DNA of 64,000 nt from a virus, in IMG/VR virus record IMGVR_UViG_3300027970_000021, positions 1 through 64,000 of that record; one strand, given 5' to 3'. The position numbers and the translations under genes were made by a program. The notes beneath the pieces are model-generated. The model was not told the origin of the DNA and made no database searches. It saw nothing but the letters and a program-made list of their open reading frames with translations. Of this stretch, positions 1-64,000 are shown one piece after another. Each line of letters opens with the position of its first letter. Within the stretch, counting starts at the first letter, position 1.

Positions 1-2
1 AT

Positions 3-230
3 GGACAAAAGAAACTTAATACATCTTTAAACCTTGAACTAACGTTTAAAGACTCCTCTTTAAATGCCCGTAAATCGGAAATTGACATTCTAATGGCCCA
101 GAACGACAAGCTGTCAAAATCGCTCATGGAAGAGCGCTCTGTGGGCTCCTGGGAGCGTCTTAGTTGGGTAGCGGTTGGTATTTTAGCTTCAGGATTAGCA
201 TTTTATGGACTCCAAAAAGTACAAAAATAG
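3..230 (+). CDS. Partial coiled-coil protein with C-terminal membrane segment (5' end outside window)
   Basis: The frame is open from base 3 to a TAG at 228-230, so this is the last 75 residues of a gene that begins before the window. The visible part is rich in Lys, Glu, Asp and Leu and looks like an extended or coiled-coil helix. It ends in a short hydrophobic stretch (WVAVGILASGLAFYGLQ), which suggests a tail-anchored membrane protein. The next gene starts inside it at 205, implying translational coupling. A lysis accessory or membrane-anchored virion role is possible, but no family is recognised. Confidence 0.55.
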   Translation, partial: GQKKLNTSLNLELTFKDSSLNARKSEIDILMAQNDKLSKSLMEERSVGSWERLSWVAVGILASGLAFYGLQKVQK

Positions 231-900
231 CACAGAAGATCTTTTAACGGCTCTTAATTCTTCAGATAAAGACATTGTTATTATTGAGAAAGAAGCTCCC
301 TCTGACATTGGTCGGGCGGGGGTTTTTTTACGTTTGTATGATCTTATGCCCGGAAGTACTAAAATCTCACAGAATACAGTTTTTAAAGCTTATAAACTTA
401 GTGTTAAGAAATTTAAAATCAAGTTTAAAACTAAGCAATCCTTTTTTGACTATTTAGCAACGCTAGGATTTAATACTGAGAGGAATTTTGTATTTGTCGA
501 TGGAAAAGTCAAGGAGCTGGTTTATGCCGCGACTGAAAAAGAAGTAAAGATGGCTAAATACAAGAAAGAAACCACATATAAACTTCTAGAACAGTTTATT
601 AATGAGCTTTCGATTTCCCCAGGCGATTGTCGTTGGGCTTTTGCCAATGTTCGTACAGTGATTTGGCTATGGCTTATTAATAATAAGTTAAAAAATCGTG
701 TAGAATCGAAGCATATCAGTCATGCGTTCTTTAAAAAACACAAATTGGCGAGTAGTAGTACATATCATCTCTACGTCTCGGATGACGCAGATAAAAACAT
801 GAAGGAGTATTTAAATGGTAATGCAAGTAAAGAAAAAACGAGTAAAGCGCAAGAGTCTAAAATACCCGGCGCTGGACCCGGCGGTCAATCTAAAGACTAG
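205..900 (+). CDS. Phage A protein of unknown function, 231 aa
   Basis: A complete ATG-initiated frame that overlaps the preceding gene by 26 bases and the following gene by 86 bases. The protein is basic and Lys-rich with no membrane segment and no motif I recognise. The last 35 residues are low-complexity and polar (Lys, Ser, Gly), and this tail lies over the well-formed start of the next gene, so it may be under little constraint. With its neighbour it forms a plus-strand unit converging on the minus-strand virion operon. Confidence 0.7.
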   Translation: MDSKKYKNSTEDLLTALNSSDKDIVIIEKEAPSDIGRAGVFLRLYDLMPGSTKISQNTVFKAYKLSVKKFKIKFKTKQSFFDYLATLGFNTERNFVFVDGKVKELVYAATEKEVKMAKYKKETTYKLLEQFINELSISPGDCRWAFANVRTVIWLWLINNKLKNRVESKHISHAFFKKHKLASSSTYHLYVSDDADKNMKEYLNGNASKEKTSKAQESKIPGAGPGGQSKD

Positions 901-1228
901 ATCTGATTTGATTGACTATGATTATATTAATAAGCTCTCTGAGAAAGAGAAAGCTTTTCTAAATGACTTTACTGAAGAATATACAAACGCTTCACTAGAC
1001 TCTAAAAATCTAGAAAACAATATGCATAATACTGTTGCGTTGAAACGTGACTGTTATAAGCGCAATAATGACAGAAATGCTGACATCTATACAAAATCTA
1101 AGGCTCAGGGAATTTTATTACAGCTCGATGACTTGAAAATCTTCAATGAAAATGAAGAAGATCAGATGATTGAGCGTATTATTTTAAGAAAGAGCGTTAA
1201 TAATACCGATGACGATGGCAACAAATGA
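815..1228 (+). CDS. Phage A small basic protein, 137 aa, unknown function
   Basis: The start is supported by an AAGGAG ribosome site about seven bases upstream of the ATG at 815. The N-terminus is very basic (KKKRVKRKSLKYP). It is followed by an acidic helical region (LSEKEKAFLNDFTEEY) and a conserved-looking stretch (KRDCYKRNNDRNADIYTKSK). The layout resembles small phage DNA-binding proteins, but I cannot assign a family. It overlaps the upstream gene by 86 bases in another frame, and its 3' end overlaps the convergent holin-like gene by 45 bases, so this is the point where the two phage A transcription units meet. Confidence 0.7.
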   Translation: MVMQVKKKRVKRKSLKYPALDPAVNLKTRSDLIDYDYINKLSEKEKAFLNDFTEEYTNASLDSKNLENNMHNTVALKRDCYKRNNDRNADIYTKSKAQGILLQLDDLKIFNENEEDQMIERIILRKSVNNTDDDGNK

Positions 1229-1459
1229 TGCTATTGCTGCAACATAACCCAAAATTTCAGCCGTAAACTTAATTTTTCTAACATGAAGTTTGATAGGTTC
1301 AAGATCTTGTCGTAATAAACCGATACTTTCTTCAGCTAGATCTGTACGTTTAATGTGATGATCTATGTTTGATTCTTGTTTAGCAAGCGTAACCTTCATC
1401 TCGCCAATATCCTCTGAGATTTTTTCTACTTTTTCGTAAAGTTTATCAGCGATAGACAT
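1184..1459 (-). CDS. Holin-like (XhlA-type) protein, 91 aa
   Basis: About 65 residues of predicted coiled coil (KLYEKVEKISEDIGEMKVTL and on) are followed by one hydrophobic segment (GYVAAIASFVAIVIGIINAL) at the extreme C-terminus. This is the architecture of the XhlA/haemolysin-type lysis accessory family. It is the last gene of the phage A leftward virion operon, a common place for lysis functions. The start has a GAGGAG ribosome site. The assignment rests on architecture, not on a sequence match. A non-lytic membrane-anchored virion protein is the main alternative. Confidence 0.6.
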   Translation of the reverse strand: MSIADKLYEKVEKISEDIGEMKVTLAKQESNIDHHIKRTDLAEESIGLLRQDLEPIKLHVRKIKFTAEILGYVAAIASFVAIVIGIINALS

Positions 1460-1461
1460 GA

Positions 1462-3348
1462 TTACTCCTCAGTCGGCAGTTGTTCTCCAACAGCTTGTCT
1501 CGCTGCTGGGTTTTGTAATATCGTAAATAGTGCGGCATTCTTAGCCATCTGATTCTTATCAGAAAGCGCCGTGCGTAAAGCCTCTCCGACTTTTCCTAGT
1601 CCGGGGGTATTTTGTAGCTTATCTGCAATAAACATCAAGTTGTCGTCGCTGGCAGTCGTTAGCGCACGATTGAAATTTGGTAGTGCTCTGGCGGCCTTCC
1701 CTGCCAAGTTTGCGGCCTCAATTGGGATACCCCTACCAGTCGATACACGACCAAAACTAGCTACAGATATAAGATTATTAAATACGTTACCATGTGGGTC
1801 AGTTCCCAGGGCTGTATGTACGGTGGCGGCTTTGTCGGCTTCATCACGAATTTGCTTAAAGAAAGAGTTTTTATCAACTCCCATTCTATCAAAGATAGTT
1901 TCTAATTGTTTACCTTCTTTAGATGCTTCGAATTTACGAACGGCTTCAGACGATTCTAATTGCTTAAAGTTTTGTTTTAATTTATTCAAAAGCTCTGTAG
2001 AATCTAAGGCTTTAGTTCCAGGAAGTTCCGATTTATTAATTAGATTCTTCAATTCGTCATAAACCTTGGTTTCGCCCGTCTTTAATTGTCCATAACGAAC
2101 ATTAGAAAGGCCTTCAGGACGAGCTTTTCCGATGATGGTTTCCGGAATCATTTCGCGGAACTCGGCAAAACGTTTAGCAGCTTTAGCGTATTCTGGAACT
2201 TGGTCATTAAGACGGCTCATAATATTTCGACTAAGATTCTGTAGATTTTCTCTTGCGGCTCGGGATTCTGGATTTAAATTTGCGGCAAGGTATTTAGATG
2301 CGTCGTCAAGCTCTGCTCGTAAAGAACGCACTTGATCTGGGGTGAATTCGAAATTAGGCTGTGAGTAAATCTTACGGAAAATCTTTGAAATAGTATTATC
2401 TGCGTCAATAGCAGGGTTATTGAGGAATGCCTTTTCTAATTCTTGTGCCGATTTATTAAGATCTGCACCAATATTAACCTTAATACCCTTTGCGGTTGCA
2501 TTGGCAATGGAATCACCAACAGCCTTCCCGAGCATGTCGTCGGCGGCATTAATTTTATTCAACATAACTTCTGCGGCCTGACCTGGTTTAGACGCAAAAG
2601 CTTCTTTATTGGCAATATCAGTTCCTTCTTTACCGACATCAAATGCGTATTTCATTTGTCTGAGAAGTGCTGGGGCTTTATCTTTGTCCGGGACTTTTTT
2701 AAGCAGGGCGGCAGCGCCAGCTTTAGCCCCCATACCTAGAGCGCCTAATGTACCAAAACCCGCACCCCACTTAGCGCCACTTTCAGCGCCCTCAAGTCCG
2801 GATTCCAGGAGTTTTTTACGACTATCTTCAGTATCAAGGTTTCCTTCAGACTGCGTGAGTCCTAGGATTCCTCCCGTAACGCCTCCGACGCCAGCGCCCT
2901 TAGCGACACTTCCGGCCATGCGAGCAAGAAGAGGAAGCTTTGTTGCGCCTTGTGCGGCCTTGCCAATAGGCAAGAGAGCGCCCATGCCAATGCTACCGGC
3001 AATATTACTAATCGTACCAGCAGTCGGACTTCTTTTCATTGCATCTTTGGCTTCTTTTTCACCAATCTTCTGATATTCGCGATATAACTCGGTCCAGTCT
3101 TTGCTAGAATCCCCGCCCATTGAATCGGGAAGAATCTTGGCAAGCGAAGCCCCAACAGCACCAGAAGCCTCATCGGCAAGACCACCAGAAAATCCTTGAG
3201 CCGCTTGAATTGCGCTGTCATACAAAGTCTCACCGACAGCGTTGGCACCTTCTTGAATACGAGATCCAATAGAGGGACCTTCGAGGCTTTGCTCTTCAAA
3301 TCCATCATCTAAACCGACATCAATAAAACCATCATCAAGTTTTGGCAT
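1462..3348 (-). CDS. Internal virion-like structural protein, 628 aa
   Basis: The N-terminal 40 residues are acidic with two DDGF motifs (FIDVGLDDGFEEQ). They are followed by a Gly/Ala-rich region with weakly hydrophobic helices (TAGTISNIAGSIGMGALLPIG, then GSVAKGAGVGGVTGGILG) and a long charged helical C-terminal half. Such Ala/Gly-rich, partly membrane-seeking proteins late in a virion operon are usually internal (ejection) proteins of podophage-like virions. The start overlaps the previous gene's stop as TAATG. The role is inferred from composition and position; no catalytic motif was found. Confidence 0.65.
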   Translation of the reverse strand: MPKLDDGFIDVGLDDGFEEQSLEGPSIGSRIQEGANAVGETLYDSAIQAAQGFSGGLADEASGAVGASLAKILPDSMGGDSSKDWTELYREYQKIGEKEAKDAMKRSPTAGTISNIAGSIGMGALLPIGKAAQGATKLPLLARMAGSVAKGAGVGGVTGGILGLTQSEGNLDTEDSRKKLLESGLEGAESGAKWGAGFGTLGALGMGAKAGAAALLKKVPDKDKAPALLRQMKYAFDVGKEGTDIANKEAFASKPGQAAEVMLNKINAADDMLGKAVGDSIANATAKGIKVNIGADLNKSAQELEKAFLNNPAIDADNTISKIFRKIYSQPNFEFTPDQVRSLRAELDDASKYLAANLNPESRAARENLQNLSRNIMSRLNDQVPEYAKAAKRFAEFREMIPETIIGKARPEGLSNVRYGQLKTGETKVYDELKNLINKSELPGTKALDSTELLNKLKQNFKQLESSEAVRKFEASKEGKQLETIFDRMGVDKNSFFKQIRDEADKAATVHTALGTDPHGNVFNNLISVASFGRVSTGRGIPIEAANLAGKAARALPNFNRALTTASDDNLMFIADKLQNTPGLGKVGEALRTALSDKNQMAKNAALFTILQNPAARQAVGEQLPTEE

Positions 3349-5033
3349 TATAATTTTCCATCCTTGATTTCTTTAGTTCCATCAGCATAAATAAATTGCG
3401 TTTGATTAGTTTTAGGATTGTACCCCTTTTTCACAACAGACTTTTGTTGAGATTGTGAAGGAGCTTCGGGAACTTCCGGTAAAATAAGACTAGCATCAAC
3501 ACCACGTTTTTTAGCTTGCTGCAAATACGGAGCTGCGGTCGTTTTCCATTGACCATATTGTACGTTTCTGGCGTTTATTGCGAAATTTTTAACATTTTCG
3601 CGCTCTTTTGGCGTTAAAATTTCCCCTTTTAGGCCGCGAGTAATGGAACTTTTTACTGTCGTTGGAATTGAGCGTGCATTCCTAACGAACGAAATTTCAC
3701 CTTCACGAACCACTGAATCTGGATCTAGAGAACGAACGAATCCGTATAATAGCGCCAAATCGTTTTGTGGGTTGGGTTTATTAACCAACTCATCCATCTG
3801 TTTCGTCATACTATCCAAGGTCATGAGTTTTTCGTATTCTTTTCCGGTGACTTTCGGTGCCACTTGTCGGGCAAATTCTTCTCCGCGCTGGTCTTCTTTT
3901 GTTTGCCTATTTACAGCGAGGACCGCCTGGCGGAATTTACCTTCTTCTTTTCTAGCATCCAGACGATCAGCTTGCATGTCTTTTTGATTTTGACGCGCAA
4001 GCTCCATTTCCTTTTCTTTAAATACGTTAGGAAGAATCTTTTCTAGATCTTCAGCAGAAGCATCGCCCTTAACTTCAAGACCAAGCTTCTTCATATAATC
4101 ACGATAACCTTTAGATACAGGACTATTTGGGTCTTTCTTATCAAGAGCCATCGTTTCTTTTACTTGACCGGGCATTGCTTGGGCTTGTTCAATGTTCTTT
4201 TGGAACAATTCTTGACCAACAGGTTTAACGTGAGCAATCGAAGAACCGATTAAATTTGCAGATTGGCCCAGATTACCAACTAGAGAACCTCTATTAGCTC
4301 CCTCTTGTGCTGCCATAAAAGCCGCCATACGATCTTGTCCATCACCAAAGTCAATGGACTTCTGGGGAGGAGGAAGCGGAGCTTCTAGCTGTGCTGGGGC
4401 TCTTGGGGCAATAGATGCCGGAGGCTTCATACCATCAGCAGGAGGAGGCATAATTGGAGCTTCTAGGGCTTGTGGGGCTTCAGGCATAGGGGGCTGTGAC
4501 GCCATAGGAGCCATTGGAGGCTCACCCTTGACGGAAGGAGATCCACGGAGCATGTCCATAAGACCGAGGGCACCCAAACCGCCTCCCACGACGTATGGAA
4601 GAGCCTTAGGAGTTGACATATTTACAGGGGCAGGAGGAGGAAGGGCTAGTTGCGCAGATTGAGGTGGAAGGGCTTTTGGGGCCATAGAAGGTGCGGCCTC
4701 GTCCGCCATACGAAAAACACCTTCTTCGAAATCATCGGCAGCGCCCATGGCTTTTTTAGTGAAATCGTATCCCTTAGGAACCATATCACCAACAACTTCG
4801 GCTTCTTTTGCTGCCATTGGAAGCGCCTTCATTGCGCCAGAACCGACATTTGAAATTGACCCAATCATAGACGCGCCTTGGGTTGACAAATCACGAATTT
4901 TTCTAGCTTTGTCTTCATCACCAACGAGTTTAGCCGTCATTTCGTCAATGCCTTTTTCGTAAGGAGCGGCAATATCCAACATGGGCTTTTGAAGCTCTTT
5001 GTATTTCTTAAGAAGCTCTTCTAAGTAATTCAT
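3348..5033 (-). CDS. Virion structural protein with Pro/Ala/Met-rich linker, 561 aa
   Basis: The layout is a helical N-terminus (NYLEELLKKYKELQKPM), a proline/alanine/methionine-rich low-complexity linker around residues 115-225 (PPPAPVN, PPMAPMASQPPMPEAPQ), then a charged helical domain to the C-terminus (KKGYNPKTNQTQFIYADGTK at the end). It lies between two other putative internal virion genes and is coupled to the next gene by TAATG. No enzymatic motif is seen. I infer an injected or internal virion protein in which the Pro-rich part acts as a flexible spacer. Confidence 0.65.
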   Translation of the reverse strand: MNYLEELLKKYKELQKPMLDIAAPYEKGIDEMTAKLVGDEDKARKIRDLSTQGASMIGSISNVGSGAMKALPMAAKEAEVVGDMVPKGYDFTKKAMGAADDFEEGVFRMADEAAPSMAPKALPPQSAQLALPPPAPVNMSTPKALPYVVGGGLGALGLMDMLRGSPSVKGEPPMAPMASQPPMPEAPQALEAPIMPPPADGMKPPASIAPRAPAQLEAPLPPPQKSIDFGDGQDRMAAFMAAQEGANRGSLVGNLGQSANLIGSSIAHVKPVGQELFQKNIEQAQAMPGQVKETMALDKKDPNSPVSKGYRDYMKKLGLEVKGDASAEDLEKILPNVFKEKEMELARQNQKDMQADRLDARKEEGKFRQAVLAVNRQTKEDQRGEEFARQVAPKVTGKEYEKLMTLDSMTKQMDELVNKPNPQNDLALLYGFVRSLDPDSVVREGEISFVRNARSIPTTVKSSITRGLKGEILTPKERENVKNFAINARNVQYGQWKTTAAPYLQQAKKRGVDASLILPEVPEAPSQSQQKSVVKKGYNPKTNQTQFIYADGTKEIKDGKL

Positions 5034-6109
5034 TATGCAATACTCCCGGAGTTACCGAATCCCGAGCCGGAAGAATTTCCTTTTATAAGTTTTTTTGCCG
5101 AATTCTCTAGTTCTTTGTCTTTCAATCTCTTCAAAATCTCATTGTTTTGGAGATAATTAGCACCGGCTCCTAGCCCAGAACCAACACCACTACCAATCCC
5201 AGACCACATTTGTGCTGTAGAATTTGCATTATTTTGGTCATTTGACGCCTTACCTTGAAGAGCATTTGCTTTGCGTTCGGCCTGTGCTGCACGATTTGCA
5301 TATTCTTGCGCTTCTGCGCTTCTTTGACGATTTAGTTCTTGATTGGCCTGTGCTGTATTTTGATCTGAGGCCTGTTGTGCGGCATTTAGATTGTATTTTT
5401 GTGCTTCATTTGAAGAATTAGTATTGCGCGTTTGGCGAGCAATTTGATTTTGTAAATTAAAACGTGACATTTCATCAGCAGCGGAAGCCTTGGCTTGTGC
5501 AATCGTATTATCTTGTCCGCGAATGCTACCGGACATATTACCGTATTTATCTAGGGCGCTTAAAGACGCTCGGGAAGCCTCTGCCGCTAGACGGTCAGCT
5601 TCTTCTGCTTGTTGGTTTGCACCGCTTTGTGCTGCTTGTAATTGAGCAACTAGCTCTGCGCCAGAACCACCCATACCACGTTGTTGTAGTTGTTGGAGAA
5701 TTTGTCCACGTTGTCCTTGAACATCACGTTGAACTTTATTACGCATTTCATTGAATGCTGCTCTCTCTTCAGGACCAATTCCGGTTTCGGAGCGGTCTTT
5801 TAGAAGCTGCAAAGCGCTCATCTGAGCTTCACGAAGACTGGGATCTTCCTGTACTTGCGCTGCTTGCGATACAGCATCACCAAGGTCTTTTTCTAATTGA
5901 GGAGTTAAAACCCCAACAGACTTGAATTTTTCTAGAATGATTTCTCGTTGAAGATCAGGGCCAGCGCCAATAGCGTCAATTTCTGCCATAGCAGCATCGA
6001 GGGCCTGCTGCGCTTTTTCTCTGTCTCCACGAGACGAAATGTTGCCAATAACACCACCAGCAATGGGGGCTAAAGCACTACCAATAGCGAGAGCTGTTCC
6101 GACTGCCAT
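5033..6109 (-). CDS. Internal virion protein-like, 358 aa (gp14-style)
   Basis: It starts with a short hydrophobic Gly/Ala segment (GTALAIGSALAPIAGGVIGNI), followed by about 250 residues of Ala/Gln/Asn/Glu-rich helix (AAQQASDQNTAQANQELNRQ) and a Gly/Ser-rich tail. The same layout is seen in the phage B gene at 29388-29855, which looks like the gp14 class of internal virion proteins, though this one is more than twice as long. In both phages a GNAT-like gene lies just upstream in transcription order. A role in the ejected core is inferred. Confidence 0.6.
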   Translation of the reverse strand: MAVGTALAIGSALAPIAGGVIGNISSRGDREKAQQALDAAMAEIDAIGAGPDLQREIILEKFKSVGVLTPQLEKDLGDAVSQAAQVQEDPSLREAQMSALQLLKDRSETGIGPEERAAFNEMRNKVQRDVQGQRGQILQQLQQRGMGGSGAELVAQLQAAQSGANQQAEEADRLAAEASRASLSALDKYGNMSGSIRGQDNTIAQAKASAADEMSRFNLQNQIARQTRNTNSSNEAQKYNLNAAQQASDQNTAQANQELNRQRSAEAQEYANRAAQAERKANALQGKASNDQNNANSTAQMWSGIGSGVGSGLGAGANYLQNNEILKRLKDKELENSAKKLIKGNSSGSGFGNSGSIA

Positions 6110-6110
6110 T

Positions 6111-6488
6111 TTATAACCTCTTTATCATATTAGACATTTTAGTGTCTGTAATTAAAAAACCAAAGTCTTCATATCTCTGAATAAGTCCAGGATGCTCCAG
6201 AGAAGTAAACACACTTTTAAACCCAGATTCTTTTGCTTGTGACAAAAGATCGTCAATAATCAAATTCAGAGCTTGACTACGATCAGACTTATCTGACTCT
6301 GGGTTTGAAATAACAAACTCAAGCCAACAAATTTTACTATCCGTACGATACAAAAAACCAGCAGCAACGCCATCGACAATCATTCCCGTGGCTGGAAGCA
6401 TGTCGTAAGAAGGAACAGACCAATCCCTAGCTCTCCACCATGAGGCGAGAGTTGGATAATCGGTTATTTCTACCTTACGCAATACCAT
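6111..6488 (-). CDS. GNAT acetyltransferase-like virion-module protein, 125 aa
   Basis: A compact protein with a GNAT-like pattern: an N-terminal strand-helix (VEITDYPTLASWWRARDW), a LPATGMIVDGVAAGFLYRTD core hairpin, and a C-terminal motif YEDFGFLITDTKM resembling the F-GF end of GNAT folds. It shares the LPATGMIV...AAVGFLY or AAGFLY pattern with the phage B gene at 29859-30257, and both lie next to internal virion genes. Small GNAT-like proteins (T7 gp13 type, DUF2833) are known in podophage virion clusters. Whether it binds acetyl-CoA cannot be told from the sequence. Confidence 0.65.
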   Translation of the reverse strand: MVLRKVEITDYPTLASWWRARDWSVPSYDMLPATGMIVDGVAAGFLYRTDSKICWLEFVISNPESDKSDRSQALNLIIDDLLSQAKESGFKSVFTSLEHPGLIQRYEDFGFLITDTKMSNMIKRL

Positions 6489-7981
6489 TAAAATCCTCTA
6501 CTCATAAGATTTTTATAATAGGCAAGTTGTTGAGATTGTTGTTCATTATCTCGACGAGCGTTTTCTATATCTCGTTCTTGTTTTGCTATTTCCGATTTAA
6601 GACTTGCACTCTTTGCTTGGCTTTCGAAATCAGAAATACCACGCTTACGAAGCTGTGCTAATTCAGTGTTTAATTGTGCTAATCTAGATTGACCAGTTTG
6701 TATGTGCTGATTTCCCGTTTCATATCTAGCTTGGATTGGGGCACTTTCAGCCGCCCATTGTTGCTTCATTGGGTCTAGAAGGCGATTTCCAGCCTGACGA
6801 CCGACCTGAGCATCGAGTCCGGCCTTAATTTGCGGTAATTGTCCGGAGAATGCCTGATATGCCTGGTCTACGCCACCTAGTCGCGCTAAAGCATTTAAAC
6901 GTGAAGCCTTTTGTTCATCAATGAATTGTTGTTCCTTAACAGGACCGGCTTGCTCGTATTGTAAAGAAGGGGAAAGAACGGCGGCAGGATCTAGGCCGTA
7001 TTCAACGGCCTTCTTAGCCAGTTCAACCAACTCAGATTGTTTTTGTTGTGGTGTCCCCAAATTAGACATTCCAGGACGGCTTAAATTTATTTTGTCGCTT
7101 TGCTGGTCTTCGGGAGATTGAATACCAGGGTTACGATATTGACGCTCAAGTTTTTCTATTTGCTGATAATATTCAGGACTTCCTATAGCAACTCCCGCCT
7201 GACCACGAATAGTTGCCTGAAGTTGGTCGTAAATACCTTGGGCCGCCTGTGATTTTTTATTAAATTGGCGAGCTTGATCGGCAGCTTCGGCTGTAACGGC
7301 ATTTTGAGCGCCAGACAACTGTTTTTTAGTTTCTTCTGCAAATTGCTGAGCTTGACCTAGCGCTTGTTGTCCTTGTCCCAAGGCGGCAGCTTGTGCGGCC
7401 TGTGCTTCTGGAGATATGGCAAGTGCTTGACGGCGAGCACCTTGGAGTGCAGAACGATCAACATTAGCGCCAAATAACAAGGAGTCTAGACGTTTTTGTC
7501 CACCCGTATATTGTTGATTCCCAGCAGCAAAACGCTGGAGGAGATTCATTTGTCCTGGAGTATTACTAACATCTCCGGCAAGTTTTGCTGTTCTTTGCGC
7601 GGCAGATTGAATTCCGGCAGAGTTCGAAAGGCCCTGTTGGCCCATCTGTTTTAATTCGGCAGATGGTCCTGATAGATAGTTCTTGAATTTATTGACATCT
7701 TCGTCCGTTGCTGTTTGAGCGCCAGACAGAATGCGGGCAGAATTTTCTTTATCGGCAGAAGTTCCTAATTGTTGTTGTTGAAGACCCGCACTAAACTTTT
7801 CTTTAGATTGACCAATATCTTGCTTGACTTTGCCGGTCTCATTTTTAATACCAGTAGTTACAGCTTGGCCTAGTTTATTACCCTCGTTTGCTTGCAGGTA
7901 ACGGCTAAGGTTTGTAAACCCAGAGCCCTTTTTTTGGGGGCCGCCAATACCAGCGTCTTTTTTATTAATAATATCAGCCAT
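6488..7981 (-). CDS. Gln/Ala-rich helical virion protein, 497 aa
   Basis: I place the start at the ATG at 7981 because an AAGGAA ribosome site lies a few bases upstream. A longer frame reaches 8014 but overlaps the upstream gene. The product is extremely rich in Gln, Ala and Lys (QAAQAAALGQGQQALGQAQQ), with long predicted helices and no hydrophobic membrane segment. The C-terminal 100 residues form a probable coiled coil (IQARYETGNQHIQTG...). It is probably an internal core or ejection protein by composition and by its place between tail genes and the gp14-style gene. Confidence 0.65.
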   Translation of the reverse strand: MADIINKKDAGIGGPQKKGSGFTNLSRYLQANEGNKLGQAVTTGIKNETGKVKQDIGQSKEKFSAGLQQQQLGTSADKENSARILSGAQTATDEDVNKFKNYLSGPSAELKQMGQQGLSNSAGIQSAAQRTAKLAGDVSNTPGQMNLLQRFAAGNQQYTGGQKRLDSLLFGANVDRSALQGARRQALAISPEAQAAQAAALGQGQQALGQAQQFAEETKKQLSGAQNAVTAEAADQARQFNKKSQAAQGIYDQLQATIRGQAGVAIGSPEYYQQIEKLERQYRNPGIQSPEDQQSDKINLSRPGMSNLGTPQQKQSELVELAKKAVEYGLDPAAVLSPSLQYEQAGPVKEQQFIDEQKASRLNALARLGGVDQAYQAFSGQLPQIKAGLDAQVGRQAGNRLLDPMKQQWAAESAPIQARYETGNQHIQTGQSRLAQLNTELAQLRKRGISDFESQAKSASLKSEIAKQERDIENARRDNEQQSQQLAYYKNLMSRGF

Positions 7982-8000
7982 AGGTTCCTTAATATAGTTG

Positions 8001-8414
8001 TTAATTGTACGCAAATACAGTTAATAAGAACGGCGTATTTGCCGGTAGTCCTGTGACGTGTAAAATGTCTACAGATGCCGATAGTTGTCTGTACGTTATA
8101 AATGGGGCATTATTTGGATAACCTGCGGCATTTGATTGGTTTTCCGCTCTTAATACGGATAATCCGACCACCCGCACGGCACTCTTTAAAGGCACAACGG
8201 TTTTGGCTTTTACCGTTCCATCAGCATTTACCGTAATATTAACGGTGAACAGCGTCCCCTGCATATTATCGCCTAGAGTAAGACGACCGCTTAAAGCCGC
8301 ATAGGCACTATCAAATCCATCATTTATAGAGCCAGCAAGAAGGTCGATGGTTGGCTGGATTTCTTGGTCAAAATCAGACTTATTAATTCGCTTAAAATTT
8401 CCAAGCTTAGCCAT
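8001..8414 (-). CDS. Small virion or tail-associated protein, 137 aa
   Basis: The short N-terminal helix (NKSDFDQEIQPTIDLLAGSIN) is followed by a beta-rich domain (GTLFTVNITVNADGTVKAKT, then FLLTVFAYN at the end). It sits between the 1,659-residue tail protein and the Gln/Ala-rich protein in an unbroken minus-strand operon, with two bases of spacing upstream. Proteins of this size and layout are frequent among minor virion components of podophages. No specific family is recognised. Confidence 0.6.
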   Translation of the reverse strand: MAKLGNFKRINKSDFDQEIQPTIDLLAGSINDGFDSAYAALSGRLTLGDNMQGTLFTVNITVNADGTVKAKTVVPLKSAVRVVGLSVLRAENQSNAAGYPNNAPFITYRQLSASVDILHVTGLPANTPFLLTVFAYN

Positions 8415-8416
8415 AA

Positions 8417-11400
8417 TTAGTTCCTATATGCTCTTGTAGAAATACCGACATTTCCACTAATAGTTACTCCATATACAGACCACTCTTCTCTAGCAACAGA
8501 ATGTAAGAACGATAGATTAATATAACGACATCTCATGTAGTTTCTAGGAACATACGTTCTAAATGGTGATGAATTCGAAGCTCCGCCAAAATAGCCTTCA
8601 CCAAAAGGTCCCGTACCCGTCCCAAATATCCCATTACCGGAAGAATTAAATTCCACGTAAGTGGTCAGAGGAATTAAATCGCTACTAAAGCCCATCTTAC
8701 CTTTGGTGAATGCCCTATTAGCAAACATGATAGTTGCTTCCATTAAATGTTTCCATCCCAAGGGATCGCCCATTGTTTCTGGAGCATAAGTTACAGAACA
8801 CGGAATAGACTTAAATACCGTCATTTCACCAACAATAAATTGCGGGCTAACGTTAAGTGTAACTTTTTTAATATTACGATTTACAGCAGTTACTACCGCC
8901 TCGAAGGAAGTGTCGTATTCAATTTGTGAATAGTTTGTGAACGTAAAGTTTGTGCTGGTATTCATTGCATCTATCATAGCATTATAACATGCCATAATAT
9001 CTTGAAACGATTCTACCTGCGTAGACCAAGTTCCAGTGGTTCCTGGAGTTGTGACATCAACAGGAACCGTAAAGGTATTGGCCGTAAGAACAGTAACTTC
9101 ACGAGAACCGTTAATAACTGGAAAGGAATCTGTGCTAGCAATTGTAATAACACGACCAGAAACCAAGCCATGTGCAGAATCAGTGACAACTGTTGGATTA
9201 GCAACAGAAATTCCGGTTATAGTACCAGTTTTTGATGCAATTAGGCTGCTAAATGTTGGTGATTCTGTTATCTCAGAGTCTAGTTTAGTTGCGAGTGCTG
9301 CCATTTTAGAGCGCATATCGTCCCCAGAAACAGCAAATAGTGTCGAATAGTAATCATCAGAAGGAACTGATGGATCTATGTCAAGCTTTTCAAGAAGACT
9401 ATTAAATCTAAATACACTTAATGTTTGAGATTGTTCAATAACATCACCAACTTCAATATCTGAAACCGAAGAAAACTCTAGGGTATTTGGTGCTGGATAT
9501 CCAGAAGAAGACAGCAGAAGGCTATACTGCCTATCAGCATAATCCGTACGAGTGAAGTCTTTTCTTTCTTGTTCGATTTGATTAACATCCCCGGCACCAA
9601 TAACCAGGCGGTCGTCCACAGGATTCACAATGCCACAGGTGTTTTGCTTTTCGTAAGTGGTCCACGTTTGTGTTAGTGTACTGTATCTAAAACACTGTGT
9701 TGCGGTTGTGTCGTTAGTATTGGAGACTGTCCATACCAAGTAAGAATCGTCGGACTCATACCCAATTCCCCACGTCGCTGTTGCAAAGTTTGTATAGCTG
9801 CTTGACGCTAGCTTAAGTATTTGTGTGTCAATTGCACGCGATCTTGTGTCTACCGAGGCCTCAGTGACCGTTACGATGCCCTTTTTGGTCCAAGCATAAA
9901 TTGTATTATTTGAAGAGTCCACGCTATCTGGAGCAATGAGGATACACGAAAGATCAAATGGTTCTAGTATGTACTGTCCAGTTTCTCCTGAAACGCGATA
10001 TAGCCCATCTTCTGTAAAGATGAATAAACTATTTCTTAATGGAAAAATACGAAGTATCTGGTTTTCTAGTGGTCCAACGTCAAAATAGTTAACAAGAGGA
10101 ACGGCTTCCGGTTGTCCTGGTTTAGAATAGAATATTCTGTTTGGTCGTGCCTCGTTCTCAGAAACCTCAGCGGAAGGTAGCGGGATCAATGCCCCCATAG
10201 TTCCATTTGCCGTGGTTGAAACTGGAACGGTAAAGCTTGTTGAATTTATTACAGTAACAACTCTTATTCCGTCAATGCTTGGCGTTGAGTCTGTATTAGT
10301 AATTAACACTTTATCAAGATTATTCAGTCCATGTGGAGTTGAGGTTGTTACGGTTGCTTGTAGTTCTGGTGCGGCGATATTAGAAATCTGCACGCTAGGA
10401 GCTACAATCGGATCAAAGCTTTCGGCCACCGTTGAGTTATTCGCTAAGATATAGAATTCCGGTACAGGCAGGTCGCGACCTTCTAATAACATAATACCTG
10501 GATTTGTATCAATACCAGGTAAATAATATCCGTATGTAACTTCGCCTTTGTTCTTATTCATAACACGAACAAAGCTCTTTGCTGTATTTTCTACGGCCTG
10601 TCCCACCGAAGTGATTGTCGAAAGAAGAACTTGTAGCTCTCCTTCTTGTGAAGTGCTTACAGTAAAGCCCCCAGATGTCACGTTCTCTGTAGTAGGTGAC
10701 GTTGGTCCATAATCAACACTGGTGATAGTTAGTTGATTTGTATTAACTGAGACGTTAAAATAACCAGTATCAGTCAGCGCAGTTTGGATCTTGATGGCCA
10801 TCTGATCGGCAGTCTCAGATCCAGTGGTGTCAATGCTAATCCCGCTCAAACCGAATACGTTCGGGTCTGTGGCCGATCCGCGATCAAACCATACATAATA
10901 TTGTTGTTTACCAAAGGGGGTAAACACACTGAAATAGTCAGCAGTTCCCGCTGCGGCATATGCGGAGCCAGCAACGCACGTAACAACTGAGACTTCTTGT
11001 GTTACTTTTTCACCACGACCCTGCTGCGTAACCGTGAAGGTGAAGCCTGCTGGAAGCGTAGAAACAACGTCATCAACATACCCATCTTCCAATGTCGTAA
11101 TTAAAACTGTGCTGGTCGATATTGAAGATATTTCAGCATTAAAATCGTATAATAATGTATTAATACAGTTTTTTACTTTTTCGGCAACCTGGGATGATGT
11201 ATCAGAAGAAAGAACGTCTATAGCAAGTCCCGTTCTACCGGAAAGGGCGGGATCTGTGCCCGCATTGTCAACTCTAAACCAGAAATAGTATAAGTTTTCG
11301 TTGTTGCCAGAATTTATATTGAAATAGCTGCTAGCCAATAATGCTGTACTTCCTGCAGCACAAACCAGGGAGGTCTCTTCTTCTCTCCCAGTAACAAATT

Positions 11401-13396
11401 CATAGGTATGAAAATCGCTGGAGGTTGCTATTGTAATTTTTGGCGGCCTTCCAGCATTATACTCGTCTATTAAATCTTGAACGCCCAAAAGTTTAAATTG
11501 TCTTCTTTGGCGAGTTTGTGTATTCGCATAAAAAACAGAGGTCTTATAAAGCGAAACATCTCCGGCCTCGGGAGGAACATCGTTTGCTTGAACAATTCCT
11601 TCACCAGTGGTTTCGTTTGTATAAAGATTTGCTCCGAGGAAAATGTCAGGAGTGATATCCTGAACAGTTAGAGTTCCATCGGCGAGTTCTGTGTCGGTAG
11701 GAAATCCCTCAAATACAAGCTGAAGTTCATCAGAAGGAACCAGGTCATCAAGAACATCTGTTCCGACCGCAGTTACCTGTGCTGAACGATATACTTGATA
11801 AAAGTTATTGGTTGTTGCACTTTCAGGAATAGTAATTTCGAGGTACGACGTTACTGTCGTTGTAATCGCCAAGTCATCGACAAATTCTTGTCCAAGTTCG
11901 TCATTAAATACAATGGTTTTGCTAATAAAGGCATCTGCATCTGGAGGACCTGAACCTGAATAGGTACTAGCAAATTGTAGGGTGGTTGACGTAACGTTTG
12001 TAATTGTTTTGTATCCGTCAATACTAGCACTAATAAACCCAGAAAGATAAATCTGTTGTCCAATTTGTACATAGTCTCTTGGGTCGCCAACAGAAAATGT
12101 TACGGTGTAAGTAGACCCATCACCAGAACATGAGGCCGAGTCGATATTGAGAAGTCCGGTGCCCCCCGCGTCATTTGCAAGTAACGACTCGCGTGTAACG
12201 TTTTGAAGGGCCGTGATAATGGACTCCAAATAAGTCTGTAGGTCTTGAAGTTGTGTGTGGGTCGTGGGAGTTGACGGAGCGGAAGGAACTGTAATATTAC
12301 GGAAAGTTCCACTAGTAACTGTTGCCGAAGAGCTTGCAGTTACAGTGCCAGTGGCATCTGTGGTAAAACTTAGGGTATTTGCTGTGGGATCAATTGCTGT
12401 AATAGTTCTTAGGCCGTTGAGTGTTCCCGACGTTCCAGCCGTAAATCCGGATAGATAAATAACTTGGCCAATATCGAAATATTGTTTAACATTGCCTCCG
12501 TCATTTCCTCCAGTAGCAAAGGATACGGTACACGTTGTTCCAGAAATAACGGCAGGAGTTGCTGCTAATTCTAAAGGAATAGCTGCTGAAATTGCTCCGT
12601 CATTATCTGCATATAAAATATCGTTGTCAAGTTTCGCTGTAAGGCCTAATAAATTTGTATATAAATCGTTAGCATCTGAAGAATCCGTCAAGTTATAAAT
12701 AGCTTGATAGTTTCCATCAGTAATCATGCTTCCGAATTGATCCAATTGATCGAGTCTAAGAAGTAGATTATTAAAGTCCCTGGCAATAAGCTGCAACATT
12801 GGATTGTATAAAATGGTCTGTTCGGAAGGCGTTCCTAAAATTAGGTTATTGTTTAGGTCTCTTGAGGCCCAAACAACACGGTATGCAACAACCGAGTCTT
12901 GCTGAAACCAGGAGGTCTGGTCTCCTAATATAACTCCTAAACGAGCGGCAACATCCAAAGCTTTAATACCACCAGCATCGGTAATATAGCCAGCATTTGC
13001 GGTAAGATCTGTGGCTGTTTTTGCTGAGATCTTTTTAATACCAGCAGACGTTGTAAAATATAAATTCCCATTACTAGCAACAAATTTAATACGAAGACCT
13101 GGACTAGTTTCTTCATACGAACCGGAAAAATCTGTAAAATTCCCAGATCCATCATCAAAAGCTAGAGTATTGTCATAATGTAGGATAATACGGTCACGAT
13201 AAGCTCTTAGTTGATTAGCTCTTTGTTGAATAGAACCAAATGCAGAACCATACAACTTAAAGCCACGACGAGATTCAATGACATTATCACGACGGATAAT
13301 GACGTTCTCAGCCTTAACAAGACTTCCTGATGGAAGGTCAATATTATTAGGCGAATAGTTCAAACCTAGGGCTTTTAAATTAACCTGACTAGGCAT
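8417..13396 (-). CDS. Giant tail or tail-tube-associated protein, 1659 aa
   Basis: The N-terminus (LGLNYSPNNIDLPSGSLVKAENVIIRRDNVIESRRGF) is typical of phage tail proteins that form the tail tip or hub in podophage-like virions. The rest is beta-rich and repetitive. At least two copies of a HGL...V.I..TDS.P.I.G.R.VTV....FTVPV module can be seen (encoded near 10200-10350 and 9040-9190), and two paired modules with IGQ.IYLSGF...G..TIT (near 12360-12470 and 12000-12090). A WGIGYESDDSYLVWTV stretch suggests a beta-propeller-like section. The length is far above the 700-900 residues of T7 gp12 proteins, so several insertion domains are likely. It probably carries receptor or tail-tip functions. 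Confidence 0.75.
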   Translation of the reverse strand: MPSQVNLKALGLNYSPNNIDLPSGSLVKAENVIIRRDNVIESRRGFKLYGSAFGSIQQRANQLRAYRDRIILHYDNTLAFDDGSGNFTDFSGSYEETSPGLRIKFVASNGNLYFTTSAGIKKISAKTATDLTANAGYITDAGGIKALDVAARLGVILGDQTSWFQQDSVVAYRVVWASRDLNNNLILGTPSEQTILYNPMLQLIARDFNNLLLRLDQLDQFGSMITDGNYQAIYNLTDSSDANDLYTNLLGLTAKLDNDILYADNDGAISAAIPLELAATPAVISGTTCTVSFATGGNDGGNVKQYFDIGQVIYLSGFTAGTSGTLNGLRTITAIDPTANTLSFTTDATGTVTASSSATVTSGTFRNITVPSAPSTPTTHTQLQDLQTYLESIITALQNVTRESLLANDAGGTGLLNIDSASCSGDGSTYTVTFSVGDPRDYVQIGQQIYLSGFISASIDGYKTITNVTSTTLQFASTYSGSGPPDADAFISKTIVFNDELGQEFVDDLAITTTVTSYLEITIPESATTNNFYQVYRSAQVTAVGTDVLDDLVPSDELQLVFEGFPTDTELADGTLTVQDITPDIFLGANLYTNETTGEGIVQANDVPPEAGDVSLYKTSVFYANTQTRQRRQFKLLGVQDLIDEYNAGRPPKITIATSSDFHTYEFVTGREEETSLVCAAGSTALLASSYFNINSGNNENLYYFWFRVDNAGTDPALSGRTGLAIDVLSSDTSSQVAEKVKNCINTLLYDFNAEISSISTSTVLITTLEDGYVDDVVSTLPAGFTFTVTQQGRGEKVTQEVSVVTCVAGSAYAAAGTADYFSVFTPFGKQQYYVWFDRGSATDPNVFGLSGISIDTTGSETADQMAIKIQTALTDTGYFNVSVNTNQLTITSVDYGPTSPTTENVTSGGFTVSTSQEGELQVLLSTITSVGQAVENTAKSFVRVMNKNKGEVTYGYYLPGIDTNPGIMLLEGRDLPVPEFYILANNSTVAESFDPIVAPSVQISNIAAPELQATVTTSTPHGLNNLDKVLITNTDSTPSIDGIRVVTVINSTSFTVPVSTTANGTMGALIPLPSAEVSENEARPNRIFYSKPGQPEAVPLVNYFDVGPLENQILRIFPLRNSLFIFTEDGLYRVSGETGQYILEPFDLSCILIAPDSVDSSNNTIYAWTKKGIVTVTEASVDTRSRAIDTQILKLASSSYTNFATATWGIGYESDDSYLVWTVSNTNDTTATQCFRYSTLTQTWTTYEKQNTCGIVNPVDDRLVIGAGDVNQIEQERKDFTRTDYADRQYSLLLSSSGYPAPNTLEFSSVSDIEVGDVIEQSQTLSVFRFNSLLEKLDIDPSVPSDDYYSTLFAVSGDDMRSKMAALATKLDSEITESPTFSSLIASKTGTITGISVANPTVVTDSAHGLVSGRVITIASTDSFPVINGSREVTVLTANTFTVPVDVTTPGTTGTWSTQVESFQDIMACYNAMIDAMNTSTNFTFTNYSQIEYDTSFEAVVTAVNRNIKKVTLNVSPQFIVGEMTVFKSIPCSVTYAPETMGDPLGWKHLMEATIMFANRAFTKGKMGFSSDLIPLTTYVEFNSSGNGIFGTGTGPFGEGYFGGASNSSPFRTYVPRNYMRCRYINLSFLHSVAREEWSVYGVTISGNVGISTRAYRN

Positions 13397-13399
13397 TAT

Positions 13400-13873
13400 T
13401 TATTCCTTTTTTAAAGCTTTTAAACGGCCTTTAGCGCCCTTTAAGATATCATCATATTCATCAGCAACGGCTCGCCCTTTTATTAGCTGTGGGCTATCTA
13501 ATGCCTCTAGGGACTTTTCTACGGCCCTACGAGCCAAAGGAGCGGGCTCTGGTTTAATCTGGATATTATCTAGGGCGTTTCCGGCCTGTTCTATAAATTC
13601 CTGACCAGAAGCCGGAACCTTAGCACCTAAACCACGAAGGTAGTCTAAAAATTCCTTTTTTTCTATTAGGGGAAGGAGCTTCTTCTGAACAGCATGTTCT
13701 AGACTTTCTTCAATGACTGTCGGTCTGATAGGACCGATACTTCCGACAGCAGAAGCTCCGGATTCTGCTAGTTCCCGAACCCTTTCAGGATCGTTGACAT
13801 AAGGACGTGATAAGTCGTCAATTCCCTTTTGGGATTCGGCAATTTTTTGTTTGAGACGTTCTAAAAGACCCAT
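13400..13873 (-). CDS. Helical virion-module protein, 157 aa
   Basis: A charged, mostly helical protein (LLERLKQKIAESQKGIDDLS at the N-terminus; KSLEALDSPQLIKGRAVADE near the C-terminus), without membrane segments. Its beginning resembles that of the 561-residue phage A protein at 3348-5033: both have LL.....KE.QK followed by an (A/S)(T/S)QGASxxGSI or ESGASAVGSI motif near residue 35-60. That suggests a shared N-terminal virion-binding module. It is coupled by TAATG to the adaptor-like gene. Function unknown. Confidence 0.55.
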   Translation of the reverse strand: MGLLERLKQKIAESQKGIDDLSRPYVNDPERVRELAESGASAVGSIGPIRPTVIEESLEHAVQKKLLPLIEKKEFLDYLRGLGAKVPASGQEFIEQAGNALDNIQIKPEPAPLARRAVEKSLEALDSPQLIKGRAVADEYDDILKGAKGRLKALKKE

Positions 13874-15129
13874 TATGAATTCCTACGCCACCCGTTCCAT
13901 TTACCGTAACGTAAAATACTGTGTGTATTATTAACTTTTTTTGCAGCGCCTTCTACTCGATTAGATATCATCTTATTTTCAGCGCTAATAATGTCTTGAA
14001 TCTTAGCATTTGTAACTTGTAGTCCGGCTTGATCGCCAATTGCTGCTAATACTCTAGCGGAGCTTCTTTCTGCCAGCCCGTTATGAAGATCCGATGGGAT
14101 TTGCGGGATAATACATTCTCCGGCTGTGCAAATATAATCACCAATTTCAAAATTATCGGGAACTACCCCACTAGAAAATGTAATTTGATTGCCAGAAATT
14201 GCACTATTTGATAGTAGAATGTCAAATTTATATGTTTTATGCGCTCCGGGGGTTTGTAGAAAGTCGATTTTTGTATTATTCGCGATATTATCGGGAATAC
14301 TGTCAAACTGAACCACTTGTAATGGACTGATAATAATAGCATCCTCGTTTACAGTAGAGAAATCTGTTGTCACAATCGAGTACGAGACAGTTACGGTGGC
14401 AGTTGAGGGAGTTCCATTTGATGCTGAATATTCTCCGTTGGAATTTATAGCGTTCACTAGATTGGTAGCTGTCAAAATTGAAGATGCGCCAATTAAAAAC
14501 TCGTTACTTAAAGGAGATCCTGTTACGGCGGTAAACTGCTGTTCTCCGATAGTTAAAACGTCGCCATCGGCAATCGAAGCATTGTCAATTTCGATATTTT
14601 TTAGGAATGCCGTGGCCGTTGCTGCTCTATTAATTGGAACCAACTGGTTTGGACGCATGAAATAGTACATAACAAGCGAGCCCGTTGGAGACTGATTTGC
14701 TCCAGGGGTAATCACAATGTCAGACCCTTCCAAATAAAATCCCTGAATTACGTCTGGATTCGCTGCATTTTGCTGGAAGAAAGCCTTTTGACCTGCGTCA
14801 ATTTGCGTCATTTCATACAAATTACCGTAGTCTTGACCGGGAATAATTTGGTTATCAGCATAAAACACGTCACGAAGTTTATCACCAATAGCACGCTTAG
14901 GAATAGCATAGCGAGACTTATTAGATTGTAACGGGACAACAACGTACGATACAAAATATTCTTCGTGGTGCTCAAGAATAGCGGGAACTTGTCCGATCAT
15001 CATCTCCTCGTTAGCAAAATCGAGCAAATCCTGTTCGGAAAAGGTCGCAGAAGCTATTGGAAACGAGATCTTACGTTTTAGGGCAGCAATAAGCTGCGTG
15101 CTATTCATCCAAGACGTTGCATTTGCCAT
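13873..15129 (-). CDS. Head-tail adaptor or tail-tube-A-like protein with inserted beta domain, 418 aa
   Basis: The N-terminus (STQLIAALKRKISFPIASATFSEQDLLDFANEEM) and the following YVVPLQ...RYAIPKRAIGDKLRDVF stretch are typical of adaptor proteins that sit between portal and tail. The C-terminal end (NGLAERSSARVLAAIGDQAGLQV) also matches that layout. Residues about 180-330 are an Ile/Thr/Ser-rich beta domain that looks inserted. It is larger than the roughly 190-residue tail tube A of phage B. The ribosome site is AAGGAG. The role is inferred from sequence style and from its place upstream of the giant tail gene. Confidence 0.65.
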   Translation of the reverse strand: MANATSWMNSTQLIAALKRKISFPIASATFSEQDLLDFANEEMMIGQVPAILEHHEEYFVSYVVVPLQSNKSRYAIPKRAIGDKLRDVFYADNQIIPGQDYGNLYEMTQIDAGQKAFFQQNAANPDVIQGFYLEGSDIVITPGANQSPTGSLVMYYFMRPNQLVPINRAATATAFLKNIEIDNASIADGDVLTIGEQQFTAVTGSPLSNEFLIGASSILTATNLVNAINSNGEYSASNGTPSTATVTVSYSIVTTDFSTVNEDAIIISPLQVVQFDSIPDNIANNTKIDFLQTPGAHKTYKFDILLSNSAISGNQITFSSGVVPDNFEIGDYICTAGECIIPQIPSDLHNGLAERSSARVLAAIGDQAGLQVTNAKIQDIISAENKMISNRVEGAAKKVNNTHSILRYGKWNGWRRNS

Positions 15130-15138
15130 GGAAACTCC

Positions 15139-15519
15139 TTAGGCTTTCTTTGCTTTTAGAGCCTCTTTTTTGGCTTGAAGTGAAGCGAGAAGTTCATCAA
15201 TTTGCTCTTCTGACATTTCTTCACCTTCCATGTCATTTTCCGGCTCACGATCTTCGCCGTCATCGGCAATCTCACCAAAACCACCCGCCTGACCTTCAAC
15301 AATCTCTTCGGCTTTTTCTAGACCAGACTTCAGCCCCTCGGGAGAGTCGGCGGCAACCGAAACTTTCTTAAGGCCCTGAAGAGGTTCTTTCATAGCACCC
15401 ATAGCTTCAGAACGAAGGCTGCTAAGAACAGACTTTTTGGCATCCTTTTCCATAGGGTCCATTTCACAGTCTTTGCCACCTTTAAGCGACTTTAGCTTTT
15501 TTAACATTTCCATTTTCAT
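15139..15519 (-). CDS. Small acidic helical protein, 126 aa
   Basis: The N-terminal half is Lys/Met-rich (MEMLKKLKSLKGGKDCEM) and the C-terminal half very acidic (DDGEDREPENDMEGEEMSEE), ending in a Lys/Ala-rich helix. A GGAATTAAT ribosome region precedes the ATG. It sits between the adaptor-like gene and a 78-residue gene. Such charged small proteins can serve as scaffold, decoration or assembly factors, but nothing in the sequence decides between these. Confidence 0.55.
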   Translation of the reverse strand: MKMEMLKKLKSLKGGKDCEMDPMEKDAKKSVLSSLRSEAMGAMKEPLQGLKKVSVAADSPEGLKSGLEKAEEIVEGQAGGFGEIADDGEDREPENDMEGEEMSEEQIDELLASLQAKKEALKAKKA

Positions 15520-15528
15520 ATTAATTCC

Positions 15529-15765
15529 TTACTTAAGGTTTAGTGATGCAGAGCCCGAGCCTGCGCCAGAAGCCGCGATTGCTTGCGTAGTAGTGCGCGT
15601 AGCAATTTCGATCTGAGCGGGAGCACCGGCAGTAATCTGAAGAAGAAGGTTTAGGACTTGCTGGACTACTTCATGGGGTTTGGTGCTGTCTAGTTGTAGT
15701 TGCTGCGTCACTTGTCCGCAGTCTAGGGCTTGAGTCTCGATACGAATCATTACATAACCGGCCAT
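15529..15765 (-). CDS. Small hypothetical virion-operon protein, 78 aa
   Basis: It starts MAGYVMIRIETQAL, has a strong AAGGAGATATT ribosome region, and ends in a Ser/Ala/Gly-rich tail. Predicted beta-alpha structure, no membrane segment, no recognised family. The opening MAGY is shared with the fibre gene at 16224-17774, which may be coincidence. Confidence 0.5.
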   Translation of the reverse strand: MAGYVMIRIETQALDCGQVTQQLQLDSTKPHEVVQQVLNLLLQITAGAPAQIEIATRTTTQAIAASGAGSGSASLNLK

Positions 15766-15774
15766 AATATCTCC

Positions 15775-16224
15775 TTATTTTAGAGCTAACAAAATCAACG
15801 TCAGAACAATTCCAACGCTGTTAATAATATATAGTAAGTTCATGTTTTTATGTTCTGTTATCGTCTTTTCAATAATAACAGGCTTCTCAATGACTTGGTA
15901 TTCCGTGATATATTTAGGAATCTCTACGATCTGCACTTCTTTGACAATAACCGGAACTTCGATTTTCTCGATTTGAACTTCTTTAACGACAATAGTTTTT
16001 TCAACTTCAAAGGGCTCTTTGACAATCTCAGGAATCTTAATTTCTTGTATTTCTTTGACAATGACAGGAACCTCGATCTTCTCAATCTTAATTTCTTGTG
16101 GGGCAGTTTTGATTTGCGACGAAATCACAGGCATTTCGCCGTTCACAATAAGAACTCTGGTTGCATTCATGTTCTCGTCATGCGTATCGCGGATAATTTG
16201 GTTTGAGTCTTTAAGAGTTAGCAT
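15775..16224 (-). CDS. Tail-anchored repeat protein with EVPVIVKE repeats, 149 aa
   Basis: The central part is a string of short imperfect repeats built from I-E-K-I-E-V-P-V-I-V-K-E, Q-E-I-K-I-P-E-I-V-K-E and F-E-V-E-K-T-I-V-V-K-E units (residues about 45-125), a pattern of alternating beta-strand residues and charges. The C-terminus is one hydrophobic segment (LLYIINSVGIVLTLILLALK) that would anchor it in the membrane. The gene follows the fibre gene with TAATG coupling. A rod-like stalk on a membrane anchor is a fair structural guess; function unknown. Confidence 0.6.
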   Translation of the reverse strand: MLTLKDSNQIIRDTHDENMNATRVLIVNGEMPVISSQIKTAPQEIKIEKIEVPVIVKEIQEIKIPEIVKEPFEVEKTIVVKEVQIEKIEVPVIVKEVQIVEIPKYITEYQVIEKPVIIEKTITEHKNMNLLYIINSVGIVLTLILLALK

Positions 16225-17774
16225 TATACCGCCGTCGTGATCGCTCTAAATTTCATTGTTAATGCTGAGAATCCCGAATAGTTAGCCGAGGTATACTGAA
16301 TTTGTCCGGCGTCCGTAATAGTAAAAACGACAGAAGAGGCGTCGCCCACGGAAGTAATCCCCAATACCCAATCGGCCCCTCTTTGAATACCATTCAGTCT
16401 AAATTGCTCGAATAAATCACTAGTAGCATCCACAGAAACACTCACCAAAGCTTCAAAACTACGAACAGACGCATTTGAAAACGCAAGACCAGTAACGTTT
16501 GCTGGTGAAGATTGGTTGTTTGCTCCAGAAAATGAGGTTTGGTTAATATCGCCAGTTGAGGCGGTCGGAACTGAAGCCCACGAAAGAGTTCCCGACCCAT
16601 TAGTTGATAATACCTGACCAGTTGTTCCACTACTATCAGGGAAAAGAAGGGTCCTATTTGCTGTCAGTGTTTGTGGAATTGAAAAATCGTAACTAAAACC
16701 TGATCCGTCTGCGTCTCTCATTGAGAGTGTATTGGCGGTTTGGTTCATTTTGAGTGTGGCGGAAAGTCTTGTTCCAGAAAGCCCAGAACCGGAAGCTCCA
16801 CCAGTTGGGGAAACGTATAGGTTAATAGCACTTCCGTTTGATCCACGACCAGAAGAGGCCGTAATATTGATATTACCGCCGTTAAGATCTGATCCGGTTC
16901 CGGCAGCACTGGAAGAAATAGATATTGCGCGACCAGGAACTCCAGCACTGGGAGTCGTCACCGAAATTGCGGGACTTGTATTGTCAAAATTAAGGTTTGT
17001 GTTGATAGCTACAGACGCTAAATTAGATAGCGCAGTATTTGCTCCAGAGCCAGAAGGCGTTGTCCAAGTGCCATCAGCACGTAAGAAATTAGACGTTCCA
17101 CCACCAGATGCGGGAGCAAGACCCTTTAAGGAAGTGGTAAAGTTATCTAGGAGTGCAGTTACCTGTGTTCCGGTAAGGTCTGATGGGGACGTTGAGCCGC
17201 CTGTAGCGTTACCTTTAATAGTGGTGGCCGCCATGTTTGCAAGTTTTGCGTTAGAAACTGCGTTATTTGCAATAGTTGCTGCAGCAGATCCCGGACCAGA
17301 GGCGGTTACATCGCCAGTAAGGTCGGTAATATAATTACCAGTGGACTGCTTGCCGTTTAATTGTGTTTGAATATCAGAAGTTACTCCTGATAGGTATTGA
17401 AATTCTGAGCTTGTTACAGAACCATCTGCGATTTTAGTTGCATCAATTCCAGAAGAAAGAGTTGTTGCCCCGGTATTACTAATGGTAACAGCTCCGGACA
17501 TGGAAACCGCTGTGGCTAAATTTGAAGAATTACCAACAAAAATTTGGCCGTCTGTCAAAGAATATCCGCTGTCGGTGTTTACCCAAGCGCTACCATTCCA
17601 TACCCAAATTCGACCAGTATCAATGGCAACGCGAGCATCACCAGTAGTATTTCCAGAGGAAGGCAAAGCCGCCTGATTAGCGACAGCAGATTGCCAGGTG
17701 ATTGCGCCACCACCTCCACCACCACCTACGAGGTCGAACTGGCCTGTTAGGCAATTGTATCGGTAACCGGCCAT
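16224..17774 (-). CDS. Tail fibre, 516 aa (second phage A fibre)
   Basis: After MAGYRYNCLTGQFDLV and a poly-Gly run comes a fibre pattern: IDTGRIWVWNGSAWVNTDSG, then LSSGIDATKIADGSVTSSEF with YLSGVTSDIQTQLNGKQS, a phage fibre repeat unit. It is followed by LRADGTW, FLFPDSSGTTGQVLSTNGSG and a C-terminal beta domain. It is GC-poorer than the phage B fibre and sits downstream of an HNH endonuclease gene. It probably forms a trimeric fibre used in host recognition. No chaperone gene for it is evident. Confidence 0.8.
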   Translation of the reverse strand: MAGYRYNCLTGQFDLVGGGGGGGAITWQSAVANQAALPSSGNTTGDARVAIDTGRIWVWNGSAWVNTDSGYSLTDGQIFVGNSSNLATAVSMSGAVTISNTGATTLSSGIDATKIADGSVTSSEFQYLSGVTSDIQTQLNGKQSTGNYITDLTGDVTASGPGSAAATIANNAVSNAKLANMAATTIKGNATGGSTSPSDLTGTQVTALLDNFTTSLKGLAPASGGGTSNFLRADGTWTTPSGSGANTALSNLASVAINTNLNFDNTSPAISVTTPSAGVPGRAISISSSAAGTGSDLNGGNINITASSGRGSNGSAINLYVSPTGGASGSGLSGTRLSATLKMNQTANTLSMRDADGSGFSYDFSIPQTLTANRTLLFPDSSGTTGQVLSTNGSGTLSWASVPTASTGDINQTSFSGANNQSSPANVTGLAFSNASVRSFEALVSVSVDATSDLFEQFRLNGIQRGADWVLGITSVGDASSVVFTITDAGQIQYTSANYSGFSALTMKFRAITTAV

Positions 17775-17775
17775 T

Positions 17776-18411
17776 TTATTTCTTCCTCATTGCTTTATGG
17801 GCATAATTATCGGTCTGTTTATGACAAACATGACATAACGTTCTACAGTTCGAAGCCTCAAAACGAAGTTCTGGGTAATTGCACCACTCTTTAATGTGGT
17901 CCATTTCTAACGATTTTCCTTTTTTGCTACATATTTGGCAAGAATAATTGTCACGTTTAAGAACTAGAATTCGTAACTCTCGGTATTCAATACTAGAACG
18001 AAGTCTTTGTGATTCAGAGGTTTTTCCGCCATCCCAACGATTTGAAAGCGGTCCTCGTTTACCTAATTTAGCGGCTCTCTGTTTTTGTCTTCCGGCTTCG
18101 GTGCTTAATGACTCAGGATTAAATAGCGCACGATATAATACTGGCTTATTCGATCTTTTACTTCCCCTTCGTGTTTCTGAAGCTTTTCTTTTAGCTTCGG
18201 GACAAGAATGGCCAATCTTAAGACCCTCTAAGTTGAAATTAATTTCCCCGGCAGCAATCTGACACTTCTTACACTTATCCTTAGTGTTTCCCTTTTCAAT
18301 ATTCCATTTTTGAGCATAAGAAACAATTCTTTCATGCTGACAATCTGGGCAAACGCAAATCCATTTGGTTTCACGCCGCGTAACGTCGGGATTGATTGGA
18401 ACTAGCATCAT
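17776..18411 (-). CDS. HNH homing-type endonuclease, 211 aa
   Basis: The N-terminal Cys-rich zinc-ribbon-like part (CVCPDCQHERIVSY, then CKKCQIAAGE) is followed by a linker with Arg/Lys-rich NUMOD-like segments (GPLSNRWDGGKTSESQRLRS). The C-terminal HNH domain is complete: LVLKRDNYSCQICSKKGKSL, EMDHIKEW, then CRTLCHVCHKQTD. It lies between a small gene and a fibre gene inside the virion operon, as is common for free-standing homing endonucleases of phages. It is one of four homing-type genes in phage A sequence in this window. Confidence 0.85.
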   Translation of the reverse strand: MMLVPINPDVTRRETKWICVCPDCQHERIVSYAQKWNIEKGNTKDKCKKCQIAAGEINFNLEGLKIGHSCPEAKRKASETRRGSKRSNKPVLYRALFNPESLSTEAGRQKQRAAKLGKRGPLSNRWDGGKTSESQRLRSSIEYRELRILVLKRDNYSCQICSKKGKSLEMDHIKEWCNYPELRFEASNCRTLCHVCHKQTDNYAHKAMRKK

Positions 18412-18415
18412 ATAA

Positions 18416-18685
18416 TTAACTAATCCGTTCGGCTGAAACTAAAACGTCACGATTTCCATTCGTATAAATAATTCTGAGCGAGTACAGAGCAATTCCGTTC
18501 TCAGAAAATGCATAGGTTTCTGTGTCATTAGAAACCGTTGTGGTGCTAATGGTCATCTCAACTTTATTACCAATAAGACCAACAAGAAACCCATTGGTAG
18601 AGATTGTCTTATCTACGTCATTAAATACAGAACGAATAGCTTGTGCCATGTCTTTATCGGACATTGGCTTTGTGGTGTTTGCCAT
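18416..18685 (-). CDS. Small hypothetical protein, 89 aa
   Basis: A soluble protein starting with a helix (KPMSDKDMAQAIRSVFNDVD), followed by beta-rich segments (VEMTISTTTVSNDTETYAF, then YSLRIIYTNGNRDVL). It is coupled to the preceding gene by a TAATG overlap. Small alpha-plus-beta proteins next to fibre genes may be fibre-associated or assembly factors, but no family is recognised. Confidence 0.5.
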   Translation of the reverse strand: MANTTKPMSDKDMAQAIRSVFNDVDKTISTNGFLVGLIGNKVEMTISTTTVSNDTETYAFSENGIALYSLRIIYTNGNRDVLVSAERIS

Positions 18686-18888
18686 TAGTCACCCTTCATG
18701 TGTTTTTTAATCTTGGACCATTTACCTTTAGACTCGGGAAGCTTTTTATAGGCTTTCTTCCCTTTATTATCGGATGTGAATTCTTTGGCCTTTTCTGGCG
18801 AAAGACTTTTAGGAGCGTCAAACATATTCTCTTTATTATTTTGGACAGCTTTCATAAAGCGAAATTGACGTTTTGAGACGCTAGGCAT
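18685..18888 (-). CDS. Small basic phage protein, 67 aa
   Basis: Starts PSVSKRQFRFMKAVQNNKEN and is Lys/Ser-rich throughout. The S-x-x-Q-x-R-F-M opening followed by an AKEF motif is common in a family of small phage proteins of unknown function. In phage A it lies directly after the tail fibre stop codon (TAA, three bases, ATG), so this is the natural continuation of the phage A operon after the copy of the fibre C-terminus at 18891. Confidence 0.6.
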   Translation of the reverse strand: MPSVSKRQFRFMKAVQNNKENMFDAPKSLSPEKAKEFTSDNKGKKAYKKLPESKGKWSKIKKHMKGD

Positions 18889-18889
18889 A

Positions 18890-20210
18890 ATTAGTTTCCG
18901 ACCCTCTCGACGTTGAAATAAGTATTTGCAGTAGTTCCCGAAATTGTGAGTGTGCTTGCCGAGTTGTTTCCAAGGCCGTATAGGAAGATTTCAACGTAAT
19001 CCCCAGCATTCAACTGAAGCGTCGTGCTTCCATTGAACGCGTTGATTGTCGTTGCGGCAGATGTTCTGTACCCAAACAGACGAGCGGACGCTCCGTTTTT
19101 GTAGAGGTAAAGCCCGTAATCAGATGCGAGCACGTTAGCTGAGGCGAGCAGGACTGCGGAGCTTATGCGGTACTTACCCGATACGGGTGCAGTGAATCTG
19201 CTGTTTGCTGAGCTAAATGATCCGGTCGTGTCAAACACTGCGGAAGAAAAAGCTACCTTAACGAAACTATTATTCGTCGCGATCCCTGTTTGGTTAGACC
19301 CTCCAAGTGTTGCATCCATCGCGACTGTTTCACTCGCCGCGATCTGCGACGGGCCGGAGATACGCGAGATTGAGAAGTAGTTGTCAACAACACTACCTCC
19401 GACATTCAATGCTCCACCTGAGTTTTGGAAAACTTGAATCCCTACCGTGTCCCCTGCATTGAACAAATATTCTGTTGCACCATTCAAAAACGTACCTGCA
19501 GAAGCCGTAGGGTCGAATATGTATGCCAGTGTGCGGATATTGCTTCCGTTTACACGCAGACGAACCTCACGACCGTTCGTCGAGCTTGCGGCAAAACTTA
19601 CTTGAGTCGTAATCCTATACCAGCCGGGGACTGGAATCGTGTAGAGACTTGTACCGGTATTCCAAGCCCCGTGCGTGTCGCTGATTGCGGCATCGAACGC
19701 TACGAGTGTTCCGGTGCTGTCTGGAATTGACTGAGTGGCTGCGCGGCCTGTAGTCATTGCCACGACGCGAGTGTCCGTCTCAGACGACATCTGCACTTGA
19801 GACGACCATCCGGTGATGGGGACGAGGAAAGATCCGCCAAAAACCGTGTTGTTGGCCCAAGCCGTCCCTAACGTGCCATTGAAATAATTATCTGCCTGTT
19901 GGCTAATGATTGCGACCGTTGTTGGAGAACCTGTGGCTACGAGAATATTGCCTGACCATGGGGTTTTAGATGCGGTAAGCGCCCCCACAACAGAGTTGTT
20001 TACGGCTCTAGTTATGTCCATAGAAAGGCCGCTTGGCAGCGAAATAGAAACTGGTGATCCAGAATTTGTTCCAGAAGTAACTGTAAACATGACTTCAAGA
20101 GAATCACCTACGCGCCGATACTTGGCGATAGATGCAGAAACAGTTCCTAGGCCAACGTATGTCGGAGTGTAGCTCTGCCAGTCCGTGACTGGCGTTCCCT
20201 GCGTGATGAT
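18890..20210 (-). repeat. Direct repeat copy 1: tail-tip C-terminal region
   Basis: Homologous to 57152-58472 with a constant offset of 38,262 bases. Parts are diverged (many substitutions around 19110-19420), and parts are nearly or fully identical. Together with its partner it brackets all of phage B. Weaker homology at the protein level continues to about 20750, so the two genes are diverged homologues with a near-identical centre and not a simple duplicated element. Confidence 0.9.
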
Positions 20211-20831
20211 CTGCGGAGAGACGCGGACGTCGGATAGCGCCATCGTGTAGGCGGATGCCGACGTGCTGCCAACGTGGATACAGAGGCGGTAGCTGGTCGA
20301 GTTAGAGGCTGCCTGGAAAGTGCCTCTCCAACTTTGTTGAACAGTGGTGCTTTCAATCGAAGAAGGGGCCGGTTGAATCAAAATCGAGTTGGTAACATCG
20401 TAGATCCAGACCGAAAGATCGCTCGTGGCGTAAGTCCCGCTGACTACCTCGTAGGGGAACGTAATTTGCAGGACTTTACCTTTGTCGGAATTATCAATCG
20501 TGAATGCATTCGAGACCCCGTTGCCTTGCCGGTTGTTTGCATCCTTGACGAGGTTGAAGTCAGCTCCCGGACGAAGCGGCGTTGTGGTCGAGCGCGAGAT
20601 CGCAAACGTAGGGCTACCGCCCGTGCAATCGACCGGAGAGCTGGCTGCCGAATCAGCATACCCCGCCCATCCGAGAGTATCTTTTCTAGCGTAGGCGTTT
20701 TTTATGTAGTTGCGGGAAGAGCTTGATCCGCTGTCGAGGAAATCTGCATCTAAAAACCTAGGGGTTTGCGCAAACGTAGTGCTCGCCCCAAGGGCTGCCG
20801 CTGCCAGTAAGAGGCGTTTGAAAAATTTCAT
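18891..20831 (-). CDS. Tail-tip-like protein with N-terminal signal peptide and two C1q-like domains, 646 aa
   Basis: It opens with a clear Sec signal peptide (MKFFKRLLLAAAALGASTTF, cleavage expected after Ala21), which is unusual for a fibre-related protein. Residues about 25-215 form a jelly-roll-like carbohydrate-binding-type region (NYIKNAYARKDTLGW; YRLCIHV). The C-terminal part has two C1q-like beta domains (about 345-495 and 500-646), each ending in a YFSISRI or YFNVERVG strand. From about residue 215 it matches the phage A fibre at 57153-60002. Its 3' half may belong to phage A if the join is artificial: in phage B the natural continuation is 58023 to 57153. Expected location is the periplasm or outside the cell. 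Confidence 0.75.
   Translation of the reverse strand: MKFFKRLLLAAAALGASTTFAQTPRFLDADFLDSGSSSSRNYIKNAYARKDTLGWAGYADSAASSPVDCTGGSPTFAISRSTTTPLRPGADFNLVKDANNRQGNGVSNAFTIDNSDKGKVLQITFPYEVVSGTYATSDLSVWIYDVTNSILIQPAPSSIESTTVQQSWRGTFQAASNSTSYRLCIHVGSTSASAYTMALSDVRVSPQIITQGTPVTDWQSYTPTYVGLGTVSASIAKYRRVGDSLEVMFTVTSGTNSGSPVSISLPSGLSMDITRAVNNSVVGALTASKTPWSGNILVATGSPTTVAIISQQADNYFNGTLGTAWANNTVFGGSFLVPITGWSSQVQMSSETDTRVVAMTTGRAATQSIPDSTGTLVAFDAAISDTHGAWNTGTSLYTIPVPGWYRITTQVSFAASSTNGREVRLRVNGSNIRTLAYIFDPTASAGTFLNGATEYLFNAGDTVGIQVFQNSGGALNVGGSVVDNYFSISRISGPSQIAASETVAMDATLGGSNQTGIATNNSFVKVAFSSAVFDTTGSFSSANSRFTAPVSGKYRISSAVLLASANVLASDYGLYLYKNGASARLFGYRTSAATTINAFNGSTTLQLNAGDYVEIFLYGLGNNSASTLTISGTTANTYFNVERVGN
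19762..20153 (-). repeat. 392-bp block identical to 58024-58415
   Basis: I compared the two copies line by line and found no difference between 19762-20153 and 58024-58415. The first mismatches on either side are at 19761/58023 and 20154/58416. The block encodes about residues 227-357 of the secreted phage B protein and about residues 530-660 of the phage A fibre. This is where either a crossover or an assembly switch between the phages would lie. Confidence 0.9.
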
Positions 20832-20840
20832 ATCTCTCCT

Positions 20841-23800
20841 TTAGATTCCGTTACGAGCAATTTCGACAACTGCGGCAAGACCCGCATCCCAACGAAGACG
20901 AATGATGGAGCCCGCTTGCCCGCGCCAATCCCCCTGCAGGAGGACGGTCGAGGATGCGGCTAGGTCACAGTAGTTTGCGTTCGAGGTCCCGAGGATTTCA
21001 ATCTCAGCTCCGTCAACCATACTCGAGGTCGTGATCGTGAACGTCTGAGCCGAGCCCCCCGTGTACCTAAAGCGCTGTGCCGGAGAATTCGTGGGCGTAA
21101 TCGAGGAGCCGGTGAAGTTCGACTGATCGGGCGTCTTTGCTCCGCCGGTAGATAGCACCACATCCCAGCGCGTATCCGTCGTGTTGTAGACGAGCAGTGC
21201 GCCCTCGTTGAGCTTCAGCACGAGGTCCCGTGCCTGCGGGCAACGGATACGGTTTGCGGAAGTAGATCCCGCCCCCTGATGGCTGATCGTCACATCTGCG
21301 GTAGCGGACGTGTTCACAACCCATAGCATTCGCGGCGAACCGCCCCCTGAAATCCCACCAACTGTGCGTGCAGTGGCGGGAGCCAGACGGAACACGGTGA
21401 TTCCCGTTGAGGTTACGTCATCGGTTGTGCCGGTCGCGGTCGAGTCGTCTACGTCGATAGCGAGGGTGCCGTCTAAGTGCAGTGTCTCAGCCGGGGATGC
21501 TTTGTTGACGCCCATCCGCGAGGTCGCAGTCAGTGTAAGCATTTCGACCGGAGTCGTTGATGCGTCGGGCTTCACGAAGAATCCGAGATCGGCGCCCTTA
21601 CCGTTGGTTGTGCCGACTCCGCGCAGGATGGCGCGGATGTAGCCTACCAGGCGAGTACTGGCCGAAGGGGAAGTGCCGTTGTTAAGCGAGAAGAATTGCA
21701 GAATTCCTGCGATGTCGCTTGCTGCCGGGCTTGCGCGGTTGTTGCCGAGTGCTAGTGCGCCGTAGGAGTTCGCACCTGTCGCGTCGCCCATCACGTTCAC
21801 GCGGCCTTCGGTCGTAACCGCGGTGCCGATCGGATCATCGCTCGTCGGAGTGCTCCCGAGAGTTAGCCGGAAGTTTTTATACCAGCGGGCAATCTCGATG
21901 TTGTTCACCCGGAACGGGATTTTGAAATCATCGATCGTACCGAAGAACTTCTCAGCCAGCACCGTGTTGCCATCGAGCGTCCAACCGGATCCGCCGCCAG
22001 AGCCAGAGCCAGATCCGCCCACCACCTGCCAGCGGCTTGATGCGGTCTCGTAGTAAAGAATGACGGCGGCACCGTCGGCCATTGCTATGGCCGCGCCCGT
22101 TCCCGTGCGGATACGGTTTGCAGCGGTGCCGCCCGTGTCGTCGTTGAGGTTGACGGATGCGCCCGTGCGGTTGATGAGAACCAGGAACGTGGCATTTGGC
22201 GGCGCCGGAATCATGTCGATCGAAGTCAGCGACCCGTCGGTAACAAGCAAGCTCGTCTTGGTCGGAGTCGCAAGCGTGGCGTTTGCGCCGGTCGCGGCTG
22301 CGTCCGTCTGCTCAGATCCCTGAAGCGTTGCCAAGGCGCGCAGGGCTGCAACAAAGCTCTTAGCTCCGCCGAAACTCTGTGCCGCGGTGCTGACCGATCC
22401 GGGGTTGGTTGCGTCTGCCGGCTGAATCGTAAGGGTGTCTGCCACAAGCGTCGCGCCAGACGTGCCTGGAGTAGACCCAAAAGTCGCAAGCGAGAGGGAG
22501 CTTCCGCCAGCACCTTGGAAACTGCGCCAAGTGCCGCTCGTCATACAGAAGAAAAAGACTTTGGAGCCACTGGCCAGCGCAAAGGCAGCGTCGGCGGCAC
22601 CCGCGTCGATCGCCTCGCCCGAGGCCGGGAACACGTCGCAAGAGGCAGCGCCCGAGTTCTGCACGTAAAGCTGCATGCCCGCGACTGCCGCGGGGAGCTT
22701 GACTGAATCGTTTGCGGTGGCGCACACGCTCACGCGGTTTTGCTGTTTAGCAAGCTGGGTTGCGGAAGCCTGTCCGCCGCCCGCAAACGCGGTGATTGTG
22801 TCGGCAGCCGAGAACATCACGTAGGCTTGCGCAATGATGTTGTTTGCGAACGTCTTCACACCCGCGATCGTTTGCGCGATGGCGGTGAGTAACCCCGGCT
22901 GGGATCCGTCTGCCGGCTGCAGGGTGAGGACTTGGCCTGAGAGCGAGGCGCCGTTTGCAGAGGGGGAGCTGCCGACGGCTGCAAGCGACACATCGCCTGA
23001 GTTCGTTCCCGCGATGTCAGCGTCACTAGAGAAAGTCAGCGAACGCGCGGCGTTTTTGAGATCGATCGTGAGGTCACGATCGGCGTCCTGCGTGACGCTA
23101 CTCGTGAAAATGAAGCGCGAGAACCAAGACGTGGACGTTTCTTTGATCGAAACACCCGTCACGAATTTCTTCAAGCCCGCAATCAACTGCGTGAGAGTTG
23201 AGACGCCGCCGGGGTTGGTTGCATCTGCCGGCTCCATGTTTAGCACAGCACCAGAGAGCGTAAGGCCGTTTGCGTTCGGGGCCGTGCCAAATCCTTGCAG
23301 GGTGACGGTCGCGGGACCGGCAGGACCAACGGCGCCGGCAGGACCCGGGGGGCCTGCGATACCCAAGTACTCGGACGGATCACGCGCCTGCACGCCGGTA
23401 CCGTCATCTGAGATTGAGAGAACTTTACCGGCGTTGATTGCGAGGTCGGGGAAAGCCTTATCCCGATCAGGCGAGGTGGAACCAAAAAGTAGCGCCCGCC
23501 GCATGCGGCCGACCACTTCCTGTACTTGCTGCACGATACGATCAAGCGTGCGCTCGTTCGTCTCAGGCGGGAAGATCCCCGTCGAAATGTAATCCGTTTC
23601 CTGTGTGACGGGCGTCACTCGACGAACGAGTACGCGCTGCGTGGCGGTCGGAGTCGAAACTGTGACTACCGCACTACCAGGGTCGCCGCCCGAGATTGAA
23701 TACTGCCCGGGAGCTGTGAGCGTTGTCTCGGTGACTGCTGTCGGCACCGTGTAGTCGCGTAGGATGACTTGCACCTGCGAGTTGGCAGTGAACGCAAAGG

Positions 23801-23870
23801 GGATTGCGAATGAAGTCGTAACTCCGTCGCCCTGATAAATCTGCTCGGTCGTCGTGTTAGAGATCGTCAT
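20841..23870 (-). CDS. Phage B tail fibre, 1009 aa (T7 gp17-like N-terminus)
   Basis: Residues 1-130 match the podophage fibre N-terminal domain that attaches to the tail (YQGDGVTTSFAIPFAFTA; VRRVTPVTQETDY; ERTLDRIVQQVQEVVGRMRR). Next come a short collagen-like stretch (GPPGPAGAVGPAGPA, about residues 173-187) and three copies of a roughly 45-residue module (about 189-236, 294-341, 458-506) with the core F/VG.....G..L....L...PAD...PG..(S/T)...Q...G.K.F. The C-terminal half is beta-rich. The ATG overlaps the previous stop (ATGA). It recognises the host receptor; the repeats suggest modular growth. Confidence 0.9.
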   Translation of the reverse strand: MTISNTTTEQIYQGDGVTTSFAIPFAFTANSQVQVILRDYTVPTAVTETTLTAPGQYSISGGDPGSAVVTVSTPTATQRVLVRRVTPVTQETDYISTGIFPPETNERTLDRIVQQVQEVVGRMRRALLFGSTSPDRDKAFPDLAINAGKVLSISDDGTGVQARDPSEYLGIAGPPGPAGAVGPAGPATVTLQGFGTAPNANGLTLSGAVLNMEPADATNPGGVSTLTQLIAGLKKFVTGVSIKETSTSWFSRFIFTSSVTQDADRDLTIDLKNAARSLTFSSDADIAGTNSGDVSLAAVGSSPSANGASLSGQVLTLQPADGSQPGLLTAIAQTIAGVKTFANNIIAQAYVMFSAADTITAFAGGGQASATQLAKQQNRVSVCATANDSVKLPAAVAGMQLYVQNSGAASCDVFPASGEAIDAGAADAAFALASGSKVFFFCMTSGTWRSFQGAGGSSLSLATFGSTPGTSGATLVADTLTIQPADATNPGSVSTAAQSFGGAKSFVAALRALATLQGSEQTDAAATGANATLATPTKTSLLVTDGSLTSIDMIPAPPNATFLVLINRTGASVNLNDDTGGTAANRIRTGTGAAIAMADGAAVILYYETASSRWQVVGGSGSGSGGGSGWTLDGNTVLAEKFFGTIDDFKIPFRVNNIEIARWYKNFRLTLGSTPTSDDPIGTAVTTEGRVNVMGDATGANSYGALALGNNRASPAASDIAGILQFFSLNNGTSPSASTRLVGYIRAILRGVGTTNGKGADLGFFVKPDASTTPVEMLTLTATSRMGVNKASPAETLHLDGTLAIDVDDSTATGTTDDVTSTGITVFRLAPATARTVGGISGGGSPRMLWVVNTSATADVTISHQGAGSTSANRIRCPQARDLVLKLNEGALLVYNTTDTRWDVVLSTGGAKTPDQSNFTGSSITPTNSPAQRFRYTGGSAQTFTITTSSMVDGAEIEILGTSNANYCDLAASSTVLLQGDWRGQAGSIIRLRWDAGLAAVVEIARNGI

Positions 23871-26800
23871 AGCGTAGGCTCCCCTTTTCGTTTCGCCCGT
23901 TGCTGGGTTTTAAGCATAGTTGATTCTTCGTCTTTTGAAATACCCATGATGGACCGAATTTGTGCACGCGCGTTTTCAACCACGTCACGGTCCACCGTTT
24001 GCCCAAGCGCGGTCGAGCGCGCAACTTGAGCACCCAAGAATTGTTCCCGGATATCCGGGAATTCCAGGAGTAGTTGTTGTTTTGCAGCGGCGCGGTACAT
24101 GCCCACCATTTCTGCAATGACGGTGCGTTTGTTTTCGTCGGTACGGTAGGCCTCCGGGATGCCGGGCTTCCCATCCAATTGCCGAGCGTAGTCGGATTTA
24201 ATGAGCGCCCCAAGCATGTCCTTAAGGTTTGGAACCTTTTGGTCCCGTTCCTTAGGTGCTTTTTTGATCTCATCGATCGAGCCAAGGCCGTGCCCCGCCG
24301 CAAGCTCTACAAATCGATTGTACTGCTCACTGGTTAGGTTCACGGGGAAGCTGTCTTTGCCGTCCACGTAGGCGAACGAGATATTGCGGGGAGGCATGTC
24401 CACCATGAGGTGGCTCTGCCCGGCAAGGGGCTTCGGCTTGACGAGCGGACCCGATACTCCCAGGCGAACAAGCTCTTCCCGGATGGGATCGTCTTTTGCA
24501 GGGGAGTACTTGAACGGGTTCACCAGGGCGATCGCGGAGAGGATCGCAGGGCCCGTTCCCTGCGGGTGTACAACCTCTTCACCGAAGAGGTTTAGCTGCG
24601 GCATGCCCACACCAAACGAAGCTTTCAGGGGCTTCACCACTGACTCCCAAGCGCCGTCCTGTGCCCCAAGCTTTGTGTCGATTTTCTTATCCCCAAAAGC
24701 TCTGTTTACTTGCTTGAACAGGTTGGGCGTAAGCGACGAGGCGAAGTTATCTGCCAGTTTTTTCCAAGCTGACGTGGGCGCACCGTCCCGAAGCAACTCG
24801 AGCACTTTTCCGAAATCGTCGGTGAGTACGTCGGGAACTGCCGCGGAGGCAATGTGCGCGGCCCCCGCAAGTGTGAGGTCTTCAAACCCCTGCATGTCCC
24901 CATCCGGGCTATCCCAGTAGGCTGCGAGCTCATGTAGATCGGCGGCAATACCGAGCAGGGTCCCTACGCCTCCCAAGGCTTGGTAAGAGAAATACCCGTC
25001 CCCAACCTTGATAGAGTTAGGTTGCCAGCCAGTGTCCTCGAGCGCTTTGCGCGCCTGCCAGTTTGTGGGACCGGCGCCCGTGATGACGCCCTCAACGGCG
25101 AGTAGCCCACCAAGCCCCAGCATCGACGTGCCTACTGCTACCTTACCGAGCGCTACGTCCCGAGCGGTACCGCCGGAAGCCATCGCTTCCTTGAATCCGG
25201 GGGTGAGCATCGCAAGGCCAGGGAATCGCTGCAACACTTGATCCGTTTGGTTGATGTTGATTTTGGTAAACGGAACCAGCATGCGGAACATCGGGTTCTG
25301 CGAGATTCCGTCGTATAATTTTGTGAATATCTCCGGGGTGTAGTTCAGCGTGCGCTGCCCCGCCTCACGCGCGGCCATCATGTTGATGTGTGCCGGCGGG
25401 AACTGCGTCATCTCCTTCACCATTTTTGTGTAGGCATCGCCCGTAAGGCCCGCTGCCCGGGCGGTGCGAACGGCAAGAGCGTTGGTTTGCATGCGATAGA
25501 TCGTAGCCTTAGATGCTACGTCGGCGGCGTTCAGCGCACGCCCAGGAATACGAATTCCAGAGCCGATGAAATCCATCGCGTCGGCCCAGACGCCATGCAG
25601 CCCGTTGGCGGCGCCAGTCAAAGTAGAGGGACGCTCAAGCGCCATCAGCTTCGAGCCGCCCGCAGTTAGAAGGGGATCGCTCGTGCGCCACGCCTTGAAG
25701 TAAGCAATCCAACCTTCCTTGAGGCCCTGCCCAAGCGACAGCACCGTAGCGTTAGACTCGGCGAGTGAAACGGCCTCACTTTGCACCTTGTTTGCAAACG
25801 CCGTGTAGGTTGCGTCAATCTCTTCCGCTGGCATCCCACCGAAGAAAGACGAAAGTTCATCCACACTAAGACGTGTGGCAGGGTTACCTTTGCCGCCTAC
25901 GATTGAGCGCATTTTCTGGACAGCCCAAGCCGCGTACTTCTCGGGGATTAATCCAATGGTGTTCACCAGGTTGTTGGCGACGTTTACGGTCTGCGTGAGC
26001 GGCCCGGAAAGTAAGCTCATAACCCGCAGCTCTTCGCCCATCGCTGCGAGGTGCCCAAGTCTCGAGCGATTACTCATCCAGGAGAAGTGCTTCACCTTCT
26101 CTGCGGGGGACATCCTAGACATCATGTCCACGATTGTTGCCGCTTGCTTCTGAATCTGCTCCTTACCGCCAGCGACGGTAAGCACGTCCTTTGCAGCGAA
26201 CATCTCTGCAACGGGGAACGCAGTCACATTCGACAAGTCCGCCGCACGCGTGGCAAGACCGGCTTCCTTTGTCCCGGCTTTAAACAACGCCATGGAATCA
26301 AGCGTGAGCATCTTCGATCTCTCGAAAGCAGCAATTACCTCATCGCTCGCATTCGGAGCAGCGGCAGCTATCGCTTTCTCAACACTGTCCTGCACGGCGT
26401 TAACAAAGAAAATTCCAGCACCTTTTACCTCAACGGCATTCCACCCTTGGCCAGGCACCTTAGTAGTAAGCCGGCTAACATCTTCGCCGAGGAGCTTGAA
26501 CGCATCAGCAAGTACCGACTCATCGCTAACAACTCCGCGAGCAATCGTCTCAAAGCCTTCCTTGTTCGCGGCTACAATATTTGAAACCACGCGGCGGAAG
26601 TCATCGACAGACCCCATCGTGGGCACGTTATCTAGATTGAACCGCTTCGTGGCCTCGGTCGCCGGAGCCTGCAATTCTTCTAGGCTGAGCATACGCAAGT
26701 TCTGCGCTTGGCGCATTACCGTGGGCTGCTCAACTACCCGGGCTGCGTCGAGAACACCACGCCCTTCGGCCACTGCAGCGGAAACCGCAGATGCGTCTGC

Positions 26801-27811
26801 CGTGATTGTCTCCCCGCCCGAGTTTACAAGGGTGTGCCCTCGCGCGGTCGCTGCCGCATCCAGGGGAGCCTCAGTTGCACCTTCCTGGGCTGCCTTACTT
26901 GCAATGGCTTGCGCCTCGTCAACCGAAGGGGCAATTGCCTGCCCGGCCTTATCGACGGCAGTGTTTTCTGCAGTGACCTTTACTTCCGTCTTTGCCGCAG
27001 CTCCGGCGGCGCCCTCAGCAACTTCAGTGCCTACTTTGGAGACGCCTCGGAAGGATTTGTAGACCTTCATTGCGCCAACAAAAACTCCGGCAAGTGCGGC
27101 GTCGCCCACGATGCTCGTGACGAAGTTTTTGAAGCGGCCTTCGGCCTCGGTGTCAGTTTCCTTGGCTGCCCAGTAATCGACAATTCCGTTCTGGAACATC
27201 GGGAATCGCTGAACAAAGTTAGCGATATTCCCCTCGTGCGGGTCGGCCGTAAAATAAGAAGATACGCCTGCAGCGGCAGCGCTGGCCCCCACAGAAACAA
27301 TCCCAGGTGCAGCCATAGCCGCAGCGCCTACGCCTGTTCCAATCGCGGTCGCAAACTGGGTTACAAACTTCCCAGCTCCCCGGAATGCACGCTCTGTGTC
27401 GGTCGTAGACGGGGGAGCCAGGTCTTTGCCAAACGTGAACACACGATCGTCATCGATCAAATCTGTTTCTTTGATCCCGGTGGTCGTAAGCCAGTTATCG
27501 ACCGAGTTGATGAGATCATGCCCGGCCTGTACAGCACCACGTGCGACATCTACCGCACCTGCGGCAAACTGCTTCATCGGTTTCCCGCCGGACAATTCAT
27601 CCGCGCGGGTAGCCACACCCGAGAGCTCATTTGCAGGGGGGGTTGCCTTTGGGGCGGGCCCCTCCTGCGGCTGCTGTTTTGCAAGCAGTTCGTCTGCCGG
27701 AGCTCCGAAAATATCTTTCTCGAGTTGAGAGATTCGGTTGTCTTGTGACCCCGCAATTTCACGGTCTAGTGCGTAGCCGCGTTCCATCGGAGACAGATTT
27801 GTCGTATCCAT
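23867..27811 (-). CDS. Large internal virion (ejection) protein, 1314 aa
   Basis: I start at the ATG at 27811, which overlaps the previous stop as TAATG, and not at the longer open frame reaching 27883. Residues 1-110 are polar. Two Ala/Gly hydrophobic patches (FATAIGTGVGAAAMAAPGIV; GDAALAGVFVGAMKVYK) and further ones near residue 900 (TSMLGLGGLLAVEGVITGAG) suggest membrane interaction. The position just upstream of the tail fibre and the great length match the T7 gp16 slot, the protein that forms the DNA ejection channel. I see no lysozyme or transglycosylase motif at the N-terminus. Confidence 0.75.
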   Translation of the reverse strand: MDTTNLSPMERGYALDREIAGSQDNRISQLEKDIFGAPADELLAKQQPQEGPAPKATPPANELSGVATRADELSGGKPMKQFAAGAVDVARGAVQAGHDLINSVDNWLTTTGIKETDLIDDDRVFTFGKDLAPPSTTDTERAFRGAGKFVTQFATAIGTGVGAAAMAAPGIVSVGASAAAAGVSSYFTADPHEGNIANFVQRFPMFQNGIVDYWAAKETDTEAEGRFKNFVTSIVGDAALAGVFVGAMKVYKSFRGVSKVGTEVAEGAAGAAAKTEVKVTAENTAVDKAGQAIAPSVDEAQAIASKAAQEGATEAPLDAAATARGHTLVNSGGETITADASAVSAAVAEGRGVLDAARVVEQPTVMRQAQNLRMLSLEELQAPATEATKRFNLDNVPTMGSVDDFRRVVSNIVAANKEGFETIARGVVSDESVLADAFKLLGEDVSRLTTKVPGQGWNAVEVKGAGIFFVNAVQDSVEKAIAAAAPNASDEVIAAFERSKMLTLDSMALFKAGTKEAGLATRAADLSNVTAFPVAEMFAAKDVLTVAGGKEQIQKQAATIVDMMSRMSPAEKVKHFSWMSNRSRLGHLAAMGEELRVMSLLSGPLTQTVNVANNLVNTIGLIPEKYAAWAVQKMRSIVGGKGNPATRLSVDELSSFFGGMPAEEIDATYTAFANKVQSEAVSLAESNATVLSLGQGLKEGWIAYFKAWRTSDPLLTAGGSKLMALERPSTLTGAANGLHGVWADAMDFIGSGIRIPGRALNAADVASKATIYRMQTNALAVRTARAAGLTGDAYTKMVKEMTQFPPAHINMMAAREAGQRTLNYTPEIFTKLYDGISQNPMFRMLVPFTKININQTDQVLQRFPGLAMLTPGFKEAMASGGTARDVALGKVAVGTSMLGLGGLLAVEGVITGAGPTNWQARKALEDTGWQPNSIKVGDGYFSYQALGGVGTLLGIAADLHELAAYWDSPDGDMQGFEDLTLAGAAHIASAAVPDVLTDDFGKVLELLRDGAPTSAWKKLADNFASSLTPNLFKQVNRAFGDKKIDTKLGAQDGAWESVVKPLKASFGVGMPQLNLFGEEVVHPQGTGPAILSAIALVNPFKYSPAKDDPIREELVRLGVSGPLVKPKPLAGQSHLMVDMPPRNISFAYVDGKDSFPVNLTSEQYNRFVELAAGHGLGSIDEIKKAPKERDQKVPNLKDMLGALIKSDYARQLDGKPGIPEAYRTDENKRTVIAEMVGMYRAAAKQQLLLEFPDIREQFLGAQVARSTALGQTVDRDVVENARAQIRSIMGISKDEESTMLKTQQRAKRKGEPTL

Positions 27812-29388
27812 TATTGTGCATCCTTCGCGTGTACTTCCAACGCCTGCTGCCAGTCTCCGTAAAGGCGCACGCGGCGCTCCCATTCAGAGGCGCCAAATTG
27901 ACGGATGATTTCCTTCTTCTGCTGAAGCAACGTGGATTTTACCGCATCCATGTTGTTTGCACGCATGGAATCCCGGCCGATACCGGGTAGGGGAGGAAGA
28001 GATTCCGGGGCTCCGATCATCTGTCGAAGCGCCTTGCGCGCCGCGGGCACGGGATCTACACCCTGCTCCATGTACTCGTTGCGTTTGTTGATGACTTCAG
28101 CTGCAAGGCGTTCCTTGTCGGCGTTGCCACCCATTTTAGTTGCAAAATCAAACTGACCACGAGATCCCGTAACGGTAGCGTTGATGATATCGTTAGATAC
28201 CTGCACCTGGCGTTTGAACGCGGGGTCTGCCTGTTTTTCTTTCGACGCTGTTTTAGCTGCGCGCAACAACCGCTCGGTGGTCTCACGCGTAAGTGTACCA
28301 TCATCGAAAGACTTCATAATGTCTTTTTGAATTTTAGACCCCGACTCGCCTTTAAGAATTCGACTGGTGTAGTTCACGCTTGCGCGCGATTCCATCTCGC
28401 CAGAAACATCCTTGGCCTCGGCCTGCAGCCGGTTGTATCCCTCGGGGCTTATCAACCTTTGCTTGAGTAAATCTTGCGCTTGTTGCAGCATAACGTCACG
28501 CTGCGCAGGCGAGGTGGCGGCAGCGACACCCGCAAAAAGTGCGGAATCGTTATTTTGCACCACTTGCTCATAGGCTTCTTTGCGCTTCTTTTCAGCTTGC
28601 TCTTTTTCATCAAGCACGCGATTCGTGTATTGCAGCTTTGTCACGGCAATCTTCTCAGAGAGTTTGTTGATATGCGCGGCATCCTTAGCGTAAGGCGCAA
28701 GTTTTTGTAGGGCCGCTTCCGCTTCCGAGAATTTCTTTTGCCCAATGAAACCGTTGACGGCGGTATCGACAAGCGACGCTTGATCATCAACTTTTATCTG
28801 CTCGCGCACAGGTGCGGTGTATAGCCCTGTGAGCTGATCAACTTCCTTATTGTTTTTTTCGATCTCCTCAATAGCGGCGTCGGGGGCGCTTAAAATCCGC
28901 GACGCCCGTGACGCGTAATTGGCCCTACGCGCGCGATCTAGTGCCTCGGGACCACGACGCGTAACATCAGCGTACACGTTGGCGGCGTAAGAGTTTTTAG
29001 CAGCGCCAAGTACATTCTTTGCTTCGGCAGCGATGTTGCCACCAAGTGCATCGATTTCCTTGGTGATCTCCTTTACTTCATCGTCGTATTTTTTCTGGTA
29101 CAGCTCAAGCATGTCGGAGCCATCGTCTTTGGCTTCCTTACCGGCGGCAGCAAACGCTTTCTGTTTTGCCTCTGTACCTGCGTTTTCCACGCGCCCAAGG
29201 AAAATCTTTTTCTCCTCAGTGTCTTTGACCTTGAAGTAATCCTGCAGATTCGCCGCGGTCTTTACGAGATCGTTGCCAAACCCAGCAACAGCCTCACCCT
29301 GCGTGCGAGCGCCGCTCGTGCCTCCAATGGGGACAGGCGAGGATACTTGCAGGCGAGTGGCTTGGTCCTGTAGCGGGATACGCGGCAT
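27811..29388 (-). CDS. Internal virion protein, 525 aa (gp15 position)
   Basis: A highly helical, Lys/Glu/Ala-rich protein without membrane segments (KRKEAYEQVVQNNDSALFAG; EVINKRNEYMEQGVDPVPAA). By order (gp14-like, this gene, the 1314-residue protein, fibre) it takes the T7 gp15 place in the ejection core, though I cannot see direct similarity. Both ends are tightly coupled: the start abuts the gp14-like stop and its stop overlaps the next ATG. Confidence 0.7.
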   Translation of the reverse strand: MPRIPLQDQATRLQVSSPVPIGGTSGARTQGEAVAGFGNDLVKTAANLQDYFKVKDTEEKKIFLGRVENAGTEAKQKAFAAAGKEAKDDGSDMLELYQKKYDDEVKEITKEIDALGGNIAAEAKNVLGAAKNSYAANVYADVTRRGPEALDRARRANYASRASRILSAPDAAIEEIEKNNKEVDQLTGLYTAPVREQIKVDDQASLVDTAVNGFIGQKKFSEAEAALQKLAPYAKDAAHINKLSEKIAVTKLQYTNRVLDEKEQAEKKRKEAYEQVVQNNDSALFAGVAAATSPAQRDVMLQQAQDLLKQRLISPEGYNRLQAEAKDVSGEMESRASVNYTSRILKGESGSKIQKDIMKSFDDGTLTRETTERLLRAAKTASKEKQADPAFKRQVQVSNDIINATVTGSRGQFDFATKMGGNADKERLAAEVINKRNEYMEQGVDPVPAARKALRQMIGAPESLPPLPGIGRDSMRANNMDAVKSTLLQQKKEIIRQFGASEWERRVRLYGDWQQALEVHAKDAQ

Positions 29389-29855
29389 TATTTGCTCCTA
29401 GCGAGGAAACCGCTCGCGGTCGAAAGCCCTTGGCCGATGACCGGGAGCACGTTCGCCTCAAAGCTCGAAAGCCGCTCAGCCTGCTCCATGGATGCGCCGG
29501 CTTTCAGGAAAGCCTCGCGCGCCTTGGCCTTGCCGTCGTCGATGATCGCGCGCTCCTCGCCCACCTGGCGAGCCTTCGCGTTCGCAAGCACAAGCATCGG
29601 CGAACCAGTCAGATCTACTCCCCCGCGCGCGAACGCCGAAACCTGCGCTCCGCGAAACTCTTCTGACTGATCGCGGTAGATGCTAAGCTCACGTTGAGTC
29701 GCGGCCTGTGCAAAACGAGCCTGCTCTTCCAGGAAGGAAGCGTTTGCGCGCTCAGCTTCCGCCTGCGCCTGGTTTGCCTTGATGTTGCCGTAGGCGCTCG
29801 TCGCGAGCCCAGCCGCGGCAATTGAGCCTAAAATGACCCCCGTACCTACAGGCAT
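29388..29855 (-). CDS. gp14-like internal virion protein, 155 aa
   Basis: A short hydrophobic N-terminus (GVILGSIAAAGLATSAYGNI) is followed by a long Ala/Glu/Gln/Arg-rich helix (NQAQAEAERANASFLEEQAR) with the RGGVDLTGSPMLVLA element typical of the podophage internal virion protein B class. About 150 residues is a usual length. It should reside in the capsid core and be ejected into the host envelope. The phage A counterpart is probably 5033-6109. Confidence 0.8.
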   Translation of the reverse strand: MPVGTGVILGSIAAAGLATSAYGNIKANQAQAEAERANASFLEEQARFAQAATQRELSIYRDQSEEFRGAQVSAFARGGVDLTGSPMLVLANAKARQVGEERAIIDDGKAKAREAFLKAGASMEQAERLSSFEANVLPVIGQGLSTASGFLARSK

Positions 29856-29858
29856 CCC

Positions 29859-30257
29859 CTACCCCACTTCCCGGATTAGAATAGTCGCATCCTCGACGCA
29901 GGTAAAGCCAAGCCGGCGCGCAAAATGCTTTGCAATCTCAGGCTTTGTGAAGTGCATAACTGCCTTCATGTTGCAGTCGCGGGCTGCCACCATGAGATGA
30001 TCGATCAGGTAGCCCAGCGCCTTAAATCCCATGATCCCAAGCGTCGGGTCCGTTGCCGTCCATTCGAGCACGCCCAGACTCGAATTCGTGAGGTACAAAA
30101 ACCCCACTGCCGCGGGCTTCCCCTCGATCTCAACAATCATCCCCGTCGCCGGCAGGAACTCTTGGGGAGGCACACCCTTTGCATCCCAGCCGTGCCCAAT
30201 AAACCACCCCGAGATCAGCTCGTAATCGCTCGGTTGGTACTTACGCCAGGAGAGCAT
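29859..30257 (-). CDS. GNAT-like virion-module protein, 132 aa
   Basis: The open frame reaches 30494, but I choose the ATG at 30257, where a TGATG overlap couples it to the preceding gene; the upstream extension is a shadow of that gene. The protein has WRKYQPSDYELISGWFIGHG, LPATGMIVEIEGKPAAVGFLY, YLIDHLMVAARDCNMKAVM and FARRLGFTCVEDATILIREV, a GNAT-like order of strands. It is clearly similar to the phage A gene at 6111-6488. Catalysis is not shown; it may be a structural relic of the fold. Confidence 0.75.
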   Translation of the reverse strand: MLSWRKYQPSDYELISGWFIGHGWDAKGVPPQEFLPATGMIVEIEGKPAAVGFLYLTNSSLGVLEWTATDPTLGIMGFKALGYLIDHLMVAARDCNMKAVMHFTKPEIAKHFARRLGFTCVEDATILIREVG

Positions 30258-30694
30258 CAACGCACCCGCGCCATGATGTTGTAGTTGCGCCGGTCCTCGC
30301 CGAAAGCCTTCAAAAGCCCTTCCGATGCAAACCCGAGAGTAGTCGCCCAACGGTAAGCCATCGCCTCGCCCTCGAGCACGTAGGCCTGTACGCGGTGAAG
30401 CGTGAGCGCCTGCTCGTAGTCCTGGATCACGCTCAGCACGCCCTTGGTGAACTGCACGGGGCAGGTGTAGATGTGCTTTGAGAAGATAGCCCAAACTTCA
30501 GCCACCCCCGCCCACAGGACCGTGCCGCCGACTGCTCCCAGGCAGAGGTCGTCCTCGGTATAGAGCGTGTGCGCAAAGTTATGCGGATGATCCATGAAGT
30601 GCTCTTTGGTGTTGATCCCGTTCTCGCCAAAGAAAACGCTGGTAGGTTCCAGGCCGTCGAGATGCCGGGGGTCAAACTTTTTGCGCTTAATCAT
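30257..30694 (-). CDS. T7 gp13-like virion protein (DUF2833/GNAT-like), 145 aa
   Basis: Features such as CLGAVGGTVLWAGVAEVWAIFS, then YEQALTLHRVQAYVLEGEAMAYRWATTLGFASEGLLKAFG match the layout of the gp13-type small virion assembly proteins, which have a degenerate GNAT fold (strand, helix, and the LGF...G...F.....Y end). It follows the tail tube B gene with an eight-base overlap and precedes a second GNAT-like gene, so phage B has two in tandem. The probable role is virion morphogenesis or internal core assembly. Confidence 0.75.
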   Translation of the reverse strand: MIKRKKFDPRHLDGLEPTSVFFGENGINTKEHFMDHPHNFAHTLYTEDDLCLGAVGGTVLWAGVAEVWAIFSKHIYTCPVQFTKGVLSVIQDYEQALTLHRVQAYVLEGEAMAYRWATTLGFASEGLLKAFGEDRRNYNIMARVR

Positions 30695-33014
30695 TGGTCA
30701 CACCGCGGGCAAAGATGCCTTCGACTTCCAGGGGGAGAGGAAGGTCCTGGGCCACGATGAGGTTCAAGCGCTCGCTCCACCCCGACTGGAAGCCAAGGTG
30801 GCGATCGCCCGTGAACAGCGGAATCTCGGCATTGTTTACGAGATCCGGCGTGCGGAATTCGATCGTCTCGAGCTCCGAGTCGTTGCTCCCAAACTTAGCG
30901 CCCACCGTGCGGTTGAAGCGGATCACGATGTCGTCGATTGATTTGTTCGCTCCCTGCGCGGATCCAATCACAGATCCCAGGTTGATGTTGCTCGTCTTAA
31001 GAAGGCTCCGGTACTTGAGCCCCGCGATCAGCTCGGTTGCGTTGATGTCGAGCGTGATTTGTCCCGAGCCGTCTACCACTTTCTCACCATGGTAGATCCC
31101 GTCAGCAAGGCACGAAACCGTCTGCCCGATCAAATGCGAGAAGCCGGTGAAGACTTTCCCGGGGCTTCCGAGTGTCACGATTTTGGCGGAATCCGAGAAG
31201 ATCGGTTTGTCGAGGTAGCTGGTAGAGTTGTTGTAAAGGTCTTCGAGCTCAAACTCTTTGTTGATCCGCTCGAGGTACGTGATGTCGGCACCGTTGATCG
31301 TGCGCCGGACAGCCAACCAAATGTCGTCGTGCGTGCCTTCCGCATTCGGCGCCACGCAGAAGGACAGAATCTTAGGCGGCGTTGCCTTGCTCGACTCGGT
31401 GAGCACCCCGCCCAGCTCATGCCAGTGGAAGGCGGCATAGCCCTGATCGCGGTCACGCGTGCACGCGTAGAATCCGCCGTTGCGATCAAGTACCCAGAGC
31501 ATCCCGTTGAAGTGCTCTTGGTTAGAAATCTGCACGATCTCGGGGTTCACGTACGTGACGCGCTTTGCGAGCATCTTTTTCGGCATGTGCTCGGCATACG
31601 TCGAAATGTCCGCCGCCTTGTAGGAATCTTCCTGGAAGTTGAAAACAAATTCCCGGAGACGGCGCTTGTTGCGCGGGATGAATACAAGAGAGTTCCCTTG
31701 ACGCGCAGGCATAATGAGTGCCCCGCCGTGGGCCGTCTCTGCCTGGAAGCCCACGTTCAGGGGGCCCAGCGTTTGCGAACTGTCAGGGTTATTTGAGATG
31801 AATTCGCGCCCAGTCGAACCAAGCTGCAGCGTCTTACCAGCGGACATCCACACGATCTGCGAGAGTTCGTTGGAAGTGAGGTTCACATCATACGGGTCAT
31901 CGTTCGCGACGGTATTGGGGCTGTCGTCCACATACTTTGCTTGGCGCATGTCGCCCAGGTTTCCGATGCGGGAGGCCCACAAACCGTTCGGGCGAAAATA
32001 GTGGCTTCCGTAATAGAGGCGGTTCTCGTAAAACGAAATCACGCCGGGATTGCCGCGGCTGTTGGCCTTCACCGTCGAGTTAGAGACGCCCTCTTTCAGT
32101 CGCCAGTCAGAAAAACACCAGCGAACAGTGGCGCTCGTATCTCCCAGGGTCTTGAGCACCGTCGCGTTCACGCTGCTTGCAAGCCCGTTCGATGGCGATA
32201 CCAGCGAGGTGATGAGCACAACACCCGTCGTAGAATTCGATGCGTTCGTGATCCGCATGGCGTGCCCCACCATGGATTCATTGTAGATCGTGATCGGAAA
32301 CCCACCCGAGACCGTGGTGGCGGGGATCGTGATGTTGCCAGTGGTGGCCGAAGGCGTAACCTGGAATAGTCCGTTCGACGGGTTCTCAGGCAAAAACGGC
32401 CAGGACTTGGCTGCAACTGCGCTCGAGAAACCAGTAATCGAAGTGTTAGTTTGTCCCAGGGCGGAATACGCCCAGAACATAAACAGGCCTAGGTCCGTTG
32501 TCCCGTCGTATTGGATTGCAAACGGCGGATGATCCTTCTGCACGAAGAACATCGCGCGCCCAAACTGTGTGTACTGAATTTCGCGAAGCTGCTGCGCAGT
32601 CGAGAATCCTAGGAACTGTGCGGCACCTGAAAGAAGCGAAAATGGAACCGAAGTCGTCACCGCAAGCTGCGTGACCGTTCCATCAGAGTTCAGTCGGTAA
32701 GCGTCGATCCCCTTGGCGCCGGCAACCGCCGCCACTGTGCGCGTCGTAAACGCGAGTACGATCGTAACCCCATCCTGCACAAACGGGATCAGCCGAACAT
32801 TCGTCTCATCCTTGATGAATGAACCGACCGAGCTACCGTGCCCGCCTACGTACTGTGCGCCAGGGCGGCGCATAGCACCGCCTTGCGGGAGCACGAGCAT
32901 GTTTGTGAGCTCTTCGCATGAGTTTTTGTAGGTCTCGAGATCAACGCGCGCCTGCGCACGAGGAGAGACTTCGCCCGCCAGGAAGTGGGCGATCTGCTCG
33001 CGGAATCGTGCCAT
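30687..33014 (-). CDS. Tail tubular protein B-like (T7 gp12 class), 775 aa
   Basis: The N-terminus FREQIAHFLAGEVSPRAQARVDLETYKNSCEELTNMLVLPQGGAMRRPGAQYV is the signature opening of the podophage tail nozzle family. The length (775) is normal for it. It also has SPSNGLASSVNATVLKTLGD, FYENRLYYGSHYFRPNGLWASRIG and KRRLREFVFNFQEDSY segments. It forms the lower tail tube together with the gene just upstream, from which it is separated by no intergenic space. Confidence 0.9.
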   Translation of the reverse strand: MARFREQIAHFLAGEVSPRAQARVDLETYKNSCEELTNMLVLPQGGAMRRPGAQYVGGHGSSVGSFIKDETNVRLIPFVQDGVTIVLAFTTRTVAAVAGAKGIDAYRLNSDGTVTQLAVTTSVPFSLLSGAAQFLGFSTAQQLREIQYTQFGRAMFFVQKDHPPFAIQYDGTTDLGLFMFWAYSALGQTNTSITGFSSAVAAKSWPFLPENPSNGLFQVTPSATTGNITIPATTVSGGFPITIYNESMVGHAMRITNASNSTTGVVLITSLVSPSNGLASSVNATVLKTLGDTSATVRWCFSDWRLKEGVSNSTVKANSRGNPGVISFYENRLYYGSHYFRPNGLWASRIGNLGDMRQAKYVDDSPNTVANDDPYDVNLTSNELSQIVWMSAGKTLQLGSTGREFISNNPDSSQTLGPLNVGFQAETAHGGALIMPARQGNSLVFIPRNKRRLREFVFNFQEDSYKAADISTYAEHMPKKMLAKRVTYVNPEIVQISNQEHFNGMLWVLDRNGGFYACTRDRDQGYAAFHWHELGGVLTESSKATPPKILSFCVAPNAEGTHDDIWLAVRRTINGADITYLERINKEFELEDLYNNSTSYLDKPIFSDSAKIVTLGSPGKVFTGFSHLIGQTVSCLADGIYHGEKVVDGSGQITLDINATELIAGLKYRSLLKTSNINLGSVIGSAQGANKSIDDIVIRFNRTVGAKFGSNDSELETIEFRTPDLVNNAEIPLFTGDRHLGFQSGWSERLNLIVAQDLPLPLEVEGIFARGVTND

Positions 33015-33584
33015 CTAGTACCTCGAATCAAGCCAGGAAGATGCTTCCGGCGCTTGCTGGGAACCACGTTGCTGGGCGGAGTACGACCGTGCCTCGCGCA
33101 TTTTCTCTTTCCAGAGGGTCTGCATGTTAGCAGCGAGAGTAGCGTTCTGCGTAATCGTATACGCCATCTCAGCCGCCATCTTGTACGCAAGTACCTCTTG
33201 GAAGGCCGGCTGGTAGCTGCTCGTGTCTGTGTTACGCCAGGCGTAGCGAACGGCAATCACATCGGTGTAGTTCGTAAGCAGCTGACCGCTTTCGATGATC
33301 CAGTCCACCTCGTTAGGGATGTTGGAGTCAAAAACTCCAAGGCAATCCCCCGGGAGCTGATATGCACGCGTGTATTGAAAAGCCGGTACAAGGCCCGCAA
33401 TTTGCGCGACTTGCGCGCGGCGGGTCGCAAAATTCCACGGCTGAGAGGCGAGCAGCGCGTCCCTGGAAATGAAGTACGTGTCCTTGCAAGTGCGCCCCTC
33501 GAGAGAATCATCCGAGAGCGACGTTATCCGCCGCGCTCGGAGCTTCGCTAAGGCCGCGTTACAAATCTCGACTTCAGTTGCCAT
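33015..33584 (-). CDS. Tail tubular protein A-like (T7 gp11 class), 189 aa
   Basis: The ATG at 33584 gives ATEVEICNAALAKLRARRITSLSDDSLEGRTCKDTYFISRDALLASQPWNFATRRAQVA, the standard opening of the tail tube A/gatekeeper family, and GGAGGGAG lies upstream. An upstream GTG at 33602 would add six residues and is less likely. The protein binds below the portal and connects it to the nozzle. The length is typical (about 190-200). Confidence 0.9.
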   Translation of the reverse strand: MATEVEICNAALAKLRARRITSLSDDSLEGRTCKDTYFISRDALLASQPWNFATRRAQVAQIAGLVPAFQYTRAYQLPGDCLGVFDSNIPNEVDWIIESGQLLTNYTDVIAVRYAWRNTDTSSYQPAFQEVLAYKMAAEMAYTITQNATLAANMQTLWKEKMREARSYSAQQRGSQQAPEASSWLDSRY

Positions 33585-33637
33585 TCGGCTGCTCCCTCCC
33601 ACCCCTGGGTGGCTATGATATAGCCCAGAACGGAAAC

Positions 33638-34093
33638 TTAGTCTTGGACGATGTAGAAAGCGCCCTTGATGAGCACGTTGCCCACGTCGGTTGCTTCCGT
33701 CCAGGCCAGCACAACGTCCACTTCAGAAGCGAAACGCTTCAAGTGTCCGGCATGCCCTGCGGCAGGCTTAGCCAAAACCGCAGCGCCACCAGCGTCGTAG
33801 CCCGATCCAAAGGCATCGTCATCTGCGGCAACAACCGCATCCGCCGAAACAAGGTTGCCAATCTTACAGATACCCGTGGTGCCCGTGGAAGGGATTTGAA
33901 TATCCCAACCAACAACACGCGAGCCTGCAGGGAGGCGGAGAAGGGTCAGGGTATCCGCGATAGCTTGGACCGCGGCGCCCGTGACTTCAAAGTAGAATGC
34001 ACGCACGCGACCACGTACGTTGCCGATCTCTTGCTTGTCGAGACCGACACCAGACGATTGGGCCGTGAACAGAGAGGTATTGACGTTCGCCAT
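33638..34093 (-). CDS. Virion protein following the capsid gene, 151 aa
   Basis: A beta-rich soluble protein (GRVRAFYFEVTGAAVQAIADTLTLLRLPAGSRVVGWDIQIP; DVVLAWTEATDVGNVLIKGAFYIVQ). Small beta proteins directly downstream of capsid genes are often head decoration or stabilising proteins, and that is my inference. A weak hairpin separates it from the capsid gene, so its level may be set separately. The ATG has a good AAGGAG ribosome site. Confidence 0.65.
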   Translation of the reverse strand: MANVNTSLFTAQSSGVGLDKQEIGNVRGRVRAFYFEVTGAAVQAIADTLTLLRLPAGSRVVGWDIQIPSTGTTGICKIGNLVSADAVVAADDDAFGSGYDAGGAAVLAKPAAGHAGHLKRFASEVDVVLAWTEATDVGNVLIKGAFYIVQD

Positions 34094-34127
34094 GAAAGTG
34101 GCTCCTTATGCTTAAAATCAAAGGGCC

Positions 34128-34146
34128 CCGGGGGACCACCCCCCGG
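34128..34146 (-). terminator. Hairpin after phage B capsid gene
   Basis: Minus strand: arms CCGGGGG and CCCCCGG around a five-base loop, followed by GGCCCTTTGATTTT. It lies between the capsid stop at 34168 and the next gene start at 34093. The T-run is interrupted, so partial termination or transcript stabilisation is more likely than a full stop. Confidence 0.45.
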
Positions 34147-34167
34147 AGCGTTACTGCAGGGCAAAAC

Positions 34168-35109
34168 TTAGGCTTCGGTGCAGAGGATACCGACGACTTT
34201 AGTCTCTTCCAGGCGAACAGCGCCACAAGTCATGCTCGCGTACACTTGCTTGGAGTAGGACTTGTCGGCGCGCTCGTCGATCCGGCCTTTGATCTCGGAA
34301 CCGCTCGCAAGAACGATACCGCTTTCGGCCCAAGCAAAACACCGGCGGGTGTTGTTGCCGTTACCCGTCGAGAGCGTGACCGCGCCCGTGGTGGTGTTGA
34401 TCGAGGCAAGGAAGCCGCCAGCGCCGGCCGTACGCAAGAGTTGCGTGCGGTGGAACTTGAAGCCCATGAACGTGTCCACTTCGCCGTGCACAAGCGCCTT
34501 GATGGCGTTGTAATCGGCAGAGGTGACTTGGTTCTCGCCCAGGAGACCGTCGATCTGCTTCTGCGAAACCGCAATGTGCAGCATCTCGTTCTCGTCCACG
34601 TCGGCCTGCCCGAAGAGCGACTTGACCTTGATCAAGGTCGCGACGTTCAGGTTCGACACGGCCGTCGAAGCCACGGCACCGACGTACTGTGCTGCCAGTT
34701 GAGCTTGAGTGCTGTCGCCTTCTTTACCAGTGATGGCCGAGCCAAGAGCTGCGTCGATGATCTCAAGATCCATCGCGCGGCCAAGAGCCCAGGCTGCCGA
34801 CATCGCGTAGGGGCTGGTAGGATCGATGAGAGCGCGGATGCGATCTTCCTTGTCGATCAAGTCGGCCCATTCGTAGTCGTTCATCTTCACGCCACGACGG
34901 CTGTGATCCGAGTTCACCAAGGGGGTGTCGGAATGACGGCCGACTTTCTTGATGGCGCTCGTGGGTCCGAGGCGGTCGTAGAAATCGACTTCGGCGTTCT
35001 GGACTTCGTTGCGCACGAAGGGACGCAGACGCGAGCCCTTTTGTTGCGCGAGGTGGAAAATGTTGTCAGAGAAGCCCTTTACAAAGGCTTGCGGGTACAG
35101 ATTCGACAT
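34168..35109 (-). CDS. Phage B major capsid protein, 313 aa
   Basis: The motif run FYDRLGPTSAIKKVGRHSDTP, HSRRGVKMNDYEWADLIDKEDRIRALIDPTSPY, and AWALGRAMDLEIIDAALGSAITGKEG is characteristic of a podophage major capsid family of about 310-350 residues. It follows a scaffold gene in the late operon after a 250-base leader holding a strong hairpin. It should assemble the icosahedral head. It is unlike the phage A capsid protein at 62041-63734. Confidence 0.9.
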   Translation of the reverse strand: MSNLYPQAFVKGFSDNIFHLAQQKGSRLRPFVRNEVQNAEVDFYDRLGPTSAIKKVGRHSDTPLVNSDHSRRGVKMNDYEWADLIDKEDRIRALIDPTSPYAMSAAWALGRAMDLEIIDAALGSAITGKEGDSTQAQLAAQYVGAVASTAVSNLNVATLIKVKSLFGQADVDENEMLHIAVSQKQIDGLLGENQVTSADYNAIKALVHGEVDTFMGFKFHRTQLLRTAGAGGFLASINTTTGAVTLSTGNGNNTRRCFAWAESGIVLASGSEIKGRIDERADKSYSKQVYASMTCGAVRLEETKVVGILCTEA

Positions 35110-35297
35110 GTGGAATGTCTCCTTTGGTTTCGAGTTGTGGGTTCAGATTACCGAGCGATATCGGAACTGCCCTCGAAACCGAGGATTCCTTCGCATCGTG
35201 CCTGCTTTCAGGCGCGCTACAAACGTGGCTGCTACTTAGAGTGGACCCGAAAAGGGTTGCCCACAAACAGCCGGGAATCCGAGGATGCTAAAATAAC

Positions 35298-35337
35298 ACT
35301 CCCCCCGGGACATCTACTAGAATGCCACGGGGGGAGT
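35298..35337 (-). terminator. Perfect 10-bp hairpin between scaffold and capsid genes
   Basis: Arms ACTCCCCCCG (35298-35307) and CGGGGGGAGT (35328-35337), loop of 20 bases. On the minus strand the hairpin is followed by GTTATTTTAG. It sits in the 250-base gap 35110-35359 between scaffold (upstream) and capsid (downstream). Either it protects the capsid transcript's 5' end or it attenuates read-through; a capsid promoter downstream would fit but I see no consensus. The rest of the gap shows only the GGAGA ribosome site for the capsid ATG. Confidence 0.6.
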
Positions 35338-35359
35338 TAAATGCAAGTACCGGGGCTAA

Positions 35360-36229
35360 CTATTTTTGCTCGGCAGGGTAGCGCTGCTCCCAAAGCTTCG
35401 ACATCTCGGCCACCGCTGCCTGGTGGTTCGGATGATCCTTCAGGTAGTAGGGGTGCTGGCGATCGCTCTTGATTGACTCAATGCGTTCCTTGGCCTGCTC
35501 AGGAGTCATCCCACCACCCTCGCGCGACGTGCCACCAGGGAGCTTGTCCTCTCTAAGCTCAGCCCCGATTTTGGCGAACACTTTGATGAGCCGCGAATCA
35601 TTGTTCAGCCCCGACTCTTTCAGGTGCTTTATCAGCTCGTCGCCGCCGAAGTCGCGGATCGCGAGTTCCGCAATCTTGATCTGCTGCTCAAACCCGTTGC
35701 CCCACTCTTTTTTGAGCTCGGCAATTTCTGCCGTCTGCTTTTCGGTGTGCTTTGCTTTCAGGGACTCGGCCGCACCTTTGGCAGTGAGGCCATACCAGTT
35801 GAGGAGCTTTTCGGCTTGCTTCGGGAGGATGCCCGCCTTGTGTGCCTGTTCCTTGAAGGAATCGAGAAACGAGTCCTCGAGCCCCGCTTCCTTGTCGAGC
35901 TTCACCTGGTAGTCCTTCAACTCTTTCGGACGCCCCAGCTTGTCGAAGATGTTTTGCCAGTCTTCCTCGGTTGCGTGCTGATCGGGAACCGGGATCTTGT
36001 CTTTTCCGATGAGCTTCTGCGCGTTGATGAACGCCTTCGTCAAATTCGGAATGTCCTTGATGCTCGCAAGCGAGGGGTCAGCGCGGAATTCTTCCGGGAG
36101 CCCTTCCTTCCAATTTTCCGGGAACGAGACGCTACTTGCAGGGGGAGGCGGAGCTCCGGCTCCCGACTTGTCACCACCACCACTGGCAGGGGCCCCGCCC
36201 GCAGTCCCCATGAATCCTTCATTCGCCAT
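35360..36229 (-). CDS. Scaffolding protein, 289 aa
   Basis: The Gly/Ala/Pro-rich N-terminus and the helical, charged body (KQAEKLLNWYGLTAKGAAESLKAKHTEKQTAEIAELKKEWG) match phage head scaffolds. It is found in the expected place between portal and capsid. The C-terminus (HPYYLKDHPNHQAAVAEMSKLWEQRYPAE) is the usual capsid-binding helix layout. It should act inside the procapsid and be removed at DNA packaging. It overlaps the preceding small gene by 11 bases. Confidence 0.85.
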   Translation of the reverse strand: MANEGFMGTAGGAPASGGGDKSGAGAPPPPASSVSFPENWKEGLPEEFRADPSLASIKDIPNLTKAFINAQKLIGKDKIPVPDQHATEEDWQNIFDKLGRPKELKDYQVKLDKEAGLEDSFLDSFKEQAHKAGILPKQAEKLLNWYGLTAKGAAESLKAKHTEKQTAEIAELKKEWGNGFEQQIKIAELAIRDFGGDELIKHLKESGLNNDSRLIKVFAKIGAELREDKLPGGTSREGGGMTPEQAKERIESIKSDRQHPYYLKDHPNHQAAVAEMSKLWEQRYPAEQK

Positions 36230-36485
36230 TTTCGCTATCCTCCACGATTTTACGCAACCGCTCCGGGTTCACGTTTATAAGCTTCAGGATGCGGAGCACG
36301 ACATTGCGCTCCCCCTCCCAAAAAATATGACGGTTGGGAGCTGCCGGATCAAACGTGCACGACAGGACGTGATGCTGTTTGATTAAATCACGCAGCACGC
36401 GCTCCCCTGCCTGAGACGAAAAGATTTGCTTGTAGTCCTTCACACGCGCGAGCGCGGAATTCTCGACTTCTTTATTGTCAGCCAC
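36219..36485 (-). CDS. Small virion-operon protein, 88 aa
   Basis: Starts at a GTG with AAGGAG upstream. Soluble helical protein (FSSQAGERVLRDLIKQHHVL; HIFWEGERNVVLRILKLINV). Lies between portal and scaffold. Short proteins of this type in the same position are common in T7-like phages with a similar gene order. Function unknown. Confidence 0.6.
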   Translation of the reverse strand: MADNKEVENSALARVKDYKQIFSSQAGERVLRDLIKQHHVLSCTFDPAAPNRHIFWEGERNVVLRILKLINVNPERLRKIVEDSENGE

Positions 36486-36494
36486 GGGACTCCT

Positions 36495-38114
36495 TTACGC
36501 TTGTTTGGAAAGCTGCTCAAGTCCGATCGCGGTCGGCCCCAGTTTGGCGGCGCCATCGATCTGCTTTGCTTGCTGCTCCTGCGCCACGGCCTGCGCCTGC
36601 GCGTCGGCCCGTGCTTTCCGCTTCTGCTCAACCTCATCCGCATCCCGGATGATCTCTTGCGGGAAGTTGAACACGCGAGCAGCAAACTTCAAAGCGGCAT
36701 CGCCATTCAAGTTGTCGAGCACGCTCTGATCTGCCTGCACGAACGGCGCGATGAAATCCATCGTCTTCGAGATCGATTGCGCTTCCGCCACACGCTGCGC
36801 TTGCGCAATCATGGACGTGTACGCAACATCGATCTGCCGGCCACGGAGAACTTCGGGGGCCTCGTCAATCATTCCCTTGCGCTGCATGATCTCAAACACG
36901 CGATCAATCAAGGGACGTAAGAATTCCGATTGCTGGCGACCGAGCATAGGGCCCAGCAAACGCATGCGCTCTTCAGTCCGCTGCATGACTTCCGTTGCCG
37001 TCATCTGCGGGCCAGTGTTGAGCTGCAACTGATCGATATAGAACGTCTGCTTGATCCGCTCGCGGCGCTCGCGCATGACTTCAAACCCAAAATCCACGCG
37101 CGTGTCGTTGAACACGGGCTCGATCCGGTCTTGCGACCCTGCACGGTAGTAGCTCACGCCACCAGGGCGAGTTTTCAGCGGCATTACAAAGCCGTCGTCG
37201 GGCGCCTGCACCGGAGGATCGACGGCTTTCTGGGCGCCAATCAGCACCGTCTCAGTCATCTTGTTCAGGGTCTTCACATCCGGGAGTGCATTCATCCCGG
37301 GGCCGCGTCCGTAGACTTCGCCCGAGGCCTTCGTCCACCGCGGCACTACCAGGGGGAGTTCTCGGAACTGCCCCTCAGAGAGCTCCACTTCGTCCACTGA
37401 CTTCAGAATGAACTGAGAGACGTAGCGGAACTTGGCGGTGGAAACCTTGGCTGCATCCCGTGGATAGATCGCCTGGATCAATTCAAATTTGTCTTCCACG
37501 CCCTTTTCATAGGCGCGCTTCAGATTGCGCGAGAGCTCGAGAACTTTCTCTCCGAATTGCTGCACGATCTGGCGCGCAGTCCACTGGAACGAGCGGTAGA
37601 TTTCATCAATCTGCCCCTTGTTGTTCTCAGCGATGTAGAGCTCTTTGATGTGGCGAGCGGCAAACCGCACGACTTGATCCTCGTCCTCTTCAATCGAGAA
37701 ACCGGCGGTGCCAATGCAGGGGAGATCAAGATAATACTGGTGCACTTCCGTCTGGAAGTTTGAGCCGTTGAAGACATTAAGCATCTTGCGCGAGCTGTTT
37801 TGCAGCCACTTGCGCACATCATCGAGATCATCGATCTCGGGGTTGCCGGTTGTGAGCATGAACCACTGCCCAGAGGGGTTTGTCAGCATCCCATGCAGCG
37901 CTCCTGCCAGGAGCTCATTCGATTGCACTCCCGTCGAATCCAGGAGCACGAGATTGCGCTTCTGCCCCGGCGAGTACACGGTGTTGATATCGGAGCGGTT
38001 TGGGAGCATGTAGGTTGCGCACTCACGCCAGTGGGATTCCCACGTCGTGCGATCGGCCTTGAGCTGCTCGAAGCGTTTGCAAATCTTTTTTGCCGAGAGC
38101 TTATCTGCTGCCAC
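36495..38114 (-). CDS. Portal (head-tail connector) protein, 539 aa
   Basis: A typical podophage portal: KKICKRFEQLKADRTTWESHWRECATYMLPNR at the N-terminus, LLDSTGVQSNELLAGALHGMLTNPSGQWFMLTTG, and MTATEVMQRTEERMRLLGPMLGRQQSEFLRPLIDRVFEIM near the C-terminus. The length is normal for the family. It forms the dodecameric ring for DNA packaging and exit. The start is a GTG placed directly after the preceding gene's stop. Confidence 0.95.
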   Translation of the reverse strand: MAADKLSAKKICKRFEQLKADRTTWESHWRECATYMLPNRSDINTVYSPGQKRNLVLLDSTGVQSNELLAGALHGMLTNPSGQWFMLTTGNPEIDDLDDVRKWLQNSSRKMLNVFNGSNFQTEVHQYYLDLPCIGTAGFSIEEDEDQVVRFAARHIKELYIAENNKGQIDEIYRSFQWTARQIVQQFGEKVLELSRNLKRAYEKGVEDKFELIQAIYPRDAAKVSTAKFRYVSQFILKSVDEVELSEGQFRELPLVVPRWTKASGEVYGRGPGMNALPDVKTLNKMTETVLIGAQKAVDPPVQAPDDGFVMPLKTRPGGVSYYRAGSQDRIEPVFNDTRVDFGFEVMRERRERIKQTFYIDQLQLNTGPQMTATEVMQRTEERMRLLGPMLGRQQSEFLRPLIDRVFEIMQRKGMIDEAPEVLRGRQIDVAYTSMIAQAQRVAEAQSISKTMDFIAPFVQADQSVLDNLNGDAALKFAARVFNFPQEIIRDADEVEQKRKARADAQAQAVAQEQQAKQIDGAAKLGPTAIGLEQLSKQA

Positions 38115-38516
38115 TTATTTCCCCGAAATCTGGCGCGCTGCGAGCGACCCGAAATATTGCTGTGCCGGCGACGGCTTAGAGAGGCCCACGTTCGGAGATG
38201 TCATCAGCTTCGCCGACTCTTCCGTCTGTGCGCGAGCCGCAGCTGCCCGGGCACTTGCAGCGGTAGCCGTCTGTGTGTACCGATTGATGAGATCATTCTG
38301 TTTGTTGATGATGTCGGGCTGGGCCAGGAACGATTGATCGTCTTTGCTTGTGGCTCCCAGGGCTTCGATCTCGGCGAGATACGCCTTGCGCTCTTCATCC
38401 GAGAGCTCCGCATTCTTATTGACGGCGTTGATGATCGAATCCCGCCCGCGGAGAACTTCCTGGCTGTAAAGCATGCCCTGTGCCGTGCCGGCCTGGCCGC
38501 GATCATTGCTACCCAT
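38115..38516 (-). CDS. Small helical protein between portal and large terminase, 133 aa
   Basis: Polar, with long predicted helices (ELSDEERKAYLAEIEALGAT; TAASARAAAARAQTEESAKL) and a C-terminal QQYFGSLAARQISGK. Genes of about 100-150 residues in this position often encode small head or packaging proteins. No motif allows an assignment. It lies end to end with the portal gene. Confidence 0.6.
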   Translation of the reverse strand: MGSNDRGQAGTAQGMLYSQEVLRGRDSIINAVNKNAELSDEERKAYLAEIEALGATSKDDQSFLAQPDIINKQNDLINRYTQTATAASARAAAARAQTEESAKLMTSPNVGLSKPSPAQQYFGSLAARQISGK

Positions 38517-38532
38517 TGAAAGCCCTCCCCAT

Positions 38533-39861
38533 CTACCCTAGAATATCGTAGCTTGAGTCGGTATGATCCGGCAAGTGGTCGCGACGCGTCCTGACCGAAT
38601 TGTCAATATTCCCCATGGCTACCAGGCGGAAACCGTCCGCGCCGTGCGAGGCCCAGTTATGCAGGGGCTTCGTCGAAAAAATCTTGTTCTTTGCGTCCCA
38701 CTTGCGCTCGTAGTTCTTGAGCGCATCGATCCCACGGGCGCACTTCTCCGCGTCAAACCACACCTTGGGTATCAGCAGGCGGGCTGCGTTGATCCCGTCT
38801 TCGACTGAGTGCCGGGGCAGGACCTTGGCTGTCACACCTAGATCCCGGAGCGACTGGATCCGGTTCTTTCCCGTCTGTAGCTCACGCGCCTCGGCATCGT
38901 GCGGAAGAATATGATCGCGGTACACGTAGCCACCACGGCGCTGAGCACGCTTCTGAAGCTCGGCCACGTAGTGGGGGAGCGCCTGCCCAGAATCCTCCAG
39001 ATAGTCGATCGCATGGAACTCCCTCCCCACTTGCTGAATGAACCAAATGACGAGCGAATCGCCGATCCCGAGGTCCCAGTAGGTATCGACGGGAACCGCG
39101 GGGTCATGTGGGACTTCGCAAATGCGGCCAGCTTTCTGTGCCGCTTCCATCTCTTTTCCGTAGTAGGCCCCGATAAGCGCTGCCGTAAACGAGCACTCAA
39201 ACTCCTGCTCAAACTCCTCCGGCGACATAATCGCCCGCGCGTCGTCCAGCTCCTTGGCTGGAACGATGCCCGTCTCAGAAGCTTTAAACACGCCCCAGTA
39301 CCAGTCCTGATCAACACCAGATTTCGACTTCGCGACTTTTAAGATATCCCAGAAGTGGTTCTGCCCCTTGGGAGTACCGATGAAGATCGCCCAGCCCATC
39401 CGGTCCGAGAGCGCCGGGCGAATTACCTGCGACCACACCAGGGGGTCCATTTCCGCGAATTCATCCAAAATAACCCCGTCAAAATACATCCCCCGGATCG
39501 ATCCGGGGTTGTCGGCTCCCAGGAGTACAATTCGGATCCGATCGCCCCCGTTGACGCCAGGGCGAGGAATATCCACTCGCAACTCAGCCTCATTTGCCGT
39601 CACCCCAGGGATATTCTTCGTGTACTCTTTGAGGTAATCCCACGCGACGCGCTTGGCTTGCCCGTAGTAGGGCGCAAAATATGCGTACTGCGGGTTCTTG
39701 CGCGGGCAACGGAGTGACTTGTCAACAACTTCGTTGATCGCAAGTACCGTTTTCCCGAAACGGCGATGGCAGACGAGCACATTGAAGCGCTTCAGGAGAG
39801 TATGAATCTTCTCCTGCAGTTTGCGCGGAACGTACCCGGTTCCGACTTTCTTTTGCTGCAT
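38533..39861 (-). CDS. Large terminase subunit, 442 aa
   Basis: The ATPase has a Walker A variant (VCHRRFGKT, about residue 31-39) and Walker B with catalytic Glu (GVILDEFAEMD, about 129-139). It is followed by the coupling motif region (IFIGTPKGQNHFW) and a C-terminal nuclease fold (DTYWDLGIGDSLVIWF; HDAEARELQTG). I start at the ATG at 39861, five bases after GGGGG, rather than the TTG in front. It pumps DNA into the head and cuts concatemers. Length is slightly short for podophages (about 450-600) but all motifs are present. Confidence 0.95.
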   Translation of the reverse strand: MQQKKVGTGYVPRKLQEKIHTLLKRFNVLVCHRRFGKTVLAINEVVDKSLRCPRKNPQYAYFAPYYGQAKRVAWDYLKEYTKNIPGVTANEAELRVDIPRPGVNGGDRIRIVLLGADNPGSIRGMYFDGVILDEFAEMDPLVWSQVIRPALSDRMGWAIFIGTPKGQNHFWDILKVAKSKSGVDQDWYWGVFKASETGIVPAKELDDARAIMSPEEFEQEFECSFTAALIGAYYGKEMEAAQKAGRICEVPHDPAVPVDTYWDLGIGDSLVIWFIQQVGREFHAIDYLEDSGQALPHYVAELQKRAQRRGGYVYRDHILPHDAEARELQTGKNRIQSLRDLGVTAKVLPRHSVEDGINAARLLIPKVWFDAEKCARGIDALKNYERKWDAKNKIFSTKPLHNWASHGADGFRLVAMGNIDNSVRTRRDHLPDHTDSSYDILG

Positions 39862-39903
39862 CAATTCCCCCGGCCCCAGGATACCAGGGGGGAGGAAAAA
39901 CCG

Positions 39904-40194
39904 CTAGGATTCACGAACGGGAATCCCGGGTTGCGCTAGATCATGTACCGTGATCGACAGCCACACCGTCCAGGGCTTGCAATTCTGGCACCCCGGATTC
40001 TGGCAGTGGGGCTGCTTCACCTTCTTCGTCAGCGTCGCTCCATGCAGGAGCTTCGCTGTGTCCCCGATCCCCGTGATCTGGTGTTCGACTATCAGCTTCT
40101 TGATCACCTCTGTCCGCAGTCCCGGAGCCTTCACCTGGAAGTGCTCGAGCTGGTTCCACGTCACCGCTGATGTCGTCTCGAATTCCACCCACAT
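39904..40194 (-). CDS. Small CxxxxCxxC protein overlapping the small terminase gene, 96 aa
   Basis: The ATG at 40194 follows AGGGGG at a good distance; the frame can be extended to a TTG at 40245. The product (MWVEFETTSAVTWNQLEHFQ..., LIVEHQITGIGDTAKLLHGAT, HCQNPGCQNCKPWTVWLSIT) looks like a real folded protein with a zinc-knuckle-like Cys pattern. It lies out of frame over the last 85 codons of the small terminase gene, whose own sequence there is low-complexity. Function unknown. Confidence 0.6.
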   Translation of the reverse strand: MWVEFETTSAVTWNQLEHFQVKAPGLRTEVIKKLIVEHQITGIGDTAKLLHGATLTKKVKQPHCQNPGCQNCKPWTVWLSITVHDLAQPGIPVRES

Positions 40195-40777
40195 CTTTTG
40201 CCCCCTGGAATCCCGGATCTCCGGGCCTACGAATACCCGTGTCAATGATTAATTGCAGGGGGGCTTGCGCATCCCCCGAAATTTTGACCTTGCTTCCCCA
40301 GTTTTCGGGGTCGAGTTTTTCCGCCTGCCACTTCAAAGTCTCGACCGCGAGTTTAACTCCCGCAACTTCATCCTTGCCCGGCTCTGTAAGGGCGCGATTG
40401 ACTGCATCCTGGGCAGCGTTTTCCGCTGCAATCTTTTTTGCAAGCTGGACCTTCTCGCGGAAGTTCGGTTTGTCCGTCATCCACTTCATCAACACGCGAG
40501 CCGGCGGCATGCCTTCAATCTTTGCGACATCCGTAAACGTCGCTCCGCCTTGTACCAGGGAGGCCACACGGTCAGCCAGCCCCATCGAGTACACAAAGCG
40601 TCCGTCAACGCGGGCGAGCTGCTCACGGCCTACCAGGGCCCCTGTCTCGACATCGATGAGGTTGTATTCCTGGATGCTCTCGTCCCATTCCCAGTGGACG
40701 TGCTGGCCCGCCTGCGAGGTTTGCAGGGGGGAGGAAGACGGGGCAAGTTCTAGGTCGAGCGGACGCGGAGTGGTCAT
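39941..40777 (-). CDS. Small terminase subunit, up to 278 aa
   Basis: The first 170 residues are a small terminase: MGLADRVASLVQGGATFTDVAKIEGMPPARVLMKWMTDKP is a helix-turn-helix, followed by FREKVQLAKKIAAENAAQDA and LKWQAEKLDPENWGSKVKISG. The PLQLIIDTGIRRPGDPGF motif is typical near the C-terminus of this family. The remaining 80 or so residues are Glu/Ala/Gly/Pro-rich and read like an unconstrained frame over the gene at 39904-40194, so the protein may in reality be extended or may end differently. The ATG at 40777 is chosen over a GTG at 40783. Confidence 0.75.
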   Translation of the reverse strand: MTTPRPLDLELAPSSSPLQTSQAGQHVHWEWDESIQEYNLIDVETGALVGREQLARVDGRFVYSMGLADRVASLVQGGATFTDVAKIEGMPPARVLMKWMTDKPNFREKVQLAKKIAAENAAQDAVNRALTEPGKDEVAGVKLAVETLKWQAEKLDPENWGSKVKISGDAQAPLQLIIDTGIRRPGDPGFQGAKDVGGIRDDISGDVEPARALPGEGSGTADRGDQEADSRTPDHGDRGHSEAPAWSDADEEGEAAPLPESGVPELQALDGVAVDHGT

Positions 40778-40783
40778 TCTCAC

Positions 40784-41135
40784 AGGATACAGGATTTAAA
40801 ACAATCCGGGAACCCGCGACATAGTTGCCGCACTGCGTCAAATGAAAACTGAAAAACTTGTCCCGGTTGCAGTCGGCACCGAACGCCCTAACCGGTCTCG
40901 GGGAATTTGGGGGTGCACCCCTTTGAAAAGACCCCCCGGGGGGCCCCGGCATCCGTCTATCAATGCGCGGCGGGCCGCTCTTATATACTAGACCCCGGTA
41001 CCCTGGGGCGCACACGCCTAGGGGCTCGCGCTACCCTTATCCCGGGGGCGCACATTTATTTCACTTTGCTATTGACAAGGCTAATCACTTATCATAATGC
41101 ACTGACTCACAATGTACCAACACAAAGGAGTTCAA
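40784..41135 (+). promoter_or_regulatory. Divergent control region of phage B
   Basis: About 350 bases without a credible gene separate the leftward late operon from the rightward operon. It holds two perfect 12-bp palindromes (GGGGTGCACCCC at 40910-40921, CCCCCCGGGGGG at 40932-40943) and two copies of GGGGCGCACA (near 41006 and 41044). A sigma70-like promoter on the plus strand has TTGACA at 41072 and CATAAT 15 bases on, with TATTGACAAGGC at 41070-41081 repeated at 48781-48792. An AATGTACCAACA element at about 41109 recurs near 42101. No clear late promoter is seen on the minus strand. A replication origin is possible but not shown. Confidence 0.55.
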
Positions 41136-41384
41136 ATGAAACGCACCCTTCGTAACCTAACTCTAGGCCTTACCCTCGGCGCCGGGATCCCCGGAGTCCT
41201 CCTCTACAGCGCCCCAGTGCACGCCGCGGCAGGTGCCCAGGCTGCCAAAGGGGGAACTCCCCGAACGATTGATCCCAGGAATCCCTGCCATTGGTCCAAA
41301 ACCCACATTGTATGGGTCCCTGAGACCCGGGGGTGCATGACCCCGGCCGCTTACTCCCAATGGTTGAAAGAACGCGCTAAATAG
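41136..41384 (+). CDS. Small exported protein, 82 aa
   Basis: The ATG at 41136 has an AGGAG seven bases upstream; the open frame begins 24 bases earlier. Residues 1-25 are a Sec signal peptide (KRTLRNLTLGLTLGAGIPGVLL then APVHA-AAG). The mature part is only about 56 residues, with two Cys (PCHW, GCMT) that could form a disulphide and a TPAAYSQWLKERAK end. It is the first gene of the rightward operon. Early phage proteins sent to the periplasm can block superinfection, but that is only a hypothesis here. Confidence 0.75.
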   Translation: MKRTLRNLTLGLTLGAGIPGVLLYSAPVHAAAGAQAAKGGTPRTIDPRNPCHWSKTHIVWVPETRGCMTPAAYSQWLKERAK

Positions 41385-41743
41385 ATCGTACATGGCTAGA
41401 TGGCATCTATCGGGGCATCAGGCCACTGAATTCTCAAACATCTTTTTGGTTCCATATATCCAACGCGTATTTTTGCCAGATATCCTTATAATGCCTTTCC
41501 AGAAAAAAGATATTTTTTTTAGAGAAGTATCTGCCCTAGTCACTACTATGCAAATAGATTTTAGAAAATCAAGTACTTAGGGGAGTGACGAGGTACTTTA
41601 GGGCCTCGTCACTGCCCGGTAACTCATACCCTGCTAGATACTATCTGACACTTAGTTAGGTCAGACGCAAATTAAAACCTTGTCCAAACGCCATGCTACA
41701 TGGCATGTAACACACACAACATCTAACCAAGGAGATTAACGCG
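41385..41743 (+). promoter_or_regulatory. Intergenic region with strong hairpin, palindrome and repeat motif
   Basis: No convincing gene. It has a 10-bp hairpin AGTGACGAGG/CCTCGTCACT (41584-41593, 41604-41613) without a following T-run. CGCAAATTAAAA at 41666-41677 recurs at 46385-46396. The inverted repeat GCCATG-CTA-CATGGC (41690-41704) sits 40 bases before the next ATG, as an operator might. A 62-codon frame at 41392-41580 lacks a ribosome site. Confidence 0.45.
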
Positions 41744-42052
41744 ATGCCTGTAAAATTAGAAACTGTTAAAATTCGAGTACATGCCGCCGGTCAAGTGTTT
41801 GAAATGGAAGAAGGGGATAGCTTAGCGGCACAGTGCCTAATACGTATCCCGGAACTAAGGAAACCCTATGAGCGGGACCTAAAAACGCTCCCGTTCGAAG
41901 ACGCCGCCGAGATGGCGCAACGCTTTGAGGATTGGCACCCCGGACTCCTAGACCTTCCCATCACCTGCCAGGTGTTATCCCTGCATTTGTACCGCGTAAG
42001 GCCCCGGGGAACCGGGAAGTACCGCCGCCTAGTGGCCACGCGCACGTTCTAA
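41744..42052 (+). CDS. Hypothetical early protein, 102 aa
   Basis: Preceded by an AAGGAG ribosome site. A soluble alpha/beta protein (RVHAAGQVFEMEEGDSLAAQCLIRIPE; FEDWHPGLLDLPITCQVLSL). No motif recognised. It stands alone between two regulatory gaps and follows a possible operator at 41690-41704, so it may be separately controlled. Confidence 0.6.
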   Translation: MPVKLETVKIRVHAAGQVFEMEEGDSLAAQCLIRIPELRKPYERDLKTLPFEDAAEMAQRFEDWHPGLLDLPITCQVLSLHLYRVRPRGTGKYRRLVATRTF

Positions 42053-42144
42053 TCCCCCTGCAAATAATCCTTGACTCTCAACGTCCCAACTATCATTATC
42101 AAATGTACCAACAGCCCTAAAAGCCGAATTGGAGCGGCTAAATC
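42053..42144 (+). promoter_or_regulatory. Candidate promoter before the second exported protein
   Basis: TTGACT (starting 42070) and CATTAT 17 bases on resemble a sigma70 promoter on the plus strand. The AATGTACCAACA motif shared with the 41.1 kb promoter region follows at about 42101. A GGAG lies 14 bases before the next ATG. Confidence 0.45.
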
Positions 42145-42399
42145 ATGAAATACCGATTTAAAACCACGTTGATAGCAACCTTGCTCGCAGGGAGCCTTGG
42201 GGTTTCCTCTTCTCCTGCAAATGCGATCGCGAAGCCGCGCATCTCCCTGGAAGATGCCGTCGAAAAGCTTCGTGTAAAGTATTCGATCATGGATGCATCC
42301 GAGAACATGCGTGCACGTCACAAGCAAGAACGAGCGGAACTAAAAGAGCGCCAAAAAACTGAGCGCGAATCTCTCAAGTTCCAATTGGGGCGCAAATGA
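42145..42399 (+). CDS. Small exported coiled-coil protein, 84 aa
   Basis: N-terminal signal peptide (KYRFKTTLIATLLAGSLGVS, with cleavage expected near SPANA). The mature 55 residues are a highly charged helix (MRARHKQERAELKERQKTER), likely a coiled coil in the periplasm. Second gene for an exported protein in the first 1.3 kb of this operon. The stop overlaps the next ATG (ATGA). Function unknown. Confidence 0.7.
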   Translation: MKYRFKTTLIATLLAGSLGVSSSPANAIAKPRISLEDAVEKLRVKYSIMDASENMRARHKQERAELKERQKTERESLKFQLGRK

Positions 42400-42584
42400 A
42401 AACAAAGCTTGCTGAAATCTTCCGCGAATACTGGAACAACTTTCTTAGCGTTGAAGGCTTTGCATCGTATTATGGAATCCCGGTTTCCAGGGCGCAACGC
42501 ATGATTAATCTAGGCCGCTGGGCGCACGACAAAGGCGCTAAAGCCCCTTGGACAATCCAGGGCCGCAAGGCAGGTAGCAAATGA
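42396..42584 (+). CDS. Small helix-turn-helix-like protein, 62 aa
   Basis: ATGA overlap with the upstream gene, so translationally coupled. The sequence NFLSVEGFASYYGIPVSRAQRMINLGRWAHDK has the spacing of a helix-turn-helix of the DNA-binding excisionase type, and the C-terminus is basic. A small regulator is possible. The exported protein gene upstream shows no relation to it. Confidence 0.55.
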   Translation: MKTKLAEIFREYWNNFLSVEGFASYYGIPVSRAQRMINLGRWAHDKGAKAPWTIQGRKAGSK

Positions 42585-42796
42585 GTAAGGTCCAAGTAAT
42601 TGAACAATCGCGAAGCGTCTTCATTACGTGGGACTTTGGCTCCCTGGGATCAAGCCAACGTTGGCTAAGAAAGATCCGGGGTGCCAAGTGTGTTTCCCCC
42701 TGCAGATATGTACGCAACTTATACGGCGAAGAGTTTTTGCTGCGCGAATATCAAGACAATCAAGGTACGCGTTTTTTAGTGAAGGAGAGTATTTAA
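42581..42796 (+). CDS. Small hypothetical protein, 71 aa
   Basis: ATGA coupling to the gene before. Mixed alpha/beta, basic, with two Cys (KCVSPCRYVRNLYGEEFLLR). The beta-rich second half (LLREYQDNQGTRFLVKES) ends the protein. No family recognised. Confidence 0.5.
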   Translation: MSKVQVIEQSRSVFITWDFGSLGSSQRWLRKIRGAKCVSPCRYVRNLYGEEFLLREYQDNQGTRFLVKESI

Positions 42797-43051
42797 ATGA
42801 GACATTACATAAAACTTGACCGCAGCGGCCCTCGCGCAAAATCGTTTGGCTTTGGATCGAACAATAAGATCACGGAAGGCAAGCAGGACTTGACTTTTGA
42901 AGCTGAGTTCTTAACGCAGGAAAAACCCCGGGAGAATGATACACGCAAGTCCCTAGGTTCGGTGCAACTTGTCGTCCTCCCCTGCAAAACCCGAGAGCTA
43001 CGGCATTGGCATAATGGTGTGTGCACGGTACTCGCTATGGTGAAAGTATGA
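42797..43051 (+). CDS. Small hypothetical protein, 84 aa
   Basis: Directly follows the previous stop (TAA, ATG). Polar first half (KLDRSGPRAKSFGFGSNNKI), then a beta-rich second half ending HNGVCTVLAMVKV. No motif recognised. It belongs to a chain of tightly coupled small early genes. Confidence 0.5.
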   Translation: MRHYIKLDRSGPRAKSFGFGSNNKITEGKQDLTFEAEFLTQEKPRENDTRKSLGSVQLVVLPCKTRELRHWHNGVCTVLAMVKV

Positions 43052-43302
43052 ATGTGGATCTTGGTTACGTGGCAACACGTAGGAAGCGTATACTTGTGGA
43101 GCAATGGGAGTTGCCGTTCGCTACCTGCCAAGTGTGGGAAGCGCATGGACCCCCGGGAGCCCGCCACATTCAGCACAAGTATGCGGCATGCTACTTAGAT
43201 GAGTTTGGAAAGAAGCAATGGCTACGAGAGCCTGAAACTGATTTTGAAACGGTGTCGGGAGCACGCACGGCAATTCTTATCTTCATGGAGACTTTAAAAT
43301 GA
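43048..43302 (+). CDS. Small hypothetical protein, 84 aa
   Basis: I take the ATG at 43048, which overlaps the upstream stop (ATGA), over an earlier ATG at 43021. Sequence begins NVDLGYVATRRKRILVEQWE and ends VSGARTAILIFMETLK. Alpha/beta layout, two Cys, no recognised family. Confidence 0.55.
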   Translation: MNVDLGYVATRRKRILVEQWELPFATCQVWEAHGPPGARHIQHKYAACYLDEFGKKQWLREPETDFETVSGARTAILIFMETLK

Positions 43303-43391
43303 CAGCAGATTACGGATGGAAATTGTGGGAGCTTGCAATTATTGTGGGTCTCATTATGCTAGTTGGAACAAAATTAGGGGTGATTAAATGA
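43299..43391 (+). CDS. 30-aa single-membrane-segment peptide
   Basis: ATG at 43299 overlaps the upstream stop and its own TGA overlaps the next ATG at 43388, so it is locked into the operon by ATGA junctions at both ends. The peptide reads MTADYGWKLWELAIIVGLIM and continues LVGTKLGVIK: a short polar start, a hydrophobic segment of about 14 residues and a basic end. A tiny membrane peptide of unknown role. Confidence 0.65.
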   Translation: MTADYGWKLWELAIIVGLIMLVGTKLGVIK

Positions 43392-44083
43392 GTTCAAAAA
43401 GTCGTGTGAGGCCAGGTGTTCCCGCGAGTCGGAAGGACCCTATGCCACCGAAATTTCCGGTGGAGATCCCCCCTGCAAAAAAAGAGCATTGGCAGGAGGA
43501 GCCGGTTAAAGGATGGCTGGACCCCTGGGAGTATTTCATCCAGGATCAAGTCAAACAAAAATACCCCGAATTACTTGCACTCACGCCTAGGCGTATGCAA
43601 GTGGTTGATCCCAAGTGGGCGGGGCGTGACGAGGAGTCCCGCCTGCAATGGTGGGCATGCTTTCTCTGGGCATTGGCGGGCCCTGAATCTAATCGTTCTC
43701 GGACGATGATCTATGTTGAGGGGACGATGGATAAGGACCCCGTGACGGGCTTCCAGGTGCGCTCAGAGGGGTTACTCCAGCTGAGCTATCAGGACGTGCC
43801 CAACTATAAATATAAGGGTGAAATCTCCTGGGAGAAGGATCGGGAGCTTGCGCGCTTTGATTATGAGACGAAAGCGAAGTTCGGAGATGGACTGCGTACG
43901 TTGCATTCTGCTTACGCGAATCTTGACTTAGGTCTCTTCATCATGCGCAAGCATTTGGTTGAATTCAACTCGGATCGATCGTTTGAGGATGCACTAGGCA
44001 AATACTGGTATGTGATGCAAACGCGTAACAAGGAAGAGTTTGCGCAGGTGTTGGCTGGGCTTAAGACTCGGGGGATGCGGTGA
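43388..44083 (+). CDS. Hypothetical protein, 231 aa
   Basis: A Pro-rich basic N-terminus is followed by a Trp-rich region (WQEEPVKGWLDPWEYFIQ; KYPELLALTPRRMQVVDPKWAGRDEESRLQWWACFLWALAGP) and a helical C-terminal half (LGLFIMRKHLVEFNSDRSFEDALGKYW). It is the largest protein of the first early block and has no recognised catalytic motif. Coupled at both ends (ATGA before, GTGA after). Confidence 0.6.
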   Translation: MSSKSRVRPGVPASRKDPMPPKFPVEIPPAKKEHWQEEPVKGWLDPWEYFIQDQVKQKYPELLALTPRRMQVVDPKWAGRDEESRLQWWACFLWALAGPESNRSRTMIYVEGTMDKDPVTGFQVRSEGLLQLSYQDVPNYKYKGEISWEKDRELARFDYETKAKFGDGLRTLHSAYANLDLGLFIMRKHLVEFNSDRSFEDALGKYWYVMQTRNKEEFAQVLAGLKTRGMR

Positions 44084-44382
44084 GAATCATCAAATTCGTC
44101 TCACGCGAAATTAGCGGTGGGCAGATTGCGCTCTATCCTATCTATGAGAATGGCAGGGAGGGTGCGCTTGCGTGTAAGTGTACGCCTGAAGTTGCGCACA
44201 TGTTCATGAGCGCGCCAAGCCTTATGCGTATGGCAGAGCAAGCAACTGGCTCCCCGGACCCCATCATGCGCAGTCTCGCGCGTACCTCGCTCGCACTCGC
44301 GAAGCGTGCGCCAGACGTTCTCCCTGCAAATAGCCGCTCTGATGCGTTCATGAGCATCATTAGGGGGCTTCGGGATGGCTAA
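44080..44382 (+). CDS. Hypothetical protein, 100 aa
   Basis: GTG start overlapping the upstream stop. An alpha/beta protein: RIIKFVSREISGGQIALYPI, YENGREGALACKCTPEVAHMFMSAPSLMRMAEQ, then an Ala/Leu-rich helix. No recognised motif. It overlaps the HNH gene by eight bases. Confidence 0.55.
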   Translation: MRIIKFVSREISGGQIALYPIYENGREGALACKCTPEVAHMFMSAPSLMRMAEQATGSPDPIMRSLARTSLALAKRAPDVLPANSRSDAFMSIIRGLRDG

Positions 44383-44776
44383 GCGCATTGGACTCACCAA
44401 GGGTTTTCACTGCATTGTGAGTGATGAGGACTTTGAATGGATCGGATCATTCAAATGGCACGCATCTATTGCAACGACAGATGAGCGCAGTATCCAAAAA
44501 GTATACGCGAAGCGCCGTAGGCGAGTCTCCGAGCCTGGCGAGACAGCCATGGTGTACATGCACCATGAGGTCATGAAGCGGCACTTGCGCGAGCAAGGCC
44601 TTGACGTTGACTTGGAGCTTGCAGGCAAGTACATCGATCACGGGGATGGGGACTCTTTGAATAACACGCGCGAGAATCTTTGGCCTGTTTTGCCGAAAGA
44701 GAACATCCCACGCTACACGCTGATCCATAATCAGCCACGCGTGAAGCGTGCGCTTAAGAAAGCGAGAAGGAAATGA
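44375..44776 (+). CDS. HNH endonuclease-like protein, 133 aa
   Basis: The central part has HNH-type features of the phage HNH family: VYMHHEVMKRHL (first His pair), then GKYIDHGDGDSLNNTRENLWPV (Asp-His and Asn). The start GLTKGFHCIVSDEDFEWIGSFKWHA is the usual opening of these small homing-type nucleases. It sits in the early block, overlapping both neighbours slightly, so it seems integrated with the operon. Activity is unproven. Confidence 0.75.
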   Translation: MAKRIGLTKGFHCIVSDEDFEWIGSFKWHASIATTDERSIQKVYAKRRRRVSEPGETAMVYMHHEVMKRHLREQGLDVDLELAGKYIDHGDGDSLNNTRENLWPVLPKENIPRYTLIHNQPRVKRALKKARRK

Positions 44777-45036
44777 CCCCCGAATCCAAGACCCCCAGCG
44801 CGTGGCCGAGTGAGGAAGACTTCTGTCACATAGCGTGGGAGTGTTTCGGCCAAGACATTGCGTCGCATAACTTCAAAGGCCTCTACGCAGTTCTCACCAC
44901 CCGCCTCAAAGACCACGTCATCCTACCAAGGGATCAGGTGGAGAAGCTAAGGGAAGAGATTGTGAGCGACGTTAAGTCTCTGCGTACATTCGACTGCCTC
45001 AACATCCTCGACGCCGCATTAACAAACAACAAGTAA
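44773..45036 (+). CDS. Hypothetical acidic protein, 87 aa
   Basis: ATGA coupling to the HNH gene. A soluble helical protein (WPSEEDFCHIAWECFGQDIA; DQVEKLREEIVSDVKSLRTF) without a recognised family. Nine bases separate it from the next gene, which has a GGAG ribosome site. Confidence 0.55.
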   Translation: MTPESKTPSAWPSEEDFCHIAWECFGQDIASHNFKGLYAVLTTRLKDHVILPRDQVEKLREEIVSDVKSLRTFDCLNILDAALTNNK

Positions 45037-45045
45037 AGGAGACCT

Positions 45046-45414
45046 ATGGAAATCAGTGCAAATGAAATTGAAATCAACGGCCAAAAGTACGTGAAGAAAG
45101 GCACACAGTCGCAGGCAACATCGCCTGAAGGACTTCCCTACGTCATCATCCGCAGCGAGGGGGCTGGCGTCTTTGCCGGTTACTTGAAAGAGCAGAATGG
45201 TCAGGAAGTCGTGATCCTTGAGTCTCGTCGTCTTTGGTATTGGTCTGGTGCCGCATCGCTCAGTCAGCTTGCCATTGACGGTACATCGAAGCCCAAAGAC
45301 TGCAAGTTCCCCGAGGCTGTGTCGTCACAGAAGATTTTCAAGGTGCTTGAGATCATCAATGTGACCCAGAAAGCAAAAGACTCGATTGCGAGCGTGAAGC
45401 CGTGGCAACTGTAG
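45046..45414 (+). CDS. Hypothetical protein upstream of the Gly-X repeat, 122 aa
   Basis: A well-formed beta-rich protein (NEIEINGQKYVKKGTQ; VIIRSEGAGVFAGYLKEQNGQEVVILESRRLWYWSGAASLSQL) with a Lys-rich helical end. AGGAGA precedes the ATG. Proteins of this sort are frequent in phage early regions, function unknown. Its last codons overlap the start of the Gly-X frame (45402), which lies in the -1 frame. Confidence 0.6.
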   Translation: MEISANEIEINGQKYVKKGTQSQATSPEGLPYVIIRSEGAGVFAGYLKEQNGQEVVILESRRLWYWSGAASLSQLAIDGTSKPKDCKFPEAVSSQKIFKVLEIINVTQKAKDSIASVKPWQL

Positions 45415-45623
45415 AGGTTGATTCCGGCTCCGGCGACGGCTCCGGCGACGGCTACGGCTACGGCTCCGGCGACGGCGACGGCTCCGGCTACGGCTCCGGC
45501 GACGGCGACGGCTCCGGCTACGGCGACGGCTACGGCTCCGGCTACGGCGACGGCTCCGGCGACGGCGACGGCTCCGGCGACGGCGACGGCTACGGCTCCG
45601 GCTACGGCGACGGCTACGGTTGA
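45402..45623 (+). CDS. Possible Gly-X low-complexity protein, 73 aa
   Basis: A GTG-started frame of about 65 residues of strict Gly-X alternation with X being Ser, Asp or Tyr (SGSGDGSGDGYGYGSG and so on). Base use is also strict: each pair is GGC plus TCC, GAC or TAC. The ribosome site is weak. It may be expressed as a -1 frameshift extension of the gene at 45046, or may not be expressed. All six frames are open or nearly so, so openness itself is no evidence. Confidence 0.3.
   Translation: MATVEVDSGSGDGSGDGYGYGSGDGDGSGYGSGDGDGSGYGDGYGSGYGDGSGDGDGSGDGDGYGSGYGDGYG
45423..45619 (+). repeat. Microsatellite of six-base GGC-NNC units, about 197 bp
   Basis: About 33 units of GGC followed by TCC, GAC or TAC, in no fixed order. 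It is the only such repeat in the window and lies between two genes in the early operon. Such tracts change length by slippage, which may switch a frame or vary a peptide. Confidence 0.9.
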
Positions 45624-45684
45624 TCTATGAAAACTTTTCGCAAAGCCTCCAGCAACCGTGCCGCAAAGACGCCGGGGGTGGCGA

Positions 45685-46002
45685 GTGATTAGCGACTGGC
45701 ACATGCAGGATGACCGCAAGTCAGGGAAAGTGATCAAAGTCCGCAAGACTTTACGCCCCATGGACGAGGCAGCCTCGGATGCGTGGCTAAAGAAGCTCGG
45801 CGAATGGATCGAGGCCAATCCTCCCCCTGCCAGTGGCGTGGCCCTAAAAATGGCAGAAGAGCGCACGACAAACAAGATCGTGTGGTGGGCTCTCAATACC
45901 TACGGTAATGTCCAACTCGCTGCCGACAAATTGGGTATGCTGAGATCAACTCTCTTTGAGCGTATGCGGGCTCAGGGAATTAAATGGGAGCGGAAGAGAT
46001 GA
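45685..46002 (+). CDS. Fis-like helix-turn-helix protein, about 105 aa
   Basis: I favour the GTG at 45685, following a G-rich site and nearly coincident with the TAG of a 21-codon frame (45627-45692); an upstream GTG at 45658 would add nine residues. The C-terminal 40 residues (MAEERTTNKIVWWALNTYGNVQLAADKLGMLRSTLFERMRAQGI) are the Fis-type (HTH_8) domain found at the ends of NtrC-like regulators: N-x-x-x-A-A-x-x-L-G-x-x-R-x-T-L-x-x-R-M. It probably binds DNA as a dimer and may regulate phage transcription. Confidence 0.7.
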   Translation: MISDWHMQDDRKSGKVIKVRKTLRPMDEAASDAWLKKLGEWIEANPPPASGVALKMAEERTTNKIVWWALNTYGNVQLAADKLGMLRSTLFERMRAQGIKWERKR

Positions 46003-46289
46003 TTATTGAAGTATCGACCTACACCGACGAAGACGAATTGGTTGAATGCAAGTTCGATGTTTGGCTCCCCGGAGGCGACGACACTCCGCAAGCGACATTC
46101 GTCGAGGGTTGGAAAGACGGGCCCGCATTGAGAGAGGATCTGTACGATACGGCGTGGCTCAGACGTGCTGGCATCTACGATGAATTAGTCGAGGCAGCCT
46201 GCGCGAAGTATGATCCGGTGCTTGACTCAGAGCTTGCGGATATTGAGAAGGGTGACAACGCCTTGGATCTCGCGAGGGAGCTAGATTAA
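45999..46289 (+). CDS. Acidic hypothetical protein, 96 aa
   Basis: The ATG at 45999 overlaps the previous stop (ATGA); an ATG at 45984 is also open. Acidic protein: beta-rich start (IIEVSTYTDEDELVECKFDVWLP) and helical C-terminus (YDELVEAACAKYDPVLDSELADIEKG). No recognised family. Last gene before a hairpin and the promoter gap preceding the replication genes. Confidence 0.55.
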   Translation: MIIEVSTYTDEDELVECKFDVWLPGGDDTPQATFVEGWKDGPALREDLYDTAWLRRAGIYDELVEAACAKYDPVLDSELADIEKGDNALDLARELD

Positions 46290-46292
46290 AAA

Positions 46293-46323
46293 AAGGGCTC
46301 CTGGTTTTTAGCCAGGAGCCCTT
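46293..46323 (-). terminator. 12-bp perfect hairpin, T-run on the minus strand
   Basis: Arms AAGGGCTCCTGG and CCAGGAGCCCTT with a seven-base loop. On the minus strand the hairpin is followed by a run of Ts (46287-46294); on the plus strand it is followed by AACGG. It therefore terminates leftward (antisense) transcription best, although no leftward gene is near. On the plus strand it may act as a stabilising 3' end of the early block. Confidence 0.65.
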
Positions 46324-46439
46324 AACGGCGTTAACAGATACCATTGGAGCGGACTGAGAGACGCCTGATCCGGTAAGGTACTAGCGCAAATTAAAATCGT
46401 CAAGTAAGTTTCTGTCCGGGGAGCGGAGGGGATCGTCAT
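46324..46439 (+). promoter_or_regulatory. Gap before the replication genes
   Basis: It contains CGCAAATTAAAA at 46385-46396, shared with 41666-41677; in both places the element lies 40-70 bases before the start of a gene. A GGAGGGG ribosome site precedes the TTG at 46440. No clear sigma70 promoter. A phage-specific promoter or regulator site is likely. Confidence 0.4.
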
Positions 46440-48809
46440 TTGTTACAGATTTTGGGGCTGAGGGAAAAGTTCAATTCAAAGCTCGGCATACGTAGACCTA
46501 GCGAGGATTTCTTCGCGAAGGGCTGGCGCGCAATGGACTTGCGCACGATGTTTGCCTCCCTGCCAGATGTGCTGGCGCAGATCCCGGAAGATCAGCGTTG
46601 GAACCTGTTCTACACGATGCACCATGTGTTTGAAGAGCCAGGCCGGCGCATGGAGCGCATGGAGGCCTACGCCTTTGACATCGATCAGATCCCCGGCTTC
46701 TCGGGTACGCGCGATCAGGTACGCGAGATTGCGGGTGTGGTTGCGCGCACGCTAGGCCTCCCCCTGGAAGAACTTGGCGTTGTCTGCAGCGGGAACGGCG
46801 TGCACGTTCTCGTATATTTGGACCCGAGTTGTTGGCAGACATCGCCGGAATATTTTGAAAAGAACCGGGGGCATTACCGGGCAGTCTGCGACAACATCAA
46901 TCGAGCCCTGGATGTGGCGGGCTACGGGGGCGCAAAAGCTGACCCCGCAATCTTTGATCAGGCGCGAATTCTCAGGCTCCCCGGAACCCTCAATCGCAAG
47001 ACGAAAGAGGGGCAGTTACGTGAGCGTAACTGTTACCTCTTGCAGGGGGATTTAAAGCCCCAGAAAATCGATATCTCCGAGCTCTCGGGGATCCCGGAAG
47101 TCAGTCCCGAGGACGCAATCCCCGAGGCGCAGATGGCTAGGTTCCCGGAGCCAGACCCGGAAGGGGTGCTGGGCGGCTGCAGTTTCCTGAAAGAGTGCAA
47201 GGCGCTGCCTAAGACGGTGACGGAGCCCAACTGGTACGCCATGCTCTCGATCATTGGTCGCTTGCCTAATGGCCGCGAGCTTGCGCATGAATATTCAAAA
47301 GGCCATCCAAACTACACCCCTCAGGAGACTGAGGCGAAGCTTGATCAGGCGATGGCCCAAGCGGGCCCCCGCACCTGCCAGAACGTGCAGGATCTTTGGG
47401 GCAAATGTAAGCAGTGCCCCTATTACGGAAAGATTCCGAGTCCGATCGTTATCAAGGGCGAGAACTATATCGCAACCGAGAAGACGGGCTTTCACCACAT
47501 GACGACGGGCCAGGACGGGAGACCGAAGCCTGGCAAAGCCGACTGGGATGGGCTGAGAAAGTTCTTTCAGCGCAAACACCCCTACGCAACGCTTGCCGAT
47601 GGCGAGTATCTAGTGACCTGGACCGGCACCCACTGGCAGGAGTATTCAAAGGTTGAGGCAAAGGCATTTGCGCAGAAGCACTTCAGGCCGGTAGCGGATA
47701 CGAATAAAGCGAATGAGTTCCTGGGAATTTTGCTACGCAATGAGGTGCGCCCCCGGGGTTGGACGCAACATGGGACGAAGGGGAAATTGAACTTTCTTAA
47801 TGGAACCCTGGAGCCCCGTACGATGTCGTTTGGTCCGCACAACCGAGACGACGGATTCATGAACGTGATTCCCTACGCGTATGATCCGAAGGCTGCGGCT
47901 CCTCGGTTTGAAAAGTTCCTTGATGATGTGACATGCGGGCACCGGGAGCTTCGCGAAATCCTCCTGCAATATATCGGATACTCGCTCTCAAACGATGCGA
48001 TATGGGAACAGAAATGCCTCATCCTGCAGGGGGAGGGACGCAACGGAAAATCCACTCTAATGCAGGTAGTGCGCGAGCTTGCAGGTGAGGGTAACTCTGC
48101 GTCGCTGACTCTCACTGAGCTTGAAAAAGACACGAACCGTTTCTCGCTTGACGGTGCGTTCTTTAATATGGCCGAAGAAGCTCCCACGCGTGGGATGCTC
48201 GAGAGCGGAATCTTCAAGACGCTCATTGGCGGCGGGAGCTTCCAGGTAAAGAAGCTTTACTCGCAGCCGTACTCAATTCAAAATCGTGCGAAGCTCTGGC
48301 TTGCGTGTAACGACATGCCTCGCTTCAACGACTTCACGGTGGGGATGTTCCGCCGGCTTGTGATCGTGCCTTTCCAGGCGAAGTTTGAGGGAGCAAACGT
48401 CGATAAGAACATCGGAGCAAAGCTCAGCGAAGAGCTCCCCGGAATCTTCAATCTTGCGATGGCAGCCTACGGGCGGATGCGCGCAAACGGAGGACTCCTG
48501 GATTCGCAATTGGTGCAGGAGCAGGCCGACATGTACCGGCTTGAACAGGACTCGGTGTACAACTGGTGGCAGGATAATGTCGAAGTTGTACCCATGTCGG
48601 AGACGGCCCCCCGGGTTGACTCAAGTAAGTTATTCCAGGAGTACGCAATGCACATGCGCCAGTCGGAGGAGAAGCCTTTGTCTGCTCAGCAATTCCAAAA
48701 GCGTGTGCGCACATTTGTGAAAGATATTGAAGCTAGGCGCGTGCGATCAAATGGCGTGCGTTGGCTCATAGGCATTTCGTTATTGACAAGGCGTATGGAA
48801 AACTTCTAG
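46440..48809 (+). CDS. Primase-helicase (AEP-like primase plus D5/SF3 helicase), 789 aa
   Basis: The N-terminal half has primase-like motifs: AYAFDIDQIPG (about residue 77-87), VVCSGNGVHVLVYL (about 114-127) and ARILRLPGTLNRKT, the pattern of archaeo-eukaryotic-type primases. The C-terminal part is a D5-type SF3 helicase with Walker A CLILQGEGRNGKSTLMQV (about residue 525-542), FFNMAEEAPTRG, and NRAKLWLACNDMPRF...FRRLVIVPF. It starts at a TTG with a good ribosome site. It should prime and unwind DNA at the fork. It opens the replication block. Confidence 0.9.
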   Translation: MLQILGLREKFNSKLGIRRPSEDFFAKGWRAMDLRTMFASLPDVLAQIPEDQRWNLFYTMHHVFEEPGRRMERMEAYAFDIDQIPGFSGTRDQVREIAGVVARTLGLPLEELGVVCSGNGVHVLVYLDPSCWQTSPEYFEKNRGHYRAVCDNINRALDVAGYGGAKADPAIFDQARILRLPGTLNRKTKEGQLRERNCYLLQGDLKPQKIDISELSGIPEVSPEDAIPEAQMARFPEPDPEGVLGGCSFLKECKALPKTVTEPNWYAMLSIIGRLPNGRELAHEYSKGHPNYTPQETEAKLDQAMAQAGPRTCQNVQDLWGKCKQCPYYGKIPSPIVIKGENYIATEKTGFHHMTTGQDGRPKPGKADWDGLRKFFQRKHPYATLADGEYLVTWTGTHWQEYSKVEAKAFAQKHFRPVADTNKANEFLGILLRNEVRPRGWTQHGTKGKLNFLNGTLEPRTMSFGPHNRDDGFMNVIPYAYDPKAAAPRFEKFLDDVTCGHRELREILLQYIGYSLSNDAIWEQKCLILQGEGRNGKSTLMQVVRELAGEGNSASLTLTELEKDTNRFSLDGAFFNMAEEAPTRGMLESGIFKTLIGGGSFQVKKLYSQPYSIQNRAKLWLACNDMPRFNDFTVGMFRRLVIVPFQAKFEGANVDKNIGAKLSEELPGIFNLAMAAYGRMRANGGLLDSQLVQEQADMYRLEQDSVYNWWQDNVEVVPMSETAPRVDSSKLFQEYAMHMRQSEEKPLSAQQFQKRVRTFVKDIEARRVRSNGVRWLIGISLLTRRMENF

Positions 48810-48828
48810 GTTAGTGGGTGGAGCGGCA

Positions 48829-50301
48829 ATGATCGAATTCGATAAATTATGGGACCACCAAAAGCGAGCCGTCGCGCTCGCCATGCAGCAGCGAGACTTC
48901 GCGCTGTTCCACGACATGGGCGCGGGCAAGACGGGCACGATGATCAATATCCTGCGCCGCCGCTATGGCGAGGCCGGGCGCCTGCGCCGCACGCTGATCG
49001 TCTCGCCGCTCATCACGCTTGATAACTGGAAGAAAGAATTCGGGCAATTCTCGAAGGTGGATCCCCGGCACATTCTTATCTTGAAAGGCGCGGGCCGTAA
49101 GCGTGCAAAGGATTTCATGAAGTTTGTTTCGGACCCCGTGACCGAACGACTTGTTTTCAACCGCGTGGTCATCATGAACTACGAGTCGGTTCAAATGAAG
49201 GAACTGTATGACGCAATCAAAGCCTGGAATCCTGAGATCATTGTTTTTGATGAAGCTCATCGACTCAGAAATCACCAGTCAAAACGCGCGCGAGCTTGCG
49301 CGAATCTGGCTGACATCGCAAAGCACCGATATCTGCTTACGGGATCGCCGATCCTTAATTCAGCAATGGACGTGTTCTTCCAGTACCGCTGTCTCGACCT
49401 TGGAGACACGTTTGGGCAGAACTTTTACGCCTTCCGAAACCGATACTTTGAAGACCGAAACTCTGGCTGGGCTAGTAAGCCTGGTTACTTCCCCGACTTT
49501 GAAGCTCGTCCTGAGGCTTTTGCCGATCTCCACGCGCGCATGTACAAAGACGGCAGAGGGCTTGCCCGCGCCCACCGAGTGATGAAGAAAGACTGCCTTG
49601 ACCTACCCCCACTGGTGAAGACCAAGATCGAAGTAGAGCTCTCGCCGGATCAACGGAAGATGTACAAGGAAATGTCAGACGAGTTCCTGACATTTGTTGA
49701 GCGCGAGAAACAAACGGGCACACCACTAGCAGTGGTGGCACAGCTTGCAATCACGAAGGCGCTCCGCTTGCAGCAGATCGTAACCGGCTTCTGCAAGGCG
49801 GAAGACGGAGTTGAGTATGAGATTGCAGGGGGGAATCCCAGGCTCGAGGCGCTAGAGGAATTGCTTGAAGACTTGGCTCCGAACGGCAAAGTAATTGTGT
49901 GGGCATGCTTTAAGCAGAACTACCAACAGATTGCACGCGTGTGTGACAAGCTGAAGCTCCCTTACCGGATGATCCATGGTGAGATTAGGAACGCTGATAA
50001 GCAGATAGCCATGGAAGAGTTCCGCAAAGACGAATCGATCAAGGTGATGATTGCAAACCAGGGGGCTGCAGGCATTGGCGTGAATTTGGTTGAAGCCCCG
50101 TATTCTGTGTTTTTCTCCCGGAACTTTTCGCTTGAGCAAGATACTCAGGCCGAGGCACGCAACTATCGCGGTGGATCTGAGATGCATACAAGTGTGACTC
50201 GCTATGATATTGTTGCGCGAAATAGTATTGACGAGTTAATCGCCGACGCGTTAGCAGGTAAGCAGAAAATCGCAGATACCATTCTCGATTGGAAAATATA
50301 A
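48829..50301 (+). CDS. SNF2/DEAD-type helicase, 490 aa
   Basis: I start at the ATG at 48829 (GTGGAG seven bases before); an earlier start at 48814 is possible. All helicase motifs are visible: ALFHDMGAGKTGTMINI (motif I), LIVSPLITLDNWKKEF (Ia), EIIVFDEAHRLRN (II, DEAH), YLLTGSPILN (III), VNLVEAPYSVFFSRNFSLEQDTQAEARNYRGG (V/VI). This class occurs in many phages as a replication or recombination helicase. TATTGACAAGGC, also present at 41070, lies 37 bases upstream of the start. Confidence 0.9.
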   Translation: MIEFDKLWDHQKRAVALAMQQRDFALFHDMGAGKTGTMINILRRRYGEAGRLRRTLIVSPLITLDNWKKEFGQFSKVDPRHILILKGAGRKRAKDFMKFVSDPVTERLVFNRVVIMNYESVQMKELYDAIKAWNPEIIVFDEAHRLRNHQSKRARACANLADIAKHRYLLTGSPILNSAMDVFFQYRCLDLGDTFGQNFYAFRNRYFEDRNSGWASKPGYFPDFEARPEAFADLHARMYKDGRGLARAHRVMKKDCLDLPPLVKTKIEVELSPDQRKMYKEMSDEFLTFVEREKQTGTPLAVVAQLAITKALRLQQIVTGFCKAEDGVEYEIAGGNPRLEALEELLEDLAPNGKVIVWACFKQNYQQIARVCDKLKLPYRMIHGEIRNADKQIAMEEFRKDESIKVMIANQGAAGIGVNLVEAPYSVFFSRNFSLEQDTQAEARNYRGGSEMHTSVTRYDIVARNSIDELIADALAGKQKIADTILDWKI

Positions 50302-50310
50302 GGAGCGGAC

Positions 50311-50781
50311 ATGGCAAGTGAATTGGATTCCTGGGACGAAGCGACTCCCGTGATTGAGGTCTCAACGCAAGAGCTAGATGCTCTCGTGCAGCGAATGGAC
50401 ACCCTCTGGGACGAGTCAGAGAAGGTAAAGAAGCTGGCAAGTGAGGCTCGCGCGGCCTACGATGAGGTCGAGGCACGCGTGCTCGCGATGCTGAAAGCCG
50501 CTGGAAAAAAGAGCTACATCGTTGATGGACTTGGCACCGTGTCGATCACCAACAAATACATGATTACAACGCCCAAGGGGATTGAGGAAAAGAAACGGCT
50601 CTTTGCCTACATCAACAAGGAGCACGGGGAAGAGGGGCTATATGGCTTACTCACGATCAATTCCCAGACGCTCAATAGCTTTGTGAACGCAGAGCTTGAC
50701 CGCAAACCTGAAGTACAAATTCCCGGACTCGATGCACCGACTCACCGTGAGTCTCTTTCGTTCCGGGCAAAAAAGAAGTGA
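50311..50781 (+). CDS. Coiled-coil protein of the replication block, 156 aa
   Basis: A helical N-terminal half (STQELDALVQRMDTLWDESEKVKKLASEARAAYDEVEARVLAMLKA) followed by an alpha/beta C-terminal half (KSYIVDGLGTVSITNKYMITTPKGIEEKKRLFAYINKEHGEEGLYG). Similar small proteins stand in front of SSB-like genes in other phages. It could be a replication or recombination accessory; the family name is unknown to me. GGAG precedes its ATG. Confidence 0.65.
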   Translation: MASELDSWDEATPVIEVSTQELDALVQRMDTLWDESEKVKKLASEARAAYDEVEARVLAMLKAAGKKSYIVDGLGTVSITNKYMITTPKGIEEKKRLFAYINKEHGEEGLYGLLTINSQTLNSFVNAELDRKPEVQIPGLDAPTHRESLSFRAKKK

Positions 50782-50788
50782 GGAAGAA

Positions 50789-51577
50789 ATGGCAACCAAG
50801 AAGTCCCCGAAATCAGATACCCCTGTGAGCCAAGCCCCGGCAGTCGTTGAAGTGAACGGGGCGCTCGTATCGGCAGAGGAGCAGGCAGCCTGGGGCGCGA
50901 GTCCCTTCCTGTCGAGCCGTGACACGATCATCCCGAAGATTCTGCTCATGCAGCCGATGTCAAAGAAAGTGCTGGCAGACGAGGCAGCCTTCGGTGAGCT
51001 CCGCGATTCGGTCACAAACGAGGTCTACGGGTCTGATAAGAAATCGATCGAGATCATCCCCTTCCACCTGCAAACGGTGTGGGTTGAGCACGAGAAGAAC
51101 GTGGACCCTAAGACCGGCAAAGAGGACTTGAAGTACCTCCGCACGGTGCCGCTCTCTCCGCAGAACGACACGCTGCCCCTCGATGAGCCCAACTTAAAGC
51201 GCGTGCGCACGATGCAGTTCTACGTGCTGCGCCCGGAAGAGTTGGGATCCGGGATCCCTAAGGTGATCGCCTTTCGTATCACTTCAATCAAGGCCGGAAA
51301 GAAACTGGCAACACAAATGTATGTGACGAACCGGGCAGCCGGGCTTCCCCCTCCGGGCAGGGTGATGCGGCTTTCTGTCTCCCGCCAGACCAATGGCAAG
51401 GGCACGTTTGCGGTGATGGATGTCGAGCCTGTTCGCGCTGCCACCAGTGAGGAGCGCGCTTCTGCTCTTAAGTGGTTCAAGATTATCCAGACGGATGCGG
51501 CTGTTAAGGTCGATGATTCGGATGTGGCAGAGGTCGAGACTCCGGTCGAAGACTCGGGCACTACCGGACAATTCTAA
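50789..51577 (+). CDS. Possible single-strand DNA-binding protein, 262 aa
   Basis: The ATG at 50789 (GAGGAAG upstream) is taken over the longer frame starting inside the previous gene. The centre is beta-rich (IEIIPFHLQTVWVEHEKNVD; KVIAFRITSIKAGKKLATQMYVT), and the acidic tail DDSDVAEVETPVEDSGTTGQF ends in an aromatic residue. An acidic tail ending in Phe is the protein-interaction hallmark of T7 gp2.5 and other phage SSBs. Position between helicase and exonuclease fits. No clear OB-fold signature, so the call is tentative. Confidence 0.55.
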   Translation: MATKKSPKSDTPVSQAPAVVEVNGALVSAEEQAAWGASPFLSSRDTIIPKILLMQPMSKKVLADEAAFGELRDSVTNEVYGSDKKSIEIIPFHLQTVWVEHEKNVDPKTGKEDLKYLRTVPLSPQNDTLPLDEPNLKRVRTMQFYVLRPEELGSGIPKVIAFRITSIKAGKKLATQMYVTNRAAGLPPPGRVMRLSVSRQTNGKGTFAVMDVEPVRAATSEERASALKWFKIIQTDAAVKVDDSDVAEVETPVEDSGTTGQF

Positions 51578-51588
51578 GTAACGTTGGG

Positions 51589-51624
51589 GCCCCTGGGGGT
51601 AAGGGAACAGGGGCCCGTTTTTAC
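51589..51624 (+). terminator. Rho-independent terminator
   Basis: Nine-base perfect arms (GGGCCCCTG at 51589-51597, CAGGGGCCC at 51610-51618) followed by GTTTTT. It lies after the SSB-like gene on the plus strand, 14 bases before the exonuclease ATG, so it probably reduces read-through into the polymerase genes. Confidence 0.85.
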
Positions 51625-51638
51625 TAAAGAGGGCATGT

Positions 51639-52406
51639 ATGCGAGTGCTTTGCATTGACTTTGAGACGACACACAAGGACCCGCTACAAGCCCGCCCGTG
51701 GGAGTTTGCCGCGTGCGTGGCTACTAACAATTCGTGGGCATTTGCACAGGAGGGGCAATATACTGGGCGCATGTGGGCAGCTGATTACCCTGAGTTGTCG
51801 CCCGAGATCCAACGTGTCTGCAAGCTGCCGAGTGAGCGTAAGAACTTTGTCGGCTCTCCCAGCACCAAAGAAGTTCTTGCGAATCTGCACTCCCTGGCAG
51901 GGCAGGCAGATTACCTGATGGCTTATAACGCCGAGTACGACCGGACGGTGTGGGAGCAGGAATGCATCCGGCAGAAGGTGCCCTTCCCTACCACCCCCTG
52001 GCTGTGCGCCTACTCTGATGTCCCGTACCCTGACTATTACCGCTGCCGGCAGCTCTCGCATCTGGCGCTTGACCATGGGATCAAGGTCGATCCCGAGGCA
52101 CTGCATGGAGCCCTGGGAGATGTGAGACTGATGGGCCAGCTACTCAGCCGAGGTGGATACACCCTGGAAAAAATCCTGGAATATAAGCAGGAGCCCTGGG
52201 TGTACATGAAGGCGGTGTTCAATGCGTTTGGCCCTGGAGGCCAGGAGCTCAAAGAAGCGGCAAAGGCAGACGGCTACGGCTGGCAGCAGTGCCGCGGAGA
52301 TACGGTTACGTTCATGAAGACTTGGGTTAAGCGAGTGAAGCTATCCAAGTTTGAGGAAGAGAAGGCTCGCACGCTGCCGTTCAAGCGTGAAACTTTGGAG
52401 GCCTGA
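51639..52406 (+). CDS. DnaQ-like 3'-5' exonuclease, 255 aa
   Basis: Exo motifs of the DEDD family: VLCIDFETTHKDP (ExoI, Asp and Glu), YLMAYNAEYDRTVWEQE (ExoII, Asp), and ALHGALGDVRLMGQLL (ExoIII, His and Asp). There are further conserved parts (WLCAYSDVPYPDYYRCRQLSHLALDHG). A stand-alone proofreading or recombination nuclease, additional to the exonuclease domain in the polymerase. TGATG couples it to the next gene. Confidence 0.85.
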   Translation: MRVLCIDFETTHKDPLQARPWEFAACVATNNSWAFAQEGQYTGRMWAADYPELSPEIQRVCKLPSERKNFVGSPSTKEVLANLHSLAGQADYLMAYNAEYDRTVWEQECIRQKVPFPTTPWLCAYSDVPYPDYYRCRQLSHLALDHGIKVDPEALHGALGDVRLMGQLLSRGGYTLEKILEYKQEPWVYMKAVFNAFGPGGQELKEAAKADGYGWQQCRGDTVTFMKTWVKRVKLSKFEEEKARTLPFKRETLEA

Positions 52407-52612
52407 TGCATACGAAAAATCTGAAACAACAACCTGCCCGCAAGGGGAATACTCCCCGCCGCAAACCGCTAACGGTCCGTATCGATCGCACGCTACACGA
52501 CTTTGTGACCCGCTCAGCACATGCCAAGGGCGAGTGCGTGGCCGTGACGGTCTCGCGCATCTTAAAGTCCTACCAGCGGAGCGTCGGCCGCGCGAAGGCA
52601 CTGCACGCGTGA
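52406..52612 (+). CDS. Small RHH-like basic protein, 68 aa
   Basis: Starts at the TGATG junction and is very basic. KPLTVRIDRTLHDFVTRSAHAKGECVAVTVSRILKSYQ has the strand-helix-helix order of a ribbon-helix-helix DNA-binding protein. It overlaps the polymerase start (GTGA). Possibly a small regulator; no partner toxin gene is seen. Confidence 0.55.
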   Translation: MHTKNLKQQPARKGNTPRRKPLTVRIDRTLHDFVTRSAHAKGECVAVTVSRILKSYQRSVGRAKALHA

Positions 52613-54441
52613 TTGTCACCGACTCCAATTTTGAAGAGGTCGTAGGCCTGCTCTCCCGCAGCGGGGAGTACGGCCTGGACTGCGAAACCACGGGGCTTGA
52701 TTTCAAGGCTCGCTTGTTTTCGATCATCATTGCGAGTCGTGAACAGTCCTATTATTTCAATTTCCACGACTACGGGGACGGGACGCCGGTACTTCCGCGC
52801 TCACGTATCCGGGCAATGCAGCCCGTCTTCCTCGGGCAATCGATTTTTTACATTTCGAATGCGAAGTTTGATCTCCGAATGCTGCGGCACGAAGGGCTTG
52901 AGGTAGAGTCCCACGTTTTCTGCACAAACGCACTGGGCCGGGTGCTTAAGAACAATTACTTCGGGCCGAAGGCCTACTCGCTAGAATCCTGGGCTCAGCG
53001 GCTTGGCGACGCCAAGGACGATGCCGTCATGGACTACGTGGTTGAGCACAAGCTCTACTCGGTTGAGAATATTCCAGGGAAGAAAAAAGAATTTAAGCGG
53101 ATGCGCTTTTGGGAAGTCCCCGCGAGCATCATGATTCCCTACGGGGAGAAGGATGCTGAGCTTCACTTGAAGGTCGGATCGCATATTGCAGCGGGGATTA
53201 AGTCGCTGAACGCTCCCGGATCTCCGGGAAATATTCAACGGCTGGCTGAGAACGAGGCGCAGCTAACAAAGGTCTGCTTTGACATGGAGTGGGCAGGCAT
53301 CCGCATTGATCGTGATTACGTAAGGAAGGCACAGGCCTATGAAGAAGAGCAAATTTCCCGCTTCACCGAACGTTTCCGTGAGTTATCGGGTGAGACGTTC
53401 CGGGACTCGTCGAGTTTTCTGGCCGGTGTCTTCAAGCAAGCCGGCTACACCGACTTGCCCACAACCGACAAAGGAAACCCAAGCTTCACCGACGACAACC
53501 TCGACGATCTCGGAGGAGACCTTGCTCAGAGCGTGCGAGATATTCGCTTTCATGCCAAGCGAGTCGGAACTTATTACTCCTCTTTTTTGCACTACGCCGA
53601 CGGAGAGGACCGAATCCACCCAGACATGAAGCAATCGGGCACTGAGACGGGACGCTTCAGCTACGCTGATCCGAACCTACAGAACGTGCCGAAAGAGGAG
53701 AACACCACACATGCTACCACCCCTTCTATCGTACGCTGTAGTTTCGTGCCTGATCCTGGTGACGTGTTTGTTATGGTGGATTACTCACAGCAGGAGTTTC
53801 GACTCATGCTCGACTACGCCGGAGAAACCAAGCTCATCGATGCCATCAACCAGGGGGCAGACGTTCACCAAGCCACTGCAGATATGTTGGGCATCTCGCG
53901 ACAATATGCGAAGACAGTTAACTTTGCGCTTCTCTACGGAGCAGGACCGGCAAAGATGGCTCGAATGCTTTCGATACCTGAGTTCGAGGCACGGGATCTC
54001 CGCGCGCTTTACTTCGGAAGGCTTCCTCGAGTGCAGCGCTTTATCACGCAAGTCATCGATCGTGGTCGAGCCCGCGGTTACGTGGTTAATTGGGCGGGTA
54101 GGCGTTGCCACATCGATTCACCCGACTACGCCTACATTCTCCCCAATCACCTGATCCAGGGAGGAGGCGCGGATGTCATCAAGTTCGCCATGGTGCAGAT
54201 CCACGCGCTCTTGCAGGAGAAAACCGGCGGGCGGTCGAGCATGCGGCTGCAGGTCCATGATGAGGTGGTCTTCCAATTTAACCCTCGCGATCTCGAGCTA
54301 GTTCCAGAAATCCGTCGTATCATGGAGGGGATCTATCGTCCCTTCAACGGGATGAAACTTACCACGTCGTGTGACCACTCCTGGAAATCCTGGGGGGCAC
54401 CCGACAAAGAGAAGGGGCTCCCTGGGGATGAGACGGCCTGA
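52609..54441 (+). CDS. Family A DNA polymerase with 3'-5' exonuclease domain, 610 aa
   Basis: I choose the GTG at 52609, where GTGA overlaps the previous stop; the open frame extends 86 codons upstream as a shadow. The exonuclease begins with GEYGLDCETTGLDF (about residue 19-32). The polymerase has motif A FVMVDYSQQEFRLML (about 387), motif B RQYAKTVNFALLYGAG (about 431) and motif C LQVHDEVVFQF (about 547). The 5' nuclease domain of Pol I is absent, as in other phage polymerases. It replicates the phage B genome. Confidence 0.95.
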   Translation: MIVTDSNFEEVVGLLSRSGEYGLDCETTGLDFKARLFSIIIASREQSYYFNFHDYGDGTPVLPRSRIRAMQPVFLGQSIFYISNAKFDLRMLRHEGLEVESHVFCTNALGRVLKNNYFGPKAYSLESWAQRLGDAKDDAVMDYVVEHKLYSVENIPGKKKEFKRMRFWEVPASIMIPYGEKDAELHLKVGSHIAAGIKSLNAPGSPGNIQRLAENEAQLTKVCFDMEWAGIRIDRDYVRKAQAYEEEQISRFTERFRELSGETFRDSSSFLAGVFKQAGYTDLPTTDKGNPSFTDDNLDDLGGDLAQSVRDIRFHAKRVGTYYSSFLHYADGEDRIHPDMKQSGTETGRFSYADPNLQNVPKEENTTHATTPSIVRCSFVPDPGDVFVMVDYSQQEFRLMLDYAGETKLIDAINQGADVHQATADMLGISRQYAKTVNFALLYGAGPAKMARMLSIPEFEARDLRALYFGRLPRVQRFITQVIDRGRARGYVVNWAGRRCHIDSPDYAYILPNHLIQGGGADVIKFAMVQIHALLQEKTGGRSSMRLQVHDEVVFQFNPRDLELVPEIRRIMEGIYRPFNGMKLTTSCDHSWKSWGAPDKEKGLPGDETA

Positions 54442-54754
54442 GTCAGAGAAGGCGTTTGCAGCGAGGGTCAGAAAAGAAATCGAGGCGATGCCCCGTACGT
54501 GGTGCTTTAAGCCCTTCACCGGCTCGGTACGTGGGATCCCGGATCTCATTTGCTGTGTGTCCGGGTGGTTTGTGTCGCTTGAGTTCAAGAAAGCCGGCGC
54601 TGCCAAGGACTCATCGAGAGAGAGGCTGCAGGAATATGTGGCCTCAAAGATTCGGTTTGCGGGGGCGCCCATTGCTGAGCACCGTGTGACCCCGGCTTCC
54701 TGGCCTGCGATTCGCGAGCGGCTTGTGCAAATGGCGGGAGAGACTTTCTCTTAA
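54428..54754 (+). CDS. VRR-NUC-like nuclease, 108 aa
   Basis: I start at the ATG at 54428, which overlaps the polymerase end by 14 bases; an upstream ATG at 54371 is less likely. The core GSVRGIPDLICCVSGWFVSLEFKKAGAAKDSSRERLQEYV shows the G-x-P-D...E-x-K nuclease motif with the Q/R-rich following helix of the VRR-NUC family, typical of phages. A Holliday junction or flap nuclease role is likely. Last gene of the rightward block, converging on the lysis cluster. Confidence 0.8.
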   Translation: MRRPESEKAFAARVRKEIEAMPRTWCFKPFTGSVRGIPDLICCVSGWFVSLEFKKAGAAKDSSRERLQEYVASKIRFAGAPIAEHRVTPASWPAIRERLVQMAGETFS

Positions 54755-55179
54755 AGCCTGCGGTAATCGTAGTAGTCTTTTGAGAAGCACTTGATTCCGC
54801 TCATTTTCCAGATGTCGTCAACTCCGATGCGCTCCTCGACTTCGACCCGCTTGATACAGGCACCTAGGAAAGTGCGCATGCACTTGTACGTGTGGTGGAA
54901 AATGCAGGGAGCGTCCGCACAAAACAGGTAGCGCTTATCCGCAAACTTGCAGACGAAATCAGCACTGCGAAGCGTGCTACGCAGGAACGCGTCCTCTAGA
55001 TCAAGCTTCCGGTACTCAAGCTTTAGGCAGTCGGTGCCTTTGACTTCCGAGCACCGGGTTGTGACAAGGCCCTTCTCGCTCTCGGATGCAATAAAGATTT
55101 GCCGCACGAGATCCGGGAACTGCGTGATGGATCTCTCGGTTGCACATGCGGTAAAGAAAAGGGCCAGCAGGTATTTCAT
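54751..55179 (-). CDS. Putative lipoprotein, Cys-rich, 142 aa
   Basis: N-terminus MKYLLALFFTAC fits a short lipoprotein signal with a lipobox-like FTAC and lipidation at Cys12, though it is short and imperfect. The body has further Cys residues (CSEVKGTDCLKL; FVCKFADKRYLFCADAPCIF; CMRTFLGAC; KCFSKD), suggesting disulphides in the periplasm. It is the last gene of the lysis cluster, where an outer-membrane spanin would be expected, but it is much longer than usual o-spanins. Confidence 0.55.
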   Translation of the reverse strand: MKYLLALFFTACATERSITQFPDLVRQIFIASESEKGLVTTRCSEVKGTDCLKLEYRKLDLEDAFLRSTLRSADFVCKFADKRYLFCADAPCIFHHTYKCMRTFLGACIKRVEVEERIGVDDIWKMSGIKCFSKDYYDYRRL

Positions 55180-55460
55180 TTCGTGAGCTCAAGCCCAGCC
55201 GAGAGGTACTTGTTGAGCGCTGCCTCTTCGACCTTCAGTAGATCGTAGAGCTCAGCGATCAGAGCCATGTCCTGCTTATCTTGTTTCTTTTCTTCCGCCA
55301 AAATGTCCATCTGCACTTTACGCCAGCGCTCGATCGGCTCACGCTTGAGCTTGACCAGCCCCTTCTCGGCAAAAATCTCGATGATCGAGAGCGCCGTGTT
55401 GAGTGCCGTCATGCCCGGGATGAGCGAATCCGTTGCTGGCAGGGGTACAACAATGTCCAT
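55176..55460 (-). CDS. Lysis-cluster helical protein, 94 aa
   Basis: A mostly helical protein with one moderately hydrophobic stretch (GMTALNTALSIIEIFAEKGLV) and a long charged helix (KREPIERWRKVQMDILAEEKKQDKQDMALIAELYDLLKVEEAALNK). It lies between the lipoprotein and the holin-like gene. The layout would fit a spanin-like or holin-modulating role, but hydrophobicity is low for a membrane anchor. Unassigned. Confidence 0.5.
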   Translation of the reverse strand: MDIVVPLPATDSLIPGMTALNTALSIIEIFAEKGLVKLKREPIERWRKVQMDILAEEKKQDKQDMALIAELYDLLKVEEAALNKYLSAGLELTK

Positions 55461-55466
55461 GGCAGC

Positions 55467-55607
55467 TTAGGCTTTGCCGAGGAATTTCTTCAGGCCGTTG
55501 ATGACAAGCTGAACAATGCTGTTTGACTTGAAGGCCGGGATCAAAGCAAGAGCTTCAGACACCGCGAGAAGCGCACCGAGAATGAGAGCGATCGTCGAAT
55601 TTTCCAT
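55467..55607 (-). CDS. Holin-like small membrane protein, 46 aa
   Basis: ATG at 55607, TAA ending at 55467. Sequence opens MENSTIALILGALLAVSEAL and goes on to ALIPAFKSNSIVQLVING then a Lys-rich end. One hydrophobic segment and a second amphipathic helix, with a basic tail, match small phage holins. It lies just downstream of the endolysin gene. It is short but stands in an otherwise geneless slot of the lysis cluster. Confidence 0.65.
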   Translation of the reverse strand: MENSTIALILGALLAVSEALALIPAFKSNSIVQLVINGLKKFLGKA

Positions 55608-55624
55608 TTTGTTCCCCCGAAACG

Positions 55625-56119
55625 CTAGGTTTTCCTAGCTACCCAAGGATCCAGGAACCCCACAATGGAGAACCTTGGAAACCCTTTTAAGTTACGCTTG
55701 ACACGATAGACCCCATCGCCGTCCGAATCAAGGCCGGAAGGGTTTACATTTCCCTCGACCGTCAAAAAATTACCCTTGCGATCGGGCGAGGTCTCAACGA
55801 TGCCGGCATGCCCGCGCCCTGAGTCATCCGTTCGCTTCCAAATGATGATGCGCCCGGGGCTGGCCTCTTTTCGCTGGTAAAGCTTGTTGCGATTCCAGAG
55901 GGTGAGGCAGTGCTCTGAAAATTGGATGTGATCCAGGCCCGACTGCTCGGCTACTTTCTGCAGGACAGTGCACACAAACGCTGCACACCAAGGCTCGCCC
56001 TGCGCCACGCCGTCTACCGTCTTCTGGAAGCCTTCAATGATGTCGCCGGCATTGGCGCCTGACTCGTGGACGCCGAGATAGATTCTAGCCATGTTCACGG
56101 TTGCTAGGTGCAGATCCAT
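55625..56119 (-). CDS. Endolysin with CHAP domain, 164 aa
   Basis: CHAP (cysteine amidase/peptidase) motifs: GEPWCAAFVCTVLQK with catalytic Cys45, GRGHAGIVETSP with His104, and FLTVEGNVN with the polar third residue. The first 30 residues (MARIYLGVHESGANAGD) match the usual opening of such enzymes. No signal peptide, so it needs a holin. It cuts peptidoglycan at the end of infection. TAATG coupling to the spanin-like gene before it. Confidence 0.85.
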   Translation of the reverse strand: MDLHLATVNMARIYLGVHESGANAGDIIEGFQKTVDGVAQGEPWCAAFVCTVLQKVAEQSGLDHIQFSEHCLTLWNRNKLYQRKEASPGRIIIWKRTDDSGRGHAGIVETSPDRKGNFLTVEGNVNPSGLDSDGDGVYRVKRNLKGFPRFSIVGFLDPWVARKT

Positions 56120-56406
56120 TAGCGTATCCGCTTCAGCTCTCCGCTGATCTCGCCCAGCTTACGATTCATGTCTTGGAGGGTTGCCTGCAACCGTTCCTCT
56201 TTATCATCTAGCCGGGTTTCGATCACGCCAAATCGAGTGACACTTGCGGCCTGCGCCTCGGCCTGGGCGTACTTCAGCGTGTTGATGTCGGCTCTAAGCA
56301 TCGTAAACCAAATCGTACACGGGATCACGACGGCGCTTAGAAACCAAACCAGGCCTCGGAGCAGTTGCCCCGAAACCCCTGCGATCTTGTTGTGCCATTC
56401 GGCCAT
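56119..56406 (-). CDS. Membrane-anchored coiled-coil protein, i-spanin-like, 95 aa
   Basis: N-terminal membrane segment (LLRGLVWFLSAVVIPCTIWF) and a long C-terminal coiled coil (FGVIETRLDDKEERLQATLQDMNRKLGEISGELKRI). This is the layout of inner-membrane spanins, which link the inner membrane with the outer-membrane lipoprotein partner. It comes right before the endolysin gene. A holin accessory is the alternative. Confidence 0.65.
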   Translation of the reverse strand: MAEWHNKIAGVSGQLLRGLVWFLSAVVIPCTIWFTMLRADINTLKYAQAEAQAASVTRFGVIETRLDDKEERLQATLQDMNRKLGEISGELKRIR

Positions 56407-56409
56407 GAG

Positions 56410-57153
56410 CTATCCCCCGCAGACAGCCATTCTAAACGGATTTTTCGGATCGCGGTAGTAGCCTTTGACCCAGTTTTCTCGTGGCCCGCGGTTTGTTTCA
56501 TGCACTTTTATGCAGCCATCAATCCACGCTTTCCCCCACCAGGGGAGCTTCACTTTCCGTAGGAATTTGATGCGGAGATCAGCCAGCCCCCAGTTTTTTG
56601 AGAGCCGCAGCCCTAGCCCCAGCCAGAGAAGCGAGATCGGATCGGGCTCCTCACCTGCTGCCAGCTCAAGGATTGCCCAGTCACCAGGCTGAAGCATCTC
56701 AGTCCACGACCAACGTCCGGGATCGCGGGGGTTGTACTGAAACCAGTGCTTGCGCCCATACTCGAGAATCGCCCAGGCATGCCCTGAATTGTAGTGGTGC
56801 GAGAGGATTGCAAGCGACACCACGTTGTCGTGCGACTGCCCGATGTCAAGCGGCACGAGGTCGCCTTCTGCATTCTCAAATCTGAGCTCGTGCCCAGGCC
56901 ACCGCCCGTGGAGCCCCGGCTCAATCTCAGTCAGCTCCATGTGGCGCTTAAAAGCCAGGAACCCTTCCACTGATCTCGCCTCCGGGTCAAGCTCAAGGAG
57001 CCCCTGCGCCAGCGCGTAGCTCGCGTTCTCGTTGGTTGAGCGCACAGGATATTTCGGACTCAACGGGGGAGCTAGGTTGCCCGGCTCATCTTCAAACAAA
57101 CCCCCGCCATCGGGAGCAATGTAGCGCTCGACGAAGGCGGAGAGGTGGTCCAT
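56410..57153 (-). CDS. Hypothetical protein downstream of the tail-tip gene, 247 aa
   Basis: Soluble, Trp-rich, with a QSHDNVVSLAILSHHYNSGHAWAILEYGRKHWFQYNPRDPGRW core that contains conserved-looking His and Asp. Later parts (WLGLGLRLSKNWGLADLRIKFL; GCIKVHETNRGPRENWVKGYYRDP) also look like a conserved phage family. The many His/Asp could form an active site, perhaps a hydrolase, but I cannot show it. It starts at the stop of the fibre C-terminus (TAATG), which is the natural junction of phage B. Confidence 0.6.
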   Translation of the reverse strand: MDHLSAFVERYIAPDGGGLFEDEPGNLAPPLSPKYPVRSTNENASYALAQGLLELDPEARSVEGFLAFKRHMELTEIEPGLHGRWPGHELRFENAEGDLVPLDIGQSHDNVVSLAILSHHYNSGHAWAILEYGRKHWFQYNPRDPGRWSWTEMLQPGDWAILELAAGEEPDPISLLWLGLGLRLSKNWGLADLRIKFLRKVKLPWWGKAWIDGCIKVHETNRGPRENWVKGYYRDPKNPFRMAVCGG

Positions 57154-58472
57154 TAGTTTCCGACCCTCTCGACGTTGAAATAAGTATTTGCAATAACTCC
57201 CGAAATTGTGAGTGTGCTTGCCGAGTTGTTTCCAAGGCCGTATAGGAAGATTTCAACGTAATCCCCAGCATTCAACTGAAGCGTCGTGCTTCCATTGAAC
57301 GCGTTGATTGTCGTTGCGGCAGATGTTCTGTACCCAAACAGACGAGCGGACGCTCCGTTTTTATATAGGTAAAGCCCGTAATCGGATGCGAGCACGTTCG
57401 CGGAGGCAAGTAGGACTGCAGCACTTACGCGATACTTACCTGACACCGGGGCCGTGAACCGACTATTGCCGGAGCTAAACGATCCAGTTGTATCGAAGAC
57501 TGCGGAAGAGAAGGCCACCTTAACGAAACTATTGTTCGTTGCTACTCCTGTTTGGTTAGCCCCTCCAAGTGTTGCATCCATCGCGACTGTCTCACTGGCC
57601 GCGATCTGCGATGGGCCGGAGATTCGGGAGATGGAGAAGTAGTTGTCAGCAACACCTCCTCCGACGTTTAATGCTCCACCTGAGTTTTGGAAGACTTGAA
57701 TCCCTACCGTGTCCCCTGCGTTAAACAAATATTCTGTTGCACCATTCAAAAACGTACCTGCAGAAGCCGTAGGGCCGAATATGTATGCCAGTGTCCGGAT
57801 ATTGCTTCCGTTTACACGCAGACGAACCTCACGACCGTTGGTCGAGCTTGCGGCAAAAGCTACTTGAGTCGTAATCCTATACCAGCCAGGGACTGGAATC
57901 GTATAGAGACTTGTACCGGTATTCCAAGCCCCGTGCGTGTCGCTGATTGCGGCGTCGAAAGCTACCAGTGTTCCGGTACTGTCTGGAATCGACTGAGTGG
58001 CTGCGCGGCCTGTAGTCATCGCTACGACGCGAGTGTCCGTCTCAGACGACATCTGCACTTGAGACGACCATCCGGTGATGGGGACGAGGAAAGATCCGCC
58101 AAAAACCGTGTTGTTGGCCCAAGCCGTCCCTAACGTGCCATTGAAATAATTATCTGCCTGTTGGCTAATGATTGCGACCGTTGTTGGAGAACCTGTGGCT
58201 ACGAGAATATTGCCTGACCATGGGGTTTTAGATGCGGTAAGCGCCCCCACAACAGAGTTGTTTACGGCTCTAGTTATGTCCATAGAAAGGCCGCTTGGCA
58301 GCGAAATAGAAACTGGTGATCCAGAATTTGTTCCAGAAGTAACTGTAAACATGACTTCAAGAGAATCACCTACGCGCCGATACTTGGCGATAGATGCAGA
58401 AACAGTTCCTAGGCCGACAAATGTAGGAGTGTAGCTCTGCCAATCCGTAACAGGCGTTCCCTGCGTAATAAT
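57152..58472 (-). repeat. Direct repeat copy 2: tail-tip C-terminal region
   Basis: Partner of 18890-20210 (offset 38,262). It shares the stop codon context at one end (ATTAGTTTCC) and loses nucleotide similarity beyond about 58472, although the protein similarity goes on for another 150 residues. Contains the identical 392-bp block at 58024-58415. Confidence 0.9.
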
Positions 58473-60002
58473 TTGAGGCCCGACAACAACATCATCAAAT
58501 GCTAGTGTGTATGCACTAGTGGACACGCTGCTAACATGAAGAATTAAGCGATAGCTGGTGCTGTTTGAGGCAGTTTGGAAGGTTCCACGCCATTTACTGC
58601 CACCAATGAAATTTTCAATAGAACTTGGTGCTGGCTGAATGAGTGTTGCATTTGTAATATCATAAATCCAAACAGTCATGTCGCTTGTAGCAAAGGTTCC
58701 GGAGACAACTTCGTAATCAAACGAAATGCTTTGTACTTGTGCTTTGTCAATGGAGGCGATTGTGAAGTCATAAGAGACGCCTTGTCCTTGACGGTTCGCG
58801 GCATCCTTTACAAAATTAAAATCATAAGCTCCGCGAAGAGGCGTTGTGCTCGAAACGTCCCATGTTACGGTAGCAATGCCTCCAGTCCCATCAACGGGAG
58901 CTGTTCCTGGAGCGTTAGTATATGTGGTCCAGCCGGTAGTAAGGCCAGACTCAGCATCGCCTTCTAGAACATAATTAACTACTTGCGTCTTATCTAAACG
59001 ATAAGGAGCAGCACTAGAAGCGTCGTTCTTAAAATAAGGGTGTCCATCAGATCCGGGATAGAAGCTTCCATAACCAGAAGCAACAGTAGGACCAGTGGTA
59101 GGAGTTGAAAGTTCTACCATACGAGCGGCGTCTTCTAAACTAATAAGACCCGTTCCGTTAGCGTTAATGCTAATATTCCCATTAGTATCCGTGCTAGAAA
59201 TTTCATTACCATCAACGCGAATGTTATCGACATCTAGCTGCGTAATTCCTGACATGGCTCCGGCATCATTAAGAGCAACGGTACTACTTTGAATAAAGTT
59301 ACCAGTCGTTCCATCCCAACGAGCAACGCGGTCATCAACAACAACACCAGAAGCCGCAATGCCCCCAGAACCACCGACTACGCGCCATCGTGCGGTTGAA
59401 TCGTCATATTTAAGAATGACAACACCGCCGTTTTTAAGGGAAATAGTCGAACCGTTTCCAGTAATAATACGGTTGGCGGCAGAAGGATTTGAATCTTCGT
59501 TTGGAATACTAATATCACTGCCGCTAGCATTGATGACATAAAGAACTTTATCTCCGGAAGCTGCAACAATACCGCGCAACGACGTGACAGCGCCGGTAAG
59601 GCGAATCGAACCATAAGTAGCGTTTACAAGAGCGTCAACGTTGCCAGTAGAGGCGTCGTTTTGGTCAGTGACTACAATACCATTACCGTCTAATAGAAGA
59701 CCGGACGAGATTACCGTTCCAGAACCATTACGAGCAAGGATTTTATTAGCGTCACCAACTTCAGTTTTAAGTGAAGATAGTGCAAGATCTTGTACGGTGT
59801 TGCTGTCTCCGTCAATCGTTTTATTTGTAAGCGTGGCTGCGTGGGCTTCCGTTACAACCGGACTAGAAGATGTTCCATTATGATAATTAAGCTTTCCATC
59901 TCCGCTAGTGACATCCAAATCACCCTGGTCGTCGGCTGTGGAGGCGGATTCTGGACGAAGGTTTAAACCCTTCCAAATTTTAGTGAAAACATTGGCAGAC
60001 AT
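57153..60002 (-). CDS. Phage A tail fibre with two C1q-like domains, 949 aa
   Basis: The N-terminus (FTKIWKGLNLRPESASTADDQGDLDVTSGDGKLNYHNGT) is a fibre opening, followed by the usual repeat features (LTNKTIDGDSNTVQDLALSS; ATYGSIRLTGAVTSLRG; VARWDGTTGNFIQSSTVALNDAGAMSGIT). Then comes a carbohydrate-binding-like region (about 330-520) and two C1q-like domains. The C-terminal 420 residues are shared with the secreted phage B protein. If the window is chimeric, the real phage A fibre ends with 19761-18891 instead of 58023-57153. AAGGGG ribosome site before the ATG. Confidence 0.85.
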   Translation of the reverse strand: MSANVFTKIWKGLNLRPESASTADDQGDLDVTSGDGKLNYHNGTSSSPVVTEAHAATLTNKTIDGDSNTVQDLALSSLKTEVGDANKILARNGSGTVISSGLLLDGNGIVVTDQNDASTGNVDALVNATYGSIRLTGAVTSLRGIVAASGDKVLYVINASGSDISIPNEDSNPSAANRIITGNGSTISLKNGGVVILKYDDSTARWRVVGGSGGIAASGVVVDDRVARWDGTTGNFIQSSTVALNDAGAMSGITQLDVDNIRVDGNEISSTDTNGNISINANGTGLISLEDAARMVELSTPTTGPTVASGYGSFYPGSDGHPYFKNDASSAAPYRLDKTQVVNYVLEGDAESGLTTGWTTYTNAPGTAPVDGTGGIATVTWDVSSTTPLRGAYDFNFVKDAANRQGQGVSYDFTIASIDKAQVQSISFDYEVVSGTFATSDMTVWIYDITNATLIQPAPSSIENFIGGSKWRGTFQTASNSTSYRLILHVSSVSTSAYTLAFDDVVVGPQIITQGTPVTDWQSYTPTFVGLGTVSASIAKYRRVGDSLEVMFTVTSGTNSGSPVSISLPSGLSMDITRAVNNSVVGALTASKTPWSGNILVATGSPTTVAIISQQADNYFNGTLGTAWANNTVFGGSFLVPITGWSSQVQMSSETDTRVVAMTTGRAATQSIPDSTGTLVAFDAAISDTHGAWNTGTSLYTIPVPGWYRITTQVAFAASSTNGREVRLRVNGSNIRTLAYIFGPTASAGTFLNGATEYLFNAGDTVGIQVFQNSGGALNVGGGVADNYFSISRISGPSQIAASETVAMDATLGGANQTGVATNNSFVKVAFSSAVFDTTGSFSSGNSRFTAPVSGKYRVSAAVLLASANVLASDYGLYLYKNGASARLFGYRTSAATTINAFNGSTTLQLNAGDYVEIFLYGLGNNSASTLTISGVIANTYFNVERVGN

Positions 60003-60012
60003 TTATACCCCT

Positions 60013-60507
60013 TTAATCTTGTTGAAGGATAGCTTTTGCGCTAAAAGAAATAGTGCCTGTATGGTTGATAGTACCAACGGCAGTTGTAGTGAAAGAAACG
60101 GCTCCAGCATCGGAAACTGAAAATTCAATATTGGCTCCAGGGGCCGTGGCCATGCGTGTAACCGACCATTTAGAGCCTGATGAATTGTCTGGGTCGTAAA
60201 CGGCAGTAAACTCACCGGCCTCAGATAGGTGGGTAGTTGGTGAGTCCCCTTCACGATAAACAGCATAAGTAACAGTGAAGGCCCGAACTAATAGTACCGG
60301 GAATTGTAGAGCCGTAATAGGCTGGTCAGTTACAACGTTATAAGCGTCAATATTAAGTACCTGAGGAGGAACGTCATAGGGACCAACAATACCAGAAAGG
60401 GCCTGTTCGACTGCTTCGGCGAAAGCAATAATAGCCTCAGACCAATTTGGACTTTCCCCAGAATCCGGGAATGCGATAGGTGTACCTGAAATAGTAATAA
60501 TTGGCAT
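60013..60507 (-). CDS. Small tail protein upstream of fibre, 164 aa
   Basis: N-terminus ITISGTPIAFPDSGESPNWSEAIIAFAEAVEQALSGIVGPYDVPPQV, then a beta-rich C-terminal half (RAFTVTYAVYREGDS; FTAVYDPDNSSGSKWSVTRM; TGTISFSAKAIL). Similar small beta proteins often sit next to fibre genes and may be the base or attachment of fibres. Lies 10 bases before the fibre ATG. Confidence 0.65.
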   Translation of the reverse strand: MPIITISGTPIAFPDSGESPNWSEAIIAFAEAVEQALSGIVGPYDVPPQVLNIDAYNVVTDQPITALQFPVLLVRAFTVTYAVYREGDSPTTHLSEAGEFTAVYDPDNSSGSKWSVTRMATAPGANIEFSVSDAGAVSFTTTAVGTINHTGTISFSAKAILQQD

Positions 60508-60546
60508 AACATTAGTTGTTAACCGCCAACTATAAAAGTATAGGGC

Positions 60547-61932
60547 CTATAACGTTTTTACATATTTAGCCTGACCGGCATCGTATATCTTATAAAGTCC
60601 TAACTCTTTAGCGTATTCTTTCTCGGAAAGCCCCCTGGCGTCCATATTAGCCTTACAATACAGTCTATTAAAGGTCTTTACCCCATCTGTCCATTTCCAC
60701 CCAAGAGTGGTCCCAGAGCGTTTAAATGCGTTCTTTTCTAAAGACTCTCCGGTGGCGTAGCGAAGGTCAACAAATGAGACGATTTCTCCACCAAAAGCCT
60801 CTAAAAACTTGCAGAGCTTAGAAAAGCCACCAATAATGGACGTATTAAGTTCATTTGAATAACGAACAATCTCAGAGCCCGTTTTTGTTTCTTTAAAAGT
60901 CATGACAGAAACGAGTTTATTATCATAGAAAAGACCGAGGGCTCTGGAAGCTGGACCTTTCCCCATCAAGTGAGTCCTTTCTAGGAATTCTGAGGCTTCT
61001 TTAAACTCGATTTCTTGAAGAGAGCATTTTCGAGCAAAGATTCTTGTATTCGATTTCTTGATATTACCAATCATGCTTTGAATAATAAGGGGGCGTTCTT
61101 TAATCTCGTCTTGTCGAAATTGTAGAAGCCGCAATCCAACATTTTCATAATCAATTCGTTTATTAATGTGATATTTATTATCTTTCTTGTATAAATCTGA
61201 ATGGTAAATTAATCCATCAACGTCAATATATGTATCCTCTGATAGTTTAAAGTCCGGCTTGTATTTCAGATCATCGCAAATCTTTTTATTAAAAGATGGA
61301 AGATTTTCTATGGTCTTTTGGAATTGCGTTTCTAGGATTGATTTGTACGATTTATGATTCTCAATCCAATCTTCTGTGGCTTCAATTCCATGCTCTTTTA
61401 AATAACGATAAATAAGACAAACTGGGACATCCTTTTCTTTCGAAATTTCGTGCGCATTTTTGCCCGAAAACACCGGCCTTGCATTAATTTTGCCCGGATT
61501 ATTAACTCCGTATTTCTTAAGAAGCCCGGCGCGTGCCTTTTCAGTCTGAACATGCTTCCAATCAGCCCCATAACGGGACACATTTGTCTTCTTCACTTTA
61601 TCACGAAGCTCAGGACTCTTTAAAGCGTTCTCAACACCATAACGCGACAGCATAGTGGAACGAAACTTCTCTTTGTATTCCGGAAGTTGGGAATTATTAA
61701 CTACTCCGTATTTAGAAAGCATCGTTTTGGTGCGGTTTTCGTTTTTCCTATCGGGATGCGTGCTTTGCGCCGCAATTTGAAGATATTTAAGGGAAGTTTC
61801 AAACTCACCGTACAAAATGTCAATGAATTTTTGTTTCTTAGTTTTTGGGGCTGAAAGATCTGTAGAAGAATGGACAATGACATTCTCGGGAAGCCAATCC
61901 CTAGGCTTTGATTTATCAATTTTATTTTTCAT
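60547..61932 (-). CDS. Vsr-like homing endonuclease with SKYGV repeats, 461 aa
   Basis: The first half has four repeats of the type (S/L)(K/R)YG(V/A)(V/E/D/N)N (KYGVVNNSQLPEYKEKF; RYGVENALKSPELRDKV; RYGADWKHVQTEKAR; KYGVNNPGKI), the DNA-binding repeat seen in large phage homing endonucleases. The middle has the Vsr/PD-(D/E)xK motif DFKLSEDTYIDVDGLIYHSDLYKKDNKYHINKR, then VGLRLLQFRQDEI. The C-terminus has another conserved part (FVDLRYATGESLEKNAFKRSGTTLGWKWTDG). It is inserted right after the capsid terminator and has its own promoter. Confidence 0.8.
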   Translation of the reverse strand: MKNKIDKSKPRDWLPENVIVHSSTDLSAPKTKKQKFIDILYGEFETSLKYLQIAAQSTHPDRKNENRTKTMLSKYGVVNNSQLPEYKEKFRSTMLSRYGVENALKSPELRDKVKKTNVSRYGADWKHVQTEKARAGLLKKYGVNNPGKINARPVFSGKNAHEISKEKDVPVCLIYRYLKEHGIEATEDWIENHKSYKSILETQFQKTIENLPSFNKKICDDLKYKPDFKLSEDTYIDVDGLIYHSDLYKKDNKYHINKRIDYENVGLRLLQFRQDEIKERPLIIQSMIGNIKKSNTRIFARKCSLQEIEFKEASEFLERTHLMGKGPASRALGLFYDNKLVSVMTFKETKTGSEIVRYSNELNTSIIGGFSKLCKFLEAFGGEIVSFVDLRYATGESLEKNAFKRSGTTLGWKWTDGVKTFNRLYCKANMDARGLSEKEYAKELGLYKIYDAGQAKYVKTL

Positions 61933-61938
61933 AATGAA

Positions 61939-61968
61939 ATTATAACACAGAACACACTATTCTGTCAA
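61939..61968 (-). promoter_or_regulatory. Consensus sigma70 promoter for the Vsr-like endonuclease
   Basis: On the minus strand, a perfect -35 TTGACA (61968-61963), 18-base spacer, perfect -10 TATAAT (61944-61939). The expected transcription start is at or next to the ATG at 61932, so the transcript would be leaderless or nearly so. It lies between the capsid terminator and the endonuclease. Confidence 0.85.
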
Positions 61969-61982
61969 GCTCCATTTAAAGA

Positions 61983-62016
61983 CAAAAAGAAGGCCCGAGT
62001 ATTTCTACCCAGGCCT
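61983..62016 (-). terminator. Terminator of the phage A capsid gene
   Basis: Minus strand arms AGGCCTGGGTA (62016-62006) and TACTCGGGCCT (62001-61991), 11 pairs with two G-T wobbles, GAAA tetraloop, then TCTTTTTGTC. It lies 25 bases after the capsid stop codon. Confidence 0.9.
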
Positions 62017-62040
62017 CCAAATCTAAACAGCTACGGCTGC

Positions 62041-63090
62041 TTATACGGGGTTAACAATTGCGTAGATGAGCGTGCTCTTACCAGGAGCGGAGCAGAAGAG
62101 GGCCTGATCGCTCCAAAGGCGAAGCTCAAATCCGGCGCTCTCAGAGAGATGGCGGAAGAACTCGTCTTTTTGGCCGGGAAGAGTGAAGGTCATGTCAGAA
62201 CTACCGACACGGCTCCAGTCATCGAGGCTTAGGAGGTAAGAGTAGCCTTCTTTGACATAGATCGAGGGTTCGATTTCAATGTCACCATTCTGTGAATGGA
62301 AGAGGATGCTCTTGCTACCGTTCTCAACTTTAGCAGCGCTGTATGACGAATCATACTTACGGAGAGCCGCTTGGTCGGAAAGGAGTGAACTCCAGGTACG
62401 GGGGTTGACGTAGCAAATTACTTTGCTGTCAAGGCCCTTTTCTACTGCACGAGCAACGGCGTTGTTAAGCTTGGGGAAGCTAAGAGCGCCAGAGCTAGCA
62501 GAGTATTCGTTACCCTTGAAGAGGTTGTAGGTAGCGGTGTCGATGTTGAACAACGTACCAGTTGAGGTTAGGATCTTATGTACGCCAGGGAATTCGTTAC
62601 CGTAAGCGCCTTTGTGCCAGATTACGTCGGTGGCAACTACGCCAGCGGCACCAGCAGAGGTCTTAAGGGTAACTACGCGAGTGTCCATGTTGACGTTCTT
62701 AACAGAGAATTCTCCGCGAGAAACGGCACCAGAGGCATCACGAATTTCGATAGGCATGTTCTCAGCACCGGCCCAGATACCAGGAGCCCACTCGGCAGTG
62801 GTGATCGTGATATCAGCAGCAGAGACGCTAGCAACGGTGGCGTAACCAACTTGACCGTAGAACATTTCGATCTCTAGCTTTTTGGCTAGTGAACGGAGCA
62901 TGTTCGCTACAAGATACTTGGTGGCGTCCATGAAGGCTTGAGCCGTACCTTGTGAAGCACGCGAAGCGGCAGAATAACCAAGGACAGAACGCATGAGGAT
63001 AGGGTTCCCACGGATCTGAGCGTCCTTGATTACGCCAGCGACGGCGGGGTTAAGGTTGAACGCATCTTCGTCAGAAGCGGCGAAAGTAAC
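62041..63090 (-). CDS. Major capsid protein of phage A, 3' exon (349 codons)
   Basis: It begins in-frame with VTFAASDEDAFNLNPAVAGVIKDAQIRGNPILMRSVLGYSAASRA and continues to the stop at 62041. A reading starting at the ATG at 63093 would add only a Met and would lack the head of the protein, which is found at 63593-63734. The joined protein is ...LGMEHG-VTFAAS..., a continuous capsid sequence. The C-terminus (FELRLWSDQALFCSAPGKSTLIYAIVNPV) is typical of this capsid type. It is distinct from the phage B capsid. Confidence 0.85.
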   Translation of the reverse strand, partial: VTFAASDEDAFNLNPAVAGVIKDAQIRGNPILMRSVLGYSAASRASQGTAQAFMDATKYLVANMLRSLAKKLEIEMFYGQVGYATVASVSAADITITTAEWAPGIWAGAENMPIEIRDASGAVSRGEFSVKNVNMDTRVVTLKTSAGAAGVVATDVIWHKGAYGNEFPGVHKILTSTGTLFNIDTATYNLFKGNEYSASSGALSFPKLNNAVARAVEKGLDSKVICYVNPRTWSSLLSDQAALRKYDSSYSAAKVENGSKSILFHSQNGDIEIEPSIYVKEGYSYLLSLDDWSRVGSSDMTFTLPGQKDEFFRHLSESAGFELRLWSDQALFCSAPGKSTLIYAIVNPV

Positions 63091-63592
63091 CATTTTGTTA
63101 TCGTAAGGGCTCTTTATCCCCTACTTCTTATAGTTTCCTATAAGTTCAGACTATCTTTTCAGAAGCCATGAGCTTCTGTCGGTGACTCGTGGGAATATTC
63201 TATTCCGCTTTCGCGGGTTCAATTCCTAGTCGTTGCGCGTGTGAAGAACTTTTAAGTCCAACACTTCCGCTCTGATTGGCATATTCAGATAGATAGAAAA
63301 ACTTCCACCCTAAGCTACTTTTTCTCCTGCCTGTATTTTTACAGATTTCCTCAACAGTAAAGTTTTCTTTTCCATAGCTTCGGATAGCATTAGAAATATG
63401 ACGATTACGTTTTTCTACACAATGAGAATTAAAGCGACGAGAAACTGAGCCAGTTGTTTGACCAACATACTCTTTTCCGTTCACATTATTCTTAATTTTG
63501 TAGATTATTCCGTATCTCATATATCTATCCTATCACATCTAACTTAGCTTTCCAAGTTTTTTCACCAATTTATTAGCACGGCATTAAACTTT
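63091..63592 (-). other. Group I-like self-splicing intron in the capsid gene (502 nt)
   Basis: 5' site: exon end GCACGGT pairs perfectly with intron bases GCCGTGC, giving a P1 with the required T-G pair at the splice site. 3' end: the last intron base is G (of ATG at 63091-63093), followed by GTT. Near the 3' end lies a P9-like hairpin CTTATAG-GAAA-CTATAAG (63127-63144) next to an S-like element AAAGATAGTCTGAAC (63159-63144). A probable P8 stem AGAAGC/GCTTCT is close by. I could not pair all of P7, so the subgroup is open. It contains a GIY-YIG gene. Confidence 0.85.
63200..63520 (-). CDS. Intron-encoded GIY-YIG homing endonuclease, 106 aa
   Basis: Starts RYGIIYKIKNNVNGKEYVGQTTGSVSRRFNSH: GIY with a YVG variant of the second motif and the conserved Arg of the following helix. 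The second half (HISNAIRSYGKENFTVEEICKN) carries the expected Asn/Glu region. About 105 residues is short for T4 I-TevI-type proteins, which carry a DNA-binding extension, so binding may be minimal. It would cut intronless capsid alleles to spread the intron. Confidence 0.85.
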   Translation of the reverse strand: MRYGIIYKIKNNVNGKEYVGQTTGSVSRRFNSHCVEKRNRHISNAIRSYGKENFTVEEICKNTGRRKSSLGWKFFYLSEYANQSGSVGLKSSSHAQRLGIEPAKAE

Positions 63593-63734
63593 ACCGTGCT
63601 CCATCCCCAAAATAACTGGCTGATGGTACAAATTGCCAGGCATCTTGGATTTCTCCATGAATGCCACGCGATTTACTAGCTTTACGCCATCCGGAATAAG
63701 TTCTTTAAGCTTATTCGCATAAGTTTCTTTCGAA
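63593..63734 (-). CDS. Major capsid protein of phage A, internal exon (47 codons)
   Basis: Minus strand from about 63733: SKETYANKLKELIPDGVKLVNR, then VAFMEKSKMPGNLYHQPVILGMEHG. It is preceded by an in-frame stop and intron-like structure and ends at the P1 splice site at 63593. The phrase KLKELIPDG...YHQPV...GMEHG is the usual head of this capsid family, so this is the exon that joins to 63090. It is only 142 nt. The upstream border (63734/63735) is inferred; the rest of the N-terminus lies outside the window. Confidence 0.75.
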
Positions 63735-64000
63735 CTGTTTGCTCCAATTACTTGGAGTGTCGGACTATATCATCTGGCTTATTGCCAGCCGCGCGCTGTA
63801 AAATTCTGAATTGATAAACTTGCTCAATATATCTAAATTTATGTTGCATACTTTTAAGTCCAAGAACCGTGTCTCGGATTGTATGCCATATCTTTAAGGA
63901 GTCTTTTTCCGTAAAGGCTAGGAATGGATAGGTTTTAGATGTCCTTTTATCATTCATAAACCTAACTTTGGGCTTTACTCCAAGCTGTGTTTCAAACCAT
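63735..64000 (-). other. 3' part of a second group I-like intron
   Basis: Minus strand: S-like element AGATGATATAGTCCG (63775-63761), the classic group I P7 motif. It is followed by P9 hairpin CTCCAA-GTAA-TTGGAG (63757-63742) with a GTAA tetraloop, and a final G at 63735 that would precede the exon. The in-frame stop before the exon supports an intron. The 5' part lies past the window end. Confidence 0.75.
63748..64000 (-). CDS. Partial intron-encoded protein, possibly LAGLIDADG-type (84 codons seen)
   Basis: The frame is open to the window end (WFETQLGVKPKVRFMNDKRT...) and stops with TAA at 63748, within the P9 loop, so its last codons also form the S element of the ribozyme. TSKTYPFLAFTEKDSLKIWHTIRDTVLGLKSM has a weak likeness to the C-terminal half of LAGLIDADG nucleases. 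The diagnostic motif would lie upstream, beyond the window. Tentative. Confidence 0.45.
   Translation of the reverse strand, partial: WFETQLGVKPKVRFMNDKRTSKTYPFLAFTEKDSLKIWHTIRDTVLGLKSMQHKFRYIEQVYQFRILQRAAGNKPDDIVRHSK

Follow-up and report, generated by a model that had tools for sequence, protein, structure and literature searches.

The window analysed here, a 64,000-nt part of a 70,060-bp virus record, carries genes of two phages, referred to as A and B. The left arm of phage A (1–18889, GC 0.38–0.46) has a gene order in common with A-type relatives and includes a gene for a 1659-aa protein (8417–13396), genes at 13873–15129 and 16224–17774, and an HNH endonuclease gene (17776–18411). It is followed on the minus strand by a tail-fibre gene (18890–20831; 646 aa) encoding BclA_C and C1q domains. 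A second tail-fibre gene on the same strand (57153–60002; 949 aa), the upstream part of which belongs to phage A, precedes the right arm of phage A, which occupies 60003–64000 on the minus strand and continues to position 70060 of the record. The right arm carries a gene at 60013–60507, a homing endonuclease gene (60547–61932), a capsid gene (62041–63093) and a GIY-YIG endonuclease gene (63200–63520). PHROG matches were obtained for 4 of 16 A proteins scanned versus 13 of 17 B proteins, with the two fibres set aside. The A capsid matched one record at 30% identity, and among bacterial sequences it matched one beta-proteobacterial MAG contig at 69% identity, which is insufficient to name a host. 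No near DNA relatives were found among public phage records for the stretches 1–18000 and 18000–36000, and no relatives of the fibre were found in the bacterial and archaeal genomes scanned, nor any match to it in plasmids.

Between the two fibre genes lies the remainder of podovirus B (20154–58023), which together with one 392-bp run described below makes a unit of 38,262 bp with 56% GC. Its structural block (20841–40783, minus strand), assigned by PHROGs, encodes a tail/fibre protein (20841–23870), an internal virion protein (23867–27883), a tail protein (30687–33014), the capsid (34168–35109), the portal, or head-tail adaptor (36495–38114), and the large (38533–39864) and small (39941–40783) terminase subunits. 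The replication block on the plus strand (46440–54441) encodes a primase, an SNF2/DEAD helicase, an exonuclease and a family A DNA polymerase, and an endolysin gene follows on the minus strand (55625–56119). The terminase, portal, capsid, polymerase and lysis genes that a preliminary description had ascribed to B were thus all recognised; its further characterization of B as T7-shaped holds for the size and the structural genes, but the B proteins scanned, a subset of its open reading frames, yielded no T7-type RNA polymerase. On the basis of the portal alone, B resembles the HTVC010P group of Pelagibacter podoviruses (43.6–45.3% identity over 90–92% of the length in the best 12 of 238 matches), records of which are 34–36 kb long whereas B is 38.3 kb with 56% GC. 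Directly downstream of the fibre gene, B carries a 247-aa gene on the minus strand (56410–57153) with no Pfam or PHROG match and with PDB matches of E 0.56 or worse; the predicted model of its product is of low confidence (mean pLDDT 63.9). Homologues of this gene in IMG/VR were limited to the record IMGVR_UViG_3300028581_000020 and a third phage, C (72–75% identical), apart from a weak match in one further locus (30% over 105 aa), and in phage C the homologue is likewise directly downstream of the fibre gene.

The two fibre genes contain a direct repeat on the same strand (18890–20216 and 57152–58478) with a spacing of exactly 38,262 bp, a common start at 18890/57152, and no indels across the well-matched part. 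The longest exact run common to both copies is 392 bp (19762–20153 = 58024–58415); a second run measures 165 bp (18936–19100 = 57198–57362), and the rest are 51 bp or shorter. Both of these runs sit in the C-terminal part of the fibre genes, each of which encodes BclA_C and C1q domains. Past 20216/58478 the identity drops, and homology continues to 20591/58853 (87%, 1,709 columns). Around the two copies the GC content rises from about 0.42–0.46 to 0.57–0.62 and then falls back. Apart from the tail-fibre genes, not one 21-mer occurs in both the A parts and the B core on either strand; because the repeat is the sole match between A and B, chance is excluded as its source. Both joins lie inside sequence common to both parents, which have none in common elsewhere. 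No inverted repeats were present in the window at a minimum length of 40. These data bear out the two same-orientation copies, the 392-bp segment and the AT-richer flanks of phage A (41% GC versus 56% GC in B) that the preliminary description had put forward.

The gene order of A-type phages was examined at 39 loci around A-type capsid genes, 38 of which were compared after exclusion of the one that is A itself. A homologue of 60013–60507 was present downstream of the capsid gene in 33 of the 38 loci and absent in 5, and left-arm genes of A (15139, 13873 or 8417) were also present in 9 of those 33. In all nine loci with both markers, the gap between the two sides of A measured 3.5–8.7 kb; the same gap in the window is 44.5 kb, or 6.2 kb with one B unit removed. 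In a tenth uninterrupted case, found by a fibre search, the gap contains a complete homologue of the fibre. The other 24 loci showed none of the three left-arm markers, but these loci decide nothing because they hold only 0–9.4 kb of sequence beyond the 60013 homologue (6 to 9.4 kb in L021, L028, L049, L052 and L055). The B core proteins (starts 20900–56300) had no tblastn match in the 39 A-type loci, and the same protein set does match relatives of B, such as L059 and L239. Queries run without a positive control gave no match to the B portal in 12 A-type records and none to the B endolysin in 16 records of B relatives. Furthermore, in four A relatives of 82,221–85,679 bp, which lack B, the right and left arms broadly follow the order in A; in two of them (G011 and G014), individual genes are displaced. 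One of the four has a terminal repeat of 127 bp, the length expected where a circle is assembled from a graph with k=127, which suggests that its assembler used k=127.

Phage A itself can be followed outward from the window. Two records (G001, which is IMGVR_UViG_3300028581_000020, and G005) extend A on both sides and meet in unique sequence: the head of the former matches the A-only record IMGVR_UViG_3300028557_000216 at its far end by 90 bp of exact sequence followed by a tandem repeat (95.5% over 133 bp). With B left out, phage A would be about 85,622 bp long, a figure that assumes an A–A join at the fibre; such a join keeps the fibre gene open (949 aa), and closing B at the 392-bp run likewise keeps its fibre gene open (646 aa). 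A B-only contig (3300027728_000084) stops at window position 20340 and a phage C contig (3300028553_001425) at 20374, both inside a block identical in B and C that ends at 20459. The contig that has A alone stops at 59061, at a distance of 646 bp from the exact run, and the shared runs do not account for this end. Among the matches listed in five-protein scans of IMG/VR, no A–A or B–B join of these phages was present; one list comprised the best 80 of 343 matches, and records very near the window may be absent from these scans.

The fibre of phage C (IMGVR_UViG_3300028569_002826; 34.5 kb, 58% GC) bears on which sequence is natural at the joins. Phage C has homologues of six A proteins at 25–39% identity, including the capsid and portal, and one homologue of a B gene outside the fibre locus (43388–44083, 41%). 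Over 18890–20459 its fibre gene is the left copy with one mismatch in 1,570 bp, at 19943, a position inside the 392-bp run where C differs from both copies. At sites that discriminate between the copies, C agrees with the left copy at 70 of 70 on one side of the 392-bp run and at 109 of 109 on the other; since C has the left-copy allele unbroken across this run, the left copy is a natural allele. At 18931, 18934 and 18935, between the stop codon and the 165-bp run, the flank of A has the C state. Two arrangements are consistent with these sites. Either A and C share 18890–20153 and B and C share 19762–20459, the overlap being the 392-bp run, or B and C share a single block and a false step lies inside the 165-bp run; position 19943 weighs slightly against the first arrangement, and the three flank sites weigh slightly in its favor. 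Both arrangements fit an assembly chimera, and they fit a real fusion too.

Taken together, these results make it very probable that two separate phages, A (about 85.6 kb) and B (38.26 kb), were joined in silico into one chimeric contig. The preliminary description had favored an assembler walking through a common segment, and this is the best supported account: the relatives of A are uninterrupted, the far ends of A meet without B, and the B and C contigs from other assemblies break inside the common fibre block. In such a case, the C-terminal half of a C1q-type tail fibre would be nearly identical in A and B, and the exact 392- and 165-bp runs would each be a single node in the assembly graph. 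The ends of B would close through concatemers or terminal repeats, giving a loop on the fibre node, and the assembler would enter from A, make one round of B and exit into A. Exactly one B unit between two same-orientation copies of the node is what a single walk round B would leave, and the loop accounts for the unit length, the orientation, both join positions and a normal phage A without B. The assembler step, the A–A join and the circular closure of B are what we infer from the observed repeat, the observed unit length, the uninterrupted order in the A relatives and the meeting of the far ends of A.

Within the assembly chimera, the node crossed would be either the 392-bp or the 165-bp run. 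It is possible, if less likely than not, that the crossing took place in the 165-bp run, close to the stop codon (18936–19100); the left copy would then be mainly the gene of B itself and the right copy mainly that of A. It would leave B and C sharing one block (18936–20459) in place of two overlapping A–C and B–C blocks; C agrees with the left copy at all 179 discriminating sites, and the different base of C at 19943 indicates that the 392-bp run is not simply that of C in both copies. However, read pairs would be expected to bridge 165 bp more easily than 392 bp, and the C state of the three differences in the A flank is expected if A has a C-like end. The false step could nevertheless be placed in this run because C has the left copy as one contiguous allele, and for the same reason the exact joins proposed in the preliminary description (20154 to 58023 for B, and 58416 to 19761 for A) are not established.

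A real cointegrate, in which circular or concatemeric B entered A by one crossover at the fibre gene to give a genome of about 123.9 kb, is considered very unlikely. Its strongest point is the second record, IMGVR_UViG_3300028581_000020 (104,527 bp), which has the same A–B–A order with both joins and differs from window positions 1–61331 at 3 sites (99.995%). This agreement is predicted by a real fusion; however, it is also predicted if the two phages occur in a second sample from the same site, since two such samples would yield the same assembly graph and thus the same order. The datasets likely come from one site or project, as judged by their close numbers (3300028553, -557, -569 and -581) and common phages: phage A is common to datasets 581 and 557 (99.96% over 2,271 bp), and phage C to datasets 569 and 553 (99.3% over 11,853 bp). 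The natural left-copy allele and the open reading frames of both fibre genes, which are intact at the joins, are also as a cointegrate would have them. Set against this, no interruption is seen in the A relatives in which both sides are present, and A alone already has the size of the four relatives compared (82–86 kb), so that fusion would enlarge the genome about 1.45-fold and presumably make it hard to package; a 1.3-kb direct repeat would also tend to recombine out. A and B each occur unjoined in a further dataset, a weak argument because neither of these contigs reaches the exact run common to A and B. The notion that B is a natural passenger of A-type phages, such as a satellite or prophage-like insertion, was rejected as having next to no probability: B does occupy one site flanked by direct repeats, but these are coding fibre sequence rather than attachment sites, no tRNA that could serve as an integration site is present in the 64,000-nt window, B has a full virion gene set, and no such insertion was seen in the A-type loci (no B core protein in 39) or records (no B portal in 12).

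An assembly chimera of A and B has parallels in metagenomic virus assembly. Passages of the relevant papers describe how repeats send assemblies along wrong paths and call concatenation artefacts prominent in IMG/VR (PMC7162821); others describe chimeric contigs arising from phage repeats (PMC10563150) and misassembly caused by regions conserved across species (PMC6350398). As in those passages, a repeat longer than the span of a read pair can lead to a wrong path, and mosaic phages share unitigs; the artefacts described there, however, are mainly end-to-end repeats of one phage or variant genomes, whereas here a whole unrelated second phage was apparently looped in through a common fibre gene. 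No report of phage chimeras through a fibre gene, and no mention of the five dataset numbers, was found in the papers searched.

The common fibre end itself looks like real biology. A near-identical C1q-type fibre end (94–99.9% DNA identity) occurs in A, B and C despite their different core genes, and it probably arose when phages of one host recently exchanged receptor-binding sequence; its role in receptor binding is putative and is suggested by the C1q and BclA_C domains. That distant phages can have fibre modules in common is established: PMC10579305 describes host-recognition modules common to the distantly related Alteromonas phages A5, V22 and P24. As in that account, the fibre genes are common despite different cores and a neighbouring gene travels along, here in B and C. 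The account differs in that the transfers among A5, V22 and P24 are thought to be old, whereas here one site differs in 1,570 bp, and in that the fibre end is C1q-like and the neighbouring gene has no recognised function.

If the chimera is true, at least two public records, that of the window and IMGVR_UViG_3300028581_000020, show two phages as one genome, and both would mislead statistics of size, gene content and host. If instead the fusion is true, two tailed phages from unrelated families would have merged their whole genomes. Unrelated phages have stretches of hundreds of identical bases in common at fibre genes that were freshly exchanged, and for this reason short-read assemblies can fuse or break phages there. 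Such places of fusion or breakage can in turn be used to seek recent exchange of receptor genes.

The phages with A-type capsids form a family represented in IMG/VR by L019-L057, the loci around their capsid genes, on contigs that reach 85.7 kb; in public phage records this family is nearly missing, with one match (30%). A GGTCC-rich tandem repeat marks the place where two phage A contigs terminate and join up, and occupies positions 1-200 of L143 and 1-133 of L154, the loci at the far ends of the two records; the order of the repeat copies differs between them.

Inside podovirus B, a GGC-rich array of 6-bp units (45423-45620) reads in one plus-strand frame as Ser-Gly, Asp-Gly and Tyr-Gly codons. 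Shortly past this array, at 45646, the B-only contig 3300027728_000084 stops.

Phage C (L149-L150, the loci from IMGVR_UViG_3300028569_002826) carries A-like virion genes (25-39% identity) despite a GC content of 58%, and has the fibre gene and a neighbouring gene in common with podovirus B. Near the fibre and capsid genes of phage A lie four predicted homing-type endonucleases, each of a different family: HNH (17776-18411), phrog_3339 type (60547-61932), GIY-YIG (63200-63520) and LAGLIDADG (63748-64476 in record coordinates). These predicted enzymes could promote exchange of the fibre gene.
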